Below are positions 1-54,430 of a stretch of 54,430 nt of DNA, one piece after another (position 1 is the stretch's first letter; each line of letters opens with the position of its first letter). Made by a program: the position numbers and the translations under genes. The DNA comes from an uncultured Eubacteriales bacterium. GTDB lineage: Bacteria; Bacillota; Clostridia; Christensenellales; CAG-138. The DNA lies in assembly GCA_902792295.1 (NCBI GenBank), contig CADAZC010000021.1, forward strand, positions 1 to 54,430. The letters are read 5' to 3'. Under the pieces are notes generated by a model. The model was not told the DNA's origin. It saw only the letters and a program-made list of their open reading frames with translations, and did no database searches.

Positions 1-106
1 GCCGTTCGGCTGCCCGGGGTATCTCCGGCTTTCCACCTGCGTCAGCCACGACATGATCCTGCGCTCGCTGCCCGCCTTCAAGGCGCTGATCGAAGCAGGT
101 CTGTAA
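1..106 (+). CDS. C-terminal end of a PLP-dependent aminotransferase (class I/II), partial
   Basis: The reading frame is open from base 2 to a TAA at 104-106 and gives 34 residues. The stretch GCPGYLRLSTCVSHDMI has the shape of the C-terminal Gly-Tyr-Leu-Arg-(Ile/Leu)-Ser segment of class I/II aminotransferases, where the arginine binds the substrate alpha-carboxylate. The gene enters from the left edge, so its substrate cannot be judged. It is followed at once by an intrinsic terminator, so it ends its transcription unit. The family assignment rests on this short tail only. Confidence 0.6.
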   Translation, partial: PFGCPGYLRLSTCVSHDMILRSLPAFKALIEAGL

Positions 107-121
107 GTTCAAAAGGATCTT

Positions 122-151
122 CGGCGGAGGCTTCGGCTTCCGCCGTTTTTA
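122..151 (+). terminator. Rho-independent terminator after the aminotransferase gene
   Basis: A 10-bp GC-rich stem (122-131 with 136-145, one G-T pair) closes a TTCG tetraloop and is followed by TTTTT. It lies 15 bases after the stop codon. Confidence 0.85.
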
Positions 152-160
152 TTCCGCAAA

Positions 161-236
161 ATGCAAAGAAAACTTTGCAAAACATATTGACAAGTAAACT
201 TGGCAATGCTACAATGATGCCAATAAAACTTGGCAG
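161..236 (+). promoter_or_regulatory. Three tandem palindromic operator candidates around the promoter
   Basis: Three 20-bp imperfect palindromes occur at 161-180, 187-206 and 217-236. They share a right half-site of the form AACTTkGCA and a left half of the form TTG(A/C)CAAGT or TGCAAAG. Centres are 26 and 30 bp apart, close to whole helical turns. The second covers the -35 box and the third covers the expected transcription start. This is the usual layout for a dimeric Xre/Cro-type repressor, and a broken Xre-type gene lies in the same unit. The binding protein is inferred. Confidence 0.65.
187..215 (+). promoter_or_regulatory. Sigma-A promoter of the DUF6442/Xre unit
   Basis: TTGACA at 187-192 and TACAAT at 210-215 are separated by exactly 17 bp. 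The expected start near 222 leaves a 26-base leader before the ATG at 249. Confidence 0.85.
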
Positions 237-248
237 GAGGAACAGGAA

Positions 249-605
249 ATGAAAAAAGAGGAGATCCTTGCAAAGAGCAGGGCGGAAAACAAAGGACAGG
301 ACGAGCGGGAAAAGCAGGTTTTGATCAAAGCCGGACAGATCGCGTTTACGGTGGGCGGTGTGATGTGCATGCTGATCGCCTTGTTTAACAGCATACTGGA
401 AATGGTGGATCAGGGCGGTACACGGTTTGACCCGAAACTGAATACCATGCTGTGGGGCATCTATCTGTCGATGCTGGGATCGCTGTTCCTGTACAAATAT
501 ATCAAGCTGAAAAAGAAACACGAGTTGTTTCTTTCGATTATGCTTCTTACCGTTTCCCTTGCGGGATTGGTATGGACCGTGCTTCGCATGACGGGGGTAC
601 TCTGA
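249..605 (+). CDS. Small membrane protein, DUF6442-like
   Basis: This 118-residue protein begins with a charged segment (KKEEILAKSRAENKGQDE) that resembles the start of the DUF6442 membrane proteins found next to Xre-type regulators in Firmicutes. Three hydrophobic segments follow, at roughly residues 35-52, 64-80 and 93-112, so it should sit in the cytoplasmic membrane with a cytoplasmic N-terminus. The start is fixed by AGGAGGAACAGGAA just before the ATG. The next gene overlaps it by ATGA, so the two are translationally coupled. Its function is not known; pairing with a small DNA-binding protein suggests a membrane-linked regulatory role. This stretch is more AT-rich than the rest of the window, compatible with acquisition by transfer. 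Confidence 0.75.
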   Translation: MKKEEILAKSRAENKGQDEREKQVLIKAGQIAFTVGGVMCMLIALFNSILEMVDQGGTRFDPKLNTMLWGIYLSMLGSLFLYKYIKLKKKHELFLSIMLLTVSLAGLVWTVLRMTGVL

Positions 606-779
606 TGAACGATGCGTTGATTCTGAAAAATCGCCTCAAAGAGGCGCGTACCGAGGCGGGCATGAGCCAGACGCAGCTTGCGGAAACGGTCGGCGTATCG
701 CGCAATACGATCGCTGGCGCTGATCCTGTGCATCGCGCTGGACAGGAAATTTGAAGAGCTGTTCTATTTCGACGAATGA
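605..779 (+). pseudogene. Xre-family (YozG-like) transcriptional regulator, broken by an internal deletion
   Basis: The first 38 codons from ATG 605 encode a typical small Xre helix-turn-helix protein (MSQTQLAETVGVSRNTI is the DNA-binding helix pair). The frame then breaks near base 711 and runs out at 754. In another frame the expected tail LALILCIALDRKFEELFYFDE continues to a TGA at 777-779. Comparison with the usual about 65-70 residue family suggests that about 13 codons (about 38 bp) are missing, including the third helix and the start of the fourth. As written the gene cannot make a normal repressor. It is coupled by ATGA to the membrane-protein gene before it. Confidence 0.8.
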
Positions 780-781
780 AA

Positions 782-815
782 AAAGGATCCTTTCCGAGAT
801 CGGAAAGGATCCTTT
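782..815. terminator. Bidirectional terminator between the Xre remnant and tldE
   Basis: A perfect 16-bp inverted repeat (782-797 and 800-815) with a 2-base loop has A-rich and T-rich ends on the two sides. It sits between convergent genes and can stop transcription both ways. Confidence 0.85.
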
Positions 816-827
816 GCGCTGTTTCGG

Positions 828-2131
828 TTACTTGCCGGAAACGATGAGCTTGTCGATCAGCAGCGACGGCGAACCGACTCTGCCGCCCATCGGGATGCCG
901 AAGCGCAGGTCGCTGCCGACCAGTTCCCGGCGACCGTGATCTGGTCGACGGAGCGCACGATTTCGCCGTTTTCGACGAGCTGTCCTCTTGCGATCAGCGA
1001 GAAGTCGCCGCTGATCGGGTTCAGCCCCGCGTGCAGACCGGACACCTCGGTGATGATGAGCCCGTTTCCGAGCGCTGCCTTGAGTTCGTCGAAGCTCTTT
1101 TCGCCCTTCACAATATAGAAATTGCTCGGCGCTGTGGTGACGGCGCCCGCCGCGCCCATGCGCCCCGCGTTGGAGGTGGAAACAACGCCGTCCTTCTTCG
1201 CGGACTTCAGGTTATAGAGATAGCTCTTCAATACGCCGTTTTCCGCTACGGTCGTCAGCACGGAGGGAACGCCCTCGGCGTCGAACGCGCGGGGATTATC
1301 CGCCTCGAACGGATCGTCGAGGATCGTGATCGCGGGGCTTGCGATCGTTTCGCCGAGCTTGCCGGTCAGAAGCGACAGCCCCTTCTGCACGCGTTCCGCA
1401 AAGAACATGGACGAGAACGCGGAAAGCAGATCGCCCGCGGCGTCGTTGCGCAGCAGGATGCGGTACTCGCCGGAATCGACCGTCGATGCGTTGAACTCCA
1501 GCAGCGTGTTCTCGACGCTTTCCTTGATGATCCCGGCGTAGTCCGTGATCTCCGGTCCGAACTTGAACGCAAAGCTGCAATGCTCCTCGTCGCCGTCCTT
1601 GAGAATGGGACCGAGCACGGCGTAGGAATACCGTTCCGTGCTGTTCGCCTTTAATCCGAGCGTGTTGCTGATATGCGTTTCGACGACGCCGGTGTCCACG
1701 GAGCAGTACTCCGTGCGGTTGACGCGCGGATCGTAGGCGAGCGTGTCGCGCTCCAGATCCATCGCGAGCCGGATCTTTTCCTCTTCGGGCAGATCGACGA
1801 ACGGATTGGGCTTTTCATGGATCTCCGGATATTCGCACGCGCCCTGCATGGGGTTTTCATCCGTGCTTTCGATCGCCTTGGCGTTGTCGATCGCATGGTT
1901 GACGAGGACTTCCGGATCCTCGAAAACCTCGGTATAGGCGTACCCGCTCTTGCCTTCAAACAGCACGCGCAGGTTCAGCCCCTTGCTGCGTTCCACCGCG
2001 TATTTGTCGAGTTCGCCGTTCAGAACGTTGACGGAGAACCCGTCGGACGTGACGGAATAGATTTCGGCGCTTTCGCAGCCCTTTTCGAGCGCAAGCGCGA
2101 AGCATGCGTCCTTAAACTGTTCGTATGTCAT
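828..2131 (-). pseudogene. tldE: TldE/PmbA-type metallopeptidase-partner protein, frame broken near its 3' end
   Basis: From ATG 2131 the protein begins MTYEQFKDACFALALEKG and follows the TldE/PmbA family to SVDQITVAGN. TldE is the non-catalytic partner of TldD; the dimer degrades or matures small peptides and lacks the HExxxH zinc site in this subunit. The frame is lost at about base 926. The expected tail (LVGSDLRFGIPMGGRVG...DKLIVSGK) continues in another frame to a TAA at 828-830. The family normally has about 8-9 more residues at this point (an F-x-E-L-L-K-N-I-like segment), so about 25-28 bp are missing. The start overlaps the tldD stop (TAATG) and has AGGAGGTG before it. Confidence 0.85.
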
Positions 2132-3522
2132 TACAGAGCACCTCCTTTGCCGCCCACGACGATTTCGCTCACGCGGATGCGCGGCTGACCGACGTTCGTG
2201 GGAATGCTGCCGGACATGGAACCGCACATGCCGGGCGCCATCCACATCTCTTTGCCGATCCGGTCGATCTTCATAAGGACCTCCGCACCCTTGCCGATCA
2301 GCGTTGCGCCGCGGACCGGGCACAGGATCTTGCCGTCCTTCACCCAGTACGCTTCGCCGACCGCAAAGTTGAATTCTCCGGTCAGCGGGTTCACGGAGCC
2401 GCCGCCCATCTTTGCGGCGAAGAGTCCGTCGCCCATTGTGCGGATCATTTCCTCCGGATCGTCCTTCCCGGGCGCAAAGAACGTGTTGGTCATGCGCGAG
2501 GTCGGGGCGTAGGTGTAGTCCTGCCGTCTGCCGCTGCCGGTGACCGGGTGGTTCATCAGCCGCGAACCGAGGATGTCGACGAGGTACGATTTCAGGATGC
2601 CGTTTTCGATCAGCAGGTTCCGCTGCGCGGGATTGCCTTCGTCGTCAAAGTGCATCGAGCCCCATTCGCCGGGCAGCGTGCCGTCGTCCACCGCGTTTAC
2701 GATCGGGCTTGCGATCTGCTGATGAAGCTTACCGCAGAACACGGAATTGCCGCGTCCCACACTGGTCGCTTCCAGTCCGTGTACGCACGCCTCGTGCAGA
2801 ATGACGCCGCCGAAGCCGCCGTCGATCACGACCGGCACCTTGCCCGCGGGGCATTCCGGCGCGTGCAGCATCGTCACCGCCGTCTTTGCTGCGGTGCGGC
2901 CGGATCTTTCGATATCGATCTTTTCCCGGAACGCCTCGAAGCCCATGCCGTAGCCGGGGGAATCTCCGCCGGTCTGCGCTTCGCCGTTCGCCATCGCGAC
3001 CGCCTGGATCGAGGCGCGGCAGCGCGGACGCCGGTCCTCGGCATGCACGCCTTCGCTGTTGTAGACCCACGTGCGGTGGTCGCAGTCCATATAGTTCGCC
3101 ACGACCTGCGTGATCTCATCCGAGTACGCCTTCGCGGCGTTCGTGCCGTCGCGCAGCAGCGCGATGCGCTTTGCGTTGTCGATCTCCGAGAACGGGATCT
3201 TCGCCCACGGCGTTCCGATCCGGTCGACGTTGACCGCCTTCGCTTCAAACTCCTTCGTGCCCTTCAGCGCGGAAGCCGCCGCCCTTGCACAGGCGATCAG
3301 CGCGTCCCCGCTCGTGTCGGCGGTGTACGCATAGGCGCTTCTCGTGCCCTTCAGCACGCGCACGCCCGCGCCGACCTTGCGCTGATAGTTCGCGTTCTCC
3401 ACCTTGCCGTCGATCATCGACAGGGTGTTGCTTTCGGTGTCCTGAAGATACAGTTCCGAAAAATCTCCGCCGGTTCTGAGCGCCTCGTCCAGAACGGCGT
3501 TTACGATACTGCTTTTGATCAA
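2131..3522 (-). CDS. tldD: TldD zinc metallopeptidase
   Basis: This is the catalytic subunit of the TldD/TldE heterodimeric protease, about 463 residues, normal for the family. The zinc motif HExxxH is present as HEACVHGLEATS near residues 243-248; most family members have Gly-His-Ser where this one has Val-His-Gly. I place the start at TTG 3522, because GGGAGGT lies 8 bases before it and the protein then begins MIKSSIVNAVLDEAL like its relatives. A GTG at 3531 in the same frame overlaps the ribosome binding site. It is the first gene of a tldD-tldE operon with one-base overlap. Its own promoter lies at 3557-3585. Confidence 0.92.
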   Translation of the reverse strand: MIKSSIVNAVLDEALRTGGDFSELYLQDTESNTLSMIDGKVENANYQRKVGAGVRVLKGTRSAYAYTADTSGDALIACARAAASALKGTKEFEAKAVNVDRIGTPWAKIPFSEIDNAKRIALLRDGTNAAKAYSDEITQVVANYMDCDHRTWVYNSEGVHAEDRRPRCRASIQAVAMANGEAQTGGDSPGYGMGFEAFREKIDIERSGRTAAKTAVTMLHAPECPAGKVPVVIDGGFGGVILHEACVHGLEATSVGRGNSVFCGKLHQQIASPIVNAVDDGTLPGEWGSMHFDDEGNPAQRNLLIENGILKSYLVDILGSRLMNHPVTGSGRRQDYTYAPTSRMTNTFFAPGKDDPEEMIRTMGDGLFAAKMGGGSVNPLTGEFNFAVGEAYWVKDGKILCPVRGATLIGKGAEVLMKIDRIGKEMWMAPGMCGSMSGSIPTNVGQPRIRVSEIVVGGKGGAL

Positions 3523-3556
3523 ATCACGCACCTCCCGTTTTTGTTCTTAATGATTC

Positions 3557-3585
3557 ATTATAACATAACCCCGCGCCGCCGTAAA
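3557..3585 (-). promoter_or_regulatory. Sigma-A promoter of tldD-tldE
   Basis: On the minus strand TATAAT (3562-3557) follows TTTACG (3585-3580) with a 17-bp spacer. It begins immediately after the terminator of the preceding gene. Confidence 0.7.
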
Positions 3586-3612
3586 TAAAAAAAGCTTCCC
3601 GCCCGGGAAGCT
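3586..3612 (-). terminator. Terminator of the DUF1292 gene
   Basis: AGCTTCCC (3593-3600) pairs with GGGAAGCT (3605-3612), followed on the minus strand by a T-rich run. It separates the DUF1292 gene from tldD. Confidence 0.8.
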
Positions 3613-3652
3613 CTTTTTCATTAAAACAGTCCGCCCCCTTATACGGCGGTCG

Positions 3653-3967
3653 TCATTCTTCGGTCTTGTCGCAGCCCTCGCAGTCCTCGGCGTCGCAGTC
3701 CCAGCACTCCATGCGCTTTTCCGCGATCGCGAACAGCTCGTCCAGAAGATCGTCGGGAACGGGCACGAACTCTTCCATGTCCTCTTCTTCGTTTACGATG
3801 ATCTCCATGATGCAGACCTCGAAGTCCTCCTCGGGCTCCTCGGGCAGGTCCGCGTCCACCAGAACGGCATATTCCTTGCCGTTGTGCTCAAAATAATCAA
3901 TGACCTCAAGGTCAAACTCGTTGCCTTCCTCATCGGTAAAGGTGACAAGATCTCTTTCGTCTTCCAT
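3653..3967 (-). CDS. DUF1292 (YrzB-like) acidic protein
   Basis: The 104-residue protein starts MEDERDLVTFTDEEGNEFDL and matches the DUF1292 pattern: a short beta-rich domain with FTDEEGNE and a Tyr-Phe-x-x-x-x-x-x-Tyr-Ala-Val-Leu core. A glutamate/aspartate-rich middle follows. A four-cysteine tail (CWDCDAEDCEGC, residues about 89-100) could bind a metal; that tail is not a standard part of the domain. AAAGGAG lies 7 bases before the ATG at 3967, so the longer frame starting upstream is not used. The gene stands alone between its own promoter and terminator. In many Firmicutes it sits beside ruvX and alaS, which are not here. The function is unknown. Confidence 0.8.
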   Translation of the reverse strand: MEDERDLVTFTDEEGNEFDLEVIDYFEHNGKEYAVLVDADLPEEPEEDFEVCIMEIIVNEEEDMEEFVPVPDDLLDELFAIAEKRMECWDCDAEDCEGCDKTEE

Positions 3968-3997
3968 AGTGTTTCTCCTTTGCTTTACTTCTTTCCT

Positions 3998-4026
3998 ATT
4001 GTATCGCATCCGCGTCCGTATTGCAA
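3998..4026 (-). promoter_or_regulatory. Sigma-A promoter of the DUF1292 gene
   Basis: On the minus strand TTGCAA (4026-4021), 17 bp, then TACAAT (4003-3998). Confidence 0.8.
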
Positions 4027-4090
4027 GAAAAACCGCCGCGGGGCATGCGAAAACTTTTTTTGCAAATCAAAAACAAATGCAGATTTCCTC

Positions 4091-4119
4091 TTGTGCGCGG
4101 GCGGGAAATCGATTATAAT
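4091..4119 (+). promoter_or_regulatory. Sigma-A promoter of the YheO-type regulator-ygeY-ygeW operon
   Basis: TTGTGC at 4091-4096 and TATAAT at 4114-4119 with a 17-bp spacer; the predicted start at about 4126 is 25 bases before the ATG. Confidence 0.8.
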
Positions 4120-4150
4120 ATATATTGAGAAAACGTGGGGGAAACGATAC

Positions 4151-4792
4151 ATGGATCTGGCTTTTTTTGAGCGTCTCAGCAAGGCGATCGCGGCGCAGTT
4201 CGGTTTCAACTGCGAGGTCGCGGTGCACGATCTGAAAAGCGGCGACATGGAGCACACGGTGGCGATCATCGAAAACGGACACGTTACGAACCGCAAAAAA
4301 GGCGACGGTCCGAGCCGCGTGGTGCTCGAAGCGCTGAAGGAGACCGATCCCGAAAAACTGGAGGATCAGGCGGGATATCTGATGCGCACGCACGACGGAC
4401 GCATTCTGAAATGCTCCACGGTCTACATCCGCGACGAAAACGGCGTGCCGGAGGGCGTGTTTTCGATCAATTACGACATCACCGAGCTCTTGATGGCGGA
4501 GCGCGCGGTCGGCTCGATCCTGCACCATAAGGAGGAGGAAAAGAAGCTGCCGGATCGCATTCCGCAGTCGGTCAACGAGCTCCTCGACGATCTCATCGAA
4601 CAGTCGGTGCAGCTGGTCGGCAAGCCCGTCGCCATGATGAACAAGGAGGACAAGATCAAGGCGATCGCGTTCCTCAACAAGGCGGGCGCGTTCCTCATCA
4701 CGCGAAGCGGCGACAGGGTGTCCAAATACTTCGGCATCAGCAAATATACCCTGTATTCCTATATCGACGCAAAAACTCCCAATCAGGAATAA
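4151..4792 (+). CDS. YheO/DauR-type transcriptional regulator (PAS-like domain plus HTH)
   Basis: The 213-residue protein has an N-terminal YheO-type PAS-like domain (about residues 1-120, with VAVHDLKSGDMEHTVAIIENG and DENGVPEGVFSINYDIT). A C-terminal helix-turn-helix (about 165-210) ends in VSKYFGISKYTLYSYIDA, the recognition-helix signature of this family. Members such as DauR sense an amino-acid-related ligand and control the adjacent catabolic genes. It is the first gene of an operon with ygeY 15 bases downstream, so it probably controls ureido/amino-acid breakdown by ygeY-ygeW. GGGGGAAACG precedes the ATG. The ligand cannot be read from the sequence. Confidence 0.88.
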   Translation: MDLAFFERLSKAIAAQFGFNCEVAVHDLKSGDMEHTVAIIENGHVTNRKKGDGPSRVVLEALKETDPEKLEDQAGYLMRTHDGRILKCSTVYIRDENGVPEGVFSINYDITELLMAERAVGSILHHKEEEKKLPDRIPQSVNELLDDLIEQSVQLVGKPVAMMNKEDKIKAIAFLNKAGAFLITRSGDRVSKYFGISKYTLYSYIDAKTPNQE

Positions 4793-4807
4793 AGAAAGGA
4801 CAACGGC

Positions 4808-6184
4808 ATGGATTTTGAAGCAATCAAAAAGGCGGCGCAGGGCTATCTTCCGAACATGACGAAATTCCTGCGCGATCTGATCGCGATCCCCAGCGAGAGC
4901 TGCGAGGAGGAGGGCGTCATCCGGCGCACGATCGCCGAAATGGAAGCGCTCGGCTTCGACAAGGCGGAAATCGACCCGGAGGGCAACGCGCTCGGCTGGA
5001 TGGGCGAGGGCAGCCGCATCATCGCGTTCGACGGACACATCGACACCGTCGGCATCGGCAACATCGCAAACTGGGAGCACGATCCGTACAAGGGCTATGA
5101 GACCGACGACATCATCTACGGACGCGGCGGCTCCGATCAGGAGGGCGGCGTGGTTTCGGCGGTGTACGGCGCGAAGATCATGAAGGACCTGAACCTCATC
5201 CCGGAAGACACGAAGATCCTCGTCGTCGCCTCCGTGCAGGAGGAGGACTGCGACGGTCTGTGCTGGCAGTACATCCATAAGGAGGACGGCATCACGCCGG
5301 AGTTCGTCGTTTCCACCGAGCCGACCGACGGCGGCATCTATCGCGGACACCGCGGCAGAATGGAGATCCGCGTGGACGTCAAGGGCGTTTCGTGCCACGG
5401 CTCCGCACCGGAGCGCGGCGACAACGCGATCTACAAGATGGCGGACATCCTCCGCGAGGTCCGCGCGCTGAACGAGAACACGGCGACGGAGCAGGACGAG
5501 ATCAAGGGACTCGTGAAGATGCTCGATCCGAAATACAATCCCGAGCACTGGGAGGACGCGCGTTTCCTGGGCAGAGGTACGATCACCTGCTCGCAGATCT
5601 TCTACACCTCGCCGTCGCGCTGCGCGGTCGCGGATTCCTGCGCGGTCAGTTTGGACCGCCGCATGACCGCGGGCGAAACGTGGGATTCCTGCCTCGACGA
5701 GATCCGGAATCTCCCTGCGTGCAAAAAGTACGGCGACGACGTCAAGGTTTCAATGTATCTCTATGACCGTCCCGCGTGGACCGGTCTGAAATACGAAACC
5801 GAGTGCTATTTTCCGACCTGGATCAATAAGGAAAGCGCGGCGCACGTGCAGGCGCTGGTCGACGCGCACAAAGCGCTGTTCGGCGACAGGCGCATCGGGC
5901 ACGAAAGCGCAATGGACAAGCGCAACCGTCCGCTGATCGACAAATGGACGTTCTCGACGAACGGCGTCAGCATTCAGGGACGTTACGGCATCCCGTGCGT
6001 GGGCTTCGGTCCGGGCGCGGAATCGCAGGCGCACGCGCCGAACGAAATCACATGGAAGCAGGACCTCGTGACCTGCGCGGCGCTGTATGCCGCGGTCCCG
6101 ATGTGCTATAAGCCCGAAAACCGCACGGACGACGTGACGGAATACCGCGCGGGCAGGACCGACACCAAGTTTGCAAACGACTGA
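4808..6184 (+). CDS. ygeY: YgeY-type M20 family metallohydrolase
   Basis: This 458-residue M20 peptidase-like hydrolase matches the YgeY family (selenium-metabolism-linked hydrolase). It carries the metal ligands in [11 protein letters not shown] (His and Asp, about residue 77-80), the Asp in [10 protein letters not shown] (about 101), the Glu pair in [11 protein letters not shown], and [13 protein letters not shown]. In E. coli ygeY belongs to the ygeW-ygeX-ygeY-ygfK-ssnA set, which anaerobic gut bacteria use to degrade purines through 2,3-diureidopropionate-type intermediates; that link is established knowledge and its use here is inferred. It follows the regulator by 15 bases and precedes ygeW by 9. 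AAAGGA lies before the ATG. No ygeX, ygfK or ssnA is in the window. Confidence 0.92.
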
Positions 6185-6193
6185 GGAGGATTT

Positions 6194-7407
6194 ATGAGCA
6201 ACGTTAAAAAGTATACCGATAAGCTGGACGAGCTGAAGTTCGACAAGATGTATAACGGCGACTTTTTCCTGACCTGGGAAAAGACCGACGACGAGATCGC
6301 GGCGGTGTTCACCGTGGCGGACGCTTTAAGGCATCTTCGCGAGAACAACGTCTCCTGTAAGATTTTCGATTCCGGTCTCGGCATTTCGCTGTTCCGTGAC
6401 AACTCGACCCGCACGCGCTTCTCGTTCGCGTCGGCGTGCAACCTTTTAGGGCTTGAAGTACAGGACCTCGACGAGGGCAAGAGCCAGATCGCGCACGGTG
6501 AAACGGTGCGCGAGACCGCGAACATGATCTCGTTCATGGCGGACGTCATCGGCATCCGCGACGACATGTATATCGGCAAGGGCAACACAACGTCGTCAAC
6601 GCCGTCACCGAGGGCAACAAGGCGGGCGTGCTCGAACAGAAGCCGACGCTCGTGAATCTCCAGTGCGACATCGATCACCCGACCCAGTGCATGGCGGATA
6701 TGCTGCACTGCATTCACACGCTCGGCGGAAGCGACGATCTTGACGAGGCGATCAAAAACCTCAAGGGCAAGAAGGTCGCCATGACCTGGGCGTACAGCCC
6801 GTCGTACGGCAAGCCGCTTTCCGTGCCGCAGGGCGTTGCGGGGCTGTTCACGCGGTTCGGCATGGACGTCACGCTCGCGTACCCCGAGGGCTACGAGATC
6901 ATGGACGACGTCGTGAAGGTCGCGGAGGAGAACTGCCGTAAATCCGGCGCGAAGTTCAAGATCACGCACGACATGAAGGAAGCGTTCAAGGATGCGGACA
7001 TCGTGTATCCGAAGTCCTGGGCGCCCTATAAGGCAATGGAGGAGCGCACCGAGCTGTACGGCAAGGGCGATCTCGAGGGCATCAAGGCGCTCGAAAAACG
7101 CCTCCTTGCGCAGAACGCGGAGCACAAGGACTGGGAGTGCACCGAGGAGATGATGCAGCTCACCAAAGACGGCAAAGCGCTGTATCTGCACTGCCTGCCC
7201 GCCGACATCACCGACGTATCCTGCGAAGCGGGCGAAGTCGCGGCGAGCGTGTTCGACCGCTATCGCGATCCGCTGTATAAGCAGGCGTCGTTCAAGCCGT
7301 ACATCATTGCGGCGATGATCTTCCTCGCGAAGGTCAAAAACCCGCAGGCGACGCTTCTGAAGCTCGAAGCCGACGCCAAAAAGCGCTGGGAGGGCGGAGA
7401 AGCATAA
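6194..7407 (+). pseudogene. ygeW: YgeW-type carbamoyltransferase, frame broken by a short deletion
   Basis: Both halves match YgeW, a knotted carbamoyltransferase of the aspartate/ornithine carbamoyltransferase fold. The N-terminal half has the carbamoyl phosphate loop DNSTRTRFS. The C-terminal half has VNLQCDIDHPTQ, WAYSPSYGKPLSVPQG and HCLPADI. The reading frame changes just after KGN (base about 6586). E. coli YgeW reads KGHTYMREV there; in this sequence about 10 bp covering T-Y-M-Q are missing, and the second frame resumes at NVVNAVTEGNKAG. Everything else is intact, so the lesion is either very recent or a sequencing/assembly error. GAGGA precedes the ATG. Gene order regulator-ygeY-ygeW supports a catabolic operon. 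Confidence 0.85.
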
Positions 7408-7430
7408 CGCTTCACATGCTGCCGAAAGCA

Positions 7431-7462
7431 AAGAAAGGGTGCGCTGCGCCCTTTCTTTTTCT
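7431..7462 (+). terminator. Terminator after ygeW
   Basis: GAAAGGGTGC (7433-7442) pairs with GCGCCCTTTC (7446-7455, one G-T pair) around a 3-base loop, followed by TTTTTC. Confidence 0.8.
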
Positions 7463-7488
7463 CTGTCCGCCGGACTGCGTTTTAGGCA

Positions 7489-7517
7489 TTGTGAAATAGG
7501 AAACAATGTGCTATAAT
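7489..7517 (+). promoter_or_regulatory. Sigma-A promoter of the dnaX operon
   Basis: TTGTGA at 7489-7494 and TATAAT at 7512-7517, spacer 17 bp. The expected transcription start (about 7524) coincides with the ATG at 7523, so the first in-frame ATG would be leaderless. Confidence 0.82.
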
Positions 7518-7522
7518 ACATC

Positions 7523-9196
7523 ATGAAAGAGTATGCGGCTTTCGCCGCTTCGGAAAGGATCAACGCTTTGGCACGACGCGCATTGTACCGCGAATACCGT
7601 CCGGAGACCTTCACTGAGGTCATCGGGCAGGATCATATCACCACTATTCTGAAAAACCAGGTGCGGGAGGGCAAGCTCTCTCACGCCTATCTGTTCTGCG
7701 GCTCGCGCGGAACGGGCAAAACGACCTCGGCGAAGATCCTTTCGCGCGCGGTCAACTGTCTCGACCCGAAGGACGGCGAGCCGTGCGGTACCTGTTCGGC
7801 GTGCCGGCTCGTCAAGGCGGGCAGCGCCGACGTGATCGAGATCGACGCCGCGTCGAACAACAGCGTCGACAACGTCCGTGCGCTGATCGAGCAGGCGCAG
7901 TTTGCGCCGCTGGAGCTTCGCTATCGCGTGTTCATCATCGACGAGGTGCACATGCTCTCGAACGCGGCGTTCAACGCGCTTTTGAAAACGCTCGAGGAGC
8001 CGCCGAAGCACGTCCTCTTCATTCTTGCGACGACCGAGCCGCAAAAACTGCCCGCGACCATCGTTTCGCGGTGCCAGCGGTTCGATTTTCACCGTCTGAC
8101 GATCGCGCACATCGTGGCAAACCTGACCGCGGTGCTCGAAAAGGCGGGCGCCGTCATCGAGCCGAACGGACTCCGGCTGATCGCCCGCGCCGCGGACGGC
8201 GGCATGCGCGACGCGCTGTCGCTTGCCGACCAGTGCCTTTCCTATGCGGGCAATCATGTAACGGAACAGAACGTATTGGATGCGCTCGGCTCGGTTTCCT
8301 CCGCCATGCTCGAGGACACCGCAAAGGCGCTTCTTACCGGCAGCGCCGCGGACGCCGTGCGCGCGCTCGACGAGGTCGTTCGAAACGGACGCGACCTCGG
8401 CGTGTTCCTTTCCGATCTGTCGCGGCATTTCCGCGCGCTGCTGCTTGCCAAGACCTGCGGGAACTGCGCGGACCTTTTGGACTGCACCGACGACCAGATG
8501 CAGCGGTATCAGAAGGTCGCAAAGGACGCGGACGAAGCGCGCATCCTCTATGCGATGGAGCAGATCCTTTCGGTGCAGAGCAAGCTGAAACTGTTTCCCG
8601 CGCCGCGCATTCCGATCGAAACGACGTTCGTGCGCATCTGCCGTCCGGTCGACGATCTGAGCGTTGCCGCGCTGGAAGCGCGCGTGGCGCTTCTGGAAAC
8701 GCGTCCCGCACCCGCGCCGGCCGAACTGTCTGCGCCGGTCGAACCGCCCGCGCCGAAGGCGGAGGAGCCCCTTCCGCCGTGGGACGATGCGCCCGCAGAG
8801 CCGGAGCCGGCGGTTGCGCCCGCGCCCGAACCCGTCAGGGAAGCGCCGGTTCAAACGAAGCCCGTCGAACCGTCCGCGGCAAAAGCCGGCGGCGAAGCGG
8901 AAGCGATCTGGGCAATGGTGAAACAGAAGATCATGGAAATGAACCCGATGGTTTATTTCTATGTGAAGGAAACGCGCGGCACGGCGCTGAACGGCGACGT
9001 GCTTACCGTGGAGTTTCCAGCGGCGCAGGAGAGCAATCTGAACGGCATGCGCGCCCCGCGCAATCTGAAGATCGCAAAGGATGCGATCGACGCGATCCGT
9101 CCCGGCACGGAACTGACGTTCCGGCTGGAGGCGCTGATGGACGAAAACGAAGAAAAACTGAAAGAGCTTTTCGGAAGCAGTCTGACGATACAATAA
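7523..9196 (+). CDS. dnaX: DNA polymerase III subunits gamma/tau
   Basis: DnaX is the clamp-loader ATPase of the replicative polymerase. AAA+ motifs are clear: Walker A GSRGTGKTTSAKIL, four zinc-binding cysteines in CLDPKDGEPCGTCSACRL, Walker B VFIIDEVHML, and the arginine-finger region TIVSRCQRFDFHR. Domain III and a Pro/Ala-rich linker (about residues 395-465) follow, then a tau-like C-terminal domain. Two starts compete. ATG 7523 has no Shine-Dalgarno and sits 5 bases after the -10 box. TTG 7568 has AAAGGA 8 bases upstream and gives the family-like start MARRALYREYRPETF. I saw no A-rich slippery site for making gamma. It heads the dnaX-ybaB-recR-amidase-arcA-arcB unit. Confidence 0.95.
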   Translation: MKEYAAFAASERINALARRALYREYRPETFTEVIGQDHITTILKNQVREGKLSHAYLFCGSRGTGKTTSAKILSRAVNCLDPKDGEPCGTCSACRLVKAGSADVIEIDAASNNSVDNVRALIEQAQFAPLELRYRVFIIDEVHMLSNAAFNALLKTLEEPPKHVLFILATTEPQKLPATIVSRCQRFDFHRLTIAHIVANLTAVLEKAGAVIEPNGLRLIARAADGGMRDALSLADQCLSYAGNHVTEQNVLDALGSVSSAMLEDTAKALLTGSAADAVRALDEVVRNGRDLGVFLSDLSRHFRALLLAKTCGNCADLLDCTDDQMQRYQKVAKDADEARILYAMEQILSVQSKLKLFPAPRIPIETTFVRICRPVDDLSVAALEARVALLETRPAPAPAELSAPVEPPAPKAEEPLPPWDDAPAEPEPAVAPAPEPVREAPVQTKPVEPSAAKAGGEAEAIWAMVKQKIMEMNPMVYFYVKETRGTALNGDVLTVEFPAAQESNLNGMRAPRNLKIAKDAIDAIRPGTELTFRLEALMDENEEKLKELFGSSLTIQ

Positions 9197-9209
9197 CGGA
9201 GGTAACAAC

Positions 9210-9545
9210 ATGGCAAGAGGCGGATTCCCGATGGGCGGCGGCATGAATATGCAGCAGATGATGATGAAAGCCCAGAAGATGCAGCAGGAGATCCAGAAGA
9301 AGCAGCAGGAACTGAACGAAACCGAGTTTTCGGCGACGGCGGGCGGCGGCATGGTTACGGTGACCGTGCTGGGCGATCGGACCGTCCGGTCGATCAAGCT
9401 CGATCCCGCCTGCGTGGATCCCGACGACGTGGAAATGCTCGAAGACCTGATCGTTGCGGGCGTGAACGCCGCTTTGAAGGAAGCGAGCGACACGGTCGAG
9501 CGTGAAATGGGCAGGATCACCGGAGGCATGGGCCTTGGCTTCTGA
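9210..9545 (+). CDS. ybaB: YbaB/EbfC family nucleoid-associated protein
   Basis: The 111-residue protein has a Gly/Met-rich N-terminus (MARGGFPMGGGMNMQQMMM), a long amphipathic helix rich in Gln and Lys, then the beta-strand core EFSATAGGGMVTVTVLGDRTVRSIKLDP and a C-terminal helix. This is the YbaB/EbfC fold, a dimeric DNA-binding protein. CGGAGGTAACAAC precedes the ATG, 13 bases after dnaX. The order dnaX-ybaB-recR is conserved across bacteria and supports a role linked to DNA replication or repair. Confidence 0.95.
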   Translation: MARGGFPMGGGMNMQQMMMKAQKMQQEIQKKQQELNETEFSATAGGGMVTVTVLGDRTVRSIKLDPACVDPDDVEMLEDLIVAGVNAALKEASDTVEREMGRITGGMGLGF

Positions 9546-9546
9546 T

Positions 9547-10140
9547 ATGGCGATCGAATCCATTGAAAAACTGACGACGCAGCTTGCCCGGCTTCCCGGG
9601 ATCGGGCGTAAAACGGCGCAGCGGCTGGCGTATCATATTTTAAGCGTGCAGAAGGAACAGGCGACGGAGCTTGCGGACGCAATCCTCGCCGCGCGCGAAA
9701 AGGTGCATCCCTGTCCGGTCTGCGGCGCGTTCACCGATCTCGAAACCTGCGAGCTGTGTTCCGATCCGAAACGGACGGATGCGGTTCTGTGCGTCGTGAG
9801 CGACGCGCGCGACGTGCTCTCCATGGAAAAAACGCGTGAGTTCCACGGGCGCTATCACGTGCTGAACGGCTCGCTCTCGCCGATGAACGGCATCGGTCCG
9901 GGCGCGCTGCGCATCAACGCGCTTCTGGAACGCTGCAAGACCGGCACGGTCAAGGAGGTCATCCTTGCCACGAATCCGGACGTGGAGGGCGAGGCAACCG
10001 CTTCGTATATCGCGAAACTTTTGAAGCCGCTCGGCGTGACCACGTCGCGCATCGCGCACGGCATTCCGATCGGCGGCAATCTGGAATACACCGACGAGGT
10101 CACGCTTGCCAAAGCGCTCGAAGGGCGAAGGATTCTCTGA
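9547..10140 (+). CDS. recR: Recombination mediator RecR
   Basis: RecR, 197 residues, works with RecO and RecF to load RecA at gaps. The order of domains is the usual one: an N-terminal helix-hairpin-helix (LARLPGIGRKTAQRLAYHIL), a four-cysteine zinc finger (CPVCGAFTDLETCELC), and a Toprim domain with VVSDARDVLSMEKT and ILATNPDVEGEATASYIAKLL. The ATG at 9547 lies one base after the ybaB stop, so the longer frame from 9502 is not needed. Its stop overlaps the next start (TGATG). Confidence 0.96.
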   Translation: MAIESIEKLTTQLARLPGIGRKTAQRLAYHILSVQKEQATELADAILAAREKVHPCPVCGAFTDLETCELCSDPKRTDAVLCVVSDARDVLSMEKTREFHGRYHVLNGSLSPMNGIGPGALRINALLERCKTGTVKEVILATNPDVEGEATASYIAKLLKPLGVTTSRIAHGIPIGGNLEYTDEVTLAKALEGRRIL

Positions 10141-11042
10141 TGAAAAAACGGCTCCGTATCGCGGCATTGCTGATTCTGATGCTTGCGCTTGCCTGCGCAC
10201 ACCCGCAGCAGGCGGAAGCACCGGATACGCCTGCGCCTGCGGAGCAAACCGATCCGGTCGATGTCGTCGCGACGCCGGTATCCGACATGGTTTCGTACGA
10301 AGCGACGCCCGAACCGGTCGTACCGACGCCGACGCCCACGCCCACACCCGTGCCGACGCCGACGCCGTCGCCCACGCCCGCGCCGCTTGAAGGCGTCACG
10401 ATCGGGCTGGATCCGGGGCATCAGCAGCGCGCGAACTTCAGCACCGAACCGATCGCGCCGGGCGAAAAGACGGAGAAGGCAAAGTGCTCCTCCGGCACGC
10501 GCGGCATCGTGACCGGCGTTTATGAATACGAGGTCAATCTGAAGGTCGCATTGAAGCTGCGCAGACTTCTGGAGCAGAACGGCGCAACGGTGGTGCTTAC
10601 ACGCACGACGAACAACGTAAACCTTTCCAACCGTTCGCGCGCGGAGTATTTCAACGACCGCGAGGTCGATCTTGCGATTCTTCTGTACTGCAACGGCGCA
10701 GACGACACGGGCATTCGCGGCGCGTTCATGCTGCTGCCGACCAAGGAGCGCACGTCATTCTTCAGCGAAAACGCGCGGGCGGCGACGACGATCCTCGAGC
10801 ACTACTGCGCAGCGACCGGACTTCCGACGCGAAAAGGCAACGGCATCGTGTATACCGCCACGCAAACGGCGTTCAACTGGTGCACACGACCGATTATTTG
10901 CATAGAAATGGGTCATTTGAGCAACGAATCAGACGACTTGCTCTTGACGAACAACGCTTTTCAAGATAAGATGGCTGTTGGGATCTATGAGGGTATCTTT
11001 GCATACCTGCATCCCGATTCGGCTTCAGAAGGAGGAGACTGA
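10140..11042 (+). CDS. N-acetylmuramoyl-L-alanine amidase-like lipoprotein (Amidase_3) lacking one zinc ligand
   Basis: The 300-residue protein has a signal peptide with lipobox LALAC (Cys about residue 20), a Pro/Thr linker (about 58-82) and an Amidase_3 domain from VTIGLDPGHQ. His94 (DPGH) and Glu131 (YEYEVN) match two of the three zinc ligands, and CIEMGHLSN holds the catalytic Glu. The third ligand, normally His in (S/R)IHAN, is Tyr183 here (ILLYCNGADD). It may therefore be inactive or use the adjacent Cys184. It should be anchored outside the membrane, acting on or binding murein. It overlaps recR by one base and arcA by ATGA. Its last 130 bases are more AT-rich than its neighbours. Confidence 0.85.
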   Translation: MKKRLRIAALLILMLALACAHPQQAEAPDTPAPAEQTDPVDVVATPVSDMVSYEATPEPVVPTPTPTPTPVPTPTPSPTPAPLEGVTIGLDPGHQQRANFSTEPIAPGEKTEKAKCSSGTRGIVTGVYEYEVNLKVALKLRRLLEQNGATVVLTRTTNNVNLSNRSRAEYFNDREVDLAILLYCNGADDTGIRGAFMLLPTKERTSFFSENARAATTILEHYCAATGLPTRKGNGIVYTATQTAFNWCTRPIICIEMGHLSNESDDLLLTNNAFQDKMAVGIYEGIFAYLHPDSASEGGD

Positions 11043-12262
11043 TGAACAAACCGATCTGCGTACGGTCCGAGGTCGGAAAACTGAAGACGGTCATGCTGCA
11101 CTGCCCGGGCACGGAACTGGAAAACCTGATGCCCGACTACCTTGCGCGGCAGCTGTTCGACGACATTCCGTATCTTGTTCACGCAAAGGTGGAGCACGAT
11201 CAGTTCGCGCAGACGCTGCGCGACTGCGGCGTCGAGGTTCTGTATCTGACGACGCTGCTCAAGGAAGCGGTCGAGGCGGCGAACGCCAGGGACGAGCTGA
11301 TCTGGGAGTACATCCGCGAAGCGAACATCGCGGCGGAAGGCGCCGAACAGGCGGTCAACGAATACCTTTCTTCGCTGCCGCTGGATCGGCTGATCCAGGT
11401 TCTGGCGGGCGGCGTCCGCAAGAGCGACATCCCGAAGGTCGAAAAGCGGCATCTGGTCGACTACACGGACGACAAGTACCCGTTCTACGTCGATCCCATG
11501 CCGAACCTCTATTTCACGCGCGACCCGTTCATGAACGTCGGCGACGGCGTGCTGATCTCGCGCATGGCGAACGAGGTCCGGCGCCGCGAAACGCTGTTTG
11601 CGAAATACATCTTCAAGTATCATCCGGTCTACAAATGGGTGCCGAAGTACCATGACCGCACCGACGTGCATTCGCTCGAAGGCGGCGACTGCCTTGTGCT
11701 TTCGGACAGAGCCGTTGCGTTCGGCATGTCGCAGCGCACCAGCGCGCAGGCGGTGGAGCTGGCGGCGAACCGGCTGATCGGCGAGCGCACCGGCATCCGC
11801 GAGATCCTTGCGGTCGACATCCCCAAGGTGCGCGCGTTCATGCATCTCGATACCGTCATGACGATGGTCGACGTCGATTCGTTCGTCGTGCATCCGAACA
11901 TTCTGCGCACGATGCGCGCGTTCCGGCTCACAAAGCCCGACGGACAGCGGCTGAAGATCGAAGAAGAAACGCGTCCGCTCGTCGACGTCTTCTCCGACGC
12001 GCTCGAACGGAAGGTCCGCTTCATCGAATGCGGCGGCGCAAGCGAGATCGACGCGGCGCGTGAGCAGTGGAACGACGGCGCAAACACGCTTTGCGTCGCG
12101 CCCGGCGAGGTCGTCACCTATTCGCGCAACTACGTGACGAACCGGATCCTGAGAGAAAACGGCATCACGGTCCACGAGATCCCGTCCGCGGAGCTTTCGA
12201 GAGGCCGCGGCGGTCCGCGCTGCATGAGCATGCCGTTCGTCCGCGAACCCGTTTCCAAATAA
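11042..12262 (+). CDS. arcA: Arginine deiminase
   Basis: ArcA (406 residues) hydrolyses L-arginine to citrulline and ammonia, the first step of the arginine deiminase pathway. Family motifs are present: VMLHCPGTELENL near the N-terminus, PNLYFTRDPF (substrate Asp), LEGGDCL, HLDTVMTMVD (catalytic His and Asp), and the nucleophile Cys394 in RGGPRCMSMPF. The start overlaps the amidase stop as ATGA and AGGAGG lies just upstream. It therefore shares a transcript with dnaX-recR, an unusual neighbourhood. arcB follows after 36 bases. Confidence 0.97.
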   Translation: MNKPICVRSEVGKLKTVMLHCPGTELENLMPDYLARQLFDDIPYLVHAKVEHDQFAQTLRDCGVEVLYLTTLLKEAVEAANARDELIWEYIREANIAAEGAEQAVNEYLSSLPLDRLIQVLAGGVRKSDIPKVEKRHLVDYTDDKYPFYVDPMPNLYFTRDPFMNVGDGVLISRMANEVRRRETLFAKYIFKYHPVYKWVPKYHDRTDVHSLEGGDCLVLSDRAVAFGMSQRTSAQAVELAANRLIGERTGIREILAVDIPKVRAFMHLDTVMTMVDVDSFVVHPNILRTMRAFRLTKPDGQRLKIEEETRPLVDVFSDALERKVRFIECGGASEIDAAREQWNDGANTLCVAPGEVVTYSRNYVTNRILRENGITVHEIPSAELSRGRGGPRCMSMPFVREPVSK

Positions 12263-12298
12263 GAAATCCAAAATATCACATACAGAAAGGAAAAAACT

Positions 12299-13291
12299 AT
12301 GTTCCAGGGAAGAAACTTTCTCACGCTGCTCGACTACACACCCGACGAGATCCGCGCGCTTTTGAAGCTTGCGCATCAGGTCAAGGCCGAAAAGAAACAG
12401 GGCATTTTCCCGAAGCGCATGGCGAACAAGAACGTCGTGCTGCTGTTCGAGAAAACCAGCACCCGCACCCGCTGCGCGTTTGAGACCGCGGCGTACGACG
12501 AGGGCGCAAACGTCACGTTTTTGAGCAACAGCCAGATGGGCAAGAAGGAATCGCTTGAAGACACCGCAAAGGTGCTCGGCAGATTCTACGACGGCATCGA
12601 GTTCCGCGGCTTCAAGCAGGAGACCGTCGAACTGCTCGCCAAATACAGCGGCGTTCCGGTGTGGAACGGTCTTACGGACCTCTATCATCCCACGCAGGTC
12701 CTTGCGGACTGGATGACGATCGAGGAGCACGTCAATAAACCCCTCAATAAGGTCAAGTTCGTGTACGTCGGCGACGCGCGCAACAACATGGGCAACTCCC
12801 TGATGATCGGCTGCGCCAAGATGGGCATGCACTTCGTCGGCATCGCGCCGAAGGCGTTGTTCCCGTCCGAGGAGCTCGTGAACAAGATGCGTGAGCTCTG
12901 CAAGGAGACCGGAGGCCAAATCGAGCTTTCCGATTCGATCGATGCGGTCGAGGGCGCGGACGTCATCTACACCGACGTCTGGGTATCCATGGGCGAGGAA
13001 GCGCAGTTCGAAGAGCGCATCCGTCTTCTGGAGCCGTACCGCGTGACGATGGACATGCTGAAGAAGACCGGCAATCCGGACGTCATCTTCGAGCACTGCC
13101 TGCCGTCGTTCCACGACCTTGAGACGAGCGTCGGCAAGGATATCTACGATCGCTTCGGGCTCAAAGAGATGGAAGTTTCCGACGAGGTCTTCCGTTCGAA
13201 GCACAGCGTCGTGTTCGACGAGGCGGAGAACCGCATGCACACGATCAAGGCGGTCATGGTCGCCACGATGTCCGACACGCTGGATAAATAA
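12299..13291 (+). CDS. arcB: Ornithine carbamoyltransferase (catabolic)
   Basis: The 330-residue enzyme interconverts citrulline plus phosphate with ornithine plus carbamoyl phosphate. The carbamoyl phosphate loop STRTR (residues 54-58), HPTQ (about 139-142), the ornithine-binding DVWVSMG and HCLPSFHD (from residue 266) are all present. Its place directly after arcA points to the catabolic direction, feeding carbamoyl phosphate to ArcC encoded 7 kb downstream. AGAAAGGAAAAAACT precedes the ATG. A strong terminator follows, so it ends the dnaX-arcB transcript. Confidence 0.96.
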
Positions 13292-13335
13292 TCGGCAAAT
13301 CGCATAGAACACGGTCGAAAAACAGATCGTCAAAC

Positions 13336-13368
13336 AAAAAGCAGATGCGAAACAACATCTGCTTTTTT
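13336..13368 (+). terminator. Terminator after arcB
   Basis: AAAAAGCAGATG (13336-13347) pairs with CATCTGCTTTTT (13356-13367) around an 8-base loop and ends in a T run. Confidence 0.88.
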
Positions 13369-13424
13369 GTTATGAAATCGCCGGTTTTCCGGGCGTAAAA
13401 CGGCATGTAAATCATATATTTTAT

Positions 13425-13453
13425 TTGACAAAACCCGAAAAAAGTGTTAATCT
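13425..13453 (+). promoter_or_regulatory. Promoter of the GntP permease gene
   Basis: TTGACA at 13425-13430 is followed after 17 bp by TAATCT (13448-13453). The flanking 100 bp are AT-rich. Confidence 0.65.
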
Positions 13454-13497
13454 TTATACGTCCCAATCAATAAAAATTCAAAGGGGGTTTATTGGGT

Positions 13498-14898
13498 ATG
13501 ACAGGGATATGGCTCATTATTGCGTTCGTCATAGCGATCGCTGCGATGATCCTGCTGATCTCGAAACTGAAGGTACATCCCTTCCTCGCGATCATGCTGA
13601 TTTCTCTCATTCTGGCGCTGATTGCGGGCATTTCTCTGGTCGACATCAAAGACGAGGCGGGGAAAGTTGTTGAAAAAGGAATCCCGACAATCATCAACGA
13701 AGGTTTTGCAAACACCTTTAAGTCCATCGGTATCGTCATTATTCTCGGCGCATTTATCGGAACCGTTCTTGAAAAGACGGGCGCCGCATTGAAGCTTGCC
13801 GATATGGTCATCAAGGTGGTCGGCGAAAAGAATCCGGGTCTTGCGGTCGAGCTCATGGGCTGGGTCGTTTCCATTCCGGTCTTCTGCGACAGCGGCTTCG
13901 TCATTCTGAACCCGATCCGCAAAGCGCTCGTCAAGCGCACCGGCAAATCGAGCGTTGCGATGACGGTCTGCCTTTCCTGCGGTCTGTACATTGCGCACGT
14001 ATTCATCCCGCCGACACCCGGCCCGATTGCTGCAGCCGGATATCTCGGAATTGCAGAAAATCTGTTGCTGGTCATCGGCATCGGCGTTCTTTGCTCGATC
14101 TTCCCGCTGATTGCAGGTTTCTTCTATGCGAAGTTCATCGGCAAGAAGATCAAGAGCGCAGACGAAGTGACCGATAACGGCGAAGTCGTCAAGACGTATG
14201 AAGAACTCAAGGCGGAGTTCGGCAAGCTTCCGAACGGCGTCATTACAATCGCTCCTCTGGTGGTCCCGATCCTTCTGATGGCTGCGTCCTCCATTATTTC
14301 GATGGCAGGCGGAACCGGCTTCTTCGCGAACCTGTTCATGTTCCTCGGCACACCGATCATGGCGCTTTCCGTCGGCACGGTTCTTGCAATCGTTCTGTTG
14401 TTCGTGAGCAAGAAGGGCAAGGACTTCTATAATATCACGAATGAAACACTGAAATCCGTCGGCCCGATTTTGTTCATCACGGCGGCCGGCGGCGTTCTCG
14501 GCAACGTCATCTCGGCATCCGGCCTGATCGGATTCATCACCGCGCCCGAGAGAGTAAACATTCTGAAGGCATTGGGTATTTTCTTCCCGTTCCTCCTGTC
14601 GGCAATTCTCAAGTGTGCGCAGGGTTCCTCCACGGTCGCGATCACGACCACGGCAAGTATCGTTGCGCCGCTTCTCGGCGCGCTCGGCTTTGCAACGCCC
14701 GTTGAGATCGCGCTTGTCGTTATGGCGATCGGCGCCGGCGCAATGACCGTGTCCCACGCGAACGACAGCTACTTCTGGGTCGTCACCAACTTCGGCGATA
14801 TGACGCCGGAACAGGGCTACAAGACGCAGACGCTGATGACGCTGGTCATCGGTCTTGCTTCGATGGTCGAGATCTTCATTCTCAGCTTGATCTTCTGA
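13498..14898 (+). CDS. GntP family permease, probably for glycerate or a related sugar acid
   Basis: This protein of 466 residues is strongly hydrophobic with about 12-14 membrane segments. It matches the GntP (gluconate:H+ symporter) family, including PVFCDSGFVILNPI and the conserved FIPPTPGPIAAA loop, plus a C-terminal AMTVSHANDSYFWVV segment. Members carry gluconate, glycerate, D-serine or similar acids. The next gene is a glycerate kinase, so glycerate is the most likely substrate (inference). I chose ATG 13498; a TTG two codons earlier is also possible, with GGGGG before both. Its codon use has more AT than the surrounding housekeeping genes. Confidence 0.9.
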   Translation: MTGIWLIIAFVIAIAAMILLISKLKVHPFLAIMLISLILALIAGISLVDIKDEAGKVVEKGIPTIINEGFANTFKSIGIVIILGAFIGTVLEKTGAALKLADMVIKVVGEKNPGLAVELMGWVVSIPVFCDSGFVILNPIRKALVKRTGKSSVAMTVCLSCGLYIAHVFIPPTPGPIAAAGYLGIAENLLLVIGIGVLCSIFPLIAGFFYAKFIGKKIKSADEVTDNGEVVKTYEELKAEFGKLPNGVITIAPLVVPILLMAASSIISMAGGTGFFANLFMFLGTPIMALSVGTVLAIVLLFVSKKGKDFYNITNETLKSVGPILFITAAGGVLGNVISASGLIGFITAPERVNILKALGIFFPFLLSAILKCAQGSSTVAITTTASIVAPLLGALGFATPVEIALVVMAIGAGAMTVSHANDSYFWVVTNFGDMTPEQGYKTQTLMTLVIGLASMVEIFILSLIF

Positions 14899-14910
14899 TC
14901 CGGGCAAACG

Positions 14911-14939
14911 GCGCGCTGTCATTTTTGACAGCGCGCTTT
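14911..14939 (+). terminator. Hairpin between the permease and glycerate kinase genes
   Basis: GCGCGCTGTCA (14911-14921) pairs perfectly with TGACAGCGCGC (14926-14936) over a TTTT loop; only a short T run follows. It may attenuate or partly terminate transcription into the kinase gene. Confidence 0.6.
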
Positions 14940-14956
14940 CGTTATTAGGAGGTACT

Positions 14957-16192
14957 ATGAATCAATTGCTACGTTCTCATGCGGATCTGATCGTAAAGGA
15001 TGCGATCGCCGCCGTGCAGCCGGACGCCGCGGTGCAGCGTGCGCTGGAAAAGATGCATTTCCCGGGACGCGTTTTATTGGTCGCCGCGGGCAAGGCCGCG
15101 TGGCAGATGGCGAAAGCCGCGTCCGACGTGCTGAAAAGCCGGATCGAAAAGGGCGTTGTCGTCACCAAGTACGGACACGTGATGGGACCGATCGCCAATT
15201 TCGACTGCTTCGAAGCGGGGCATCCCGTGCCGGATGAAAACTCGTTCAAGGGCACACAGGCGGCGCTCGACCTCGTTGCGGACCTCTCCGAGCAGGACAC
15301 CGTTCTGTTCCTGCTTTCCGGCGGCGGCAGCGCACTGTTTGAAAAGCCGCTGGTACCCGCAGCGGAACTGCAGGATATCACCGGGCAGCTTTTGGCGTGC
15401 GGCGCGGACATCACCGAAATCAACACCATCCGCAAGCGCCTTTCACAGGTCAAGGGCGGACGGTTCGCGCAGATCTGCTGGCCGGCAAGGGTCGAAGCGG
15501 TCATCCTTTCGGACATCCTCGGCGACCCGCTCGACATGATCGCGTCCGGTCCCGCCTGTCCCGACTCCTCCACGGCGGAGGATGCGCAGCGCATCGCAAA
15601 GAAATACGGTCTTAAAATGTCGGATGCGGCGCGCGCGCTTCTGGATGTGGAAACGCCGAAGGTGCTCAATAACGTGCGCTCGCAGATCAACGGCAGCGTG
15701 CGCGAACTGTGCGCCGCTGCGGCAAAGACGTGCATGCAGCTCGGCTACACGCCGGTGCTGCTCACGGATCAGCTCTGCTGTCAGGCAAAGGAGGCGGGCA
15801 GCTTCCTTGCGACGATTCTGAAAACGCATGCCTTCGACGGCGAGTCGCTTGCGTTCATCGCGGGCGGCGAAACGGTGGTCAAGCTCATCGGCAAGGGACT
15901 GGGCGGACGCAATCAGGAACTGGCGCTTGCCGCCGCAGCCGGGATCGCGGGCATGAAAAACGCAGCCGTCTTCTCGGTGGGCAGCGACGGCACCGACGGA
16001 CCGACCGACGCCGCGGGCGGCTACACCGACGGCGATACCGTTGCAGAGCTCAAAAACTACGGACTCACCGTGGACGACGTGCTCAACAACAACGATGCCT
16101 ATCATGCGCTCGGAAAGACCGGCGGACTCATTATGACGGGTCCCACCGGCACGAACGTCAACGACGTTGCGGTCGCGCTGCTTCGCGCGTAA
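14957..16192 (+). CDS. Glycerate kinase, MOFRL/DUF4147 type (glycerate 2-kinase)
   Basis: The 411-residue protein has the N-terminal DUF4147 domain with AAGKAAWQMAKAA, FEAGHPVPDENS and the phosphate-binding LSGGGSALFEKP, and the C-terminal MOFRL domain with GGETVV, GLGGRNQELALAAA and GSDGTDGPTDAAGG. This class phosphorylates glycerate to 2-phosphoglycerate in the cytoplasm. Together with the GntP permease it forms a glycerate-use unit. AGGAGGTACT precedes the ATG. The next gene is convergent, with a shared terminator. Confidence 0.93.
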   Translation: MNQLLRSHADLIVKDAIAAVQPDAAVQRALEKMHFPGRVLLVAAGKAAWQMAKAASDVLKSRIEKGVVVTKYGHVMGPIANFDCFEAGHPVPDENSFKGTQAALDLVADLSEQDTVLFLLSGGGSALFEKPLVPAAELQDITGQLLACGADITEINTIRKRLSQVKGGRFAQICWPARVEAVILSDILGDPLDMIASGPACPDSSTAEDAQRIAKKYGLKMSDAARALLDVETPKVLNNVRSQINGSVRELCAAAAKTCMQLGYTPVLLTDQLCCQAKEAGSFLATILKTHAFDGESLAFIAGGETVVKLIGKGLGGRNQELALAAAAGIAGMKNAAVFSVGSDGTDGPTDAAGGYTDGDTVAELKNYGLTVDDVLNNNDAYHALGKTGGLIMTGPTGTNVNDVAVALLRA

Positions 16193-16204
16193 GATTCAAA
16201 AGAA

Positions 16205-16232
16205 AAAGAGCCCTGCTTCTGCAGGGCTCTTT
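16205..16232. terminator. Bidirectional terminator between glycerate kinase and the 63-residue protein gene
   Basis: AAAGAGCCCTGC (16205-16216) pairs with GCAGGGCTCTTT (16221-16232) over a TTCT loop. It lies between convergent genes. Confidence 0.85.
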
Positions 16233-16241
16233 GATTGTTGA

Positions 16242-16433
16242 TTAGTTCTCTTTCTTTTCCGGTTCGATCACAACGTCCGCTTTTGCTTCTTCTTTTTTCT
16301 GATCTTCCTTATCCGCCCAGTCCGAAACCGCCTTTGCGCCGGTCTTGACGGATTTCACGATGCTGCTGCCGAGGTCTTTGCCGAGCTCGCCGAAGTCCTG
16401 ACCGACTTTCTTCCAGCTTTCCTTTAACGACAT
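16242..16433 (-). CDS. Small charged protein of unknown function
   Basis: This 63-residue protein (MSLKESWKKVGQDFGELGKD...) is predicted to be mostly helical, with an amphipathic Lys/Gly/Ser-rich first half (SSIVKSVKTGAKAVSDW) and a Glu/Lys-rich tail. Similar small helical proteins occur in Clostridia without an assigned role. AAAGGAG precedes the ATG with normal spacing, and codon use fits its neighbours, which supports translation. It lies 59 bases downstream of the NlpC/P60 gene stop and may be a separate unit. I recognise no domain. Confidence 0.65.
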   Translation of the reverse strand: MSLKESWKKVGQDFGELGKDLGSSIVKSVKTGAKAVSDWADKEDQKKEEAKADVVIEPEKKEN

Positions 16434-16492
16434 ACGCGTATCTCCTTTGCCTTTTTTCTACAGTATATCATATTCTGCGGAGTTGACAAGAC

Positions 16493-18208
16493 TCAATCCC
16501 AGATACGGTATGCCATCAGGAAGTGTTCCTTCCAGTATTTGCTGGAGAGGATGCTGCTCGTGATGCGGACCTTGCCCTTTGAGGAGGACGCATCGATCAT
16601 TTTGCCGCTGCCGAGGTAGATGCCGACGTGACCGGTCGACATGGAGCTGCCCTTGAACACAAGGACGTCGCCGCGCTTCAGCTGGCTCATCGATGTGATG
16701 CGCATATATTTCGTACAGCTTCGCCATGCAATGCTGGTCATATAGCTCTGCTTGACGCCCGCCTGGTTCAAGCACCAGTATACGAAGCCGGAGCAGTCGA
16801 ACCGGTCCGGTCCTTTCGCGCCGCGCACGTATTTGCAGCCGAGCTTGCTTTCCGCGATGGCGATAAACGCTTCCTTGCCCTTCCCGTAATTGATCGTGCT
16901 GCCGCCGGGTTTCGGCGTCGGCGTCGAGCCGGGCTTCGGGGTGGTTTTCGCTGTTGTGCCGGGCTTCTTGGTCGTCGACGGTTTCTTCGTGGGCTTCGGC
17001 GTTGCTGGCTTCGGCGTTGCCGGCGCGTGCTTCGCGTCTTCGCTCAAAAGCAGTTCCATCGTGTCCGGATTGACCGTGCCGTCGTTTTTCAGATCGTTGC
17101 GCAGCTGGAAGGACTTGACCGCATCCTTGGTCTTGTCGCCGTAATAACCGGTAATCTGTCCTTTGGTAAGATAACCGAAATGCGCAAGCCGACGCTGGAT
17201 CTGCAGCACGTCCGTGCCTTCGGCGCCGAGGTTGAACAAATAGGATTCGCCGCCGGTCTTCAATAGATCAACGGTCGATAATCCGAGACAGCCGTCCACA
17301 ACGAGCCCGTTCTGCTCCTGATAGCGGCGTACCGCGCACTGCGTATACCGGTCAAACTCGCCGCTCGGCAGGACGGTCAGATAACCCAGATCAAACAGCT
17401 GCTCCTGACAGGACTTGATCACGTCGTCCTTTTCGCCGAGCCCGTAGAAATTGGGAACGGTGGATTCGCCGAGCAGCACCTCAAACGCCTCATTGTCGAT
17501 GATGACGTCGGATTTCAGCTTGTTTTTCAGGCGGAACCGCTTTACCGCGGCTTCCGTGTCCGCATCGTATTCGCCGAAGGGGGTCCCCTCGAGATAGCCG
17601 AGTTCGATCAGACGTTCCTTTGCAAGCTCCACGTCGTCGCCGGTCGAGCCGCGCACCATGGCATAGGTCAGCGCACCGTCGGAGAACAGCTTTTCAAAGG
17701 TCGCGGCGTCGCAGATGCCGTTTGCATGCATACCGTTTCGCACCTGAAATGCGCGCACCGCGTCCGCGGTGCCTTCGGAGTATTCGTCGTCCGGCTGTTC
17801 AAAGTCCAGATAATCCAGCTCCATCAGCCGGATCTGAATGTCCAGAACGATCGGTTCCTCGTCGCCGGCCAAAAGCGTATCGCCGTTCAGGGGATGGCGC
17901 GACGGCGTGGGCGTCGGGGAAGGCGTCGGCGTGGGAGAAGGGGTGGGCGTCGGCGCAAAGGACGGCTCCGGCGTATCCAGCGCGGGGTCGGGCGTCACAA
18001 GCGCCTGCACGGGCGTCGCGGGGATCTCGTAGGCAACGTCGTCAACGACATTGGAAGGCAGATCCAGAACGACGTTGTCGATCCCCCCGTCACGGTGCGA
18101 ACCGGCGGTCGCCGCGCAGCCGATCAGCAGCGCGGCAAGAGTGCCGGCTGCAAAATAAGCGATATGCGCCGCGATGCGCTTCGGTTTGATTCCGTTCGGG
18201 CGTTCCAT
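16493..18208 (-). CDS. Lipoprotein with four peptidoglycan-binding domains and a C-terminal NlpC/P60 endopeptidase
   Basis: From ATG 18208 (AAAAGGAG upstream) the 571-residue protein has a membrane segment ending in lipobox LIGC and a Thr/Pro linker (about residues 84-105). Four PG_binding_1 repeats follow between about 115 and 390 (for example LGYLEGTPFGEYDADTEAAV). After a second Lys/Thr/Pro linker comes an NlpC/P60 domain with nucleophile Cys472 (FDCSGFVYWCL) and His527 (TGHVGIYLG). It should bind and cut murein stem peptides outside the cell, for growth or separation. The upstream extension of the frame to 18268 lacks a ribosome binding site. Confidence 0.93.
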   Translation of the reverse strand: MERPNGIKPKRIAAHIAYFAAGTLAALLIGCAATAGSHRDGGIDNVVLDLPSNVVDDVAYEIPATPVQALVTPDPALDTPEPSFAPTPTPSPTPTPSPTPTPSRHPLNGDTLLAGDEEPIVLDIQIRLMELDYLDFEQPDDEYSEGTADAVRAFQVRNGMHANGICDAATFEKLFSDGALTYAMVRGSTGDDVELAKERLIELGYLEGTPFGEYDADTEAAVKRFRLKNKLKSDVIIDNEAFEVLLGESTVPNFYGLGEKDDVIKSCQEQLFDLGYLTVLPSGEFDRYTQCAVRRYQEQNGLVVDGCLGLSTVDLLKTGGESYLFNLGAEGTDVLQIQRRLAHFGYLTKGQITGYYGDKTKDAVKSFQLRNDLKNDGTVNPDTMELLLSEDAKHAPATPKPATPKPTKKPSTTKKPGTTAKTTPKPGSTPTPKPGGSTINYGKGKEAFIAIAESKLGCKYVRGAKGPDRFDCSGFVYWCLNQAGVKQSYMTSIAWRSCTKYMRITSMSQLKRGDVLVFKGSSMSTGHVGIYLGSGKMIDASSSKGKVRITSSILSSKYWKEHFLMAYRIWD

Positions 18209-18323
18209 CGGAGCTCTCCTTTTCGTATATCTTCGGATAATATCAGTATAGCGCGGGAATGCAAGCAAAGTGTGCCTATTTTATGAACAATCCGAAACAG
18301 TTGTGTTAAAAGATGTCGAAAAT

Positions 18324-18347
18324 CAAAAAAGCCCGGTCAAACCGGGC
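18324..18347 (-). terminator. Terminator of the AEC-AlaX unit
   Basis: On the minus strand GCCCGG (18347-18342) pairs with CCGGGC (18336-18331), then a run of six T. Confidence 0.82.
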
Positions 18348-18363
18348 GAAAAAGGTCGGATCA

Positions 18364-19569
18364 TCAGCCGTGCAGGAGCACGTTTTTGAAATAGGTTTTT
18401 AAACTTTCGACCGTCTCGGTCATGCCGGCGGGTTTCTTCGCGCTGCCCTGCGCGAGCGTGCCGCGTCCGCCGCCGTTGCCGGAAAACGCCGTGTTGACCG
18501 CCGCGATCAAAAGCCCCGTATCCGTCTTGATCCCGTTCGAGGCGAGCAGATAGGACACGCGGTCGCCCGTGTCGGAAAAGAGCACGGAGAGCGCCCGGTC
18601 GGTCATCGTTGCGCCCGCGATCGCGCGGAGCCGCTTTGCGTCCACGCTTTCGAGCGTCTTCACGATCAGCTTCACGCCGTTTACGTCCTCGGCTTCGGCT
18701 TTCAGCGCTTTTGCAAGATATTCGTCCAGCGCGGCGTACGCCTGCCGGAGTGCCTTTTTGGTTTCGGAAAGCTCATCCGCCTGCTTCTGTACCGCCGCCT
18801 CCGCCTGATCGCGTGACGTGGAGAAGCGCAAGGCGATCGCCGCCACCGTGTCCTGCATCGCCTGTGCATGGGAAAGCGCTCTCATGCCGCACAGAAACGT
18901 GCAGCGAGTGCCGCCCTTATAGGGGATCGCCTCGACGATCTTGAGCTGTCCGATCTCGCCGGTGCGCTTCACATGCGGCGCACAGCAGGTGCAGGCGTCG
19001 CTGCCCTCGATCGTGACGATGCGGATCGGTGCCGTGAGCCCCTCCGCATGCTTGCGGAGCGGAATGCCTTTCAGGTCCTCTTCGGTCTCATAGATCGTCG
19101 CCGTGACCGCCGCGTTCTCGGCGGCGAGGCGGTTTGCGAGGGTTTCGATCTCGGTGATCCCGTCGTGTCCGACCGGCTTGTCGAGATCGAGCGTCGCGTA
19201 GGTCAGGGCGCAATGGAAGCCCACATTCTGCGCGCCGAACAAATGCCACGCGCAGTAGGATAAAAGATGCTCGCCCGTGTGCTGCTGCATGATATCGAAC
19301 CGCCGCGCAAAGTCGATCTCGCCGCGCACCGCCGTGCCGACGGGGATCGCACGGTCCGCGCGATGCAGAAGCCGCTCGCCCTTTTCGTTCACGTCCGAAA
19401 CGACGGCGCCGCCGATCGTGCCGACGTCGCAGGGCTGCCCGCCCTTGTTCGGGAAGAACGCGCTTCTGTCAAGCTCGATGAGATATCCGTCTTCGTCGGG
19501 TTCGCACGCGGTCACGATTGCGTCGAACGCGGCAAGCATGCTGTCGGAAAGATAAAGCCGTTCGGTCAT
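18364..19569 (-). CDS. AlaX-type alanyl-tRNA editing protein with DHHA1 domain
   Basis: This 401-residue protein resembles the editing half of alanyl-tRNA synthetase and should hydrolyse Ser-tRNA(Ala) or Gly-tRNA(Ala). The zinc-binding motifs HTGEH (residues 97-101) and C-C-A-P-H (195-199) are intact, as is FFPNKGGQPCD near the N-terminus. After a helical coiled region (about 240-285) a DHHA1 domain ends in NGGGRGTLAQGSAK. It lacks the synthetase catalytic domain, which is expected for AlaX-L proteins. It overlaps the preceding AEC transporter gene by 4 bases, so they form one operon. Confidence 0.93.
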   Translation of the reverse strand: MTERLYLSDSMLAAFDAIVTACEPDEDGYLIELDRSAFFPNKGGQPCDVGTIGGAVVSDVNEKGERLLHRADRAIPVGTAVRGEIDFARRFDIMQQHTGEHLLSYCAWHLFGAQNVGFHCALTYATLDLDKPVGHDGITEIETLANRLAAENAAVTATIYETEEDLKGIPLRKHAEGLTAPIRIVTIEGSDACTCCAPHVKRTGEIGQLKIVEAIPYKGGTRCTFLCGMRALSHAQAMQDTVAAIALRFSTSRDQAEAAVQKQADELSETKKALRQAYAALDEYLAKALKAEAEDVNGVKLIVKTLESVDAKRLRAIAGATMTDRALSVLFSDTGDRVSYLLASNGIKTDTGLLIAAVNTAFSGNGGGRGTLAQGSAKKPAGMTETVESLKTYFKNVLLHG

Positions 19570-20498
19570 ACGAGAATGCCTCCGAAGAATGTGAGATACA
19601 GGAAGAAGGTCAGAAGCGACAGCACGGTCGTCACGGCGATCAGCTCACCCGCAAGCTTCACATCGCCGCCGAGCCCCGACGCCATCGGCAGGCACGACAT
19701 TGCGACCGGCGAAGCGAACACGATGAACAGCGAGCCGAGCTCCGCGCCGCGGATCCCGCCGACAAAGTACGCGAGCGAGCAGAACAGCACGGGCAGCGCA
19801 ACGAGCTTCACCGCGCTCACCACGGTCACGATCTTCCAATCGGCTTTCAGCGATTTGAACGACAGCAGTCCGCCGAGCACCAGAAAGCCCAAAGGCGTGC
19901 ACATATGCTTGAAATATTCGATCGGCTTCAGGATCACGTACGGCAGCGTGAGCCCCGTAAAACGCACGATAAACGCGAGCGCCGCCGCGATGAGGATCGG
20001 GTTTTTCAGCGTGTTCAGGAGTATTTTGCCGACATGAATGGTTCCGCCGCGGTTCAGTTCATAGGCGAGCACGCCGAAGATCCCGAACATCGACGCCGAA
20101 ACGACCAGCGTGAACGCCATCGTGCCGGTATTGCTTTCACCGAACAGCGCCGCCGCAACGGCAAGCCCGAAGATGCCGTCGTTGCTGCGGAACGCGCACT
20201 GCGTGACCGTGCCGCGCCGCGCGGGATCCTTTGTAAGCAGGCGCGCAAGGAGCATGGCAAGCACGAAGGCGACGAAAATCGCTCCCGCGACCCAGAGCGC
20301 ATACTGCCAGCGCGCGGGCGTCCGGTCGGTGACGACGCTGTAAAACACCAGCGTCGGGATGCCGACGTAATACACGATGCGGTTCACGATGCGCAGCGCA
20401 TCCTCGGTGACGATGCCGACGCGGCGAAGAAGGAACCCGGTCGCCATCATCAGCACGAGCGGCATGACGATCTGAAAAGAAGTATTGAAGTATTCCAT
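19566..20498 (-). CDS. AEC family (auxin efflux carrier-like) transporter
   Basis: The 310-residue protein is hydrophobic, with about 10 membrane segments in two halves. The AEC pattern is visible: GFLLRRVGIV at the first helix, then the central TQCAFRSNDGIFGLAVA segment and LLSFKSLKADWK. Bacterial members export or import organic acids such as malate; the substrate here is unknown. No Shine-Dalgarno precedes ATG 20498. A promoter with TTGCAT-17-TACAAT ends 7 bases before it, so the mRNA is probably leaderless. alaX follows with a 4-base overlap, and arcC diverges upstream. Confidence 0.9.
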   Translation of the reverse strand: MEYFNTSFQIVMPLVLMMATGFLLRRVGIVTEDALRIVNRIVYYVGIPTLVFYSVVTDRTPARWQYALWVAGAIFVAFVLAMLLARLLTKDPARRGTVTQCAFRSNDGIFGLAVAAALFGESNTGTMAFTLVVSASMFGIFGVLAYELNRGGTIHVGKILLNTLKNPILIAAALAFIVRFTGLTLPYVILKPIEYFKHMCTPLGFLVLGGLLSFKSLKADWKIVTVVSAVKLVALPVLFCSLAYFVGGIRGAELGSLFIVFASPVAMSCLPMASGLGGDVKLAGELIAVTTVLSLLTFFLYLTFFGGILV

Positions 20499-20505
20499 AC
20501 CCGAT

Positions 20506-20534
20506 ATTGTACCGTATCTTCACGCGGAATGCAA
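20506..20534 (-). promoter_or_regulatory. Sigma-A promoter of the AEC transporter gene
   Basis: On the minus strand TTGCAT (20534-20529), 17 bp, TACAAT (20511-20506); the ATG begins at 20498, so the start of transcription falls on it. Confidence 0.78.
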
Positions 20535-20548
20535 CGATATATTCCGCG
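20523..20548. promoter_or_regulatory. Inverted repeat between the divergent AEC and arcC promoters
   Basis: CGCGGAAT (20523-20530) and ATTCCGCG (20541-20548) form a perfect 8-bp inverted repeat with a 10-base spacer. It overlaps the AEC -35 box and lies just upstream of the arcC -35 box, a fitting position for a shared operator. The regulator is unknown. Confidence 0.5.
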
Positions 20549-20556
20549 TACTTTCG

Positions 20557-20585
20557 TTGACATTCGGCGTCCCGCACCCTATAAT
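20557..20585 (+). promoter_or_regulatory. Consensus sigma-A promoter of arcC
   Basis: TTGACA at 20557-20562 and TATAAT at 20580-20585 with a 17-bp spacer, a full consensus match. Predicted leader about 37 bases. Confidence 0.92.
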
Positions 20586-20628
20586 GATAGCGGTATAGTA
20601 CGTGCAAAGCACGACAGGAGGATTGCAC

Positions 20629-21555
20629 ATGAAGAAACTCGTCATCGCCCTCGGCGGCAACGCGCTGGGCAACACGCCGTATGAACAGCTCAAGCTCGTC
20701 ACCGAGACCGCAAAGCCCATCGTCGACCTCATCGAGGCGGGCAATCAGGTCGTGATCGCGCATGGCAACGGTCCGCAGGTCGGCATGATCAACCTTGCGA
20801 TGTCCACCGCGGCAAACGCCAAGGCGATCAAATCCGACATGCCGTTCCCGGAGTGCGGCGCCATGAGCCAGGGCTATATCGGCTATCATCTGCAGAACAG
20901 CATTCAGAACGAACTTTCGGCGCGCGGCATCAAAAAGTCCGTCGCAACCGTCGTTACGCAGGTGCTCGTCGATGAAAACGATCCTGCGTTCCAGCATCCG
21001 ACCAAGCCGATCGGCGCGTTCTATTCCAAGGAAGAAGCGGACAAGATCGCGGCGGAGAAGGGATACACCATGATCGAGGACGCGGGACGCGGCTACCGTC
21101 AGGTCGTGCCGAGTCCGAAGCCCGTCGACGTCGTGGAAAAGGAAATGGTCAATACGCTGATCGACGCGGGACACGTCGTGATCACCGTGGGCGGCGGCGG
21201 CATTCCCGTTATTGAGAAGGAAGGAAAGCTCCTCGGCGTTCCCGCCGTCATCGACAAGGACTTTGCGTCCGCGAAGCTCGCCGAGCTCGTCAAGGCCGAC
21301 GCGCTCGTCATCCTCACCGCGGTCGACCGCGTTGCGATCAACTGGGGCAAGCCGAACCAGCAGTCGCTGGAACACATGACCTGCGCGGAAGCGGAGCAGT
21401 ACTGCAAGGAGGGGCACTTCGCGCCCGGTTCCATGCTCCCGAAGGTGCAGGCGGCGATGAGCTTTGCCAAAACCGGCGGCGAAGCGATCATCGCGTCGCT
21501 CGAAAACGCGGCGGCGGCGCTGCGCGGTGAAAGCGGCACAAAGGTTACGAAGTAA
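20629..21555 (+). CDS. arcC: Carbamate kinase
   Basis: ArcC (308 residues) transfers phosphate from carbamoyl phosphate to ADP, giving ATP, ammonia and CO2. The amino-acid-kinase motifs are complete: VIALGGNALG, VIAHGNGPQVGMI, VVPSPKPVDVVE, VGGGGIPV, VIDKDFASA and LTAVDRVAINWG. ACAGGAGG precedes ATG 20629. It is transcribed alone from a full-consensus promoter, apart from arcA-arcB. It can therefore serve both the arginine deiminase and the YgeW routes, which both yield carbamoyl phosphate (inference). Confidence 0.97.
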   Translation: MKKLVIALGGNALGNTPYEQLKLVTETAKPIVDLIEAGNQVVIAHGNGPQVGMINLAMSTAANAKAIKSDMPFPECGAMSQGYIGYHLQNSIQNELSARGIKKSVATVVTQVLVDENDPAFQHPTKPIGAFYSKEEADKIAAEKGYTMIEDAGRGYRQVVPSPKPVDVVEKEMVNTLIDAGHVVITVGGGGIPVIEKEGKLLGVPAVIDKDFASAKLAELVKADALVILTAVDRVAINWGKPNQQSLEHMTCAEAEQYCKEGHFAPGSMLPKVQAAMSFAKTGGEAIIASLENAAAALRGESGTKVTK

Positions 21556-21566
21556 GAATCCGACAC

Positions 21567-21592
21567 AAGACCGCTTCGGCGGTCTTTTTTGT
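21567..21592 (+). terminator. Terminator after arcC
   Basis: AAGACCGC (21567-21574), TTCG loop, GCGGTCTT (21579-21586), then a T run. Confidence 0.9.
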
Positions 21593-21610
21593 TTTCAGAT
21601 CGGGAGATAA

Positions 21611-21639
21611 TTGACAGAATATACAAAAAACGATACAAT
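21611..21639 (+). promoter_or_regulatory. Sigma-A promoter of the zinc-ribbon membrane protein gene
   Basis: TTGACA at 21611-21616 and TACAAT at 21634-21639, spacer 17 bp. Confidence 0.88.
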
Positions 21640-21668
21640 AGGACCGAAAAACAGAAAGGGGAGAGACT

Positions 21669-22151
21669 ATGTTCAGAAACATCGGCGGCAAGATCAAAGG
21701 TCTTGCAAAAGTCATCTTTATCATTTCGGTCATCGTTTGGGCGATCTCCGCGCTGGTTGCGGCGATCGGCGCCGGCGTCGCGACGGCGGAAAGCTGCGGT
21801 TCGTACCGTCATTCGAGCGGTGCGGCGGGCTTCTTTGCAGGGCTCGGCATCTTCATTCTGGTTGCAGGCGTCGGCTTCCTCGTATCCTGGATCGGCTCCT
21901 TCTTCATGTACGGTCTCGGACAGCTCATCGAGGACACGGAGATCAACCGCAGAACGAACCAGCAGATCCTTGCAAAGCTGAATGCGGCTCCTGCAGCGCC
22001 TGCCCCCGCGCCCGCGCCCAAAGCCGAACCCATGGCGCCTGCGGCACCCGTAATGCCGCCGCAGCCGCAGAAGTGGGTTTGTCAGAACTGCGGCACGGAA
22101 AACGAGGAAAGCTCGCTGTTCTGCTTCAACTGCGGCACGCGCAAGGCATAA
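21669..22151 (+). CDS. Membrane protein with C-terminal zinc ribbon, function unknown
   Basis: The 160-residue protein has two strongly hydrophobic segments (about residues 14-38 and 55-82), an Ala/Pro linker (about 104-133) and a C-terminal zinc ribbon with two CxxC pairs (CQNCGTENEESSLFCFNCG). The layout of two membrane helices plus a cytoplasmic ribbon is common in Clostridia. Its role is not known; the ribbon probably serves protein contact or metal binding. AAAGGGGAGAGACT precedes the ATG. It is a single-gene unit with its own promoter and terminator. Confidence 0.8.
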   Translation: MFRNIGGKIKGLAKVIFIISVIVWAISALVAAIGAGVATAESCGSYRHSSGAAGFFAGLGIFILVAGVGFLVSWIGSFFMYGLGQLIEDTEINRRTNQQILAKLNAAPAAPAPAPAPKAEPMAPAAPVMPPQPQKWVCQNCGTENEESSLFCFNCGTRKA

Positions 22152-22164
22152 TTCGGACACAGAT

Positions 22165-22195
22165 AAAAAGCACCCGGAAAAACCGGGTGCTTTTT
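22165..22195. terminator. Bidirectional terminator between the zinc-ribbon gene and parC
   Basis: AAAAAGCACCCGG (22165-22177) pairs with CCGGGTGCTTTTT (22183-22195) over 5 A; the genes converge here. Confidence 0.9.
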
Positions 22196-22207
22196 CGTTC
22201 TGCCGTA

Positions 22208-24616
22208 TTATTCGTCGCTGCGGTACGCGCTTACCACGTCGTCGTCCAGCACCACCGCCAGCAGCATTTCGCCCTTACTTGCCTTCGGTTCGATGTGGAT
22301 CTGTTCGGTGTCGATCGGGGTTTTCGTGCCGTGCCGCTGTTCGATGATCAGCGTGAACGGCGCCTGCACCGTGCCCGCATAGGCGATGCGCGTGCCGTTG
22401 CTGCCGTTCTTGCGGAAGTCGAACGTCTTGACGCCCTTGCCGTTTCTGCCCTGCTGTTCGTAGTCGAACAGGAAGCTCCTTTTTCCGAAGCCGCGGTCGG
22501 TGAGCACGATCAGCTCGCCTTCGTCGCCGACCGGCATGCACGCGCAGACGCGATCCTTCGGTTCCAGCTTGATGCCGATGACGCCCGCCGCGGCGCGTCC
22601 GGTTTCCGGCACGGAATCGGCGGCGAAGCGGATGCACATGCCCTGTTCGGTGACGAGCAGGATGTCCATCGTGGGCATCGGATACGCGCCCAAAAGCGCG
22701 TCCTTTTCTTTGAGATTCAGCGCGGCGGTGCGCTTGCCGCGCACGCGGTAGTCCGCGGCCTTGCTGCGCTTTACCATGCCGCCGGTCGTGCAGAACAGAT
22801 AGCTGCCCTCGTCGCGATCCGGGAACGCGCCGACGACCGTTTCGCCCTTTTCGAGCTCGACGATGCTCACAAGGTTCGCCGCCCGCGCCGCGGGACGCGT
22901 TTCGGGAATGTCGCTTACTTTGAGGTTCAGCATCGCGCCGCGGTTCGTGAACAGGCGGATGCTTTCGTTGCTGTTGACTTCAAGGATGCGCTCCGGCTTG
23001 TCGGCGCGGATCTGACTGAGATTAAACTGCTTTTTCGGGCACTTGCGGATCTTCAGGTCGGCGCACACGGCGACGATCATTTCTTCGACCGCTTCCGGTT
23101 CGGCGCTCGGCGCTTCGACTTCGGCGTCGGCGGAGATGATCTGCGTTCTGCGCTTGCCGTCGAACAGCTTTTTGACCTCGGTGAGCTCCTTCTTGATCAG
23201 ATGCACGAGCTTCGTATCGGAAGCGAGGATCGCTTCCAGCTCGGCGATCAGCTTTTTCACGTCGCGGTATTCCTTCTCGATCGCAAGAAGCTCGAGGTTC
23301 GTGAGCTTCTGCAGCCGCAGATCGAGGATCGCCTGCGCCTGGATCTCGGTGAGCGAGAACGTTCGCATCAGGCCCTCGCGCGCTTCCTTCGGCGACTTGC
23401 TCGCGCGGATCAGCTTGATCACACGGTCGAGATTGTTGACCGCAACCATGAGTCCTTCCAGGATATGGCAGCGCTTCTTTGCGATCTCCAGCTCGGTCTT
23501 CGTGCGGCGCGTGACGACCGCGCGCTGATGGCGCACGTAGTATTCGATGATCTGCTTGAGGTTCAGCTGCTGCGGCTTGCCGTCGGCGATCGCCACATAG
23601 TTCGCGCCGAACGTGCATTGCAGATCGGAGTATTTGAACAAAAGCTGCAGGATCCGCTCGGGATCGCCGTCCTTCTTGATCTCGATGACGGCGCGCGTAC
23701 CCATGCGGTCGGATTCGTCGCGGATATCGGAAACGGCGGCGAACATCGCCTTCTTCTCCTGCGTGATCTCGAGAATCTTCGAGAGGCACGCCGCCTTGTT
23801 GATCTGATACGGGAACTCGTCGATCACGATGCGCGTCTTGCCGTTCTTGACCTCCTCAAAGTGCGTGCGCGCGCGCATGGTCAGCTTGCCGCGGCCGGTT
23901 TCATAGCTCTGCGCGATCTCGGGGGAGTCGAGCAGGAATCCGCCGGTGGGGAAGTCCGGCGCGGGCATGATCTTCATGAGATCGGCGATCTTGATGCGCG
24001 GATTGTCGAGCACGGCGATGACCGCGTCGATCGCTTCCACCGGATTGTGCGGCGGGATCGAGGTCGCCAGACCGACCGCAATGCCGTTTGCGCCGTTGAC
24101 CAGAAGGTTCGGGAATCTGCCGGGCAAGAGCGTCGGTTCTTTCAGCGTGTCGTCGAAGTTCCATGTGAAATCGACGGTGTCCTTGTCGATGTCCTTGAGC
24201 AGCAGCAGGGCGGCGTCGGTCATGCGCGCTTCGGTATAGCGCATCGCCGCGGCGGTGTCGCCGTCGACCGAGCCGAAGTTGCCGTGTCCGTCGACGAGCG
24301 TGACGCCCATGTTGAACGGCTGCGCCATGCGCACCATCGCGTCGTACACGGAAGAATCGCCGTGCGGATGGTATTTGCCGAGGCAGTCGCCGACGATACG
24401 CGCGCTCTTGCGGTGCGGCTTGTCGGGGGAGAGACCCAGCTCCATCATGGTATAGAGGATGCGGCGCTGCACGGGCTTCAGACCGTCTTCGACGCGCGGC
24501 AGAGCGCGTTCCAGAATGACGTGCTCCGCATAGGGCATCATCGAATCGTGCATGACCTCGTCCATGCTCTTATTCAGAATGGTTTCGGGTAAGGTCGGGA
24601 TTGTTGTCTTTGCCAT
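22208..24616 (-). CDS. parC: DNA topoisomerase IV subunit A (ParC; GyrA-like)
   Basis: The 802-residue protein is a type IIA topoisomerase A subunit that cuts and rejoins DNA. The catalytic tyrosine is Tyr127 (AMRYTEARM). The quinolone-determining segment [20 protein letters not shown] has Ser88 and Asp92, the drug-sensitive residues. The C-terminal beta-propeller holds QGRNGKG (722-728), a degenerate form of the GyrA box QRRGGKG. This favours ParC over GyrA but leaves some wrapping ability possible. parE lies directly upstream with 3 bases between them, so the two subunits are made together. It converges with the zinc-ribbon gene. Confidence 0.88.
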
Positions 24617-24619
24617 GGC

Positions 24620-26572
24620 TTACTCCTTGATCTTTTCAAACACGGCGCTCGAACGGTTGAAGTCCGCGTATTCGAAGATGTATTCCTTGCGTGACTGCAC
24701 CTTGTCGCCCATCAGCACGGTCACGAGGTGCTCGACCTCCGCCGCATCCTCGATGGTGACGCGCGTGAGCCGTCTGCCCTGCGGGTTCATCGTCGTCTCC
24801 CAGAGCTGCTCGGGGTTCATCTCGCCGAGACCCTTGTAGCGCTGCAGGGTATAGTTCTTGCCGGAAATATTCCGCATCGCCGCCTTCAGCGCCGGATCGT
24901 CGTAGCAGTAAACCGGCGGCTGGTTCGCCTTCTGCACGCGGTACAGCGGCGCCATGCCGATGTAAACGTGTCCCTCGGTGATCAGCGGACGCATGTAGCG
25001 GTAGAAGAAGGTCAGAAGGATCGCGCGGATGTGCGCGCCGTCCTGGTCCGCGTCGGCGAGGATGATGATCTTGTTGTATTTCAGCGAGGCGATGTCGAAA
25101 TCGTCGCCGATGCCCGTGCCGAGCGCGGTGATGATCGAACGGAATTCGTCGTTCTGCAGAACCTGTTCGAGCCGCTTCTTTTCGACGTTCAGCGGCTTGC
25201 CGCGCAGCGGCAGAATCGCCTGGAATCTGCGGTCGCGTCCCTGCTTCGCGCTGCCGCCCGCGGAGTCGCCCTCCACGATGAACAGCTCGTTCACGGAATA
25301 ATCGCGACCGGTGCAGCTACTGAGCTTTCCGACGAGCGGCGCGTTTTCCAGCTTGTTCTTTTCGCGCGCGTTTTCCTTCGCCTTGCGCGCCGCGCTTCTC
25401 GCCTTCGCGGCTTTTACCGCCTTTTCCGCGATCAGGTTTGCGGTATTTGCGTTCTTGAGGTTTTCGAGCCACGGCACGAGCGTCTGGTTCAGGACCGCCT
25501 CCACCGCGGGACGCGCCTCGGTGTTGCCGAGTTTCGTCTTGGTCTGCCCCTCGAACTGCACGCTGCGCATCTTCAGCGACAGCACCGCCGTCATGCCCTC
25601 GCGGAAGTCCTCGCCCGCGAGCGACGGGTCCTTGTCCTTCAATACGCCGGTCTTGCGGCAGTAGTCGTTGAAGATCTTGGTGATCGCCGCCTTGAAGCCG
25701 GTCTCGTGCGTGCCGCCCTCGGTGGTCGGAATGTTGTTGACGTACGATGCAATCGTTTCGGCGTATTCGTCGTTGTGCAGGATCGCAGCTTCGACCACGA
25801 TGCCGTTCGATTCACCCTTCAAATGGATCGGCGGATCGTACAGCGCGGTCTTGTCCTCCTGAATGTAACGCACGAAGTCAGAAAGTCCGCCGTCGAACTT
25901 GAACTCGGCGTGATGCTGCTTTTCGCGCTGATCGTCCAGCACGAGCTTTAAGCCCCGGTTCAGGTACGCAAGCTCGCGAAGCCGCTTCATGACCACCGAG
26001 TACTGCATATCGATCGTCTCGAATACGCGGTCGTCCGGTAAAAACGTCACGACCGTGCCCTGCTTCCGGGTTCTGCCGATCTCGGTCAGCGGATATTTCG
26101 GCTTTCCGGAAACGATCTTGCCCTCGGCGTTCTCCACGCTTTCGAATTCCATCTTATAGGCGCGGTTTTCGTGATAGACCTCGACCGAAAGCCAGCGCGA
26201 CAGCGCGTTGACGACCGAAGCGCCTACGCCGTGCAGACCGCCGGAATAGGAATACGCCGCGTTGCCGAACTTGCCGCCGGCGTGCAGCTGCGTAAAGACG
26301 ACCTCGACGCCGGAGACGCCGAGCTTTTCGTGGATGCCGGTGGGGATGCCGCGTCCGTTGTCGGTGACGGTCACCGAATGGTCGCGGTGCAGCGTGACGG
26401 TGATCTCGTCCGCATAGCCGTTCGCCGCTTCGTCGATCGCGTTGTCCACGATCTCCCAGAGAAGGTGGTGCAGACCCGGCAGACCGGTCGAGCCGATATA
26501 CATGCCGGGACGCATTCTGACCGCGTCCAGCCCCTCCATGACGGTTATATTTTTGACGGAATACTCTTCCAT
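24620..26572 (-). CDS. parE: DNA topoisomerase IV subunit B (ParE; GyrB-like)
   Basis: This is the ATPase subunit, 650 residues from ATG 26572 (GGAGGATAT upstream). The GHKL ATPase motifs are present: EIVDNAIDEA, DNGRGIP, GGLHGVGASVVNALS and KQGTVVTFLPD. The Toprim motifs are EGDSAGGSA, PLRGKPLNVE and DADQDGAHI, followed by RYKGLGEMNPEQLWETTMNP. The ending TVLMGDKVQSRKEYI is closer to ParE than to GyrB. Its promoter region is a 29-bp sequence repeated exactly twice. It heads the parE-parC operon. Confidence 0.9.
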   Translation of the reverse strand: MEEYSVKNITVMEGLDAVRMRPGMYIGSTGLPGLHHLLWEIVDNAIDEAANGYADEITVTLHRDHSVTVTDNGRGIPTGIHEKLGVSGVEVVFTQLHAGGKFGNAAYSYSGGLHGVGASVVNALSRWLSVEVYHENRAYKMEFESVENAEGKIVSGKPKYPLTEIGRTRKQGTVVTFLPDDRVFETIDMQYSVVMKRLRELAYLNRGLKLVLDDQREKQHHAEFKFDGGLSDFVRYIQEDKTALYDPPIHLKGESNGIVVEAAILHNDEYAETIASYVNNIPTTEGGTHETGFKAAITKIFNDYCRKTGVLKDKDPSLAGEDFREGMTAVLSLKMRSVQFEGQTKTKLGNTEARPAVEAVLNQTLVPWLENLKNANTANLIAEKAVKAAKARSAARKAKENAREKNKLENAPLVGKLSSCTGRDYSVNELFIVEGDSAGGSAKQGRDRRFQAILPLRGKPLNVEKKRLEQVLQNDEFRSIITALGTGIGDDFDIASLKYNKIIILADADQDGAHIRAILLTFFYRYMRPLITEGHVYIGMAPLYRVQKANQPPVYCYDDPALKAAMRNISGKNYTLQRYKGLGEMNPEQLWETTMNPQGRRLTRVTIEDAAEVEHLVTVLMGDKVQSRKEYIFEYADFNRSSAVFEKIKE

Positions 26573-26599
26573 ATATATCCTCCGAACTTTGGTTCCTGC

Positions 26600-26657
26600 A
26601 ATTATACCACAACATCTTGTGTCTGAGGAATTATACCACAACATCTTGTGTCTGAGG
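26600..26657 (-). promoter_or_regulatory. Tandemly duplicated promoter element of parE-parC (two exact 29-bp copies)
   Basis: Positions 26600-26628 and 26629-26657 are identical over 29 bp. Each contains, on the minus strand, TGGTATAAT, an extended -10 box (hexamers at 26606-26601 and 26635-26630). Neither has a good -35 box. The downstream copy would start transcription near 26594, giving a 22-base leader. Confidence 0.75.
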
Positions 26658-26728
26658 TGGATTTTGGTTTGTTTTTAACGTATTATTCATATTTCATGGA
26701 AAATTTGCTTTTCAGACGCAATTATGGG

Positions 26729-26757
26729 GTGACAAGGACGGCGGTTTGGTGTATAAT
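26729..26757 (+). promoter_or_regulatory. Promoter of the division and cell wall (dcw) cluster
   Basis: GTGACA at 26729-26734 and TATAAT at 26752-26757, spacer 17 bp, start near 26764, 44 bases before the rsmH ATG. The 235 bp between parE and rsmH hold only this promoter and the divergent duplicated parE promoter; no mraZ gene is present. Confidence 0.78.
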
Positions 26758-26807
26758 CTACGATGTATATATATGTGGAAATATACCGTTACGGAGAAAG
26801 GAGCCGC

Positions 26808-27780
26808 ATGGAGACCGGATTTCATCATGTTCCGATCATGGTTTCGGAAGTGCTGGAGCTTTTAGAGCCCTCCCGCGGCGGAATGCGGCGGAATCTTCGT
26901 CGACGGCACGCTCGGCGGCGGCGGACACGCGGAAGCGGTGCTCTCCGCAATGCCGGAAAGCGGAAAGCTCTTCGGCATCGACCGCGACGACGAGGCGCTC
27001 GAAGCGGCGGGCGCACGGCTTGCGTGTTTCGGCGACCGGTTCACGGCGATCAAGGGCAATTTCTTCGACATGAAATCGCTGCTTGCCGCGCGCGGCGTTT
27101 GCAAGGTCGACGGTATTCTTCTGGACCTCGGCGTCAGCTCGCATCAGCTCGACGCGCGCGAACGCGGCTTCTCCTACAAGGCGGAAGCGCCTCTGGACAT
27201 GCGCATGGATCAAAGCGCGCCGCTTTCGGCGAAAACCGTCGTGAACGAATGGCCGGAGGAGAAGCTGCGCGAGATCTTTTACGAGTACGGCGAGGAGAAG
27301 TTTTCCGCAAAGATCGCGCGGCGGATCGTCGAGCGGCGGGCGGAACGGCCGATCGAAACGACGACGGAGCTTGCGGAGCTCATTAAAAGCGCGATCCCGG
27401 CAAAGTTTCGGAACGAGCCGCAGCATCCGGCGCGGCGGTGCTTTCAGGCGATCCGCATTGCCGTGAACGGCGAGCTCGACGGGCTGGACGAAGCGATCCG
27501 AAATGCGCACGATCTGCTGAATCCGGGCGGACGGCTTGCGATTCTGACCTTCCACTCGCTGGAGGACCGGATCGTGAAAAACGCGTTCCGCTCGTTCGAG
27601 AACCCCTGCACCTGCCCGAAATCGGCGCCGGTGTGCATCTGCGGCAAAAAGCCCACCGCAAAGGTCCTGACGCGGCATCCGCTGACGGCGTCGGAACGGG
27701 AACAAACGGAAAATTCGCGCGCGACGAGCGCAAAGCTTCGCGCGATCGTGCGCATGGATCCCGACACGGGATCATATTGA
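26808..27780 (+). pseudogene. rsmH: 16S rRNA m4C1402 methyltransferase RsmH (MraW), frame broken by a 10-bp tandem duplication
   Basis: AAAGGAG and ATG 26808 begin METGFHHVPIMVSEVLELLEPSRGG, the normal RsmH start. The frame then shifts at an exact 10-bp repeat (26875-26884 equals 26885-26894). Removing one copy restores GGIFVDGTLGGGGHAEAVL, the SAM-binding motif, and a full-length protein of about 320 residues. The rest is intact: GILLDLGVSSHQLD, AERGFSYK-like and MRMDQ segments, FQAIRIAVNGEL and LTFHSLEDRIVKNAF. As written, translation from the true start would end early. It is the first gene of the dcw cluster and is followed by ftsL. Confidence 0.88.
26875..26894 (+). repeat. 10-bp tandem duplication inside rsmH
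   Basis: The decamer GCGGCGGAAT occurs twice in direct succession and shifts the frame of rsmH by one base. Confidence 0.95.
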
Positions 27781-27799
27781 TGAAGAAAGGAGAAGCGGT

Positions 27800-28303
27800 A
27801 TGGACGTTCAGTTCGATGAAGAACGGCCGAAGGGCAGAAATGCGAAAACACGGCTTTATTCGCCGAACAAAACGGGCAATCCGACGCCGATTTTAGAGGA
27901 CTCGACGATGCCGATCCGTCCGCAGCCCACGCGTGAAACGCGCGCAAGGCGCCGCGAGACGAAGGAGCTGCGGCTCACGACGACGAGCAAGGTTCTGATC
28001 CTGCTGTCGGTGTTCGTGATCGCGGCGACGGCGCTGTTCGGGCTGTTCGGCGCTGCGGAGTACGCGCAGATCATCAGCGATACCGCTTCCGTCAACAAGG
28101 AGATCGAATCCTACAACGATCAGATCTCGCAGATTCGCAAGACGCAGAGTTCCATGAACGACTTTGCGACGATCAACGACGTATGCCGCAGACTCGGCAT
28201 GACCATGAACTGGTACAGGGGCGCCGCAGGCGGCGGAACGGACACGACCGTTCCCCCGACCTTTGCGCCCGACACCCCTGCGCCGGACGGAGCACAACCA
28301 TGA
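27800..28303 (+). CDS. ftsL: FtsL-like cell division protein
   Basis: This 167-residue protein has a basic cytoplasmic part (about residues 1-66), one membrane helix (TSKVLILLSVFVIAATALFGLF, split around residue 75) and a short extracytoplasmic coiled-coil (SVNKEIESYNDQISQIRK). A Pro/Thr tail follows. This is the FtsL/DivIC-like layout, and its position between rsmH and the division PBP gene is diagnostic. It should be part of the FtsQLB divisome complex. AGAAAGGAGAAGCGGT precedes the ATG. Its stop overlaps the next start as ATGA. Confidence 0.85.
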   Translation: MDVQFDEERPKGRNAKTRLYSPNKTGNPTPILEDSTMPIRPQPTRETRARRRETKELRLTTTSKVLILLSVFVIAATALFGLFGAAEYAQIISDTASVNKEIESYNDQISQIRKTQSSMNDFATINDVCRRLGMTMNWYRGAAGGGTDTTVPPTFAPDTPAPDGAQP

Positions 28304-30549
28304 GCATCTTTGATTCGCGCCCGCGCCGCAGGCGGGTACGGCGTACCGGAACAAAATCCGGACGCGCCGGCGCGCCGAAAACGCGGATCGGGCCGCACAA
28401 AAGAAAATTGCTGTTCGCCATGCTGATCGCCGGCATCGCCTTTTTGCTGATCATCGGCAAGCTTTTCGACGCCTCGATCATCCACGGCAAGGAGTGGACG
28501 CAGAAGGCGATGAGCCAGTGGACGCGCGTGACCTCTTTGAAGGCGGAGCGCGGGCGCATCCTCGACCGGAACGGCACGACGCTTGCATCGTCCTATACCA
28601 CGTATCAGATCTGTCTGAACCCGCAGAACATCCAGGACTCGGACCGCGAGCGCATCGCGTCGATCCTGTCGATGTATCTCGGCATGAACTACGACACCGT
28701 CTATGCGAAGATGACCAAGACGCGCAAAAAGTATCCGAACGATCCGGACAACCACGAACGCGTCCTGTATTCGCAGATCAAGCTCAAGGACCAGGTCGAC
28801 AAAGAAGTCATCAGTAAGCTCAACTCCATGCAGCTCGGCAGCGGCGTCAGCTATTACAGCGACGTCAAGCGCGACTATCCGGAGGCGGGCTATTACGCGC
28901 AGCTCATCGGGTTTACGAACATCGACGGCGATGGACAGACCGGCGTCGAACTGACGTACAACAAATATCTCGCGGGCGAGGACGGCTATCAGAAGGCGGA
29001 CACCGACCGCGACAACAACCCGGTTCCCGGCGGCGAAGAGGAATACGTCGAGAGCGTTCCGGGCGCGGACGTCGTTCTCACCGTCGATACCGGCTATCAG
29101 GGCATCCTTGAAAACGCGCTGCAGGAGGCGTGCAGCATCAACAACGCCAAGAGCGCGGCGGGGATCCTGATGGTGCCGAAGACCGGCGAGATCCTTGCGA
29201 TCGGCACGTATCCGACGTTCGAGTCCTCGAACCCGCCGCGTTCCGACGCAAAGACGCTTCTGGAACTCTCGAAAAACCGCATCGTCACCGACACCTACGA
29301 GCCCGGCTCGACGTTCAAGGTCGTCACCCTTGCGTCGGCGCTGGAATCCGGCGCGGTCACGACCGAAAGCCGGTTCCGCTGCAGCGGATCGCTTCTGGTG
29401 CGCGGCGAAAAGATCAAGTGCTGGAAGTCGGGCGGACACGGCGAGGAATCGCTCGCCGAAGCGGTGCAAAACTCCTGCAATCCGGCGTTCATGTCGATGG
29501 CGCTGAAAATGGGCGTCGACACGTTCTACGACTATATTTTCAAGTTCGGATTCGATGAAAAGACCGACAGCGGCGTGATGGGCGAAACCAGCGGCACCGT
29601 TACGCACAAGAAGTATATCCGTGACGCGGACCTCGCGCGCATCGGCTTCGGACAGAGCATCAGCTGCACGGGCATGCAGCTCATCACGGCGGTCAATGCC
29701 TGCATCAACGGCGGCGATCTCATGAAACCGTACGTCGTTTCCGAGATCGTCGACAAGTCCGGCAACGTGTTGGTGAAAAACGAGCCGACCGTCGTGCGCC
29801 ATGTGATCTCGCCCGGCACGTCCGCAACGATCCGCAGTCTTCTGCGCGGCGTTGTGGAAAAGGGCAGCGGCAAAAACGCGCAGGTTCCCGGATACTCGGT
29901 CGGCGGCAAGACGGGCACGTCGCAGAAATACGACGAAAACGGCAAGGTGTCTTCTTCGAAGCTCGTCGCATCGTTCGTCGGCTTTGCGCCGGTCGACGAT
30001 CCGCAGTTTATCTGCCTGATCATCGTCGACGAACCGCAGGTCCCGCAGGTGTACGGCAGCACGGTCGCCGCGCCGTTTGTGCAGCAGGTGCTTGCCGCGG
30101 CGCTCTCGTACGCGGGCATCGCGCCGGACATCGACAGCCAGATCGCAACGGTCCCGAACGTGCGCGGGCTCACGGTGGAACAGGCGAACAAGGCGCTGAG
30201 GGATGCGGGGCTGACGTCGATCTATGTGGAAGCGGAGCTCCAGTCGACCGTTTCGAACCAGTCGCCGGCGGCGAACACACAGGTTGTGCGCGGCAGTCCG
30301 GTGATGCTGTATTCCACGGGGTACTCCTTCTTCTCCGAACTCACGGAAGAGGTCGAAATGGTGGAGGTGCCGAAGCTGATCGGCAAGGACCGCATCGACG
30401 CGCTCGACGCGCTGAAGAAGGTCGGACTTCTGATGGATTACGATCAGCATCATTGCGCGGGATACGTGGTGTATCAGGATATTACGGAAGGATTCAAGGT
30501 GCCTGTCGGCACGGTCATCCACGTGCAGTTGGAACCAAAGAGCAAATAA
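28300..30549 (+). CDS. ftsI: Division penicillin-binding protein, FtsI/SpoVD type, with two PASTA domains
   Basis: The 749-residue class B PBP has a basic N-terminus, one membrane anchor (about 37-54), a dimerisation domain and a transpeptidase domain. The active-site motifs are S337-T-F-K340, S392-C-N394 and K537-T-G539. Two PASTA domains (about 625-683 and 688-749) form the C-terminus. It crosslinks septal murein outside the membrane. SpoVD usually has one PASTA domain and vegetative FtsI-type enzymes often two, so I favour FtsI; sporulation use cannot be excluded. The ATG at 28300 overlaps ftsL. No second PBP gene is in this cluster. Confidence 0.93.
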   Translation: MSIFDSRPRRRRVRRTGTKSGRAGAPKTRIGPHKRKLLFAMLIAGIAFLLIIGKLFDASIIHGKEWTQKAMSQWTRVTSLKAERGRILDRNGTTLASSYTTYQICLNPQNIQDSDRERIASILSMYLGMNYDTVYAKMTKTRKKYPNDPDNHERVLYSQIKLKDQVDKEVISKLNSMQLGSGVSYYSDVKRDYPEAGYYAQLIGFTNIDGDGQTGVELTYNKYLAGEDGYQKADTDRDNNPVPGGEEEYVESVPGADVVLTVDTGYQGILENALQEACSINNAKSAAGILMVPKTGEILAIGTYPTFESSNPPRSDAKTLLELSKNRIVTDTYEPGSTFKVVTLASALESGAVTTESRFRCSGSLLVRGEKIKCWKSGGHGEESLAEAVQNSCNPAFMSMALKMGVDTFYDYIFKFGFDEKTDSGVMGETSGTVTHKKYIRDADLARIGFGQSISCTGMQLITAVNACINGGDLMKPYVVSEIVDKSGNVLVKNEPTVVRHVISPGTSATIRSLLRGVVEKGSGKNAQVPGYSVGGKTGTSQKYDENGKVSSSKLVASFVGFAPVDDPQFICLIIVDEPQVPQVYGSTVAAPFVQQVLAAALSYAGIAPDIDSQIATVPNVRGLTVEQANKALRDAGLTSIYVEAELQSTVSNQSPAANTQVVRGSPVMLYSTGYSFFSELTEEVEMVEVPKLIGKDRIDALDALKKVGLLMDYDQHHCAGYVVYQDITEGFKVPVGTVIHVQLEPKSK

Positions 30550-30574
30550 GACCAGAATAACGGGGGAAACAAGA

Positions 30575-32008
30575 ATGCTGTTATCGGGCATTGCCGCAGA
30601 TCTCGGCATGACGATCACCGGCGGAGACGCCGAGATCACGTCGGTCGAATACGATTCCAGAAAGGTCAGGGACGGGAGTCTGTTCTGCTGTATGCAGGGA
30701 CTCATTTCCGACGGACATAACTTTGCCGCGCAGGCGGTGGAAAAGGGCGCCGCGGCGCTGCTTGTCGAACGGCTGCTGCCGCTTGATGTGCCGCAGATCG
30801 TGGTGCCGGACGGACGCGTCGCCATGGCGCACGCCGCCGCCGCGTTTTACGGACATCCCGAGCGCGAGATGCTCATGCTCGGCGTCACCGGCACGAACGG
30901 CAAGACGAGCACGACCTACATGGTCAAGTCGATCGCCGAAGCCGCGGGCATGAAGGTGGGGCTCATCGGCACGATCCGAAACATGATCGGCGACACGATG
31001 CTCGAAACCGGCAGGACCACGCCGGAATCGGCGGACCTGTTTGCGCTTTTGAGGCGGATGGCGGACGAACACGTCGATCTCGTCATTATGGAGGTTTCGA
31101 GCCACGCGCTCGTGCAGGACCGCGTCGCGGGCATCCAGTTCCGCGTCGGACTGTTCACGAATCTCACGCAGGACCATCTGGACTACCACAAGACGTTCGA
31201 TCACTACCTCGAAGCGAAAAAACTGCTGTTCCGGCAGAGCGACATGGCGATCATCAACATCGACGACGCCTATGCGGAACGCATGACGGACGGGCTTACC
31301 CTGCCGATCAAAACGATGGGCATTCAGCACCGCGCGGATTATACCGCGATCAACATCGACATCCGCACCGACGGCGTTCGCTTTCATCTGCGCACGCCCA
31401 ACGGCGAAGGTCCCGTGCGCATGCACATCTCCGGTCTGTTCTCGGTGTATAACGCCATGGGCGCGGCGGCGATGATGCAGGCGGTCGGCGCGTCGTTCGG
31501 CGACATCATCAAGGGGCTCGAATCGCTTTCCGGCGTCTCGGGAAGATTGCAGTCGGTCGACACGAACGGACGTCCGTTCTCGGTCTACGTCGACTATGCG
31601 CATACGCCCGACGCGCTCGAAAACGTGCTGAACTCGGTGCACGCGTTCGCGAAGGCGCGCGTCGTCAGCTTGTTCGGCTGCGGCGGGGACCGCGACCGCA
31701 CCAAGCGTCCGCTGATGGGCGAGATCGGCGGGCGGCACTCGGATTTCGTCGTCGTCACAAGCGACAATCCGCGTACCGAGAATCCGGACGACATCGTCCG
31801 CGCCGTGGAGCTCGGCGTGCAGAAGAGCGGCACGCCGTTCGTCTCGATCGTCAACCGCAGGGAGGCGATCGCATACGCGCTTTCGATCCTTGAGCCGGAC
31901 GACATCCTCGTCATCGCGGGCAAGGGGCATGAAAATTATCAGGAGATCAACGGCGTCAAGCATCATTTTGACGACCGCGAGATCGTGGAAGAGATCCTGA
32001 AGGATTAA
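30575..32008 (+). CDS. murE: UDP-MurNAc-L-Ala-D-Glu:meso-diaminopimelate ligase
   Basis: MurE adds the third residue to the murein stem peptide in the cytoplasm. The 477-residue protein shows the ATP loop GTNGKTST (Lys110), the carbamylated-Lys region and ITQDHLDYH-like motif (NLTQDHLDYHKTF), and VDYAHTPDALENVL. The D397-N-P-R400 motif (TSDNPRTENP) marks use of meso-diaminopimelate rather than lysine. GGGGGAAACAAGA precedes the ATG. It is followed directly by mraY with no murF between, unlike most dcw clusters. Confidence 0.96.
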   Translation: MLLSGIAADLGMTITGGDAEITSVEYDSRKVRDGSLFCCMQGLISDGHNFAAQAVEKGAAALLVERLLPLDVPQIVVPDGRVAMAHAAAAFYGHPEREMLMLGVTGTNGKTSTTYMVKSIAEAAGMKVGLIGTIRNMIGDTMLETGRTTPESADLFALLRRMADEHVDLVIMEVSSHALVQDRVAGIQFRVGLFTNLTQDHLDYHKTFDHYLEAKKLLFRQSDMAIINIDDAYAERMTDGLTLPIKTMGIQHRADYTAINIDIRTDGVRFHLRTPNGEGPVRMHISGLFSVYNAMGAAAMMQAVGASFGDIIKGLESLSGVSGRLQSVDTNGRPFSVYVDYAHTPDALENVLNSVHAFAKARVVSLFGCGGDRDRTKRPLMGEIGGRHSDFVVVTSDNPRTENPDDIVRAVELGVQKSGTPFVSIVNRREAIAYALSILEPDDILVIAGKGHENYQEINGVKHHFDDREIVEEILKD

Positions 32009-32021
32009 AAGGGGACGGAGT

Positions 32022-33053
32022 ATGGAAACCATCGTACTGAATTCACTGCTTGCGCTGCTCGTCGCGTTCGGCGTCGCGGCGCTGCTGGGACCGCTCGTCA
32101 TTCCGATTCTGCACCGGCTGAAGTTCGGACAGAACGTGCGCGACGACGGACCGAAGACGCACTTGAAAAAGCAGAACACGCCCACGATGGGCGGCGTGAT
32201 GATCCTCATTGCGGTCGTCGCGGCAACGCTGATCTTTGCGCACAGGAACTATTCGCTTGCGGTCTGGGCGCTGCTCTTCACGGTGCTGTTCGGGCTGATC
32301 GGGTTTCTGGACGATTTTATCAAGATCGTCAAGAAGCGTTCGCTGGGACTTCGCGCGTGGCAGAAAATCGTTGCGCAGTTCGTTCTGGCGCTCGGGTTCG
32401 CGCTTGCGCTGTACTTCCACCCGTCGGTGGGCAGCACGCTCTGGTTCGATAAGCTCGACCTCGGCGTCTTCTATATTCCGTTTGCGATGTTCGTGATCAT
32501 CGCGACGGTCAACTCGGTCAACCTGATCGACGGTCTGGACGGGTTAAGCAGTTCCGTCACGTCGGTTTATTCGCTCGCAAGCGGCATCATGGTCATTCTC
32601 TATGTTCTGACCTACCCGTCCGCTTCGATGCAGGGCGAAGCCGCCGTCGCCGCCGCCGAAACGCTCGAAGGGCTTTCGGGGATCGCGGTGTTCGCATTCG
32701 CCGTCGCGGGCGGCTGCATGGGATTCCTGGTGCACAACACCTATCCCGCAAAAGTTTTCATGGGCGATCTCGGCGCGTTCACGCTCGGCGGTGCGGTCGC
32801 TGCAATGGCGCTTCTCACCCGCACCTCGCTGCTTCTGCCGCTGATGGGTATCCTGTATGTGGTGACGTCCGTGTCGGTCATTCTGCAGGTCGGCTCCTAT
32901 AAGCTCCGCAAAAAGCGCATCTTCCGCATGGCGCCGCTGCATCATCACTTTGAGCTCGGCGGTACGCCGGAAACGAAGATCGTTTCGATGTATACCGTGG
33001 TGACCGCGATCGCAAGCGCGTGCGCGCTCATGATCTTCTGGTTCTGCAAGTAA
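32022..33053 (+). CDS. mraY: Phospho-MurNAc-pentapeptide transferase MraY
   Basis: This integral membrane enzyme (343 residues, about 10 helices) makes lipid I from UDP-MurNAc-pentapeptide and undecaprenyl phosphate. Key motifs are KTHLKKQNTPTMGG, FLDDFIKIVKKR, NLIDGLDGL and FMGDLGAFTLGG, followed by the conserved HHH cluster (PLHHHFELGG). GGGGACGGAGT precedes the ATG, 13 bases after murE. murD follows after 11 bases. Housekeeping and essential. Confidence 0.97.
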   Translation: METIVLNSLLALLVAFGVAALLGPLVIPILHRLKFGQNVRDDGPKTHLKKQNTPTMGGVMILIAVVAATLIFAHRNYSLAVWALLFTVLFGLIGFLDDFIKIVKKRSLGLRAWQKIVAQFVLALGFALALYFHPSVGSTLWFDKLDLGVFYIPFAMFVIIATVNSVNLIDGLDGLSSSVTSVYSLASGIMVILYVLTYPSASMQGEAAVAAAETLEGLSGIAVFAFAVAGGCMGFLVHNTYPAKVFMGDLGAFTLGGAVAAMALLTRTSLLLPLMGILYVVTSVSVILQVGSYKLRKKRIFRMAPLHHHFELGGTPETKIVSMYTVVTAIASACALMIFWFCK

Positions 33054-33064
33054 GGAGGAAGGGT

Positions 33065-34414
33065 ATGGCAAAGCAAAAAACGGCGCTGATCGTCGGCATG
33101 GCAAAGAGCGGCATCGCCGCGGCGCGTCTTCTGTATCAGGACAATTACCGCATCATCGTCAACGATATGAAGCCCGAAATCAAGGGGCTCTTTGAGCAGC
33201 TTTCGGGCATTGCATATGAGGTCAAGCTCGGCGCGAACCCGATGGATCTTCTGGACGGCGTGGATCTTCTGATCCCGAGTCCCATCATTCCGATGACGCG
33301 CAACTTCATCGTCGAAGCAAAGCGCCGCGGCATCGAGGTCATCTCCGAGATCGAGCTCGGCTACCGCTATTCGAAGGCGGACTTCGTCTGCGTCACCGGC
33401 ACCAACGGCAAAACGACCTGCACGGCCTTGACCGGCGAACTCTTCAAGGCGGCGGGCAGAAAGACCTTTGTGCTCGGCAACATCGGCGTCGCGATCTCGG
33501 CGCATGCGCTCGAAACGAAGCCCGGCGACGTCGTCGTGGCGGAGACCGCTGCGCTGCAGCTCGAAGGCAACGTTCGCTTCCACGCGAAGGCGGCGGGCGT
33601 GTGCAACATCACGCCGGACCATCTCGACCACTTCGGCACGATGGAAAACTACATCGAAGCGAAGGCGAAGATCCTCGACAATCAGACCGCGGACGATTAC
33701 GCGGTGCTGAACTGGGACGACGAAACGGTCCGCGGCTTTGCAAAGAGAACGCCGGCGCACGTGCTGTACTTCTCGCGCAAGACCGAGGTCGAAAACGGCA
33801 TGTTCGTGCGCGACGGCATCCTCGTGTACCGCATGAACGGCGAGGAGCGCGAGCTGATGCCCGCCGACGAGATCCGCATTCCCGGCGCGCACAACCTCGA
33901 AAACGCCATGCTCTGCGCGCTTCTGGGACTTTCGCAGGGGATCGCGCCGGAAACGATCCGCGAGGTCTTCCGCACCTTTGCGGGCGTCGAGCACCGCATC
34001 GAGTATGTCTGCACGAAGCAGGGCGTCGATTACATCAACGATTCGAAGGGCACGAATCCCGCAAGCACGATCCGCGCGATCGAGGCGATGAAAAAGCCGA
34101 CCGTGCTGCTCCTGGGCGGCTACGACAAGCACATCGGCTTCGATGAGCTGTTCGACGCGTTCACGCCGATCGTCAAGGCGTGCGTTGTGCTCGGCGATAC
34201 GAAAAAACAGATTCTGGACTGCGCAAAAGCGCACGGCTATGAGCATCTCATGCATACGGCGGAAACGTTCCGCGACGCGGTGGACAAGGCGCATAACCTT
34301 GCGGAGCCGGGCGACTGTGTGCTCTTGAGCCCCGCCTGCGCAAGCTGGGATATGTTTGACAACTACGAAACGCGCGGAAGAGTATTCAAGGAGATCGCGC
34401 GCGCATACGAATAA
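33065..34414 (+). CDS. murD: UDP-N-acetylmuramoyl-L-alanine:D-glutamate ligase MurD
   Basis: MurD (449 residues) adds D-glutamate to UDP-MurNAc-L-Ala. The N-terminal nucleotide-binding domain reads ALIVGMAKSGIAAARLL. The ATP loop is VTGTNGKTT, and NITPDHLDHFGTMENYIEAKA, FAGVEHRIEY and NDSKGTNPAST follow in family order. The ATG at 33065 has AAGGAGGAAGGGT upstream; the longer frame starting at 33020 lies inside mraY. It sits between mraY and ftsW as in standard dcw clusters. Confidence 0.97.
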   Translation: MAKQKTALIVGMAKSGIAAARLLYQDNYRIIVNDMKPEIKGLFEQLSGIAYEVKLGANPMDLLDGVDLLIPSPIIPMTRNFIVEAKRRGIEVISEIELGYRYSKADFVCVTGTNGKTTCTALTGELFKAAGRKTFVLGNIGVAISAHALETKPGDVVVAETAALQLEGNVRFHAKAAGVCNITPDHLDHFGTMENYIEAKAKILDNQTADDYAVLNWDDETVRGFAKRTPAHVLYFSRKTEVENGMFVRDGILVYRMNGEERELMPADEIRIPGAHNLENAMLCALLGLSQGIAPETIREVFRTFAGVEHRIEYVCTKQGVDYINDSKGTNPASTIRAIEAMKKPTVLLLGGYDKHIGFDELFDAFTPIVKACVVLGDTKKQILDCAKAHGYEHLMHTAETFRDAVDKAHNLAEPGDCVLLSPACASWDMFDNYETRGRVFKEIARAYE

Positions 34415-34426
34415 ACCGGAGGAATC

Positions 34427-35587
34427 ATGGCGGAACAGAAGGCGAAAAAAGAATCGGTATTCAAGCGCATCAAGAGTCTGCGGCTGACGCGCGGCAAGAT
34501 GGACTTTTCCATCCTGCTGGTGGTTTCCGCGCTCTGTGCGTTCGGCCTCGTCATGATCTTTTCCGCCAGCTATTACTACGCGCAGCATTATTCCGGCGCC
34601 GGCAACGACAGCTTCTATTACCTCAAGCGTCAGCTTCTGTACCTGATGATCGGCTATCCGGTCATGCTGCTGGTTTCGATGATCGACTACAACGTCATCG
34701 AGCGCCTGCGCTCGGTGTTCCTTGCGGCGTCGATCCTGATGCTGATCGCGGTGCTTTTGTGGGGCAAGGACTTAAACGGCGGCAAGCGCTGGCTGGACAT
34801 CGCCGGTATCTCGATTCAGCCGAGCGAGCTTGCAAAGTTCGGTCTGATGATCTTCATGTGCTCGTACATGTCGCGGCACAAGAATGAGATGCACACGTTC
34901 CGCTTCGGCATGCTGCCCATGCTGATCGCGATCGGCTTTATCGCGGGTCTCGTCATGCTGCAGCCGAATATGTCCATGGCGGTCATCATCGGCTTCATCG
35001 GCGTCGTTCTGCTGTATCTCGGCGGCTGCGACCTCAAACAGCTGATCATTCTCGGTATTCTGGCGGTCATCGCGGTGTTCGTACTCGCATTCGCGCAGCC
35101 GTACCGCGTGGCGCGCATGACCTCGTTTTCCAACCCCGAAACCGACCCGCTCGGCAGCGGCTATCAGCTTTTGCAGTCGTACTACGCGATCGGTTCCGGC
35201 GGGTTCTTCGGAAAGGGTCTGAACAACAGCTATCAGAAGCTCCTGTATATGACCTACGGCGAATCGGACTTCATCTTTGCGATCCTGTGCGAGGAGTTCG
35301 GCTTCTTCGGCGGGCTCGTCGTGATTCTGATGTACGCGTGGATCGTGTTCCGCGGCATCGTGATTTCCATGCGCTGCCGCGACCGGTTCGGAAGCTTGCT
35401 CGCCGCCGGTATTTCGATCGTTTTCGGGTTCCAGGTGTTCGTCAACATCGGCGTCGTCACGGGACTTTTGCCCACGACGGGACAGTCGCTGCCGTTCATA
35501 TCGGCGGGGGGCACGTCGCTCATCGTCTTCCTGTCCGCAATGGGACTTCTTTTGAGCATCTCGCGCGACCTGAACCCGCGAACCTAA
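34427..35587 (+). CDS. ftsW: FtsW/RodA/SpoVE family peptidoglycan glycosyltransferase
   Basis: The 386-residue SEDS protein has a basic cytoplasmic start and about 10 membrane helices. Motifs include ALCAFGLVMIFSAS at the first helix, KRWLDIAGISIQPSELAKFG, LQPNMSMAVII, and the C-terminal GLLPTTGQSLPFISAGGTSL. It polymerises lipid II together with the division PBP encoded upstream. Position between murD and murA matches FtsW/SpoVE rather than RodA. AAACCGGAGGAATC precedes the ATG. No murG follows, although that is the usual next gene. Confidence 0.95.
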   Translation: MAEQKAKKESVFKRIKSLRLTRGKMDFSILLVVSALCAFGLVMIFSASYYYAQHYSGAGNDSFYYLKRQLLYLMIGYPVMLLVSMIDYNVIERLRSVFLAASILMLIAVLLWGKDLNGGKRWLDIAGISIQPSELAKFGLMIFMCSYMSRHKNEMHTFRFGMLPMLIAIGFIAGLVMLQPNMSMAVIIGFIGVVLLYLGGCDLKQLIILGILAVIAVFVLAFAQPYRVARMTSFSNPETDPLGSGYQLLQSYYAIGSGGFFGKGLNNSYQKLLYMTYGESDFIFAILCEEFGFFGGLVVILMYAWIVFRGIVISMRCRDRFGSLLAAGISIVFGFQVFVNIGVVTGLLPTTGQSLPFISAGGTSLIVFLSAMGLLLSISRDLNPRT

Positions 35588-35644
35588 GCACATTCCTTTT
35601 CCGCACCGCATAAGATGTGGTATCATGCGGAAGGGACTTTGAAG

Positions 35645-36925
35645 ATGTCAAACTGGCTTGTGCGCGGCGGCGCCGTTCTTGAGGGAACGGTTTCGGTCCA
35701 GGGATCGAAGAACGCGGCGCTGCCGATTCTTGCGGCAACGCTGCTCGTGGAAGAACCCGTAAGACTTCTGAACTGCCCGGTGATCCGGGATGCGGAAAAC
35801 ATGATCCGGATCCTTGAATCGCTCGGCTGCACGGTGAAGCGGGAGGGGGACGCGCTGATCGCAGACAGCCGCACGGCAAACCGTTTCGTGCTGCCGACGG
35901 CGCTTTCCGGCGAACTGCGTTCCTCGATCTTCCTGCTCGGCTCCGTGCTTTCAAGGTTTTCGGAAGCGGACGCCCCGTACCCCGGCGGCTGCGAGATCGG
36001 CAATCGCCCGATCGACCTGCATCTTGAGGGGCTCCGGCGGCTGAACGCCGGCATCGAGGAAAAGGGCGGACGCATCCGCTGTACGGGCGGCAGCTTAAAA
36101 GGCGCAACCGTCGATTTGAGCTATCCGAGCGTCGGCGCGACCGAAAACATCATGCTCGCCGCATGCCGCGCAAAAGGCACGACGACGATCCGCAACGCGG
36201 CGTGCGAACCGGAGATCGTCGATCTGCAGCAGTTTCTGTGCGCCTGCGGGTTCCGTGTGCACGGCGCGGGCACGCCGACGATCACGATCGACGGTGTGAA
36301 AAGAGGGCACGGTACGAGCTACCGCATCATGCCGGACCGTATCGCGGCGGGGACGTACCTCGTCGGCGCGGCAATCACCGGCGGCGACGTCACGGTGACC
36401 GGCACGCAGCCGGAAACCGTCGATACGCTGCTCTTTAAGCTTTCGGAATGCGGGTGCGAGGTCACGAAAAAAGACGATTCGGTGCGCGTACGCGCAAAGG
36501 ATCGTATCGGCGCGGTCGGCTTTACCGAAACGCGCCCGTACCCGGGGTTTCCCACCGATCTGCAGCCGCAGCTTTTCAGTCTGCTGTCGCGGGCGGACGG
36601 GACTTCGGTGCTCACGGAGAACGTGTTTGAAAGCCGTTTCAAGCACGCGCAGGAATTGAAAAAGATGGGTGCGCAGAACCGCATCCTCGACCGCACGGCG
36701 ATCATCTCCGGCGTGGAGAAGTTCCACGGCGCAAGCGTAACGGCGCACGATCTGCGCGGCGGCGCGGCGCTCGTGCTTGCGGGGCTCTCGGCGGAGGGCG
36801 AAACGCAGATTCAATATGCGGAGCGGATCGAACGCGGCTATGAACGAATGGACAGCGTAATCGCGTCCCTGGGCGGGACGATCACACGAAAGGAAAAAGG
36901 CATTGGCGAAGAAGAACAAGCGTGA
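35645..36925 (+). CDS. murA: UDP-N-acetylglucosamine 1-carboxyvinyltransferase MurA
   Basis: MurA (426 residues) transfers enolpyruvate to UDP-GlcNAc, the first committed murein step. The start SNWLVRGGAVLEGTVSVQGSKNAALPI carries the conserved Lys-Asn pair. The catalytic, fosfomycin-targeted cysteine is Cys116 in PGGCEIGNRPIDLH, so the enzyme should be fosfomycin-sensitive in principle. RIMPDRIAAGTYL and the late DLRGGAALVLAGL segment are present. GGAAGGGACTTTGAAG precedes ATG 35645. It overlaps the start of ftsQ by 23 bases. In many Clostridia murA stands here in place of murC. Confidence 0.95.
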   Translation: MSNWLVRGGAVLEGTVSVQGSKNAALPILAATLLVEEPVRLLNCPVIRDAENMIRILESLGCTVKREGDALIADSRTANRFVLPTALSGELRSSIFLLGSVLSRFSEADAPYPGGCEIGNRPIDLHLEGLRRLNAGIEEKGGRIRCTGGSLKGATVDLSYPSVGATENIMLAACRAKGTTTIRNAACEPEIVDLQQFLCACGFRVHGAGTPTITIDGVKRGHGTSYRIMPDRIAAGTYLVGAAITGGDVTVTGTQPETVDTLLFKLSECGCEVTKKDDSVRVRAKDRIGAVGFTETRPYPGFPTDLQPQLFSLLSRADGTSVLTENVFESRFKHAQELKKMGAQNRILDRTAIISGVEKFHGASVTAHDLRGGAALVLAGLSAEGETQIQYAERIERGYERMDSVIASLGGTITRKEKGIGEEEQA

Positions 36926-38324
36926 CGAACGGGCGAGCTTCCTGTTTGACGACGACGCGGGCAGGGATCGGGAAACGATCGACCTGTTCGGACCGGACGA
37001 GCCGTACGACGAGCCGGACGAGGAGCCGGACGACGAAACGGTCGAGCCGGACGAGGAGCCGGACGACGAAACGGTCGAGCCGGACGACGCGGACGAGGAA
37101 GCGCTTTCACCCGACGAACCGGACAAGCCCGAAAAGACGGACGGATCGGATAAAAAAACCGACACGCCCGAGTTTCGCTTTGACCGGTACGGACGCCGCA
37201 TCGGAAAAAAGAAAGCACGGTACGGCAAGCGCAAAAACGCGCCGAAGGCGACCACCACCGTCATCGAAAACGAGACCGTCGCGAAGCGCGAGTACGACGA
37301 CGCCCGCGCACGGAGCGAGGCGCGCGCCAAAAAACGCGCCCGCGAAGAGGCGAAAAAGGCGGCATTGCGAAAGGCGGAACGCCGCAAACTGCGGCAGCGC
37401 AGTCTTTCGACCGTGGTGCTGGGTGTGATCGCGGCGGCGGTGCTTCTGGGGCTCACATGGTTTGTGACGCGCTTGCAGAAGGTGAACGTGCCGTTCGTGC
37501 CGGAGGGCTATACCGCACAGCAGATCGTCGAACTGTCCGGTTTGAGCTCCAAGATCGGCAAACGCAGCGCGCTTTTCATCAGCACGCGCGACGTCGAAAA
37601 GCATATCCGCGAAACGGATACCTATCTCGATGCGACCGTCCGGTACGCATTCCCGTCCACGATCACCGTCACGGTGAGCAAACGTGACGAGGCGGCGTGC
37701 GTCCGCTGGGGTCCGCAGAACGAGTATCTGGCAATCATCGACGAAAACGGCACGGTGCTGAATGCGGCGGCGGAGACGACGAACGGTCTTCTGATCGCCG
37801 ACGGCATGAGCATTTCCAGCGCGGTCAACGGCGCGCGGCTCGGCGACGCAAGCGACATTCAGGTTGCCGCGCTGATCCGGCTGCTCGTAAAGCTCAAGGA
37901 GCTGGGCATTCTCGAACGCACCCCGCGCATCAACCGCATCGACATGACGGAGCTGATGCAGATCCGCATGTACGTCGAAGGCGCGCCGTACACGATCGAG
38001 GTCGGGGACACCTCAAACCTCGAAACGAAGCTCATGCTTTTGCAGAAGCACTGGACGGAGATCATGGACGAGGCGTCCGCGTTCATCCGCAGCGGCAAAA
38101 CCACCGCGACGATCTATCTGTACAGCAAAGGCGGCGTCAACATTTCGCCCTATGAACCGGGCTACATGCTTCCGACGCTCGCGCCGGCGTCCTTTGCGCC
38201 CACGACGCCATCGCCGGACGGTGCGCCGAGCGCGCCGCCGGAGGAGCAGCCGAGCGACGACTCGTACGAACAGCAGCCGGTCTCCACGCCGATGCCGCAT
38301 CAGGACAACCCGTTTACGGGCTAA
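36903..38324 (+). CDS. ftsQ: FtsQ/DivIB-type cell division protein with long acidic-basic N-terminus
   Basis: The 473-residue protein starts at TTG 36903 (AAAGGA upstream), inside the end of murA. A very acidic stretch (about residues 13-80) contains an exact 11-residue repeat (DEEPDDETVEP). A very basic, coiled-coil-like stretch (about 95-165) follows, then one membrane helix (about 168-187). An FtsQ-type POTRA domain (VPFVPEGYTAQQIVELSGL... and RYAFPSTITVTVSKR) and the DivIB beta domain follow, and a Pro/Ser-rich tail ends the protein. It should scaffold the divisome with FtsL. The cytoplasmic part, about 165 residues, is unusually long for this family. Confidence 0.88.
   Translation: MAKKNKRDERASFLFDDDAGRDRETIDLFGPDEPYDEPDEEPDDETVEPDEEPDDETVEPDDADEEALSPDEPDKPEKTDGSDKKTDTPEFRFDRYGRRIGKKKARYGKRKNAPKATTTVIENETVAKREYDDARARSEARAKKRAREEAKKAALRKAERRKLRQRSLSTVVLGVIAAAVLLGLTWFVTRLQKVNVPFVPEGYTAQQIVELSGLSSKIGKRSALFISTRDVEKHIRETDTYLDATVRYAFPSTITVTVSKRDEAACVRWGPQNEYLAIIDENGTVLNAAAETTNGLLIADGMSISSAVNGARLGDASDIQVAALIRLLVKLKELGILERTPRINRIDMTELMQIRMYVEGAPYTIEVGDTSNLETKLMLLQKHWTEIMDEASAFIRSGKTTATIYLYSKGGVNISPYEPGYMLPTLAPASFAPTTPSPDGAPSAPPEEQPSDDSYEQQPVSTPMPHQDNPFTG
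37011..37076 (+). repeat. Exact 33-bp tandem repeat in ftsQ
   Basis: 37011-37043 and 37044-37076 are identical, and a 12-base partial third copy follows. The unit encodes 11 mostly acidic residues, so copy number can change without frameshift. Confidence 0.95.
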
Positions 38325-38393
38325 CGCATGCGGCCGCCCATAACGGCATCAGATCATTTGCGGCGAAAGAAAAAAGGCATATTCTGTGATGAA

Positions 38394-38421
38394 AAAAGGA
38401 CGCGGCGCGTCCTTTTCTTTT
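38394..38421 (+). terminator. Terminator at the end of the dcw cluster
   Basis: AAAAGGACGC (38394-38403) pairs with GCGTCCTTTT (38407-38416), followed by CTTTTA. It is nested inside a wider inverted repeat (38356-38367 with 38428-38439, 12 bp perfect). Confidence 0.82.
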
Positions 38422-38427
38422 ATTTCG

Positions 38428-38561
38428 TTCGCCGCAAATCAGCCGTGTTTTCGCCCTTTCGCATACGTCGGTATAGCTCAGGGCGAAGAACGCGGCATCA
38501 GATACCATTCTTGACGGCCTGCTCGGTCTGTTGAAACATCGTTTCAACAGACCGTTTTTTT
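38428..38561 (+). other. Structured intergenic segment, candidate small RNA
   Basis: No open gene is visible between ftsQ and rpsR (38325-38623). Apart from terminators it holds a long imperfect hairpin: 38442-38457 pairs with 38480-38496 (about 16 bp, one G-T pair, one bulge), enclosing an inner ATAC-GTCG-GTAT hairpin. A separate perfect terminator follows at 38524-38561. An 11-bp direct repeat CGGCATCAGAT occurs at 38344-38354 and 38493-38503. I found no convincing promoter or match to a known RNA family. It could be a small RNA, a decayed element or an extended 3' end. Confidence 0.35.
38524..38561 (+). terminator. Second plus-strand terminator downstream of ftsQ
   Basis: A perfect 14-bp stem (38524-38537 with 38541-38554), 3-base loop, followed by seven T on the plus strand only. 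It lies 100 bases after the ftsQ terminator, so it either backs that up or ends a separate transcript. Confidence 0.88.
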
Positions 38562-38564
38562 GCG

Positions 38565-38591
38565 CAAAAAACGGAACCCTTTCGGGTTCCG
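38565..38591 (-). terminator. Terminator of the rpsF-ssb-rpsR operon
   Basis: On the minus strand CGGAACCC (38591-38584) pairs with GGGTTCCG (38579-38572) over a GAAA loop, then a T run. Confidence 0.88.
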
Positions 38592-38623
38592 TGCTAAGCG
38601 GTCTTGTTGTGACTGATTGGTTC

Positions 38624-38838
38624 TTACTCTGCGCAGTAGGGCAGCAGAGCCATGATCCGCGCGCGCTTGATCGCGACCGCGAGATCGCGCTGATGCTCGG
38701 CGCACACGCCGGACATACGGCGAAGCCCTGCAGCTTTTTGATGTCCTTATAATCGATGGATGTGGCCTTCTCAACGCAGAAACGGCAAACTTTGCGTCTG
38801 CTTCTCGGACGACGGGGACGCAGTTTACGATCTTCCAT
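38624..38838 (-). pseudogene. rpsR: Ribosomal protein S18, frame broken by an internal deletion
   Basis: ATG 38838 begins MEDRKLRPRRPRSRRKVCRFC and follows S18 to DYKDIKKLQ (residue 37). The frame then changes at about base 38727. The expected ending [32 protein letters not shown] continues in another frame to the TAA at 38626-38624. About 9-10 codons (28 or 31 bp), the conserved F-x-x-x-x-G-K-I-x-P-R segment, are missing. S18 is an essential 30S protein that pairs with S6, so either a second copy exists or this is an assembly error. It is the last gene of the rpsF-ssb-rpsR operon, 24 bases after ssb. Confidence 0.88.
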
Positions 38839-38862
38839 GTGATGCCTCCTAAATATTGATGA

Positions 38863-39282
38863 TTAAAACGGTAAGTCGTCGGAATTGATGTCCGTGAATC
38901 CGGCAAGATCCTGCGCGGGCGCCTGCGGACGCGGTGCGGAATAACCGCTGCCGGAATCATCCGCCGCTTTGGGCGTCAGGAACTCGACTTCATCTGCCGA
39001 GACGTCAAGCGACATACGGGTGGTGCCGTCCTTCGCTTCGTAGGTCCGCGCCTGCAGTTCGCCGACGACGGCGACTTTGCGTCCCTTTTGCAGGTAACGC
39101 GCGCAGGTGTCGCCCAGCTGCCGCCAGGCGTTGATGCGGAAAAAGTCGGTTTGCTTTTCACCGCTCTGGTTTGCGAAGCGCCGGTTGACGGCGATGGTGA
39201 AGGTGCAGATGGTCACGCCGCTGGGCGTGCTGCGCACTTCGGGGTCGTGGGTCAGGTTGCCGATCAAAGTAATCTTATTCAT
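38863..39282 (-). CDS. ssb: Single-stranded DNA-binding protein
   Basis: SSB (139 residues) begins MNKITLIGNLTHDPEVRSTPSG, the OB-fold start, and keeps FTIAVNRRF, DFFRINAWRQLGDTCARYLQKG and VVGELQARTYEAKDG. A Gly/Ser/Pro/Ala-rich linker leads to the acidic tip DDLPF, which recruits partner proteins. Being between rpsF and rpsR is the classic bacterial arrangement. GGAGGAATTTGAAAGC precedes the ATG. Length is slightly shorter than the 165-175 residues of B. subtilis SSB because the linker is short. Confidence 0.97.
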   Translation of the reverse strand: MNKITLIGNLTHDPEVRSTPSGVTICTFTIAVNRRFANQSGEKQTDFFRINAWRQLGDTCARYLQKGRKVAVVGELQARTYEAKDGTTRMSLDVSADEVEFLTPKAADDSGSGYSAPRPQAPAQDLAGFTDINSDDLPF

Positions 39283-39324
39283 GCTTTCAAATTCCTCCGT
39301 TCTTTCGTGCTGTTACTTTGGTTC

Positions 39325-39612
39325 TTATGCTTCCTTGCGAGTGACCATGTAGCGCATGAGCCGTTCATCGTTGCGCATGTTGCGCTCCAGCTCACGGGGC
39401 AGTTCCGGATTCGCGCTGAAAACGACCAGAACATAATAGCCCTCGGTCTTGTAGTCGATCGGGTATGCCAGGCGACGCTTGCCCCATACCTCGGTCTTCT
39501 CGATCTCGCCGCCGTTTGCAGTGATAATGTCGGCAAACTTATCCATGACGACCTTATCCGCTTCCTCATCAAGTTCGGGCGTGATCACGTACAAAACTTC
39601 GTACTGATTCAT
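39325..39612 (-). CDS. rpsF: Ribosomal protein S6
   Basis: S6 (95 residues) starts MNQYEVLYVITPELDEEADK and keeps EVWGKRRLAYPIDYKTEGYYVLVVF and the basic ending LMRYMVTRK. It binds S18 on the 30S platform. AAGGAGGTGAAACAC gives an excellent ribosome binding site for ATG 39612, so the longer open frame is not used. It is the first gene of the operon, with a promoter at 39677-39705. The S6:S18 autoregulatory RNA often found in this leader was not evident to me. Confidence 0.97.
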   Translation of the reverse strand: MNQYEVLYVITPELDEEADKVVMDKFADIITANGGEIEKTEVWGKRRLAYPIDYKTEGYYVLVVFSANPELPRELERNMRNDERLMRYMVTRKEA

Positions 39613-39676
39613 GTGTTTCACCTCCTTGTGGACTTGTGGCCTTCTTTTGAAGGCAAGAAGGACCGTTAGCTTTCGT

Positions 39677-39705
39677 ACTATATCACATCTTTTCCCTGTT
39701 TGCAA
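39677..39705 (-). promoter_or_regulatory. Sigma-A promoter of rpsF-ssb-rpsR
   Basis: On the minus strand TTGCAA (39705-39700), 17 bp, TATAGT (39682-39677). The leader is about 58 bases. Confidence 0.82.
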
Positions 39706-39719
39706 GGGGTATTTTCCGG

Positions 39720-39748
39720 TTGTGTCAAAGATTTTTCTGTGATACAAT
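39720..39748 (+). promoter_or_regulatory. Sigma-A promoter of holA, placing the start on the ATG
   Basis: TTGTGT at 39720-39725 and TACAAT at 39743-39748, spacer 17 bp. The expected transcription start is 39755, which is the A of the holA ATG. Confidence 0.78.
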
Positions 39749-39754
39749 ACAAAC

Positions 39755-40741
39755 ATGACCGAGAAAGAGCTTTACAATCGCACAAACGCAAAGACGCTGT
39801 CCGGCGCATACCTTCTGGAGGGCACGGAGGAGCTTTTGAAGCAGCAGGCGATCGACCGGATCACGGCGCTTCTGGACCCCGGCTTTACGGACCTGAACCT
39901 CAAGCGGCTGAAGGAGCCGGACGTCTCCGCCGTGCTCGACGCCGTGCATGCCGTGCCGGTGTTCGACGCGCTGTGCGTCACGGTGTTTACCGAGTTCGAC
40001 GACGCGGAGCTCTTTGACGCGCTTGAACAGCGCAAGGCGACGGACGCGCTGTTCCGTCCGGAGGACGGCATCGTGCTGTTCGTGCGCCGCGGAAAAGGAA
40101 AGGAAACGCCGTTTTCGAAGCTCTTTTCGGAAAAGGACCGGCTGGTGTCGTTCGACGCGCTCACGGAGGATCGCGCGCAGAACATGGTTTCGATCCTGTG
40201 TGCGCGGCGCGGGGTGCGGCTTGACCGGCCGGAGGCGTACGAGCTGGTGAACATGGTCGGCACCGACGCGTACCGGCTCGAAAACGAGGTGTCGAAGCTT
40301 TGCGATTACGTCGGAAACGGCGGTGCGATCACGCGGGACGTACTGCGATTCATCGTCACGCCGTCGGTCGAATACGAGGTTTTTCCGATGCTGAACGCGC
40401 TGCTTGCGGGGAATAAAAAGACCGCGATGCGTATGCTGACCGAAGCGATCAAGGACGGCAAGGAAAACCCGCTGCGCGTCGCGTCATTCCTCGAAGGACG
40501 TTTGAAGCAAATGCTGATCGCCAAAGAACTGCTCGAAGACAAGCGTCCGCGTCCGGAGATTCTGAAGACGCTCGGCGGCAGTCCGAAGGCGGCGGAAATG
40601 ACGATCAAAAACGCGCAGAAGTTTCCGCTGGACCGGCTGAAAAACGCCGTCGCCGCTTTTGCGGAGATCAACGCCCGCATGAAGCAGGGGCTTCTGAACG
40701 AAGCCGACGCGCTGATCCTCGCGATCTACAGAAGCTTTTGA
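39755..40741 (+). CDS. holA: DNA polymerase III subunit delta
   Basis: HolA (328 residues) is the delta subunit that opens the sliding clamp in the DnaX clamp loader. The N-terminal part resembles a degenerate AAA+ domain (SGAYLLEGTEELLKQQAIDRI), with the typical DAYRLENEVSKLCDYVG and ITRDVLRFIVTPSVEYEVFPMLNALLAGN segments, then a helical C-terminal domain (LRVASFLEGRLKQML). No Shine-Dalgarno precedes the ATG. The -10 box ends 6 bases before it, so the mRNA is probably leaderless. It is convergent with the M32 peptidase gene. Confidence 0.93.
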   Translation: MTEKELYNRTNAKTLSGAYLLEGTEELLKQQAIDRITALLDPGFTDLNLKRLKEPDVSAVLDAVHAVPVFDALCVTVFTEFDDAELFDALEQRKATDALFRPEDGIVLFVRRGKGKETPFSKLFSEKDRLVSFDALTEDRAQNMVSILCARRGVRLDRPEAYELVNMVGTDAYRLENEVSKLCDYVGNGGAITRDVLRFIVTPSVEYEVFPMLNALLAGNKKTAMRMLTEAIKDGKENPLRVASFLEGRLKQMLIAKELLEDKRPRPEILKTLGGSPKAAEMTIKNAQKFPLDRLKNAVAAFAEINARMKQGLLNEADALILAIYRSF

Positions 40742-40743
40742 AC

Positions 40744-40779
40744 AAAAAAAGAGGAGATCGATCCGATCTCCTCTTTTTG
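40744..40779. terminator. Bidirectional terminator between holA and the M32 peptidase gene
   Basis: GAGGAGATCG (40751-40760) pairs with CGATCTCCTC (40764-40773), flanked by A and T runs on both sides. Confidence 0.92.
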
Positions 40780-40786
40780 TCTGTCT

Positions 40787-42280
40787 TCAGATAAGCCCGT
40801 ACAGCGTCGTATACTTTTCGGTCAGGTAATCCGTGTAATACGTCGGGTCGAACGGCGCGCCGAACGCTTCCTCCATCAGCTTGCCCGGCTCCTTCATGCA
40901 GCCGAAGCGATAGATATGCTCGGTCAGCCAGTCCACGATTGGTTTGAGATTGCCTTTTTTCACGTTGCCCCAGACGTCGATCTCCTGCTCCATGCGCTTG
41001 ATGAGCTGCGCGCCGTATGCGCTGCCGAGTGCGTAGGAGGGGAAGTAACCGAACAGTCCGCTTGCCCAATGCGAGTCCTGCAGAACGCCGCGGCGGTCGT
41101 CGGGAACGTCGACGCCGAGGTATTCTTTATAGAGCCGGTTCCACTCTTTCGGGAGGTCCTTCGGCTCGAGATCGCCGTTAAAGAGCCGCTTTTCGAGCTC
41201 GTAGCGGATCATCACGTGCAGCGAATAGGTCAGTTCGTCCGCCTCGGTGCGGATGAGCGACGGTTCCGCCTTGTTGACCGCCACATAGAATTCGTGCGCC
41301 GTGACGCCGGAGAGCTGCTCGGGGAAGATCTCCCGCATCTTCGGGAAGATCGCCTCGATGAACGGCTCGCTTCTGCCGATGATGTTCTCGAAGAAGCGCG
41401 ACTGGCTTTCATGCACGCTCATCGAAACGCCGCAGCCGATCGGAAGCCGCGCGATCTCATCGGCAATGTTGCGCTCATAGGTCGCGTGTCCGCCCTCATG
41501 GATGACGCTGTACATCGATGCCTCCACCGCATCCTCATGGTAGTGCGTGGTGATGCGCACGTCGTATTTCGTGAACTCCGTGGTGAACGGGTGTTCGGTT
41601 TCGCCGATGATGCAGTGGTTTTTGTCGAGCCCCAGAACGTCCATCAGGTAGTCCGAAAACACGCGCTGATCGGCGACCGGATAGTGCCGGTGCAGAAAAT
41701 CGACGTTCGGCTGATCTTTGATCTTCGCGATCACGGGCACGAGCCGTTCGCGCACGGTTTTGAAGAACCGGTCGAGCGTTTCGGTGTTCAGCCCTTTTTC
41801 GTACGCGTCGAGCATCGTGTCGTAGACCGGCGCGTCGGGTTTGTAATACTTTGCGAACCGCTTGTTCGCCGCGACCAGTTTTTCGAGATGCGGCAGGAAC
41901 ATCGGGAAATCGCTCTTGAGCTTCGCTTCGTGCCATACCTGGTCGGCGGTCGTCTGGTCGATCGTGTACTGCACATACTCGTCCTTCGGGATGCAGGCGA
42001 TGCGTGCGCGCTCCTCCATGGCAAGCTCCGCGGTGCGGACAATGACGGGATCGACCTCGCTGCGGTGTTCGAGGATTTCCCGCTGCATCGCTTCGGTCTC
42101 GGGCGAGGTAACCATATCGTACATCACTTCGGAGAGAACGCCGAACGTGTCGCCGACGATCGGGCCCGCGCCTTTCGGCATCACGGTGTTCATGTCGTAG
42201 CTCATCAGCCCCATCGCGTGCTCATAGGCGCGGAGCTTTTCAAGGTATGCGCGATAGCGTTCAACGGTTTCCTGGATCAT
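40787..42280 (-). CDS. Carboxypeptidase M32 (Taq-type metallocarboxypeptidase)
   Basis: The 497-residue zinc enzyme removes C-terminal residues from peptides in the cytoplasm. The metal motif is H261-E-G-G-H265 (SVIHEGGHATYERN). It is followed by HESQSRFFENIIGRS, a family signature. Near the C-terminus, DSHWASGLFGYFPSYALGSAYGAQ matches the conserved W-x-x-G-x-F-G-Y-F-P-x-Y motif. The length is standard. GAAAGGAG precedes the ATG. It converges with holA over a shared terminator and lies downstream of the lipoprotein and C11 protease genes. Confidence 0.95.
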   Translation of the reverse strand: MIQETVERYRAYLEKLRAYEHAMGLMSYDMNTVMPKGAGPIVGDTFGVLSEVMYDMVTSPETEAMQREILEHRSEVDPVIVRTAELAMEERARIACIPKDEYVQYTIDQTTADQVWHEAKLKSDFPMFLPHLEKLVAANKRFAKYYKPDAPVYDTMLDAYEKGLNTETLDRFFKTVRERLVPVIAKIKDQPNVDFLHRHYPVADQRVFSDYLMDVLGLDKNHCIIGETEHPFTTEFTKYDVRITTHYHEDAVEASMYSVIHEGGHATYERNIADEIARLPIGCGVSMSVHESQSRFFENIIGRSEPFIEAIFPKMREIFPEQLSGVTAHEFYVAVNKAEPSLIRTEADELTYSLHVMIRYELEKRLFNGDLEPKDLPKEWNRLYKEYLGVDVPDDRRGVLQDSHWASGLFGYFPSYALGSAYGAQLIKRMEQEIDVWGNVKKGNLKPIVDWLTEHIYRFGCMKEPGKLMEEAFGAPFDPTYYTDYLTEKYTTLYGLI

Positions 42281-42330
42281 AGGTTAACTCCTTTCGGGTT
42301 TGTCGTTTTCGGTGTTGTCCGGGGCTCCGG

Positions 42331-42699
42331 CTAAACGGTCGATGCGGCTTCCTTGCCGGATGCCGTCGCCGCCTTCACGGAAAGCTTCGTTTCGCCTGTG
42401 CCGTGCGCGATCACGAACAGCGTGCCGTCGTCCGAAAGGATCGCTTCCGCAACGGCGGGATCGGTGCTCGACGCGGAGAAGGTCAGCGCGTCGCCGGAGC
42501 GCGCGGAAAATCCCGCGGTGTAGGCGGGCAGCGCTTTTGTCACGTCGTCGCGCGTGCCGAGCGGCAGCGTCAGCTTGACGTCGATTGTTTCCGGCACGGA
42601 GACGGCGGGCGTTTCCTCCGGTTCGGATGCGGGTGCTTTTGCGCAGGCGAGCGTCAAAAGCAGCAGGCACGCCGCAAGAATCAGCAATAATCGTTTCAT
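42331..42699 (-). CDS. Small lipoprotein with Ig-like (BIG2-like) domain
   Basis: From ATG 42699 (AAAGGAACCGAT upstream) the 122-residue protein has a signal peptide with lipobox LTLAC (Cys about 19), a short acidic linker and one beta-rich domain. That domain has TFSASSTDPAVAEAILSDDGTLFVIAHGTGETKLSV, the pattern of bacterial Ig-like group 2 folds (S-x-D-x-x-V-A-x-V, then G-T-G-x-T-x-L-x-V). It should be anchored on the outer face of the membrane. It follows the C11 protease gene by 11 bases, so the two probably share a transcript. No specific function can be assigned. Confidence 0.75.
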   Translation of the reverse strand: MKRLLLILAACLLLLTLACAKAPASEPEETPAVSVPETIDVKLTLPLGTRDDVTKALPAYTAGFSARSGDALTFSASSTDPAVAEAILSDDGTLFVIAHGTGETKLSVKAATASGKEAASTV

Positions 42700-42710
42700 A
42701 TCGGTTCCTT

Positions 42711-44339
42711 TCATTCGCCGAGCAGCCGACCGAAGATATCCTCCAGGGTGAAGCCGCCGGCAGTCCAATCGTCCCATCCGTTCGATCCGCCGAACAGATC
42801 GAACCAGTCTCCCCAGTCATAGCCGCCGGAATAGTCCCCCCAACCGCTCCAGCCGCCGAAATCGAAGAAGCCGGTCTCGGTCTCAACGGAGACGAACTTC
42901 CTGAGCCAGGCAACGTAATCCGCGTCGATGCCCGCGTTCAGGAACACGCGTCGAAGCTCGCTGTATAGGTCGGCGTCGCCGTAGGGCAGCGTCACCGACA
43001 GTCCGGACAGCGTCGTTTCGTCCTTCGTTGCGCCGAAGTATGCGATCGCTTGATTCAGCGCGGCGCGCAGCGCGTCGGACGCGCCGGAGGGGATGTTTTC
43101 GGCAAGCGACAGGATGTCGGTGATGCAGTAATCGTCGAGCGTGGCGTCGTTTCCGTTCGTCCACGCGCCGACCGTCCGCGGATGCGCGCGGCCGGTCGAC
43201 TGCCGCAGCTGGCTGTAATTCGCGGCGAGCAGCGTCGCTTCATTCTCATACGCGAACTCCGCCCATGCGGGATAGAGCAGGGCAACGTACGCCTCGTCGA
43301 TCAGGGCAAGCGTCAGCCCGCCGTCGGTCCGGCTGTTTCGTTCCGCCGCCTTCACGGACGCGTCGATCGCGGTTTTCGCAAGCGCCTGCGTCGGGATCGC
43401 GGGATCCTTTGCAAGCGCGGTCAGCCATTCGCTGTGCGACCACCCGCACGACGGCTCAAAGTCCTCGGAAAGGAGGGTGTAATCGCAGTAATCATACAGC
43501 GCGCAGCAGACCTCGAGCGACGACATGAGACAGCAGTCCATGCCGATGAGATCGAAATACACGCCGCCGTCTCTCAACGCCAGCTGCATTTCGTCGATGG
43601 TCAGCGCCGCCGTGTACGGCTGAAGCTCGTCGTAGCCGAAGCCGTAGACCGGACCGCCGCCGTGGTCCCACAGAAGCAGGATATAGCGGTCGGCGGGGAA
43701 GTTCTGTTCGCCCCAGCGGATGAAATCGGAAAGTGTCGAAGGGTCGGTCGTGTCGAGCTGCCCGAGCGAATCGTCAACGAGCGTCAGCCCTTTGTTCGTT
43801 ACGCGGTACCGCTCGGCGCGGCGCGAGGAAATGCCGAAATACGGGTCCCATTTCCGCGTGCCGACGGTCTCCACAAGGATGTTGACGCGATCGCTCTTTT
43901 CGGCGCGGACCATTTCCCGGAGGTCTTCGGTCGCCTCCTGATATTCGGATTCAAGGTCCGAGCCGTTCATCAGCACGAGGACCGTCACGGTGTCCGTGCC
44001 GTCGTTTTTGAGCTGCACCTTCTTTTCACGGACCCACGCCGCGGGATTCACGACCTCGGCGGACTGCTGTCCGTCCCAGTCGAGCGGAGAAACGGCGCCG
44101 CTCGGTTCGGTCGGTTCGGGCGTCACGGGCGCTTCGGTCGGCGTCGCTGCGGGCGTATCGAAGACGACCGGTTCGTCGATATCCGGCAGCAGATCGTTCG
44201 CGCAGCCGTCCGGCTTAAAGCATGCGCCGACGGTGCAGAAGCAGGTGCAAAGCGAACCGAAAAGCGCGACGATCACGACGATCGCAACGATCGCCAGGAT
44301 CAGCCCCGCAAGCTTTCCGTTTTTGTTTCCCTGCTCCAT
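42711..44339 (-). CDS. Clostripain-family (C11) cysteine peptidase, membrane anchored
   Basis: The 542-residue protein has an N-terminal membrane helix (about 10-30), a Pro/Thr-rich spacer, and a C11 domain. Catalytic His226 (LLLWDHGGGPVYG) and Cys270 in MDCCLMSSLEV fit the H-G and D-x-C motifs of the family. The last 50 residues are extremely rich in Gly, Trp, Asp and Phe (for example GWGDYSGGYDWGDWFDLFGG), which is unusual. Clostripains cut after Arg or Lys. It should act at the cell surface. It has a good promoter (44366-44394) and GAAGGGAGC before the ATG. Confidence 0.9.
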   Translation of the reverse strand: MEQGNKNGKLAGLILAIVAIVVIVALFGSLCTCFCTVGACFKPDGCANDLLPDIDEPVVFDTPAATPTEAPVTPEPTEPSGAVSPLDWDGQQSAEVVNPAAWVREKKVQLKNDGTDTVTVLVLMNGSDLESEYQEATEDLREMVRAEKSDRVNILVETVGTRKWDPYFGISSRRAERYRVTNKGLTLVDDSLGQLDTTDPSTLSDFIRWGEQNFPADRYILLLWDHGGGPVYGFGYDELQPYTAALTIDEMQLALRDGGVYFDLIGMDCCLMSSLEVCCALYDYCDYTLLSEDFEPSCGWSHSEWLTALAKDPAIPTQALAKTAIDASVKAAERNSRTDGGLTLALIDEAYVALLYPAWAEFAYENEATLLAANYSQLRQSTGRAHPRTVGAWTNGNDATLDDYCITDILSLAENIPSGASDALRAALNQAIAYFGATKDETTLSGLSVTLPYGDADLYSELRRVFLNAGIDADYVAWLRKFVSVETETGFFDFGGWSGWGDYSGGYDWGDWFDLFGGSNGWDDWTAGGFTLEDIFGRLLGE

Positions 44340-44365
44340 GGATTTGCTCCCTTCTTCAAATCAGT

Positions 44366-44394
44366 ATCATACCATAACCGGCGGCGGATTGCAA
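44366..44394 (-). promoter_or_regulatory. Sigma-A promoter of the C11 protease gene
   Basis: On the minus strand TTGCAA (44394-44389), 17 bp, TATGAT (44371-44366), with an extended TGG before the -10. Confidence 0.8.
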
Positions 44395-44910
44395 TCAACG
44401 CCGTCCGAACAGCCGGCAGAACGGCACGCGCAGCATCCGGCGCCCGATCCCGACCGCGTACGGGTCGCGGCCGGTCTTTCGATACGTCTCGCGGATGCCG
44501 AAAAAGTACCGGAACGCAAGCCGCTGGCTGAGCTTGTATACGTCCGTCGTATCGATCTCGATCGAGCGGCAGGCGCGGTCGAGGATCGTTTTCGGAAACA
44601 GCAGCGTCGAAACGTGCCGCACATGCCGGAGCCCCTTCACGCAAAGATATGCGTTCAGATGATATTTGATCTCAAACGTCATGCAGCGCTCGGAAAAGAG
44701 GAACGCCTCCGAAAACCGCGCTTTGTACGCCTCCGAAAGCGCTTCGGAAAGAAACGCGCACAGCGGTTTCGAGCCGGTTTCACGGCAAAGCGCCGCCCAT
44801 CCCGCGGGATCCTTCGAGAGGTCGATCCGGAATCCCTCCGGGAGGATCTCCGTGCAGGAAAAGAGCAGTGCTTTTGCGGTGTTCCGTTCTTGTTCCGTCA
44901 GCGGTTTCAT
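44395..44910 (-). CDS. Protein of unknown function
   Basis: I do not recognise this 171-residue protein. It is predicted to be mostly helical and soluble, with seven cysteines, a neutral-to-acidic first half (LTEQERNTAKALLFSCTEILPEGF) and a strongly basic C-terminus ending RVPFCRLFGRR. No signal peptide or membrane helix is present. ATG 44910 has no Shine-Dalgarno; a possible promoter TTGCGA (44945-44940)-17-TACCAT (44922-44917) ends 6 bases before it, so a leaderless mRNA is possible. Codon use is like the neighbours. Its stop abuts the C11 protease promoter. Confidence 0.6.
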   Translation of the reverse strand: MKPLTEQERNTAKALLFSCTEILPEGFRIDLSKDPAGWAALCRETGSKPLCAFLSEALSEAYKARFSEAFLFSERCMTFEIKYHLNAYLCVKGLRHVRHVSTLLFPKTILDRACRSIEIDTTDVYKLSQRLAFRYFFGIRETYRKTGRDPYAVGIGRRMLRVPFCRLFGRR

Positions 44911-44946
44911 ACCGTTATGGTAGCATATTCCGCGCTTTTTCGCAAC

Positions 44947-44972
44947 AAAAAAACGGCTCCGGAGAGCCGCTT
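44947..44972 (-). terminator. Terminator of the ferredoxin gene
   Basis: On the minus strand CGGCTC (44969-44964) pairs with GAGCCG (44959-44954) and is followed by seven T. Confidence 0.85.
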
Positions 44973-44986
44973 TTCGTTCGTTTTGA

Positions 44987-45157
44987 TTATTCCGCTTTCG
45001 GTGCGCCCATCGGGCAAACCTCTGCGCAGTTGCCGCACTCGATGCACAGATCGGGGTTGATTTCGTACTTGCCGTCGCCCTCGGAAATTGCTTCTACCGG
45101 GCACTCTGCCGCACATGCGCCGCAGGAAATGCATTCATCCGTAATTTTGTATGCCAT
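44987..45157 (-). CDS. 2x[4Fe-4S] clostridial-type ferredoxin
   Basis: This 56-residue protein starts MAYKITDECISCGACAAECP and holds two CxxCxxCxxxCP clusters (CISCGACAAECP and CIECGNCAEVCP), the signature of bacterial-type ferredoxins carrying two [4Fe-4S] centres. It is a low-potential electron carrier for anaerobic redox enzymes such as hydrogenases and pyruvate:ferredoxin oxidoreductase. GAGGAGGATCAAACA precedes the ATG. It is a single-gene unit with its own promoter and terminator. Confidence 0.96.
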   Translation of the reverse strand: MAYKITDECISCGACAAECPVEAISEGDGKYEINPDLCIECGNCAEVCPMGAPKAE

Positions 45158-45189
45158 TGTTTGATCCTCCTCAATTAGATTCCATCCTC

Positions 45190-45217
45190 ATTATAACAAA
45201 TGTTTTTGATTTTGCAA
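45190..45217 (-). promoter_or_regulatory. Sigma-A promoter of the ferredoxin gene
   Basis: On the minus strand TTGCAA (45217-45212), 16 bp, TATAAT (45195-45190). Confidence 0.8.
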
Positions 45218-45343
45218 CCGTTTTTTTGCAACCTTTTTGCGAAGATTTCCGAACGAATCGTGCCGCTTTTCTTCGACCTTTGTCCGGTGCCTTTCTTTCG
45301 ACATGCGCCGCGGCGTATGCTGTCGGTCGGAAAGGAGGCGCAT

Positions 45344-46162
45344 ATGCTGTATTCGTTTCAGGAAGGTCTTTTGAACATGCCGCCGAAGCGGGATCCGGAC
45401 CGCCGGCTTCTGCTTCTGCCCGTCGAGGAGATCAAAACCGTGCCGAACCGGCTTCGAAAGAACATCGACCGCGCGGCTCTGTCCGAGCTTATGATCAGCA
45501 TCGCGCAGATCGGACTCATTCAGCCGATCGTGGTGCGGAAGCTCCCGGAGGGCTACGAGCTGATCGCGGGCGAACGGCGGCTTCGCGCCTGCAAGCTTCT
45601 CGGACACAGGGAGATCCCGTGCATCGTCGTGCAGGCGGGGGAGGAGCGGTGCGCCGTGATGGCGTTAAGTGAAAACCTCCAGCGTCGTCCGCTGCATTTT
45701 CTGGAGGAGGCGGAGCGGCTAAACGCGCTTCTGAACGGCGGTGCGATGACGGAGGAAAAGCTCTCGACGCTGCTCGGCAAGAACGATCCGTACCTTGAAA
45801 ACCGTCTGCGGCTCATAAAGCTCCCGAAGGAAACGTGCGCGCGCCTGCGTGCCGGCGGGCTGTCCGAGCGCCACGCCCGCGCGCTGCTGCGGCTCAGCGA
45901 TACCGAGCGGCAGCAGCAGGCGCTGGACCTCATCGAGCGGCGGAAGATGACCGGTCCCGCGGCGGAACGGCTCGTCGATTCGCTGACGAAAACGCCCGGC
46001 GCGGCGCCGATGCGCATCCTGCGCTTTTCACGGGACTGCCGTCTGTTTGTGAACAGCGTCAAGGACTGCATCGACCAGCTCGAGGGTTCCGGCGTGACCG
46101 CCGATCTCATCGAAACCCGCCGCGACGACGGCGTGGACCTTCTGATCCGCGTCAGAACATAA
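45344..46162 (+). CDS. ParB/Noc-like DNA-binding protein
   Basis: From ATG 45344 (AAAGGAGG 5 bases upstream) the 272-residue protein has the ParB N-terminal domain with GLIQPIVVRKL, the CTP-binding box IAGERRLRACKLLG and ALSENLQRRPLHFLEEAERL. A helix-turn-helix region follows (MTEEKLSTLLGKNDPYLENRLRLIKLP), then a C-terminal domain. It is closest in layout to Noc or a Spo0J paralogue, which binds parS-like or NBS sites and spreads as a CTP-dependent clamp. The recognition helix GKNDPYLENR departs from the usual GKSRSxVAN, so its target site may differ. No parA or rsmG is adjacent, and I saw no parS site in the window. Confidence 0.82.
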   Translation: MLYSFQEGLLNMPPKRDPDRRLLLLPVEEIKTVPNRLRKNIDRAALSELMISIAQIGLIQPIVVRKLPEGYELIAGERRLRACKLLGHREIPCIVVQAGEERCAVMALSENLQRRPLHFLEEAERLNALLNGGAMTEEKLSTLLGKNDPYLENRLRLIKLPKETCARLRAGGLSERHARALLRLSDTERQQQALDLIERRKMTGPAAERLVDSLTKTPGAAPMRILRFSRDCRLFVNSVKDCIDQLEGSGVTADLIETRRDDGVDLLIRVRT

Positions 46163-46187
46163 AAAAGCCCGGCGAAGAACACCGGGC
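46161..46187 (-). terminator. Terminator of the repeat-containing membrane protein gene
   Basis: On the minus strand GCCCGG (46187-46182) pairs with CCGGGC (46172-46167), followed by six T. It also overlaps the end of the convergent ParB-like gene. Confidence 0.8.
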
Positions 46188-46202
46188 GCACAGCCGTTTT
46201 CG

Positions 46203-47162
46203 TTATTTCATCCGGAACACGAGCGCGTGTTCGTCGAGCACGTCGCTTGCGGGAAGATACAGCCGCGTCGCGTCTTTGACAAGGCGGTAGTTGCAGAGGA
46301 TCAGCAGCACGCCGTCGTAGCCCTTCGGGACCAGCACGCCCTCCTCCCAGGTAAAGCGCAGTTCGCGGTCGTACCAGTCGTTTTCGAACGTTTCGCCCGC
46401 CTTTTGCCAGCATTTCACGCGCGTTCCGTACCAGTCCGCGGCAAACGTGCGGAAGCCCTCTTCGTCCTCGCGGGCGGACATTGCGTCGTCGACGATGTAG
46501 TAATCGCCGTAGGTCCACGCCGCCTGCGCGCCGTTCTTTTTCGCGTCGTCGCCCGAAAACACCAGACGGATCTTCACGATGTGCCATTCATAACCCTCGC
46601 GGGCGGGAAAGATCCCGTCGCCTTCGATCACGCGGTAGTCCGCGATCTCCGCGGTGCCGGTCACGTCGAGGTCGCTGTCCTCGTAGGATGCGGTCGTATA
46701 CGGCACGGGCACGCCGACTTCCATTTCGTTCGGTGTTTTTCCCGCAAGCGCGGGCGGCAGCGGTTCGCCCTCTGTAAAGCCGCAGCGCGTGCACGTCGCG
46801 GGCGTCTGATAGGTGGCGTCCTTCATTGTGTGTCCGAGCGGTTCGCCGTGCGGTTCGCCGCAGCGGGCGCAGATCTCGGGTTCGGTGCAGGTCGCGGGAA
46901 GATAAACGTGTCCGAGCGGCTCCTTGTGCAGTTCGCCGCAGCGCACGCACACCGACGGTTCGGTGCAGGTCTCGGTGCTGTAAACGTGTCCCAGCGGTTC
47001 GCCGCGCGTTTCGCCGCAGCGCGAACAGATCTCGGGCTCGGTGCACGTCGCCGCCGAGAACTCGTGGTTTTTAAAGAAGCAGGTCGTATAGATCAGGATC
47101 AGCACCGCGCCGATCGCCGCCGTGCCGACTGCAACGCCGACCCACAAAAGAATCCGTTTCAT
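46203..47162 (-). CDS. Membrane-anchored protein with four Cys-rich 26-residue repeats
   Basis: From ATG 47162 the 319-residue protein has one membrane helix (about 4-26) and then four tandem 26-residue repeats of the pattern A-T-C-T-E-P-x-x-C-x-R-C-G-E-x-x-x-E-P-L-G-H (about residues 31-135; the last is degenerate). Each has C-x6-C-x2-C, suited to binding zinc or to disulphides. A C-terminal beta-rich domain (about 150-319) resembles DUF4352/DUF5067-type extracytoplasmic folds (GYEWHIVKIRLVFSGDD). Such repeats occur in surface proteins of gut Clostridia; the function is unknown. A promoter lies at 47197-47225. Confidence 0.75.
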   Translation of the reverse strand: MKRILLWVGVAVGTAAIGAVLILIYTTCFFKNHEFSAATCTEPEICSRCGETRGEPLGHVYSTETCTEPSVCVRCGELHKEPLGHVYLPATCTEPEICARCGEPHGEPLGHTMKDATYQTPATCTRCGFTEGEPLPPALAGKTPNEMEVGVPVPYTTASYEDSDLDVTGTAEIADYRVIEGDGIFPAREGYEWHIVKIRLVFSGDDAKKNGAQAAWTYGDYYIVDDAMSAREDEEGFRTFAADWYGTRVKCWQKAGETFENDWYDRELRFTWEEGVLVPKGYDGVLLILCNYRLVKDATRLYLPASDVLDEHALVFRMK

Positions 47163-47196
47163 GCGCTTTGCTCCCTTCTTCCCGCAATGCCTGTTT

Positions 47197-47225
47197 AGTG
47201 TATCATACGCATCTGCGGATTGCAA
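47197..47225 (-). promoter_or_regulatory. Sigma-A promoter of the repeat-containing membrane protein gene
   Basis: On the minus strand TTGCAA (47225-47220), 17 bp, TACACT (47202-47197). Confidence 0.7.
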
Positions 47226-47265
47226 GTATACATCGCCGTCCGCAATTCGCGCGTATTCGTGCCGA

Positions 47266-47290
47266 AAACAAAAAACTCCCGGAACGGGAG
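47266..47290 (-). terminator. Terminator after cdsA
   Basis: On the minus strand CTCCCG (47290-47285) pairs with CGGGAG (47281-47276), then TTTTTTG. Confidence 0.85.
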
Positions 47291-47316
47291 CAGGAAACCG
47301 GCCGGTTGAAAGCGCT

Positions 47317-48138
47317 TCAGCGGACCGAATGGAACAGGATCACGGCAAAGAACGCGACCGGAAGGGCGAAGCAGAAGCTGTCGATGCGATCGATGAAACC
47401 GCCGTGCCCCGGCAGCAGATCGGAGAAGTCCTTGATGCCCGCCTGCCGCTTGATCATGGAGGCGCACAGATCGCCGAACTGTCCCGCGATCGTGCAGAAG
47501 AACGACGTGACGAGGTACACATACCACGGGATCGGCGCGACGTCCTTAAGGATCACCCACGCGAGCAGTCCCAATGCGGAGCCGAGCAGCGAGCCGGAGA
47601 CTGCGCCCTCGACCGTCTTATGCGGACTGATCGACGGGCAGAGCTTGTGACGGCCGAACGCGCGTCCGAAAAAGTACGCGAACATATCGCAGCCCGCCGC
47701 GGCAAACAGCGTGATCAGAAGCACGGGGTAGAAGACCGCGTCCGACTGCACGGAAAGGTATGCGTAGCCGAGGATGAACAGCGTCGGATACAGACAGACG
47801 ATGCAGGAGCCGAGCACGTCGCGCATGGAGGTCTTTTTGAACAACGCGCCCAGCAGCGCGAGCATGATCACGATACCGCCCGCGGTGATATAGAACGCGG
47901 TTTCGTCTTTACAATAAAACAGCACGCACAGGACAAGCGCAAGCACGCGCGCGATCCACGGCGAGGTCACAAAGCCCATGCGGTTCAATGCGTCGGACAT
48001 CTCTCGCGCGCAGAACCAGACCACGGCATAGAAGAAGCAGAGCCGCGTAACGGGTCCGAGGAGGACGCATGCGGCAAGGCATGAAAGCAGCGCAACGCCG
48101 GTGATCACACGAACGAGCGTGTCGCTTTTCCGTTTCAT
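47317..48138 (-). CDS. cdsA: Phosphatidate cytidylyltransferase
   Basis: CdsA (273 residues, about 8 membrane helices) makes CDP-diacylglycerol from phosphatidate and CTP for phospholipid synthesis. The full family signature is visible near the C-terminus: S-x-I-K-R-x4-K-D-F-S-x-x-L-P-G-H-G-G-F-x-D-R-I-D, preceded by SPHKTVEGAVSG. ATG 48138 has GAAAGGAGGAAGCGAT upstream; the longer frame is not needed. In most Firmicutes cdsA follows uppS, but here it stands alone downstream of the feo genes. Confidence 0.95.
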   Translation of the reverse strand: MKRKSDTLVRVITGVALLSCLAACVLLGPVTRLCFFYAVVWFCAREMSDALNRMGFVTSPWIARVLALVLCVLFYCKDETAFYITAGGIVIMLALLGALFKKTSMRDVLGSCIVCLYPTLFILGYAYLSVQSDAVFYPVLLITLFAAAGCDMFAYFFGRAFGRHKLCPSISPHKTVEGAVSGSLLGSALGLLAWVILKDVAPIPWYVYLVTSFFCTIAGQFGDLCASMIKRQAGIKDFSDLLPGHGGFIDRIDSFCFALPVAFFAVILFHSVR

Positions 48139-48184
48139 ATCGCTTCCTCCTTTCCGTGATTGCAACAGTATAGCACGGTTTCCG

Positions 48185-48340
48185 TTATTTGTCAGCCCTT
48201 TTTTCGGAACAGGTTTTTCCGCACGCCGCGCAGTCGCCGCAGCATGCTCCGCCGCGCTTTTTCCGGCGCAGAGCAAAGAACGCCGCCGTTCCGACCGCCA
48301 ATAAAACGAGTATCAGAATGATCCAGTCGACCGGTCTCAC
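48185..48340 (-). CDS. FeoB-associated Cys-rich membrane protein
   Basis: This 51-residue protein starts at GTG 48340, overlapping the feoB stop (GTGA), and reads MRPVDWIILILVLL. One membrane helix is followed by a basic stretch and a cysteine cluster (CCGDCAACGKTC). This matches the FeoB-associated Cys-rich family, small partners of the Fe(II) transporter. The overlap implies translational coupling. A longer open frame beginning upstream is not used because it lies inside feoB. Confidence 0.88.
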   Translation of the reverse strand: MRPVDWIILILVLLAVGTAAFFALRRKKRGGACCGDCAACGKTCSEKRADK

Positions 48341-50691
48341 AGCCGGAACCCTCCGCCGATGAAATAGACCAGGAACGACACGACCCAGGCGAGTACGCAC
48401 TGGAACAGCACGACGAGCGCCGACCAGCCCCTGCCGAGCTCACGGCGGATCGAGGCGATCGCCGCCACGCACGGCGTATACAGGAGGCAGAACGTCAGAA
48501 ACGACAGCGCGGCAAGCGGCGTCAGCGTGCCGAGCACCGCCGCTTCCGAACCGAACAGCACGTTGACCGTGGCGACCACGCTCTCCTTTGCCATAAAGCC
48601 CGCGATCAGCGCGGTGGACATGCGCCAGTCGCCGAAGCCGAGCGGCTTGAAGATCGGCGCGATCACGCCTGCGATCACGGCGAGGATCGAATCGTGCTGG
48701 TTCGTTACGATGTTCAGCCGGAAATCGAAGGTCTCGAGGAACCACACCACGACGGTCGCAATGAGAATGACCGTGAACGCACGCTCCAGAAAGTCTTTCG
48801 CCTTGTCCCACAGCAGCCGCAGTACGTTTTTCGCGCCGGGCAGACGGTAGTTCGGCAGCTCCATGACGAACGGGACCGCCTCGCCGCGGAACAGCACGCC
48901 CTTCGACAAAAGCGCGAAGAGGATGCCGACGACGATGCCGAGCACGTACATGCCGATCATCACGAGCGCGGCGTATTTCGGGAAGAACGCCGCGGAGAAG
49001 AACGCGTAGATCGGCAGCTTCGCCGAACAGCTCATAAACGGCGTCAGAAGGATCGTGAGTTTTCGGTCGCGGGCGGAGGGCAGCGTGCGGCTTGCCATGA
49101 CGCCCGGCACGGTGCAGCCGAAGCCGATCAGCATCGGCACGATGCTGCGTCCCGAAAGACCGATTTTGCGGAGCAGCTTATCCATGACGAACGCCACGCG
49201 CGCCATATAGCCGGAATCCTCCAGAAGGGAGAGGAAGAAGAACAGCACCAGAATGATCGGAAGAAAGCTCAGAACGCTTCCGATGCCGGTAAAGATGCCT
49301 TTGATGATCAGCGAATGCAGAACGGGACTGACGTTCCACGACGTCAGCGCGGCGTCGACGACGTTCGTCAGCGCGTCGATACCCGTGGCGAGCAGGTCCT
49401 GCAGCGCCTTGCCGATCACGTGGAACGTGAGGAAGAACACCAGGCCCATGATGCCGATGAACACCGGGATCGCCGTGTATTTGCCGGTGAGAACGCGGTC
49501 GACGCGGCGGCTGCGCTTATGCTCCTTGCTCTCCTTCGGCTTGACGACCGCCGCGTCGCACAGCTTTTGAATGAACGAAAATCGCATATCCGCAATGGCG
49601 GCGGCGCGGTCCAGTCCGCGTTCCTCCTCCATCTGACAGATGATGTGTTCGACCATGTCGCGCTCGTTTTCGGAGAGTTTCAGCGCCTCGGTCACGTACG
49701 GGTCGCCCTCGATGAGCTTGCTTGCCGCAAAGCGGATCGGAATGCCGGCTTCCGCCGCATGGTCCTCGATGAGGTGCATGATGCCGTGCAGGCACCGGTG
49801 TACCGCGCCGCCGTTCGCATCCCTGTCGCAGAAGTCGGTGCGCGTCGGCTTTTCCTGATACTGTGCCACATGCATCGCGTGACTGACGAGCTCGTCGACG
49901 CCCTCGTTCTTCGCCGCAGAGATCGGAATGACCGGAATGCCGAGGAGCGATTCCATTTCGTTGATGCGGATCGAGCCGCCGTTGCCGCGGACCTCGTCCA
50001 TCATGTTCAGCGCAAGCACCATCGGCACGTTCAGCTCCATCAGCTGCATCGTGAGGTACAGGTTGCGTTCGATGTTCGTCGCGTCGACGATATTGATGAT
50101 GCCGGTGGGCTTTTCGTCCAGAATGAACCGGCGGGACACGCGTTCCTCATCGGAATACGGCGAAAGCGAGTAGATGCCGGGCAGGTCCGTAATCTCCGTG
50201 CCGGGATTGCCGCGGATCTCGCCGCCCTTCCGGTCGACGGTCACGCCCGGGAAGTTGCCGACATGCTGATTCGAGCCGGTGAGCTGGTTGAACAGCGTCG
50301 TTTTGCCGCAGTTCTGGTTTCCCGCCAGCGCGAAGGTCAGCTTTGTGCCCTTCTTCAAAGGCGTTTCGGTCTCCTTGATGTGGAACCGTCCCGTTTCGCC
50401 GAGACCGGGGTGCTCGATCGCGGCGCGGCGTTCCGGTTTTTTCGGCGATACGGCTTCCGTGTCCGAAAGCACCGCCTTGATCTTTTCCGCGTCCGCCACG
50501 CGCAGCGTCAGCTCGTATCCGTGGATCAGAAACTCCATCGGATCGCCCATCGGCGCGAGCTTCACAAGCGTCATTTTCACGCCCGGGATCACGCCCATGT
50601 CCAGAAAATGCTGTCGAAGCGCGCCCTCGCCGCCGACCGTTTCCACGGTCGCCGTCTGTCCCGGTTTCAATTCCCGCAGCGTCATACCCAT
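48337..50691 (-). CDS. feoB: Fe(II) transport protein, FeoA-FeoB fusion
   Basis: The 784-residue protein joins an N-terminal FeoA SH3-like domain (about 1-75, MTLRELKPGQTATVE) to FeoB through a linker of about 45 residues. The G domain starts at GNQNCGKTTLFN (about 124), followed by DLPGIYSLSPYS and ALNMMDE, then the helical guanine-dissociation-inhibitor region. About 8-10 membrane helices follow, with Gate motifs containing FGCTVPGVMASR and LLYTPCVAAI. It imports Fe(II) driven by nucleotide hydrolysis. Fusion replaces the separate feoA gene. GGAGGATGA precedes the ATG; a second ATG two codons later is possible. A promoter is at 50730-50758. Confidence 0.96.
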   Translation of the reverse strand: MGMTLRELKPGQTATVETVGGEGALRQHFLDMGVIPGVKMTLVKLAPMGDPMEFLIHGYELTLRVADAEKIKAVLSDTEAVSPKKPERRAAIEHPGLGETGRFHIKETETPLKKGTKLTFALAGNQNCGKTTLFNQLTGSNQHVGNFPGVTVDRKGGEIRGNPGTEITDLPGIYSLSPYSDEERVSRRFILDEKPTGIINIVDATNIERNLYLTMQLMELNVPMVLALNMMDEVRGNGGSIRINEMESLLGIPVIPISAAKNEGVDELVSHAMHVAQYQEKPTRTDFCDRDANGGAVHRCLHGIMHLIEDHAAEAGIPIRFAASKLIEGDPYVTEALKLSENERDMVEHIICQMEEERGLDRAAAIADMRFSFIQKLCDAAVVKPKESKEHKRSRRVDRVLTGKYTAIPVFIGIMGLVFFLTFHVIGKALQDLLATGIDALTNVVDAALTSWNVSPVLHSLIIKGIFTGIGSVLSFLPIILVLFFFLSLLEDSGYMARVAFVMDKLLRKIGLSGRSIVPMLIGFGCTVPGVMASRTLPSARDRKLTILLTPFMSCSAKLPIYAFFSAAFFPKYAALVMIGMYVLGIVVGILFALLSKGVLFRGEAVPFVMELPNYRLPGAKNVLRLLWDKAKDFLERAFTVILIATVVVWFLETFDFRLNIVTNQHDSILAVIAGVIAPIFKPLGFGDWRMSTALIAGFMAKESVVATVNVLFGSEAAVLGTLTPLAALSFLTFCLLYTPCVAAIASIRRELGRGWSALVVLFQCVLAWVVSFLVYFIGGGFRL

Positions 50692-50729
50692 TCATCCTCC
50701 GTCCGGTCCGTACACATCGGACCACGGAA

Positions 50730-50758
50730 ATTATATCGCATTCGTGCCGCGGGCGCAA
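50730..50758 (-). promoter_or_regulatory. Sigma-A promoter of feoAB
   Basis: On the minus strand TTGCGC (50758-50753), 17 bp, TATAAT (50735-50730). No clear Fur box was seen. Confidence 0.75.
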
Positions 50759-50787
50759 GGGGAGGAAACGGTCGTTTTCCATCGTTT

Positions 50788-50824
50788 CAAAAAAAACGCT
50801 TCCGATCCGTTCGATCGAAAGCGT
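50788..50824 (-). terminator. Terminator of the small lipoprotein gene
   Basis: On the minus strand a 12-bp stem (50824-50813 with 50807-50796, one mismatch) is followed by eight T. Confidence 0.82.
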
Positions 50825-50842
50825 CTGTTCGCAGCGATTGCG

Positions 50843-51088
50843 TCAGTTTCCCGCCGTTGCGCCTGCGCTCGGCGACGCCGCCGGCTCGGTCGGCATGACC
50901 GGCGCGACCGTATCCTCGGGCATCATGCTCGGAACGGGCGGCTGCGTCACAACAGGCGCCGCCGTCATGGTCGGCGCGGCGCTCGGCGCCTTCGTCGGCG
51001 TCGAAATGTTTCCGCGCGCGGAGCACGTGCAGCCGACAAGCAGCAGCGTCAGAACGAGCAGCGGGATCAAAAAGAATCGTTTCATCAT
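50843..51088 (-). CDS. Small low-complexity lipoprotein
   Basis: The 81-residue protein has a signal peptide with lipobox LLVGC and then a mature part made almost only of Pro, Thr, Ala, Ser and Met (TPTKAPSAAPTMTAAP...). There is no folded domain, so it looks like a truncated or minimal surface spacer. AAAGGAG lies 6 bases before ATG 51088; the next codon is also ATG. It is a single-gene unit upstream of and divergent from rsmA, with its own terminator. The same Pro/Thr spacer style occurs in the amidase, NlpC/P60 and C11 proteins of this window. Confidence 0.65.
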   Translation of the reverse strand: MMKRFFLIPLLVLTLLLVGCTCSARGNISTPTKAPSAAPTMTAAPVVTQPPVPSMMPEDTVAPVMPTEPAASPSAGATAGN

Positions 51089-51146
51089 GCGCATCTCCTT
51101 TCGGTTCTTTTCCGTCAGTATGTCCGTCTTCGCCGCGGTTATACGC

Positions 51147-51175
51147 TTGCGGGACGTGGAAAACTATGCTATACT
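51147..51175 (+). promoter_or_regulatory. Sigma-A promoter of rsmA, placing the start on the ATG
   Basis: TTGCGG at 51147-51152 and TATACT at 51170-51175, spacer 17 bp. The expected transcription start is 51182, the A of the ATG. Confidence 0.78.
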
Positions 51176-51181
51176 GCGCGT

Positions 51182-51970
51182 ATGAGAGCAAGCATCGCAT
51201 TTGTCAAAACAGCATTATCGGAATTGAACGCAAACCCGAACCGCGCCCTCGGTCAGAACTTCTGCATCGACGGCGAGCGGCTTTCTTCCTGCGTCGAAGC
51301 GATGACGCTTGCAAAAAACGTGATCGAGATCGGTCCCGGTCTCGGCGCATTGACCGAGCTCCTGCTCGAAAAAAACGTTGCGCTCACCGCGGTCGAAAAG
51401 GACGAAGCGATGGCGGCGTATCTTCAAAAATCGCTCGCCGATCCGGATCTTGCGGTGATTGCGGGCGACGCGCTGAAATTCGATTACAAAGCCGTGCAAA
51501 AGCCGTTTTCGGTCGTCGGGAATCTGCCGTACTACATCACCGCGCCGCTTTCGACGGCGGTTCTGAAGGCGCTGCCGGCGTCGTTTTACTGCATGGTGCA
51601 GAAGGAAGCGGCGGATCGCTTCTTTGCCGCGCCGAGGGACAAAAACTACGGACCGCTTTCGATTCTGACACAGCTTTATTATGACGCGAAGCCGCTTGCG
51701 GCATTCCCGCCGGACTGCTTTTATCCGAGCCCGGACGTGCAGTCGGTCTTCGTCGGCATGACGAAAAAACCGCACGCGCCGGAGGACGATCCCGCTGCGA
51801 TTTTCGCGTTCTGCACCGCGCTTCTTTCCATGCGCCGCAAAACGATCAAAAACAATCTGAAACAATACGCAAACGCCGCGGGCGCGCTTTCTGCGCTCGG
51901 CATTTCGCCCGAAACGCGCGCGGAAACGCTTTCGCCCGAAACGTTCCTTTCGCTGTATCGTCTGCTCTGA
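51182..51970 (+). CDS. rsmA: 16S rRNA dimethyladenosine transferase RsmA (KsgA)
   Basis: KsgA (262 residues) dimethylates two adjacent adenines near the 3' end of 16S rRNA. The order of motifs is standard: NRALGQNFCID, the SAM loop VIEIGPGLGALTELLLE, AVEKDEAM, GDALKFD, the catalytic NLPYYITAPL, and the C-terminal MRRKTIKNNLKQ. It is slightly shorter than usual (270-290). No Shine-Dalgarno precedes ATG 51182, and the -10 box ends 6 bases upstream, so the mRNA is probably leaderless. Longer frames starting upstream run into feoB antisense and are not real. Confidence 0.95.
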   Translation: MRASIAFVKTALSELNANPNRALGQNFCIDGERLSSCVEAMTLAKNVIEIGPGLGALTELLLEKNVALTAVEKDEAMAAYLQKSLADPDLAVIAGDALKFDYKAVQKPFSVVGNLPYYITAPLSTAVLKALPASFYCMVQKEAADRFFAAPRDKNYGPLSILTQLYYDAKPLAAFPPDCFYPSPDVQSVFVGMTKKPHAPEDDPAAIFAFCTALLSMRRKTIKNNLKQYANAAGALSALGISPETRAETLSPETFLSLYRLL

Positions 51971-51990
51971 ACCCGGGCCTGTTTCTGATC

Positions 51991-52030
51991 AAAAAAGGCA
52001 GCGGAGCTTTGATGCTCTGCTGCCTTTATT
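51991..52030. terminator. Bidirectional terminator between rsmA and uvrB
   Basis: AAAGGCAGCGGAGC and GCTCTGCTGCCTTT form a 14-bp stem with one mismatch (51994-52026), with A and T runs at the two ends. Confidence 0.85.
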
Positions 52031-52046
52031 CTTTTTCGGCGATCCG

Positions 52047-54019
52047 CTATTTGTGCGTCTTTTCTCTTGCGCGCTTGTGCGCGCCGATCTGACCGGGCTT
52101 CAGGTCGCTCTTGCGGGTTTGCGGCTTTTCGCCCTTCAGGGCGAGGATCGCGTCGCGGAGCTTTGCCGCGGTCTCGAACTCCAGCTCGCGCGCCGCCTGC
52201 TGCATCTGTTCCGTCAGGATCGCGATGCGCTCGCGCTTCTGATACTCGGTGAGCCGTTCGGGCGGTTCCTCCTCGTGCCGCGAGATGACCAGCGTGTCAT
52301 AGACCTTTTTCTGAATGGTTTTCGGCGTGATGCCGTGCTCCGTGTTGTAGGCGATCTGCTTCGCCCTGCGGCGGGCGGTCTCATCCATGGCGCGGCGCAT
52401 GGACGCGGTGATCGTGTCGGCATAGAGGATGACGCGTCCCTCGGCGTTTCTGGCGGCTCTGCCGATCGTCTGGATCAAGCTGGTCTCGCTGCGCAGAAAG
52501 CCCTCCTTGTCCGCGTCGAGAATGGCGACAAGCCCCACCTCCGGAAGGTCGAGCCCTTCGCGTAAAAGATTGATGCCGACGAGCGCGTCGAATTCGCCGA
52601 GGCGAAGATCGCGGATGATCTCCATGCGGTCCAGCGTGTCGATGTCGCTGTGCATATAGCGCACGCGTACGCCCATGCGGTCGAGGTATTCGGTGAGGTC
52701 CTCCGCCATGCGCTTCGTCAGCGTCGTAATCAGCGTGCGGAAGCCCTTTTCCGCCTGCATGCGCACTTCGCCTAAAAGGTCGTCGATCTGTCCTTTTACG
52801 GGGCGCACCGCGACCTCCGGATCGACGAGCCCCGTCGGGCGGATGATCTGCTCGGCGACGACGGCGGCGCGGCTCATTTCAAAGCTCGCGGGCGTCGCGG
52901 ACACGCAAACCATCTGCGGCACACGCGCCATGAACTCGTCGAACTTCAGCGGGCGATTGTCCTTTGCGCTCGGCAGACGGAAGCCGTACTCGACCAGCGC
53001 GTCCTTTCTGGCGCGGTCGCCGCGGAACATACCCCCGACCTGCGGCAGCGTGACATGGCTTTCGTCGATGAACATCAGAAAATCCTTCGGGAAGTAATCG
53101 AGAAGCGTAAACGGCGGTTCACCGGGTTTCCGCCCGTCGAAGTAGCGCGAGTAGTTTTCGATGCCGCTGCAGAACCCGATCTCCTGCATCATCTCGATGT
53201 CGTGCAGCACGCGCGAACGGATGCGTTCGGCTTCCAGCGGCCGGTTGGTGTCGAGGAACATCTTTTCCTGCACCTCCATGTCCGCTTCGATCTCCTGAAG
53301 CGCCTTGTTCATCTTCTCCTGCCCGGTCGCGTAGTGCGAGGCGGGGAAGATCGCCACATGACTGCGGCGGGAAACGACCTCGCCGGTCAAAACGTTGATC
53401 TCCGAAATGCGCTCGATCTCGTCGCCGAAAAAGCCGATGCGCAGCGCCTTGTCCGTCCAGTTGACGGGGTAGACGTCGAGCGTGTCGCCGTGCGCGCGGA
53501 ACGTCCCGCGCGAAAAGTCCATGTCGTTGCGCTGATACTGGTTTTCGATGAGCCGGCGCATCACGTCGCGCCGGTCGATTTCCATGCCCTCGCGGAGCGA
53601 GACGCCACGATGATCACGTCGTTTCGCTCGTTTAAGGCGCAGGTCGCGGAGTGGCGCAGCTTGTCGATCTCGTCGTTGACGTCGATCGTCTTTTCGATAT
53701 AGGTGTCGCTCGCGGGCAGATACGCCTCCGGCTGATAGTAGTCGTAGTACGACACAAAGAACTCGACCGCGGAATCGGGAAACAGCTCCTTGAACTCGGA
53801 ACAGAGCTGCGCGGCGAGCGTTTTGTTGTGCGCAAGCACGAGCGTGGGCTTTTGCACACGCTCGATCACCTTTGCCATCGTATAGGTTTTTCCGCTTCCC
53901 GTAACGCCCAAAAGCACGGACAGGGGATTGCCTGCGTCGATGCTTTTTACAAGCGTTTCGATCGCCTGCGGCTGATCGCCCTGCGGCTCATAGGGGGAAA
54001 CGACCTTGAATTGTCCCAT
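52047..54019 (-). pseudogene. uvrB: Excinuclease ABC subunit B, frame broken by an internal deletion
   Basis: ATG 54019 begins [20 protein letters not shown] and runs through Walker A ([10 protein letters not shown]), the damage-binding beta-hairpin ([20 protein letters not shown]) and [11 protein letters not shown]. The frame breaks at about base 53602. It resumes in another frame at [17 protein letters not shown] and continues through [18 protein letters not shown], the helicase motifs and the C-terminal UVR domain. UvrB from B. subtilis has 18 residues (VSCIYGLGSPEEY...) between these points, so about 55 bp are missing. UvrB is the central helicase of nucleotide excision repair. Its start overlaps the previous gene's stop (TGATG). 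Confidence 0.88.
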
Positions 54020-54303
54020 CAATACTCGAAATCGACCGTTTTAGAATCCAGCCGGTGCGCGTGGATATAGACGCGCGCCTTCTGGTGATCGGGGTTTTTG
54101 TCGTAGATTTCAAGGTCTTCCTTCGACTTGAAATCCACGAGCAGCGCCATGTCGTAGCTTCTGCCGGAATGCATGAAGTCCTCGCCGATCTGCATCGAAA
54201 CGATCTCGGGGATCTTATCGACGAGCGCGTACAGCGAGTCGCGCACGATCGGAATATTGACCTTCGGGTCCTCAAACCGGAACAGAACGATGTGTTTGAT
54301 CAT
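54019..54303 (-). CDS. Dabb-domain (stress-responsive A/B barrel) protein
   Basis: The 94-residue protein [12 protein letters not shown]... matches the Dabb ferredoxin-like barrel family: the H-x-V-x-F-x-F strand at the start, [40 protein letters not shown] and a final strand. Members are dimeric and many have unknown function in the cytoplasm. GGAGGCAATATG is the start context. It overlaps uvrB by one base and follows deoD by 9 bases, so deoD-Dabb-uvrB form one transcript. Confidence 0.88.
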
Positions 54304-54312
54304 ATTGCCTCC

Positions 54313-54430
54313 TTATGCTTCCGCAATGGACAGCGCGACGCGGATCATCTGATCGAACGCGGTCTGCCGCTGTTCCGCCGTCGCCTCTTCCTTTGTGCCG
54401 ATGATATCGCTGATCGTATCGATCGCGAGC
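54313..54430 (-). CDS. deoD: C-terminal end of purine nucleoside phosphorylase DeoD, partial
   Basis: The frame is open from the right edge to TAA 54315-54313 and gives 38 residues. The ending TAEQRQTAFDQMIRVALSIA matches the last helix of the hexameric DeoD type (E. coli: ERQTTFNDMIKIALES). The enzyme splits purine nucleosides to base and ribose-1-phosphate. Only the tail is in the window, so the call rests on that helix. It lies upstream of the Dabb gene and uvrB. Confidence 0.65.
   Translation of the reverse strand, partial: LAIDTISDIIGTKEEATAEQRQTAFDQMIRVALSIAEA

Follow-up and report, generated by a model that had tools for sequence, protein, structure and literature searches.

Short frame-breaking lesions concentrated in one draft contig are probably local assembly errors

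Six genes of a draft bacterial contig, among them the sole rpsR found in the assembly, are each interrupted by one short indel, and a seventh lesion of similar kind lies between two genes. We put at about 0.9 the probability that local assembly errors in a draft contig, a kind of error known from the literature, account for these lesions, and the sampled cells very probably carry intact genes. The observation itself is confirmed and extended by one lesion, and what it describes is most likely not a real genomic feature. The case is a caution that broken essential genes in one draft genome are weak evidence for gene loss, and that errors may be more frequent on one contig than across the remainder of its assembly, something that quality scores for whole genomes conceal. 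Were the lesions real, a viable cell without its sole S18 gene would be very surprising.

Materials and Methods

The window, i.e. the whole stretch of DNA analysed (54,430 bases), is the complete contig C21 of an assembly of 1,836,350 bases in 104 contigs, which is 79% complete. The reference set consisted of 22 congeneric genomes (G numbers), one genome per species. Those that could be identified are metagenome-assembled genomes or uncultured isolates, several of them from goat, cattle and buffalo stomach compartments; from this origin and from its fragmentation the source assembly is very probably metagenome-assembled itself. The closest congener in most searches was G006, with 92-94% identity across window genes and 83-95% identity over the main matches to other assembly pieces.

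Differences were collected in a census that dropped blast pieces shorter than 300-400 bases or below 70% identity. In the window 52,601 bases were aligned to at least one congener and 45,732 to at least two, and positions 13296-14887 are without an aligned congener. Lesion counts take in only congener rows aligning across the break point. The first census required the congeners to agree on one size, and missed a 29-bp duplication in the window, where the aligner spread the gap, and a difference near 7990 of contig C22, where congeners give 13 and 19; a looser census did not require agreement.

Thirteen other stretches of the assembly were sampled. Six were compared with congeners, which with C22 gives seven pieces (148,018 of the 1,836,350 bases, 121,423 of them aligned to at least two congeners); C30, C40, C60, C70, C80 and C90 entered only the end-overlap and tandem counts, and C100 is all N. 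Tandem duplications were counted alignment-free, as exact duplications whose unit measured 10 bp or more and was not a multiple of three.

Results and Discussion

Six broken genes and a seventh lesion

The gene content of the window is ordinary housekeeping, with tldD/tldE-like, ygeW, ygeY, gyrB-type, rsmH, murE, murA, rpsF, ssb, rpsR, feoB and uvrB genes among others. A sequence-only reading had listed six broken genes, and all six lesions are present in the deposited sequence where it had placed them (Table 1). It had described five deletions and one tandem duplication, and comparison with congeners gives the same picture, with differences of -38, -28, -10, -28, -55 and +10 bp, none of the six being a multiple of three; the rsmH lesion is, as claimed, an exact duplication, and it is absent from congeners. 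All six lesions are private to this assembly, i.e. absent from every spanning congener row (one genome per species). Among the uvrB rows the aligner split the gap in two and put it three bases further on in three.

Table 1. Features of the window and congener rows that span each lesion and lack it
Feature	Coordinates	Strand	Description	Congener rows without the lesion
Xre/HTH_3 regulator gene	605..779	+	break at 712/713, 38 bp fewer than congeners	gap at about 713; 4/4 rows (3 genomes); 7 more rows end at the break point
tldE/pmbA-like metalloprotease ORF	857..2323	-	break near 3' end at 921/922, 28 bp fewer	gap at about 922; 1/1 row (G005), also G002 and G019; most other rows begin at 922
ygeW carbamoyltransferase gene	6194..7407	+	break at about 6585-6589, 10 bp fewer	gap at 6586/6589; 21/21 rows
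Seventh lesion	26600..26657		exact 29-bp tandem duplication, intergenic, gyrB-type gene / rsmH	absent from congeners
rsmH gene	26808..27780	+	exact 10-bp tandem duplication at 26875-26894	10/10 rows (two are the same G006 place); 15/15 genomes in looser census
rpsR (ribosomal protein S18) gene	38626..38838	-	break at 38722/38723, 28 bp fewer	20/20 rows
uvrB gene	52050..54019	-	break at about 53600/53601, 55 bp fewer	gap at about 53601; 18/18 rows (two are one G007 contig)
Shared contig end	54332..54430		exact 99 bp, equal to the end of contig C22, same assembly	

Congener alignments and family searches of the halves further bear out the claim that each gene consists of two conserved halves in different frames. 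The UvrB profile matched at 1-136 and 163-651, YgeW at 1-131 and 146-391 and RsmH at 42-307, while S18 matched only at 26-52 of 52 and HTH_3, for the Xre regulator, only at 1-26 of 55. The tldE ORF encodes a PmbA/TldD-like protein with scores below the curated cut-offs, and a Pfam search with the 35-aa N-terminal piece of rpsR gave no match. All other genes had been described as full length, and wherever the window could be aligned to at least one congener nothing contradicted this.

The 29-bp tandem duplication was missing from the earlier list. A 29-bp difference was also considered as private to G006 and rejected, being the window's own duplication. Six of the seven lesions thus lie in genes, a proportion based on few events that were chosen for breaking frames.

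Deletion ends are nearly blunt

In congener sequence the homology between the two ends of a deletion amounts to 0-3 bp (five deletions, 27 comparisons). Slippage is unlikely because of this short homology, and slippage at direct repeats was rejected since the deletion ends are without direct repeats. A mutator acting by slippage would also be expected to produce changes of one and two bases in runs; across the aligned part of the window no indel of that length lay clearly within a gene. Flanking mismatches, counted over 50 bases on each side of a deletion, agreed with the overall identity for most comparisons; the left flank in tldE is worse (13 of 50). With hairpin-skipping in mind, the missing segments were folded together with 15 bases on each flank; the energies, obtained without a control, ranged from -2.1 to -12.4 kcal/mol.

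Similar constraint on broken and intact genes

Pooled pN/pS of broken vs. intact genes, from pools that leave out the Xre gene, was 0.086 vs. 0.150 with G006 as reference (13 intact genes; broken genes here being rsmH, rpsR and uvrB only), 0.145 vs. 0.181 with G022 (16 intact) and 0.162 vs. 0.205 with G019 (14 intact). For rpsR, on 65 codons, the single values were 0.0, 0.309 and 0.312. Relaxed selection, as in true pseudogenes, was therefore not seen, with the reservation that very recent breaks would not show. Any real break must be young, because constraint equals that of intact genes; the breaks are not old, and they are probably not real.

For S18, a core ribosomal protein, the profile search of the assembly hit a single place, where half a gene matched. 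DNA searches of the assembly found no second copies of the other broken genes. The possibility that the six are redundant paralogues, which the sequence-only reading had left open, thus met with broken copies only, in an assembly that is 79% complete.

Similar lesions are rarer elsewhere

With at least two congeners aligned, the window holds five lesions in 45,732 bases, and the other pieces hold one (first census) or two (looser census) in 121,423 bases, so a genome-wide excess of short indels was not encountered. A one-sided binomial test gives 0.007 with one outside lesion and about 0.02 with two, values that are overstated as the window was picked for its lesions. One outside lesion is in C50 (L238:2598-2608), where 16 bp have been lost without homology at the ends, interrupting a frame that runs for 943 aa in G022. 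The other, near 7990 in C22 (L148:7990), is 13 bp shorter than G012, which has a 626-aa frame, and 19 bp shorter than G017, and is a probable further broken gene on the neighbouring contig.

Congeners have such gaps too. A gene that reads as one frame of 981 aa in this assembly is short of 10 bp in G022 (C5, L393 near 8568), and G017 is without 10 bp near the end of uvrB. Of six congener-private gaps that were checked, those in G001, G002, G003 and G012 have long frames running through them, and in G017 the uvrB frame is 644 aa, so that its gap may change only the end of the gene. Exact tandem duplications number two in the 54,430 bases of the window, one in 211,879 other assembly bases and three in 716,718 bases of 16 congeners. 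The lesion class is not special to this organism, yet it is commoner on this contig.

The contig end and likeness to known assembly errors

The last 99 bases of C21 equal the last 99 of C22 in opposite orientation, and in G006 one contig (C63) continues through the join. Among 23 unmasked contig ends, the 5' end of the window included, no other gave a match to a sampled piece. A strain switch along the contig was also considered and rejected: per-kb identity to G006 lies between 0.860 and 0.989 and shows no visible step at the lesions.

In de Bruijn assemblies contig ends overlap by n or n-1 for the largest k, and local assembly errors, a suspected prominent feature of IDBA-UD output, introduce wrong gene sequences into databases (Chen et al. 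2020, PMC7111523). The likeness to C21 extends to contig ends shared over roughly the largest k, incorrect gene sequence at isolated points, duplicated sequence at joins, and wrong repeat numbers. Differences are also evident, as those errors were recognised by missing read support and the C21 lesions by comparison with congeners; the type described there as Ns inserted despite overlap has Ns and contig C21 has zero; and a curated case had 13 reported errors in 1,133,667 bp, compared with seven lesions in 54 kb on C21. Many frameshift pseudogenes stem from assembly (Cooley and Wright 2024, PMC11017572), and the C21 lesions are like these spurious pseudogenes in being frameshifts of conserved genes, which there depend on assembler and coverage; that study states that metagenome-assembled genomes were outside its assessment. 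The RGIG-titled congeners appear to belong to a ruminant-gut genome collection built with MEGAHIT and IDBA-UD (PMC8199421). A literature search for pseudogenes combined with misassembly in metagenome-assembled genomes found no paper.

Explanations for the lesions

Assembly artefact was among the explanations raised from the sequence, and it is supported by the near-blunt ends, the constraint on the broken genes, the 99-bp contig-end overlap and the similar gaps elsewhere. Short-read pieces would have been assembled or joined, with some junctions closed at the wrong distance: a junction closed too short would lose 10-55 bp, and an unmerged overlap would repeat 10 and 29 bp. Joining at the wrong distance is expected to yield both signs, losses as well as exact duplications left unmerged, and as the specific step we give it about an even chance. 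We infer from the contig both the step behind the lesions and that reads would fail to support the junctions. Some points stand against assembly error. An assembler habit that acts genome-wide does not by itself explain why the lesions are concentrated here, so that low depth or strain mixture in contig C21 would have to be assumed; blunt ends are beyond a pure de Bruijn step unless a read or a scaffolding step makes the join; and the contig contains no Ns. Concentration in one contig would also suit real minor variants, chimeric molecules or mixed strains, from which a low-depth consensus adopted rare deletion-bearing reads, as would a contig ending at a shared 99-bp stretch, which strain branching can give. 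We nevertheless hold this origin to be improbable, since several independent rare variants would be needed within one 54-kb stretch and none of the six lesions occurs in any spanning congener row.

That a real mutator lineage, slipped-strand or repair-deficient, recently broke these genes is in our judgement very improbable; the sequence-only reading had offered a slipped-strand mutator state as one possibility. UvrB works in nucleotide excision repair and its gene is among those hit, the lesions are denser in the window than elsewhere in the assembly, the youth that constraint imposes on any break would agree with a recent origin, and the two of seven lesions that are exact tandem duplications, of 10 and 29 bp, resemble products of slipped-strand mutation, as in phase variation. 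The other five are deletions that, unlike slippage products, have no flanking repeats, and the proposal is further weakened by the want of any clear one- or two-base indel within window genes, by the one or two comparable lesions in the 121,423 bases of the seven other pieces, and by the sole rpsR found being among the broken genes; we also know of no role for loss of UvrB in causing slippage. It is very hard to believe that, in a living bacterium, near-blunt deletions of 10-55 bp and short, exact tandem duplications really arise in bursts in a single part of the chromosome, its sole rpsR included. Programmed frameshifting, translational bypassing or redundant decaying paralogues would fit the conservation of both halves, but are scarcely credible, as five genes miss conserved codons in stretches that are present in congeners and that recoding cannot supply, and decaying paralogues are at odds with unrelaxed constraint and with the absence of second copies from the assembly searches.

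Other differences and repeats

The window also has a polarised gain of 6 bp at 18169 and three polarised differences of one base: two of these, at 3534 and 20557, are found a short way upstream of long ORFs, and the third, at 4011, falls in poorly alignable sequence. Seven of the eight polarised differences of at least 4 bp are not multiples of three. Together with the share of lesions in genes, the sole rpsR among them, this count would agree with placement regardless of function and frame, on few events in a list whose reader had sought frame breaks. Differences against a single congener only were seen in the window at 3637, 8717, 8850, 14904 and 18342, and in other pieces at C1 19440; C5 3892, 5893 and 6705; C20 3512 and 4511; and C22 9309 and 12568. 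In variable stretches of the window near 16491, 42326 and 50769 the congeners also disagree with one another, and in the looser census two congeners disagree on size at C5 7682, C15 14752, C20 10802, C20 18900 and C50 12927.

Differences of 10 bases recur, in ygeW (6586), rsmH (26875), G017, G022, L094, L238:8110 and L147:1808, though these are few events; those against one congener are at window 18342, window 32009 and C22 12568. The lesion sizes (10, 28, 28, 38, 55, +10 and +29) were considered as a code tied to assembler k values, again on few events.

Downstream of murA, at 37010-37087, the window has a 33-bp exact tandem repeat of 2.36 copies, which was not flagged as window-private. In C15 of this assembly (G000:C15), L234:12923-13240 has many scattered matches in all four congeners searched and looks like a dispersed repeat family of the genus. 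At L234:1-236 of the same contig, 236 bp are 100% identical to G006:C58 where the adjoining long matches are 86% identical, for which recent exchange, strong conservation of the stretch or a mobile piece could account.
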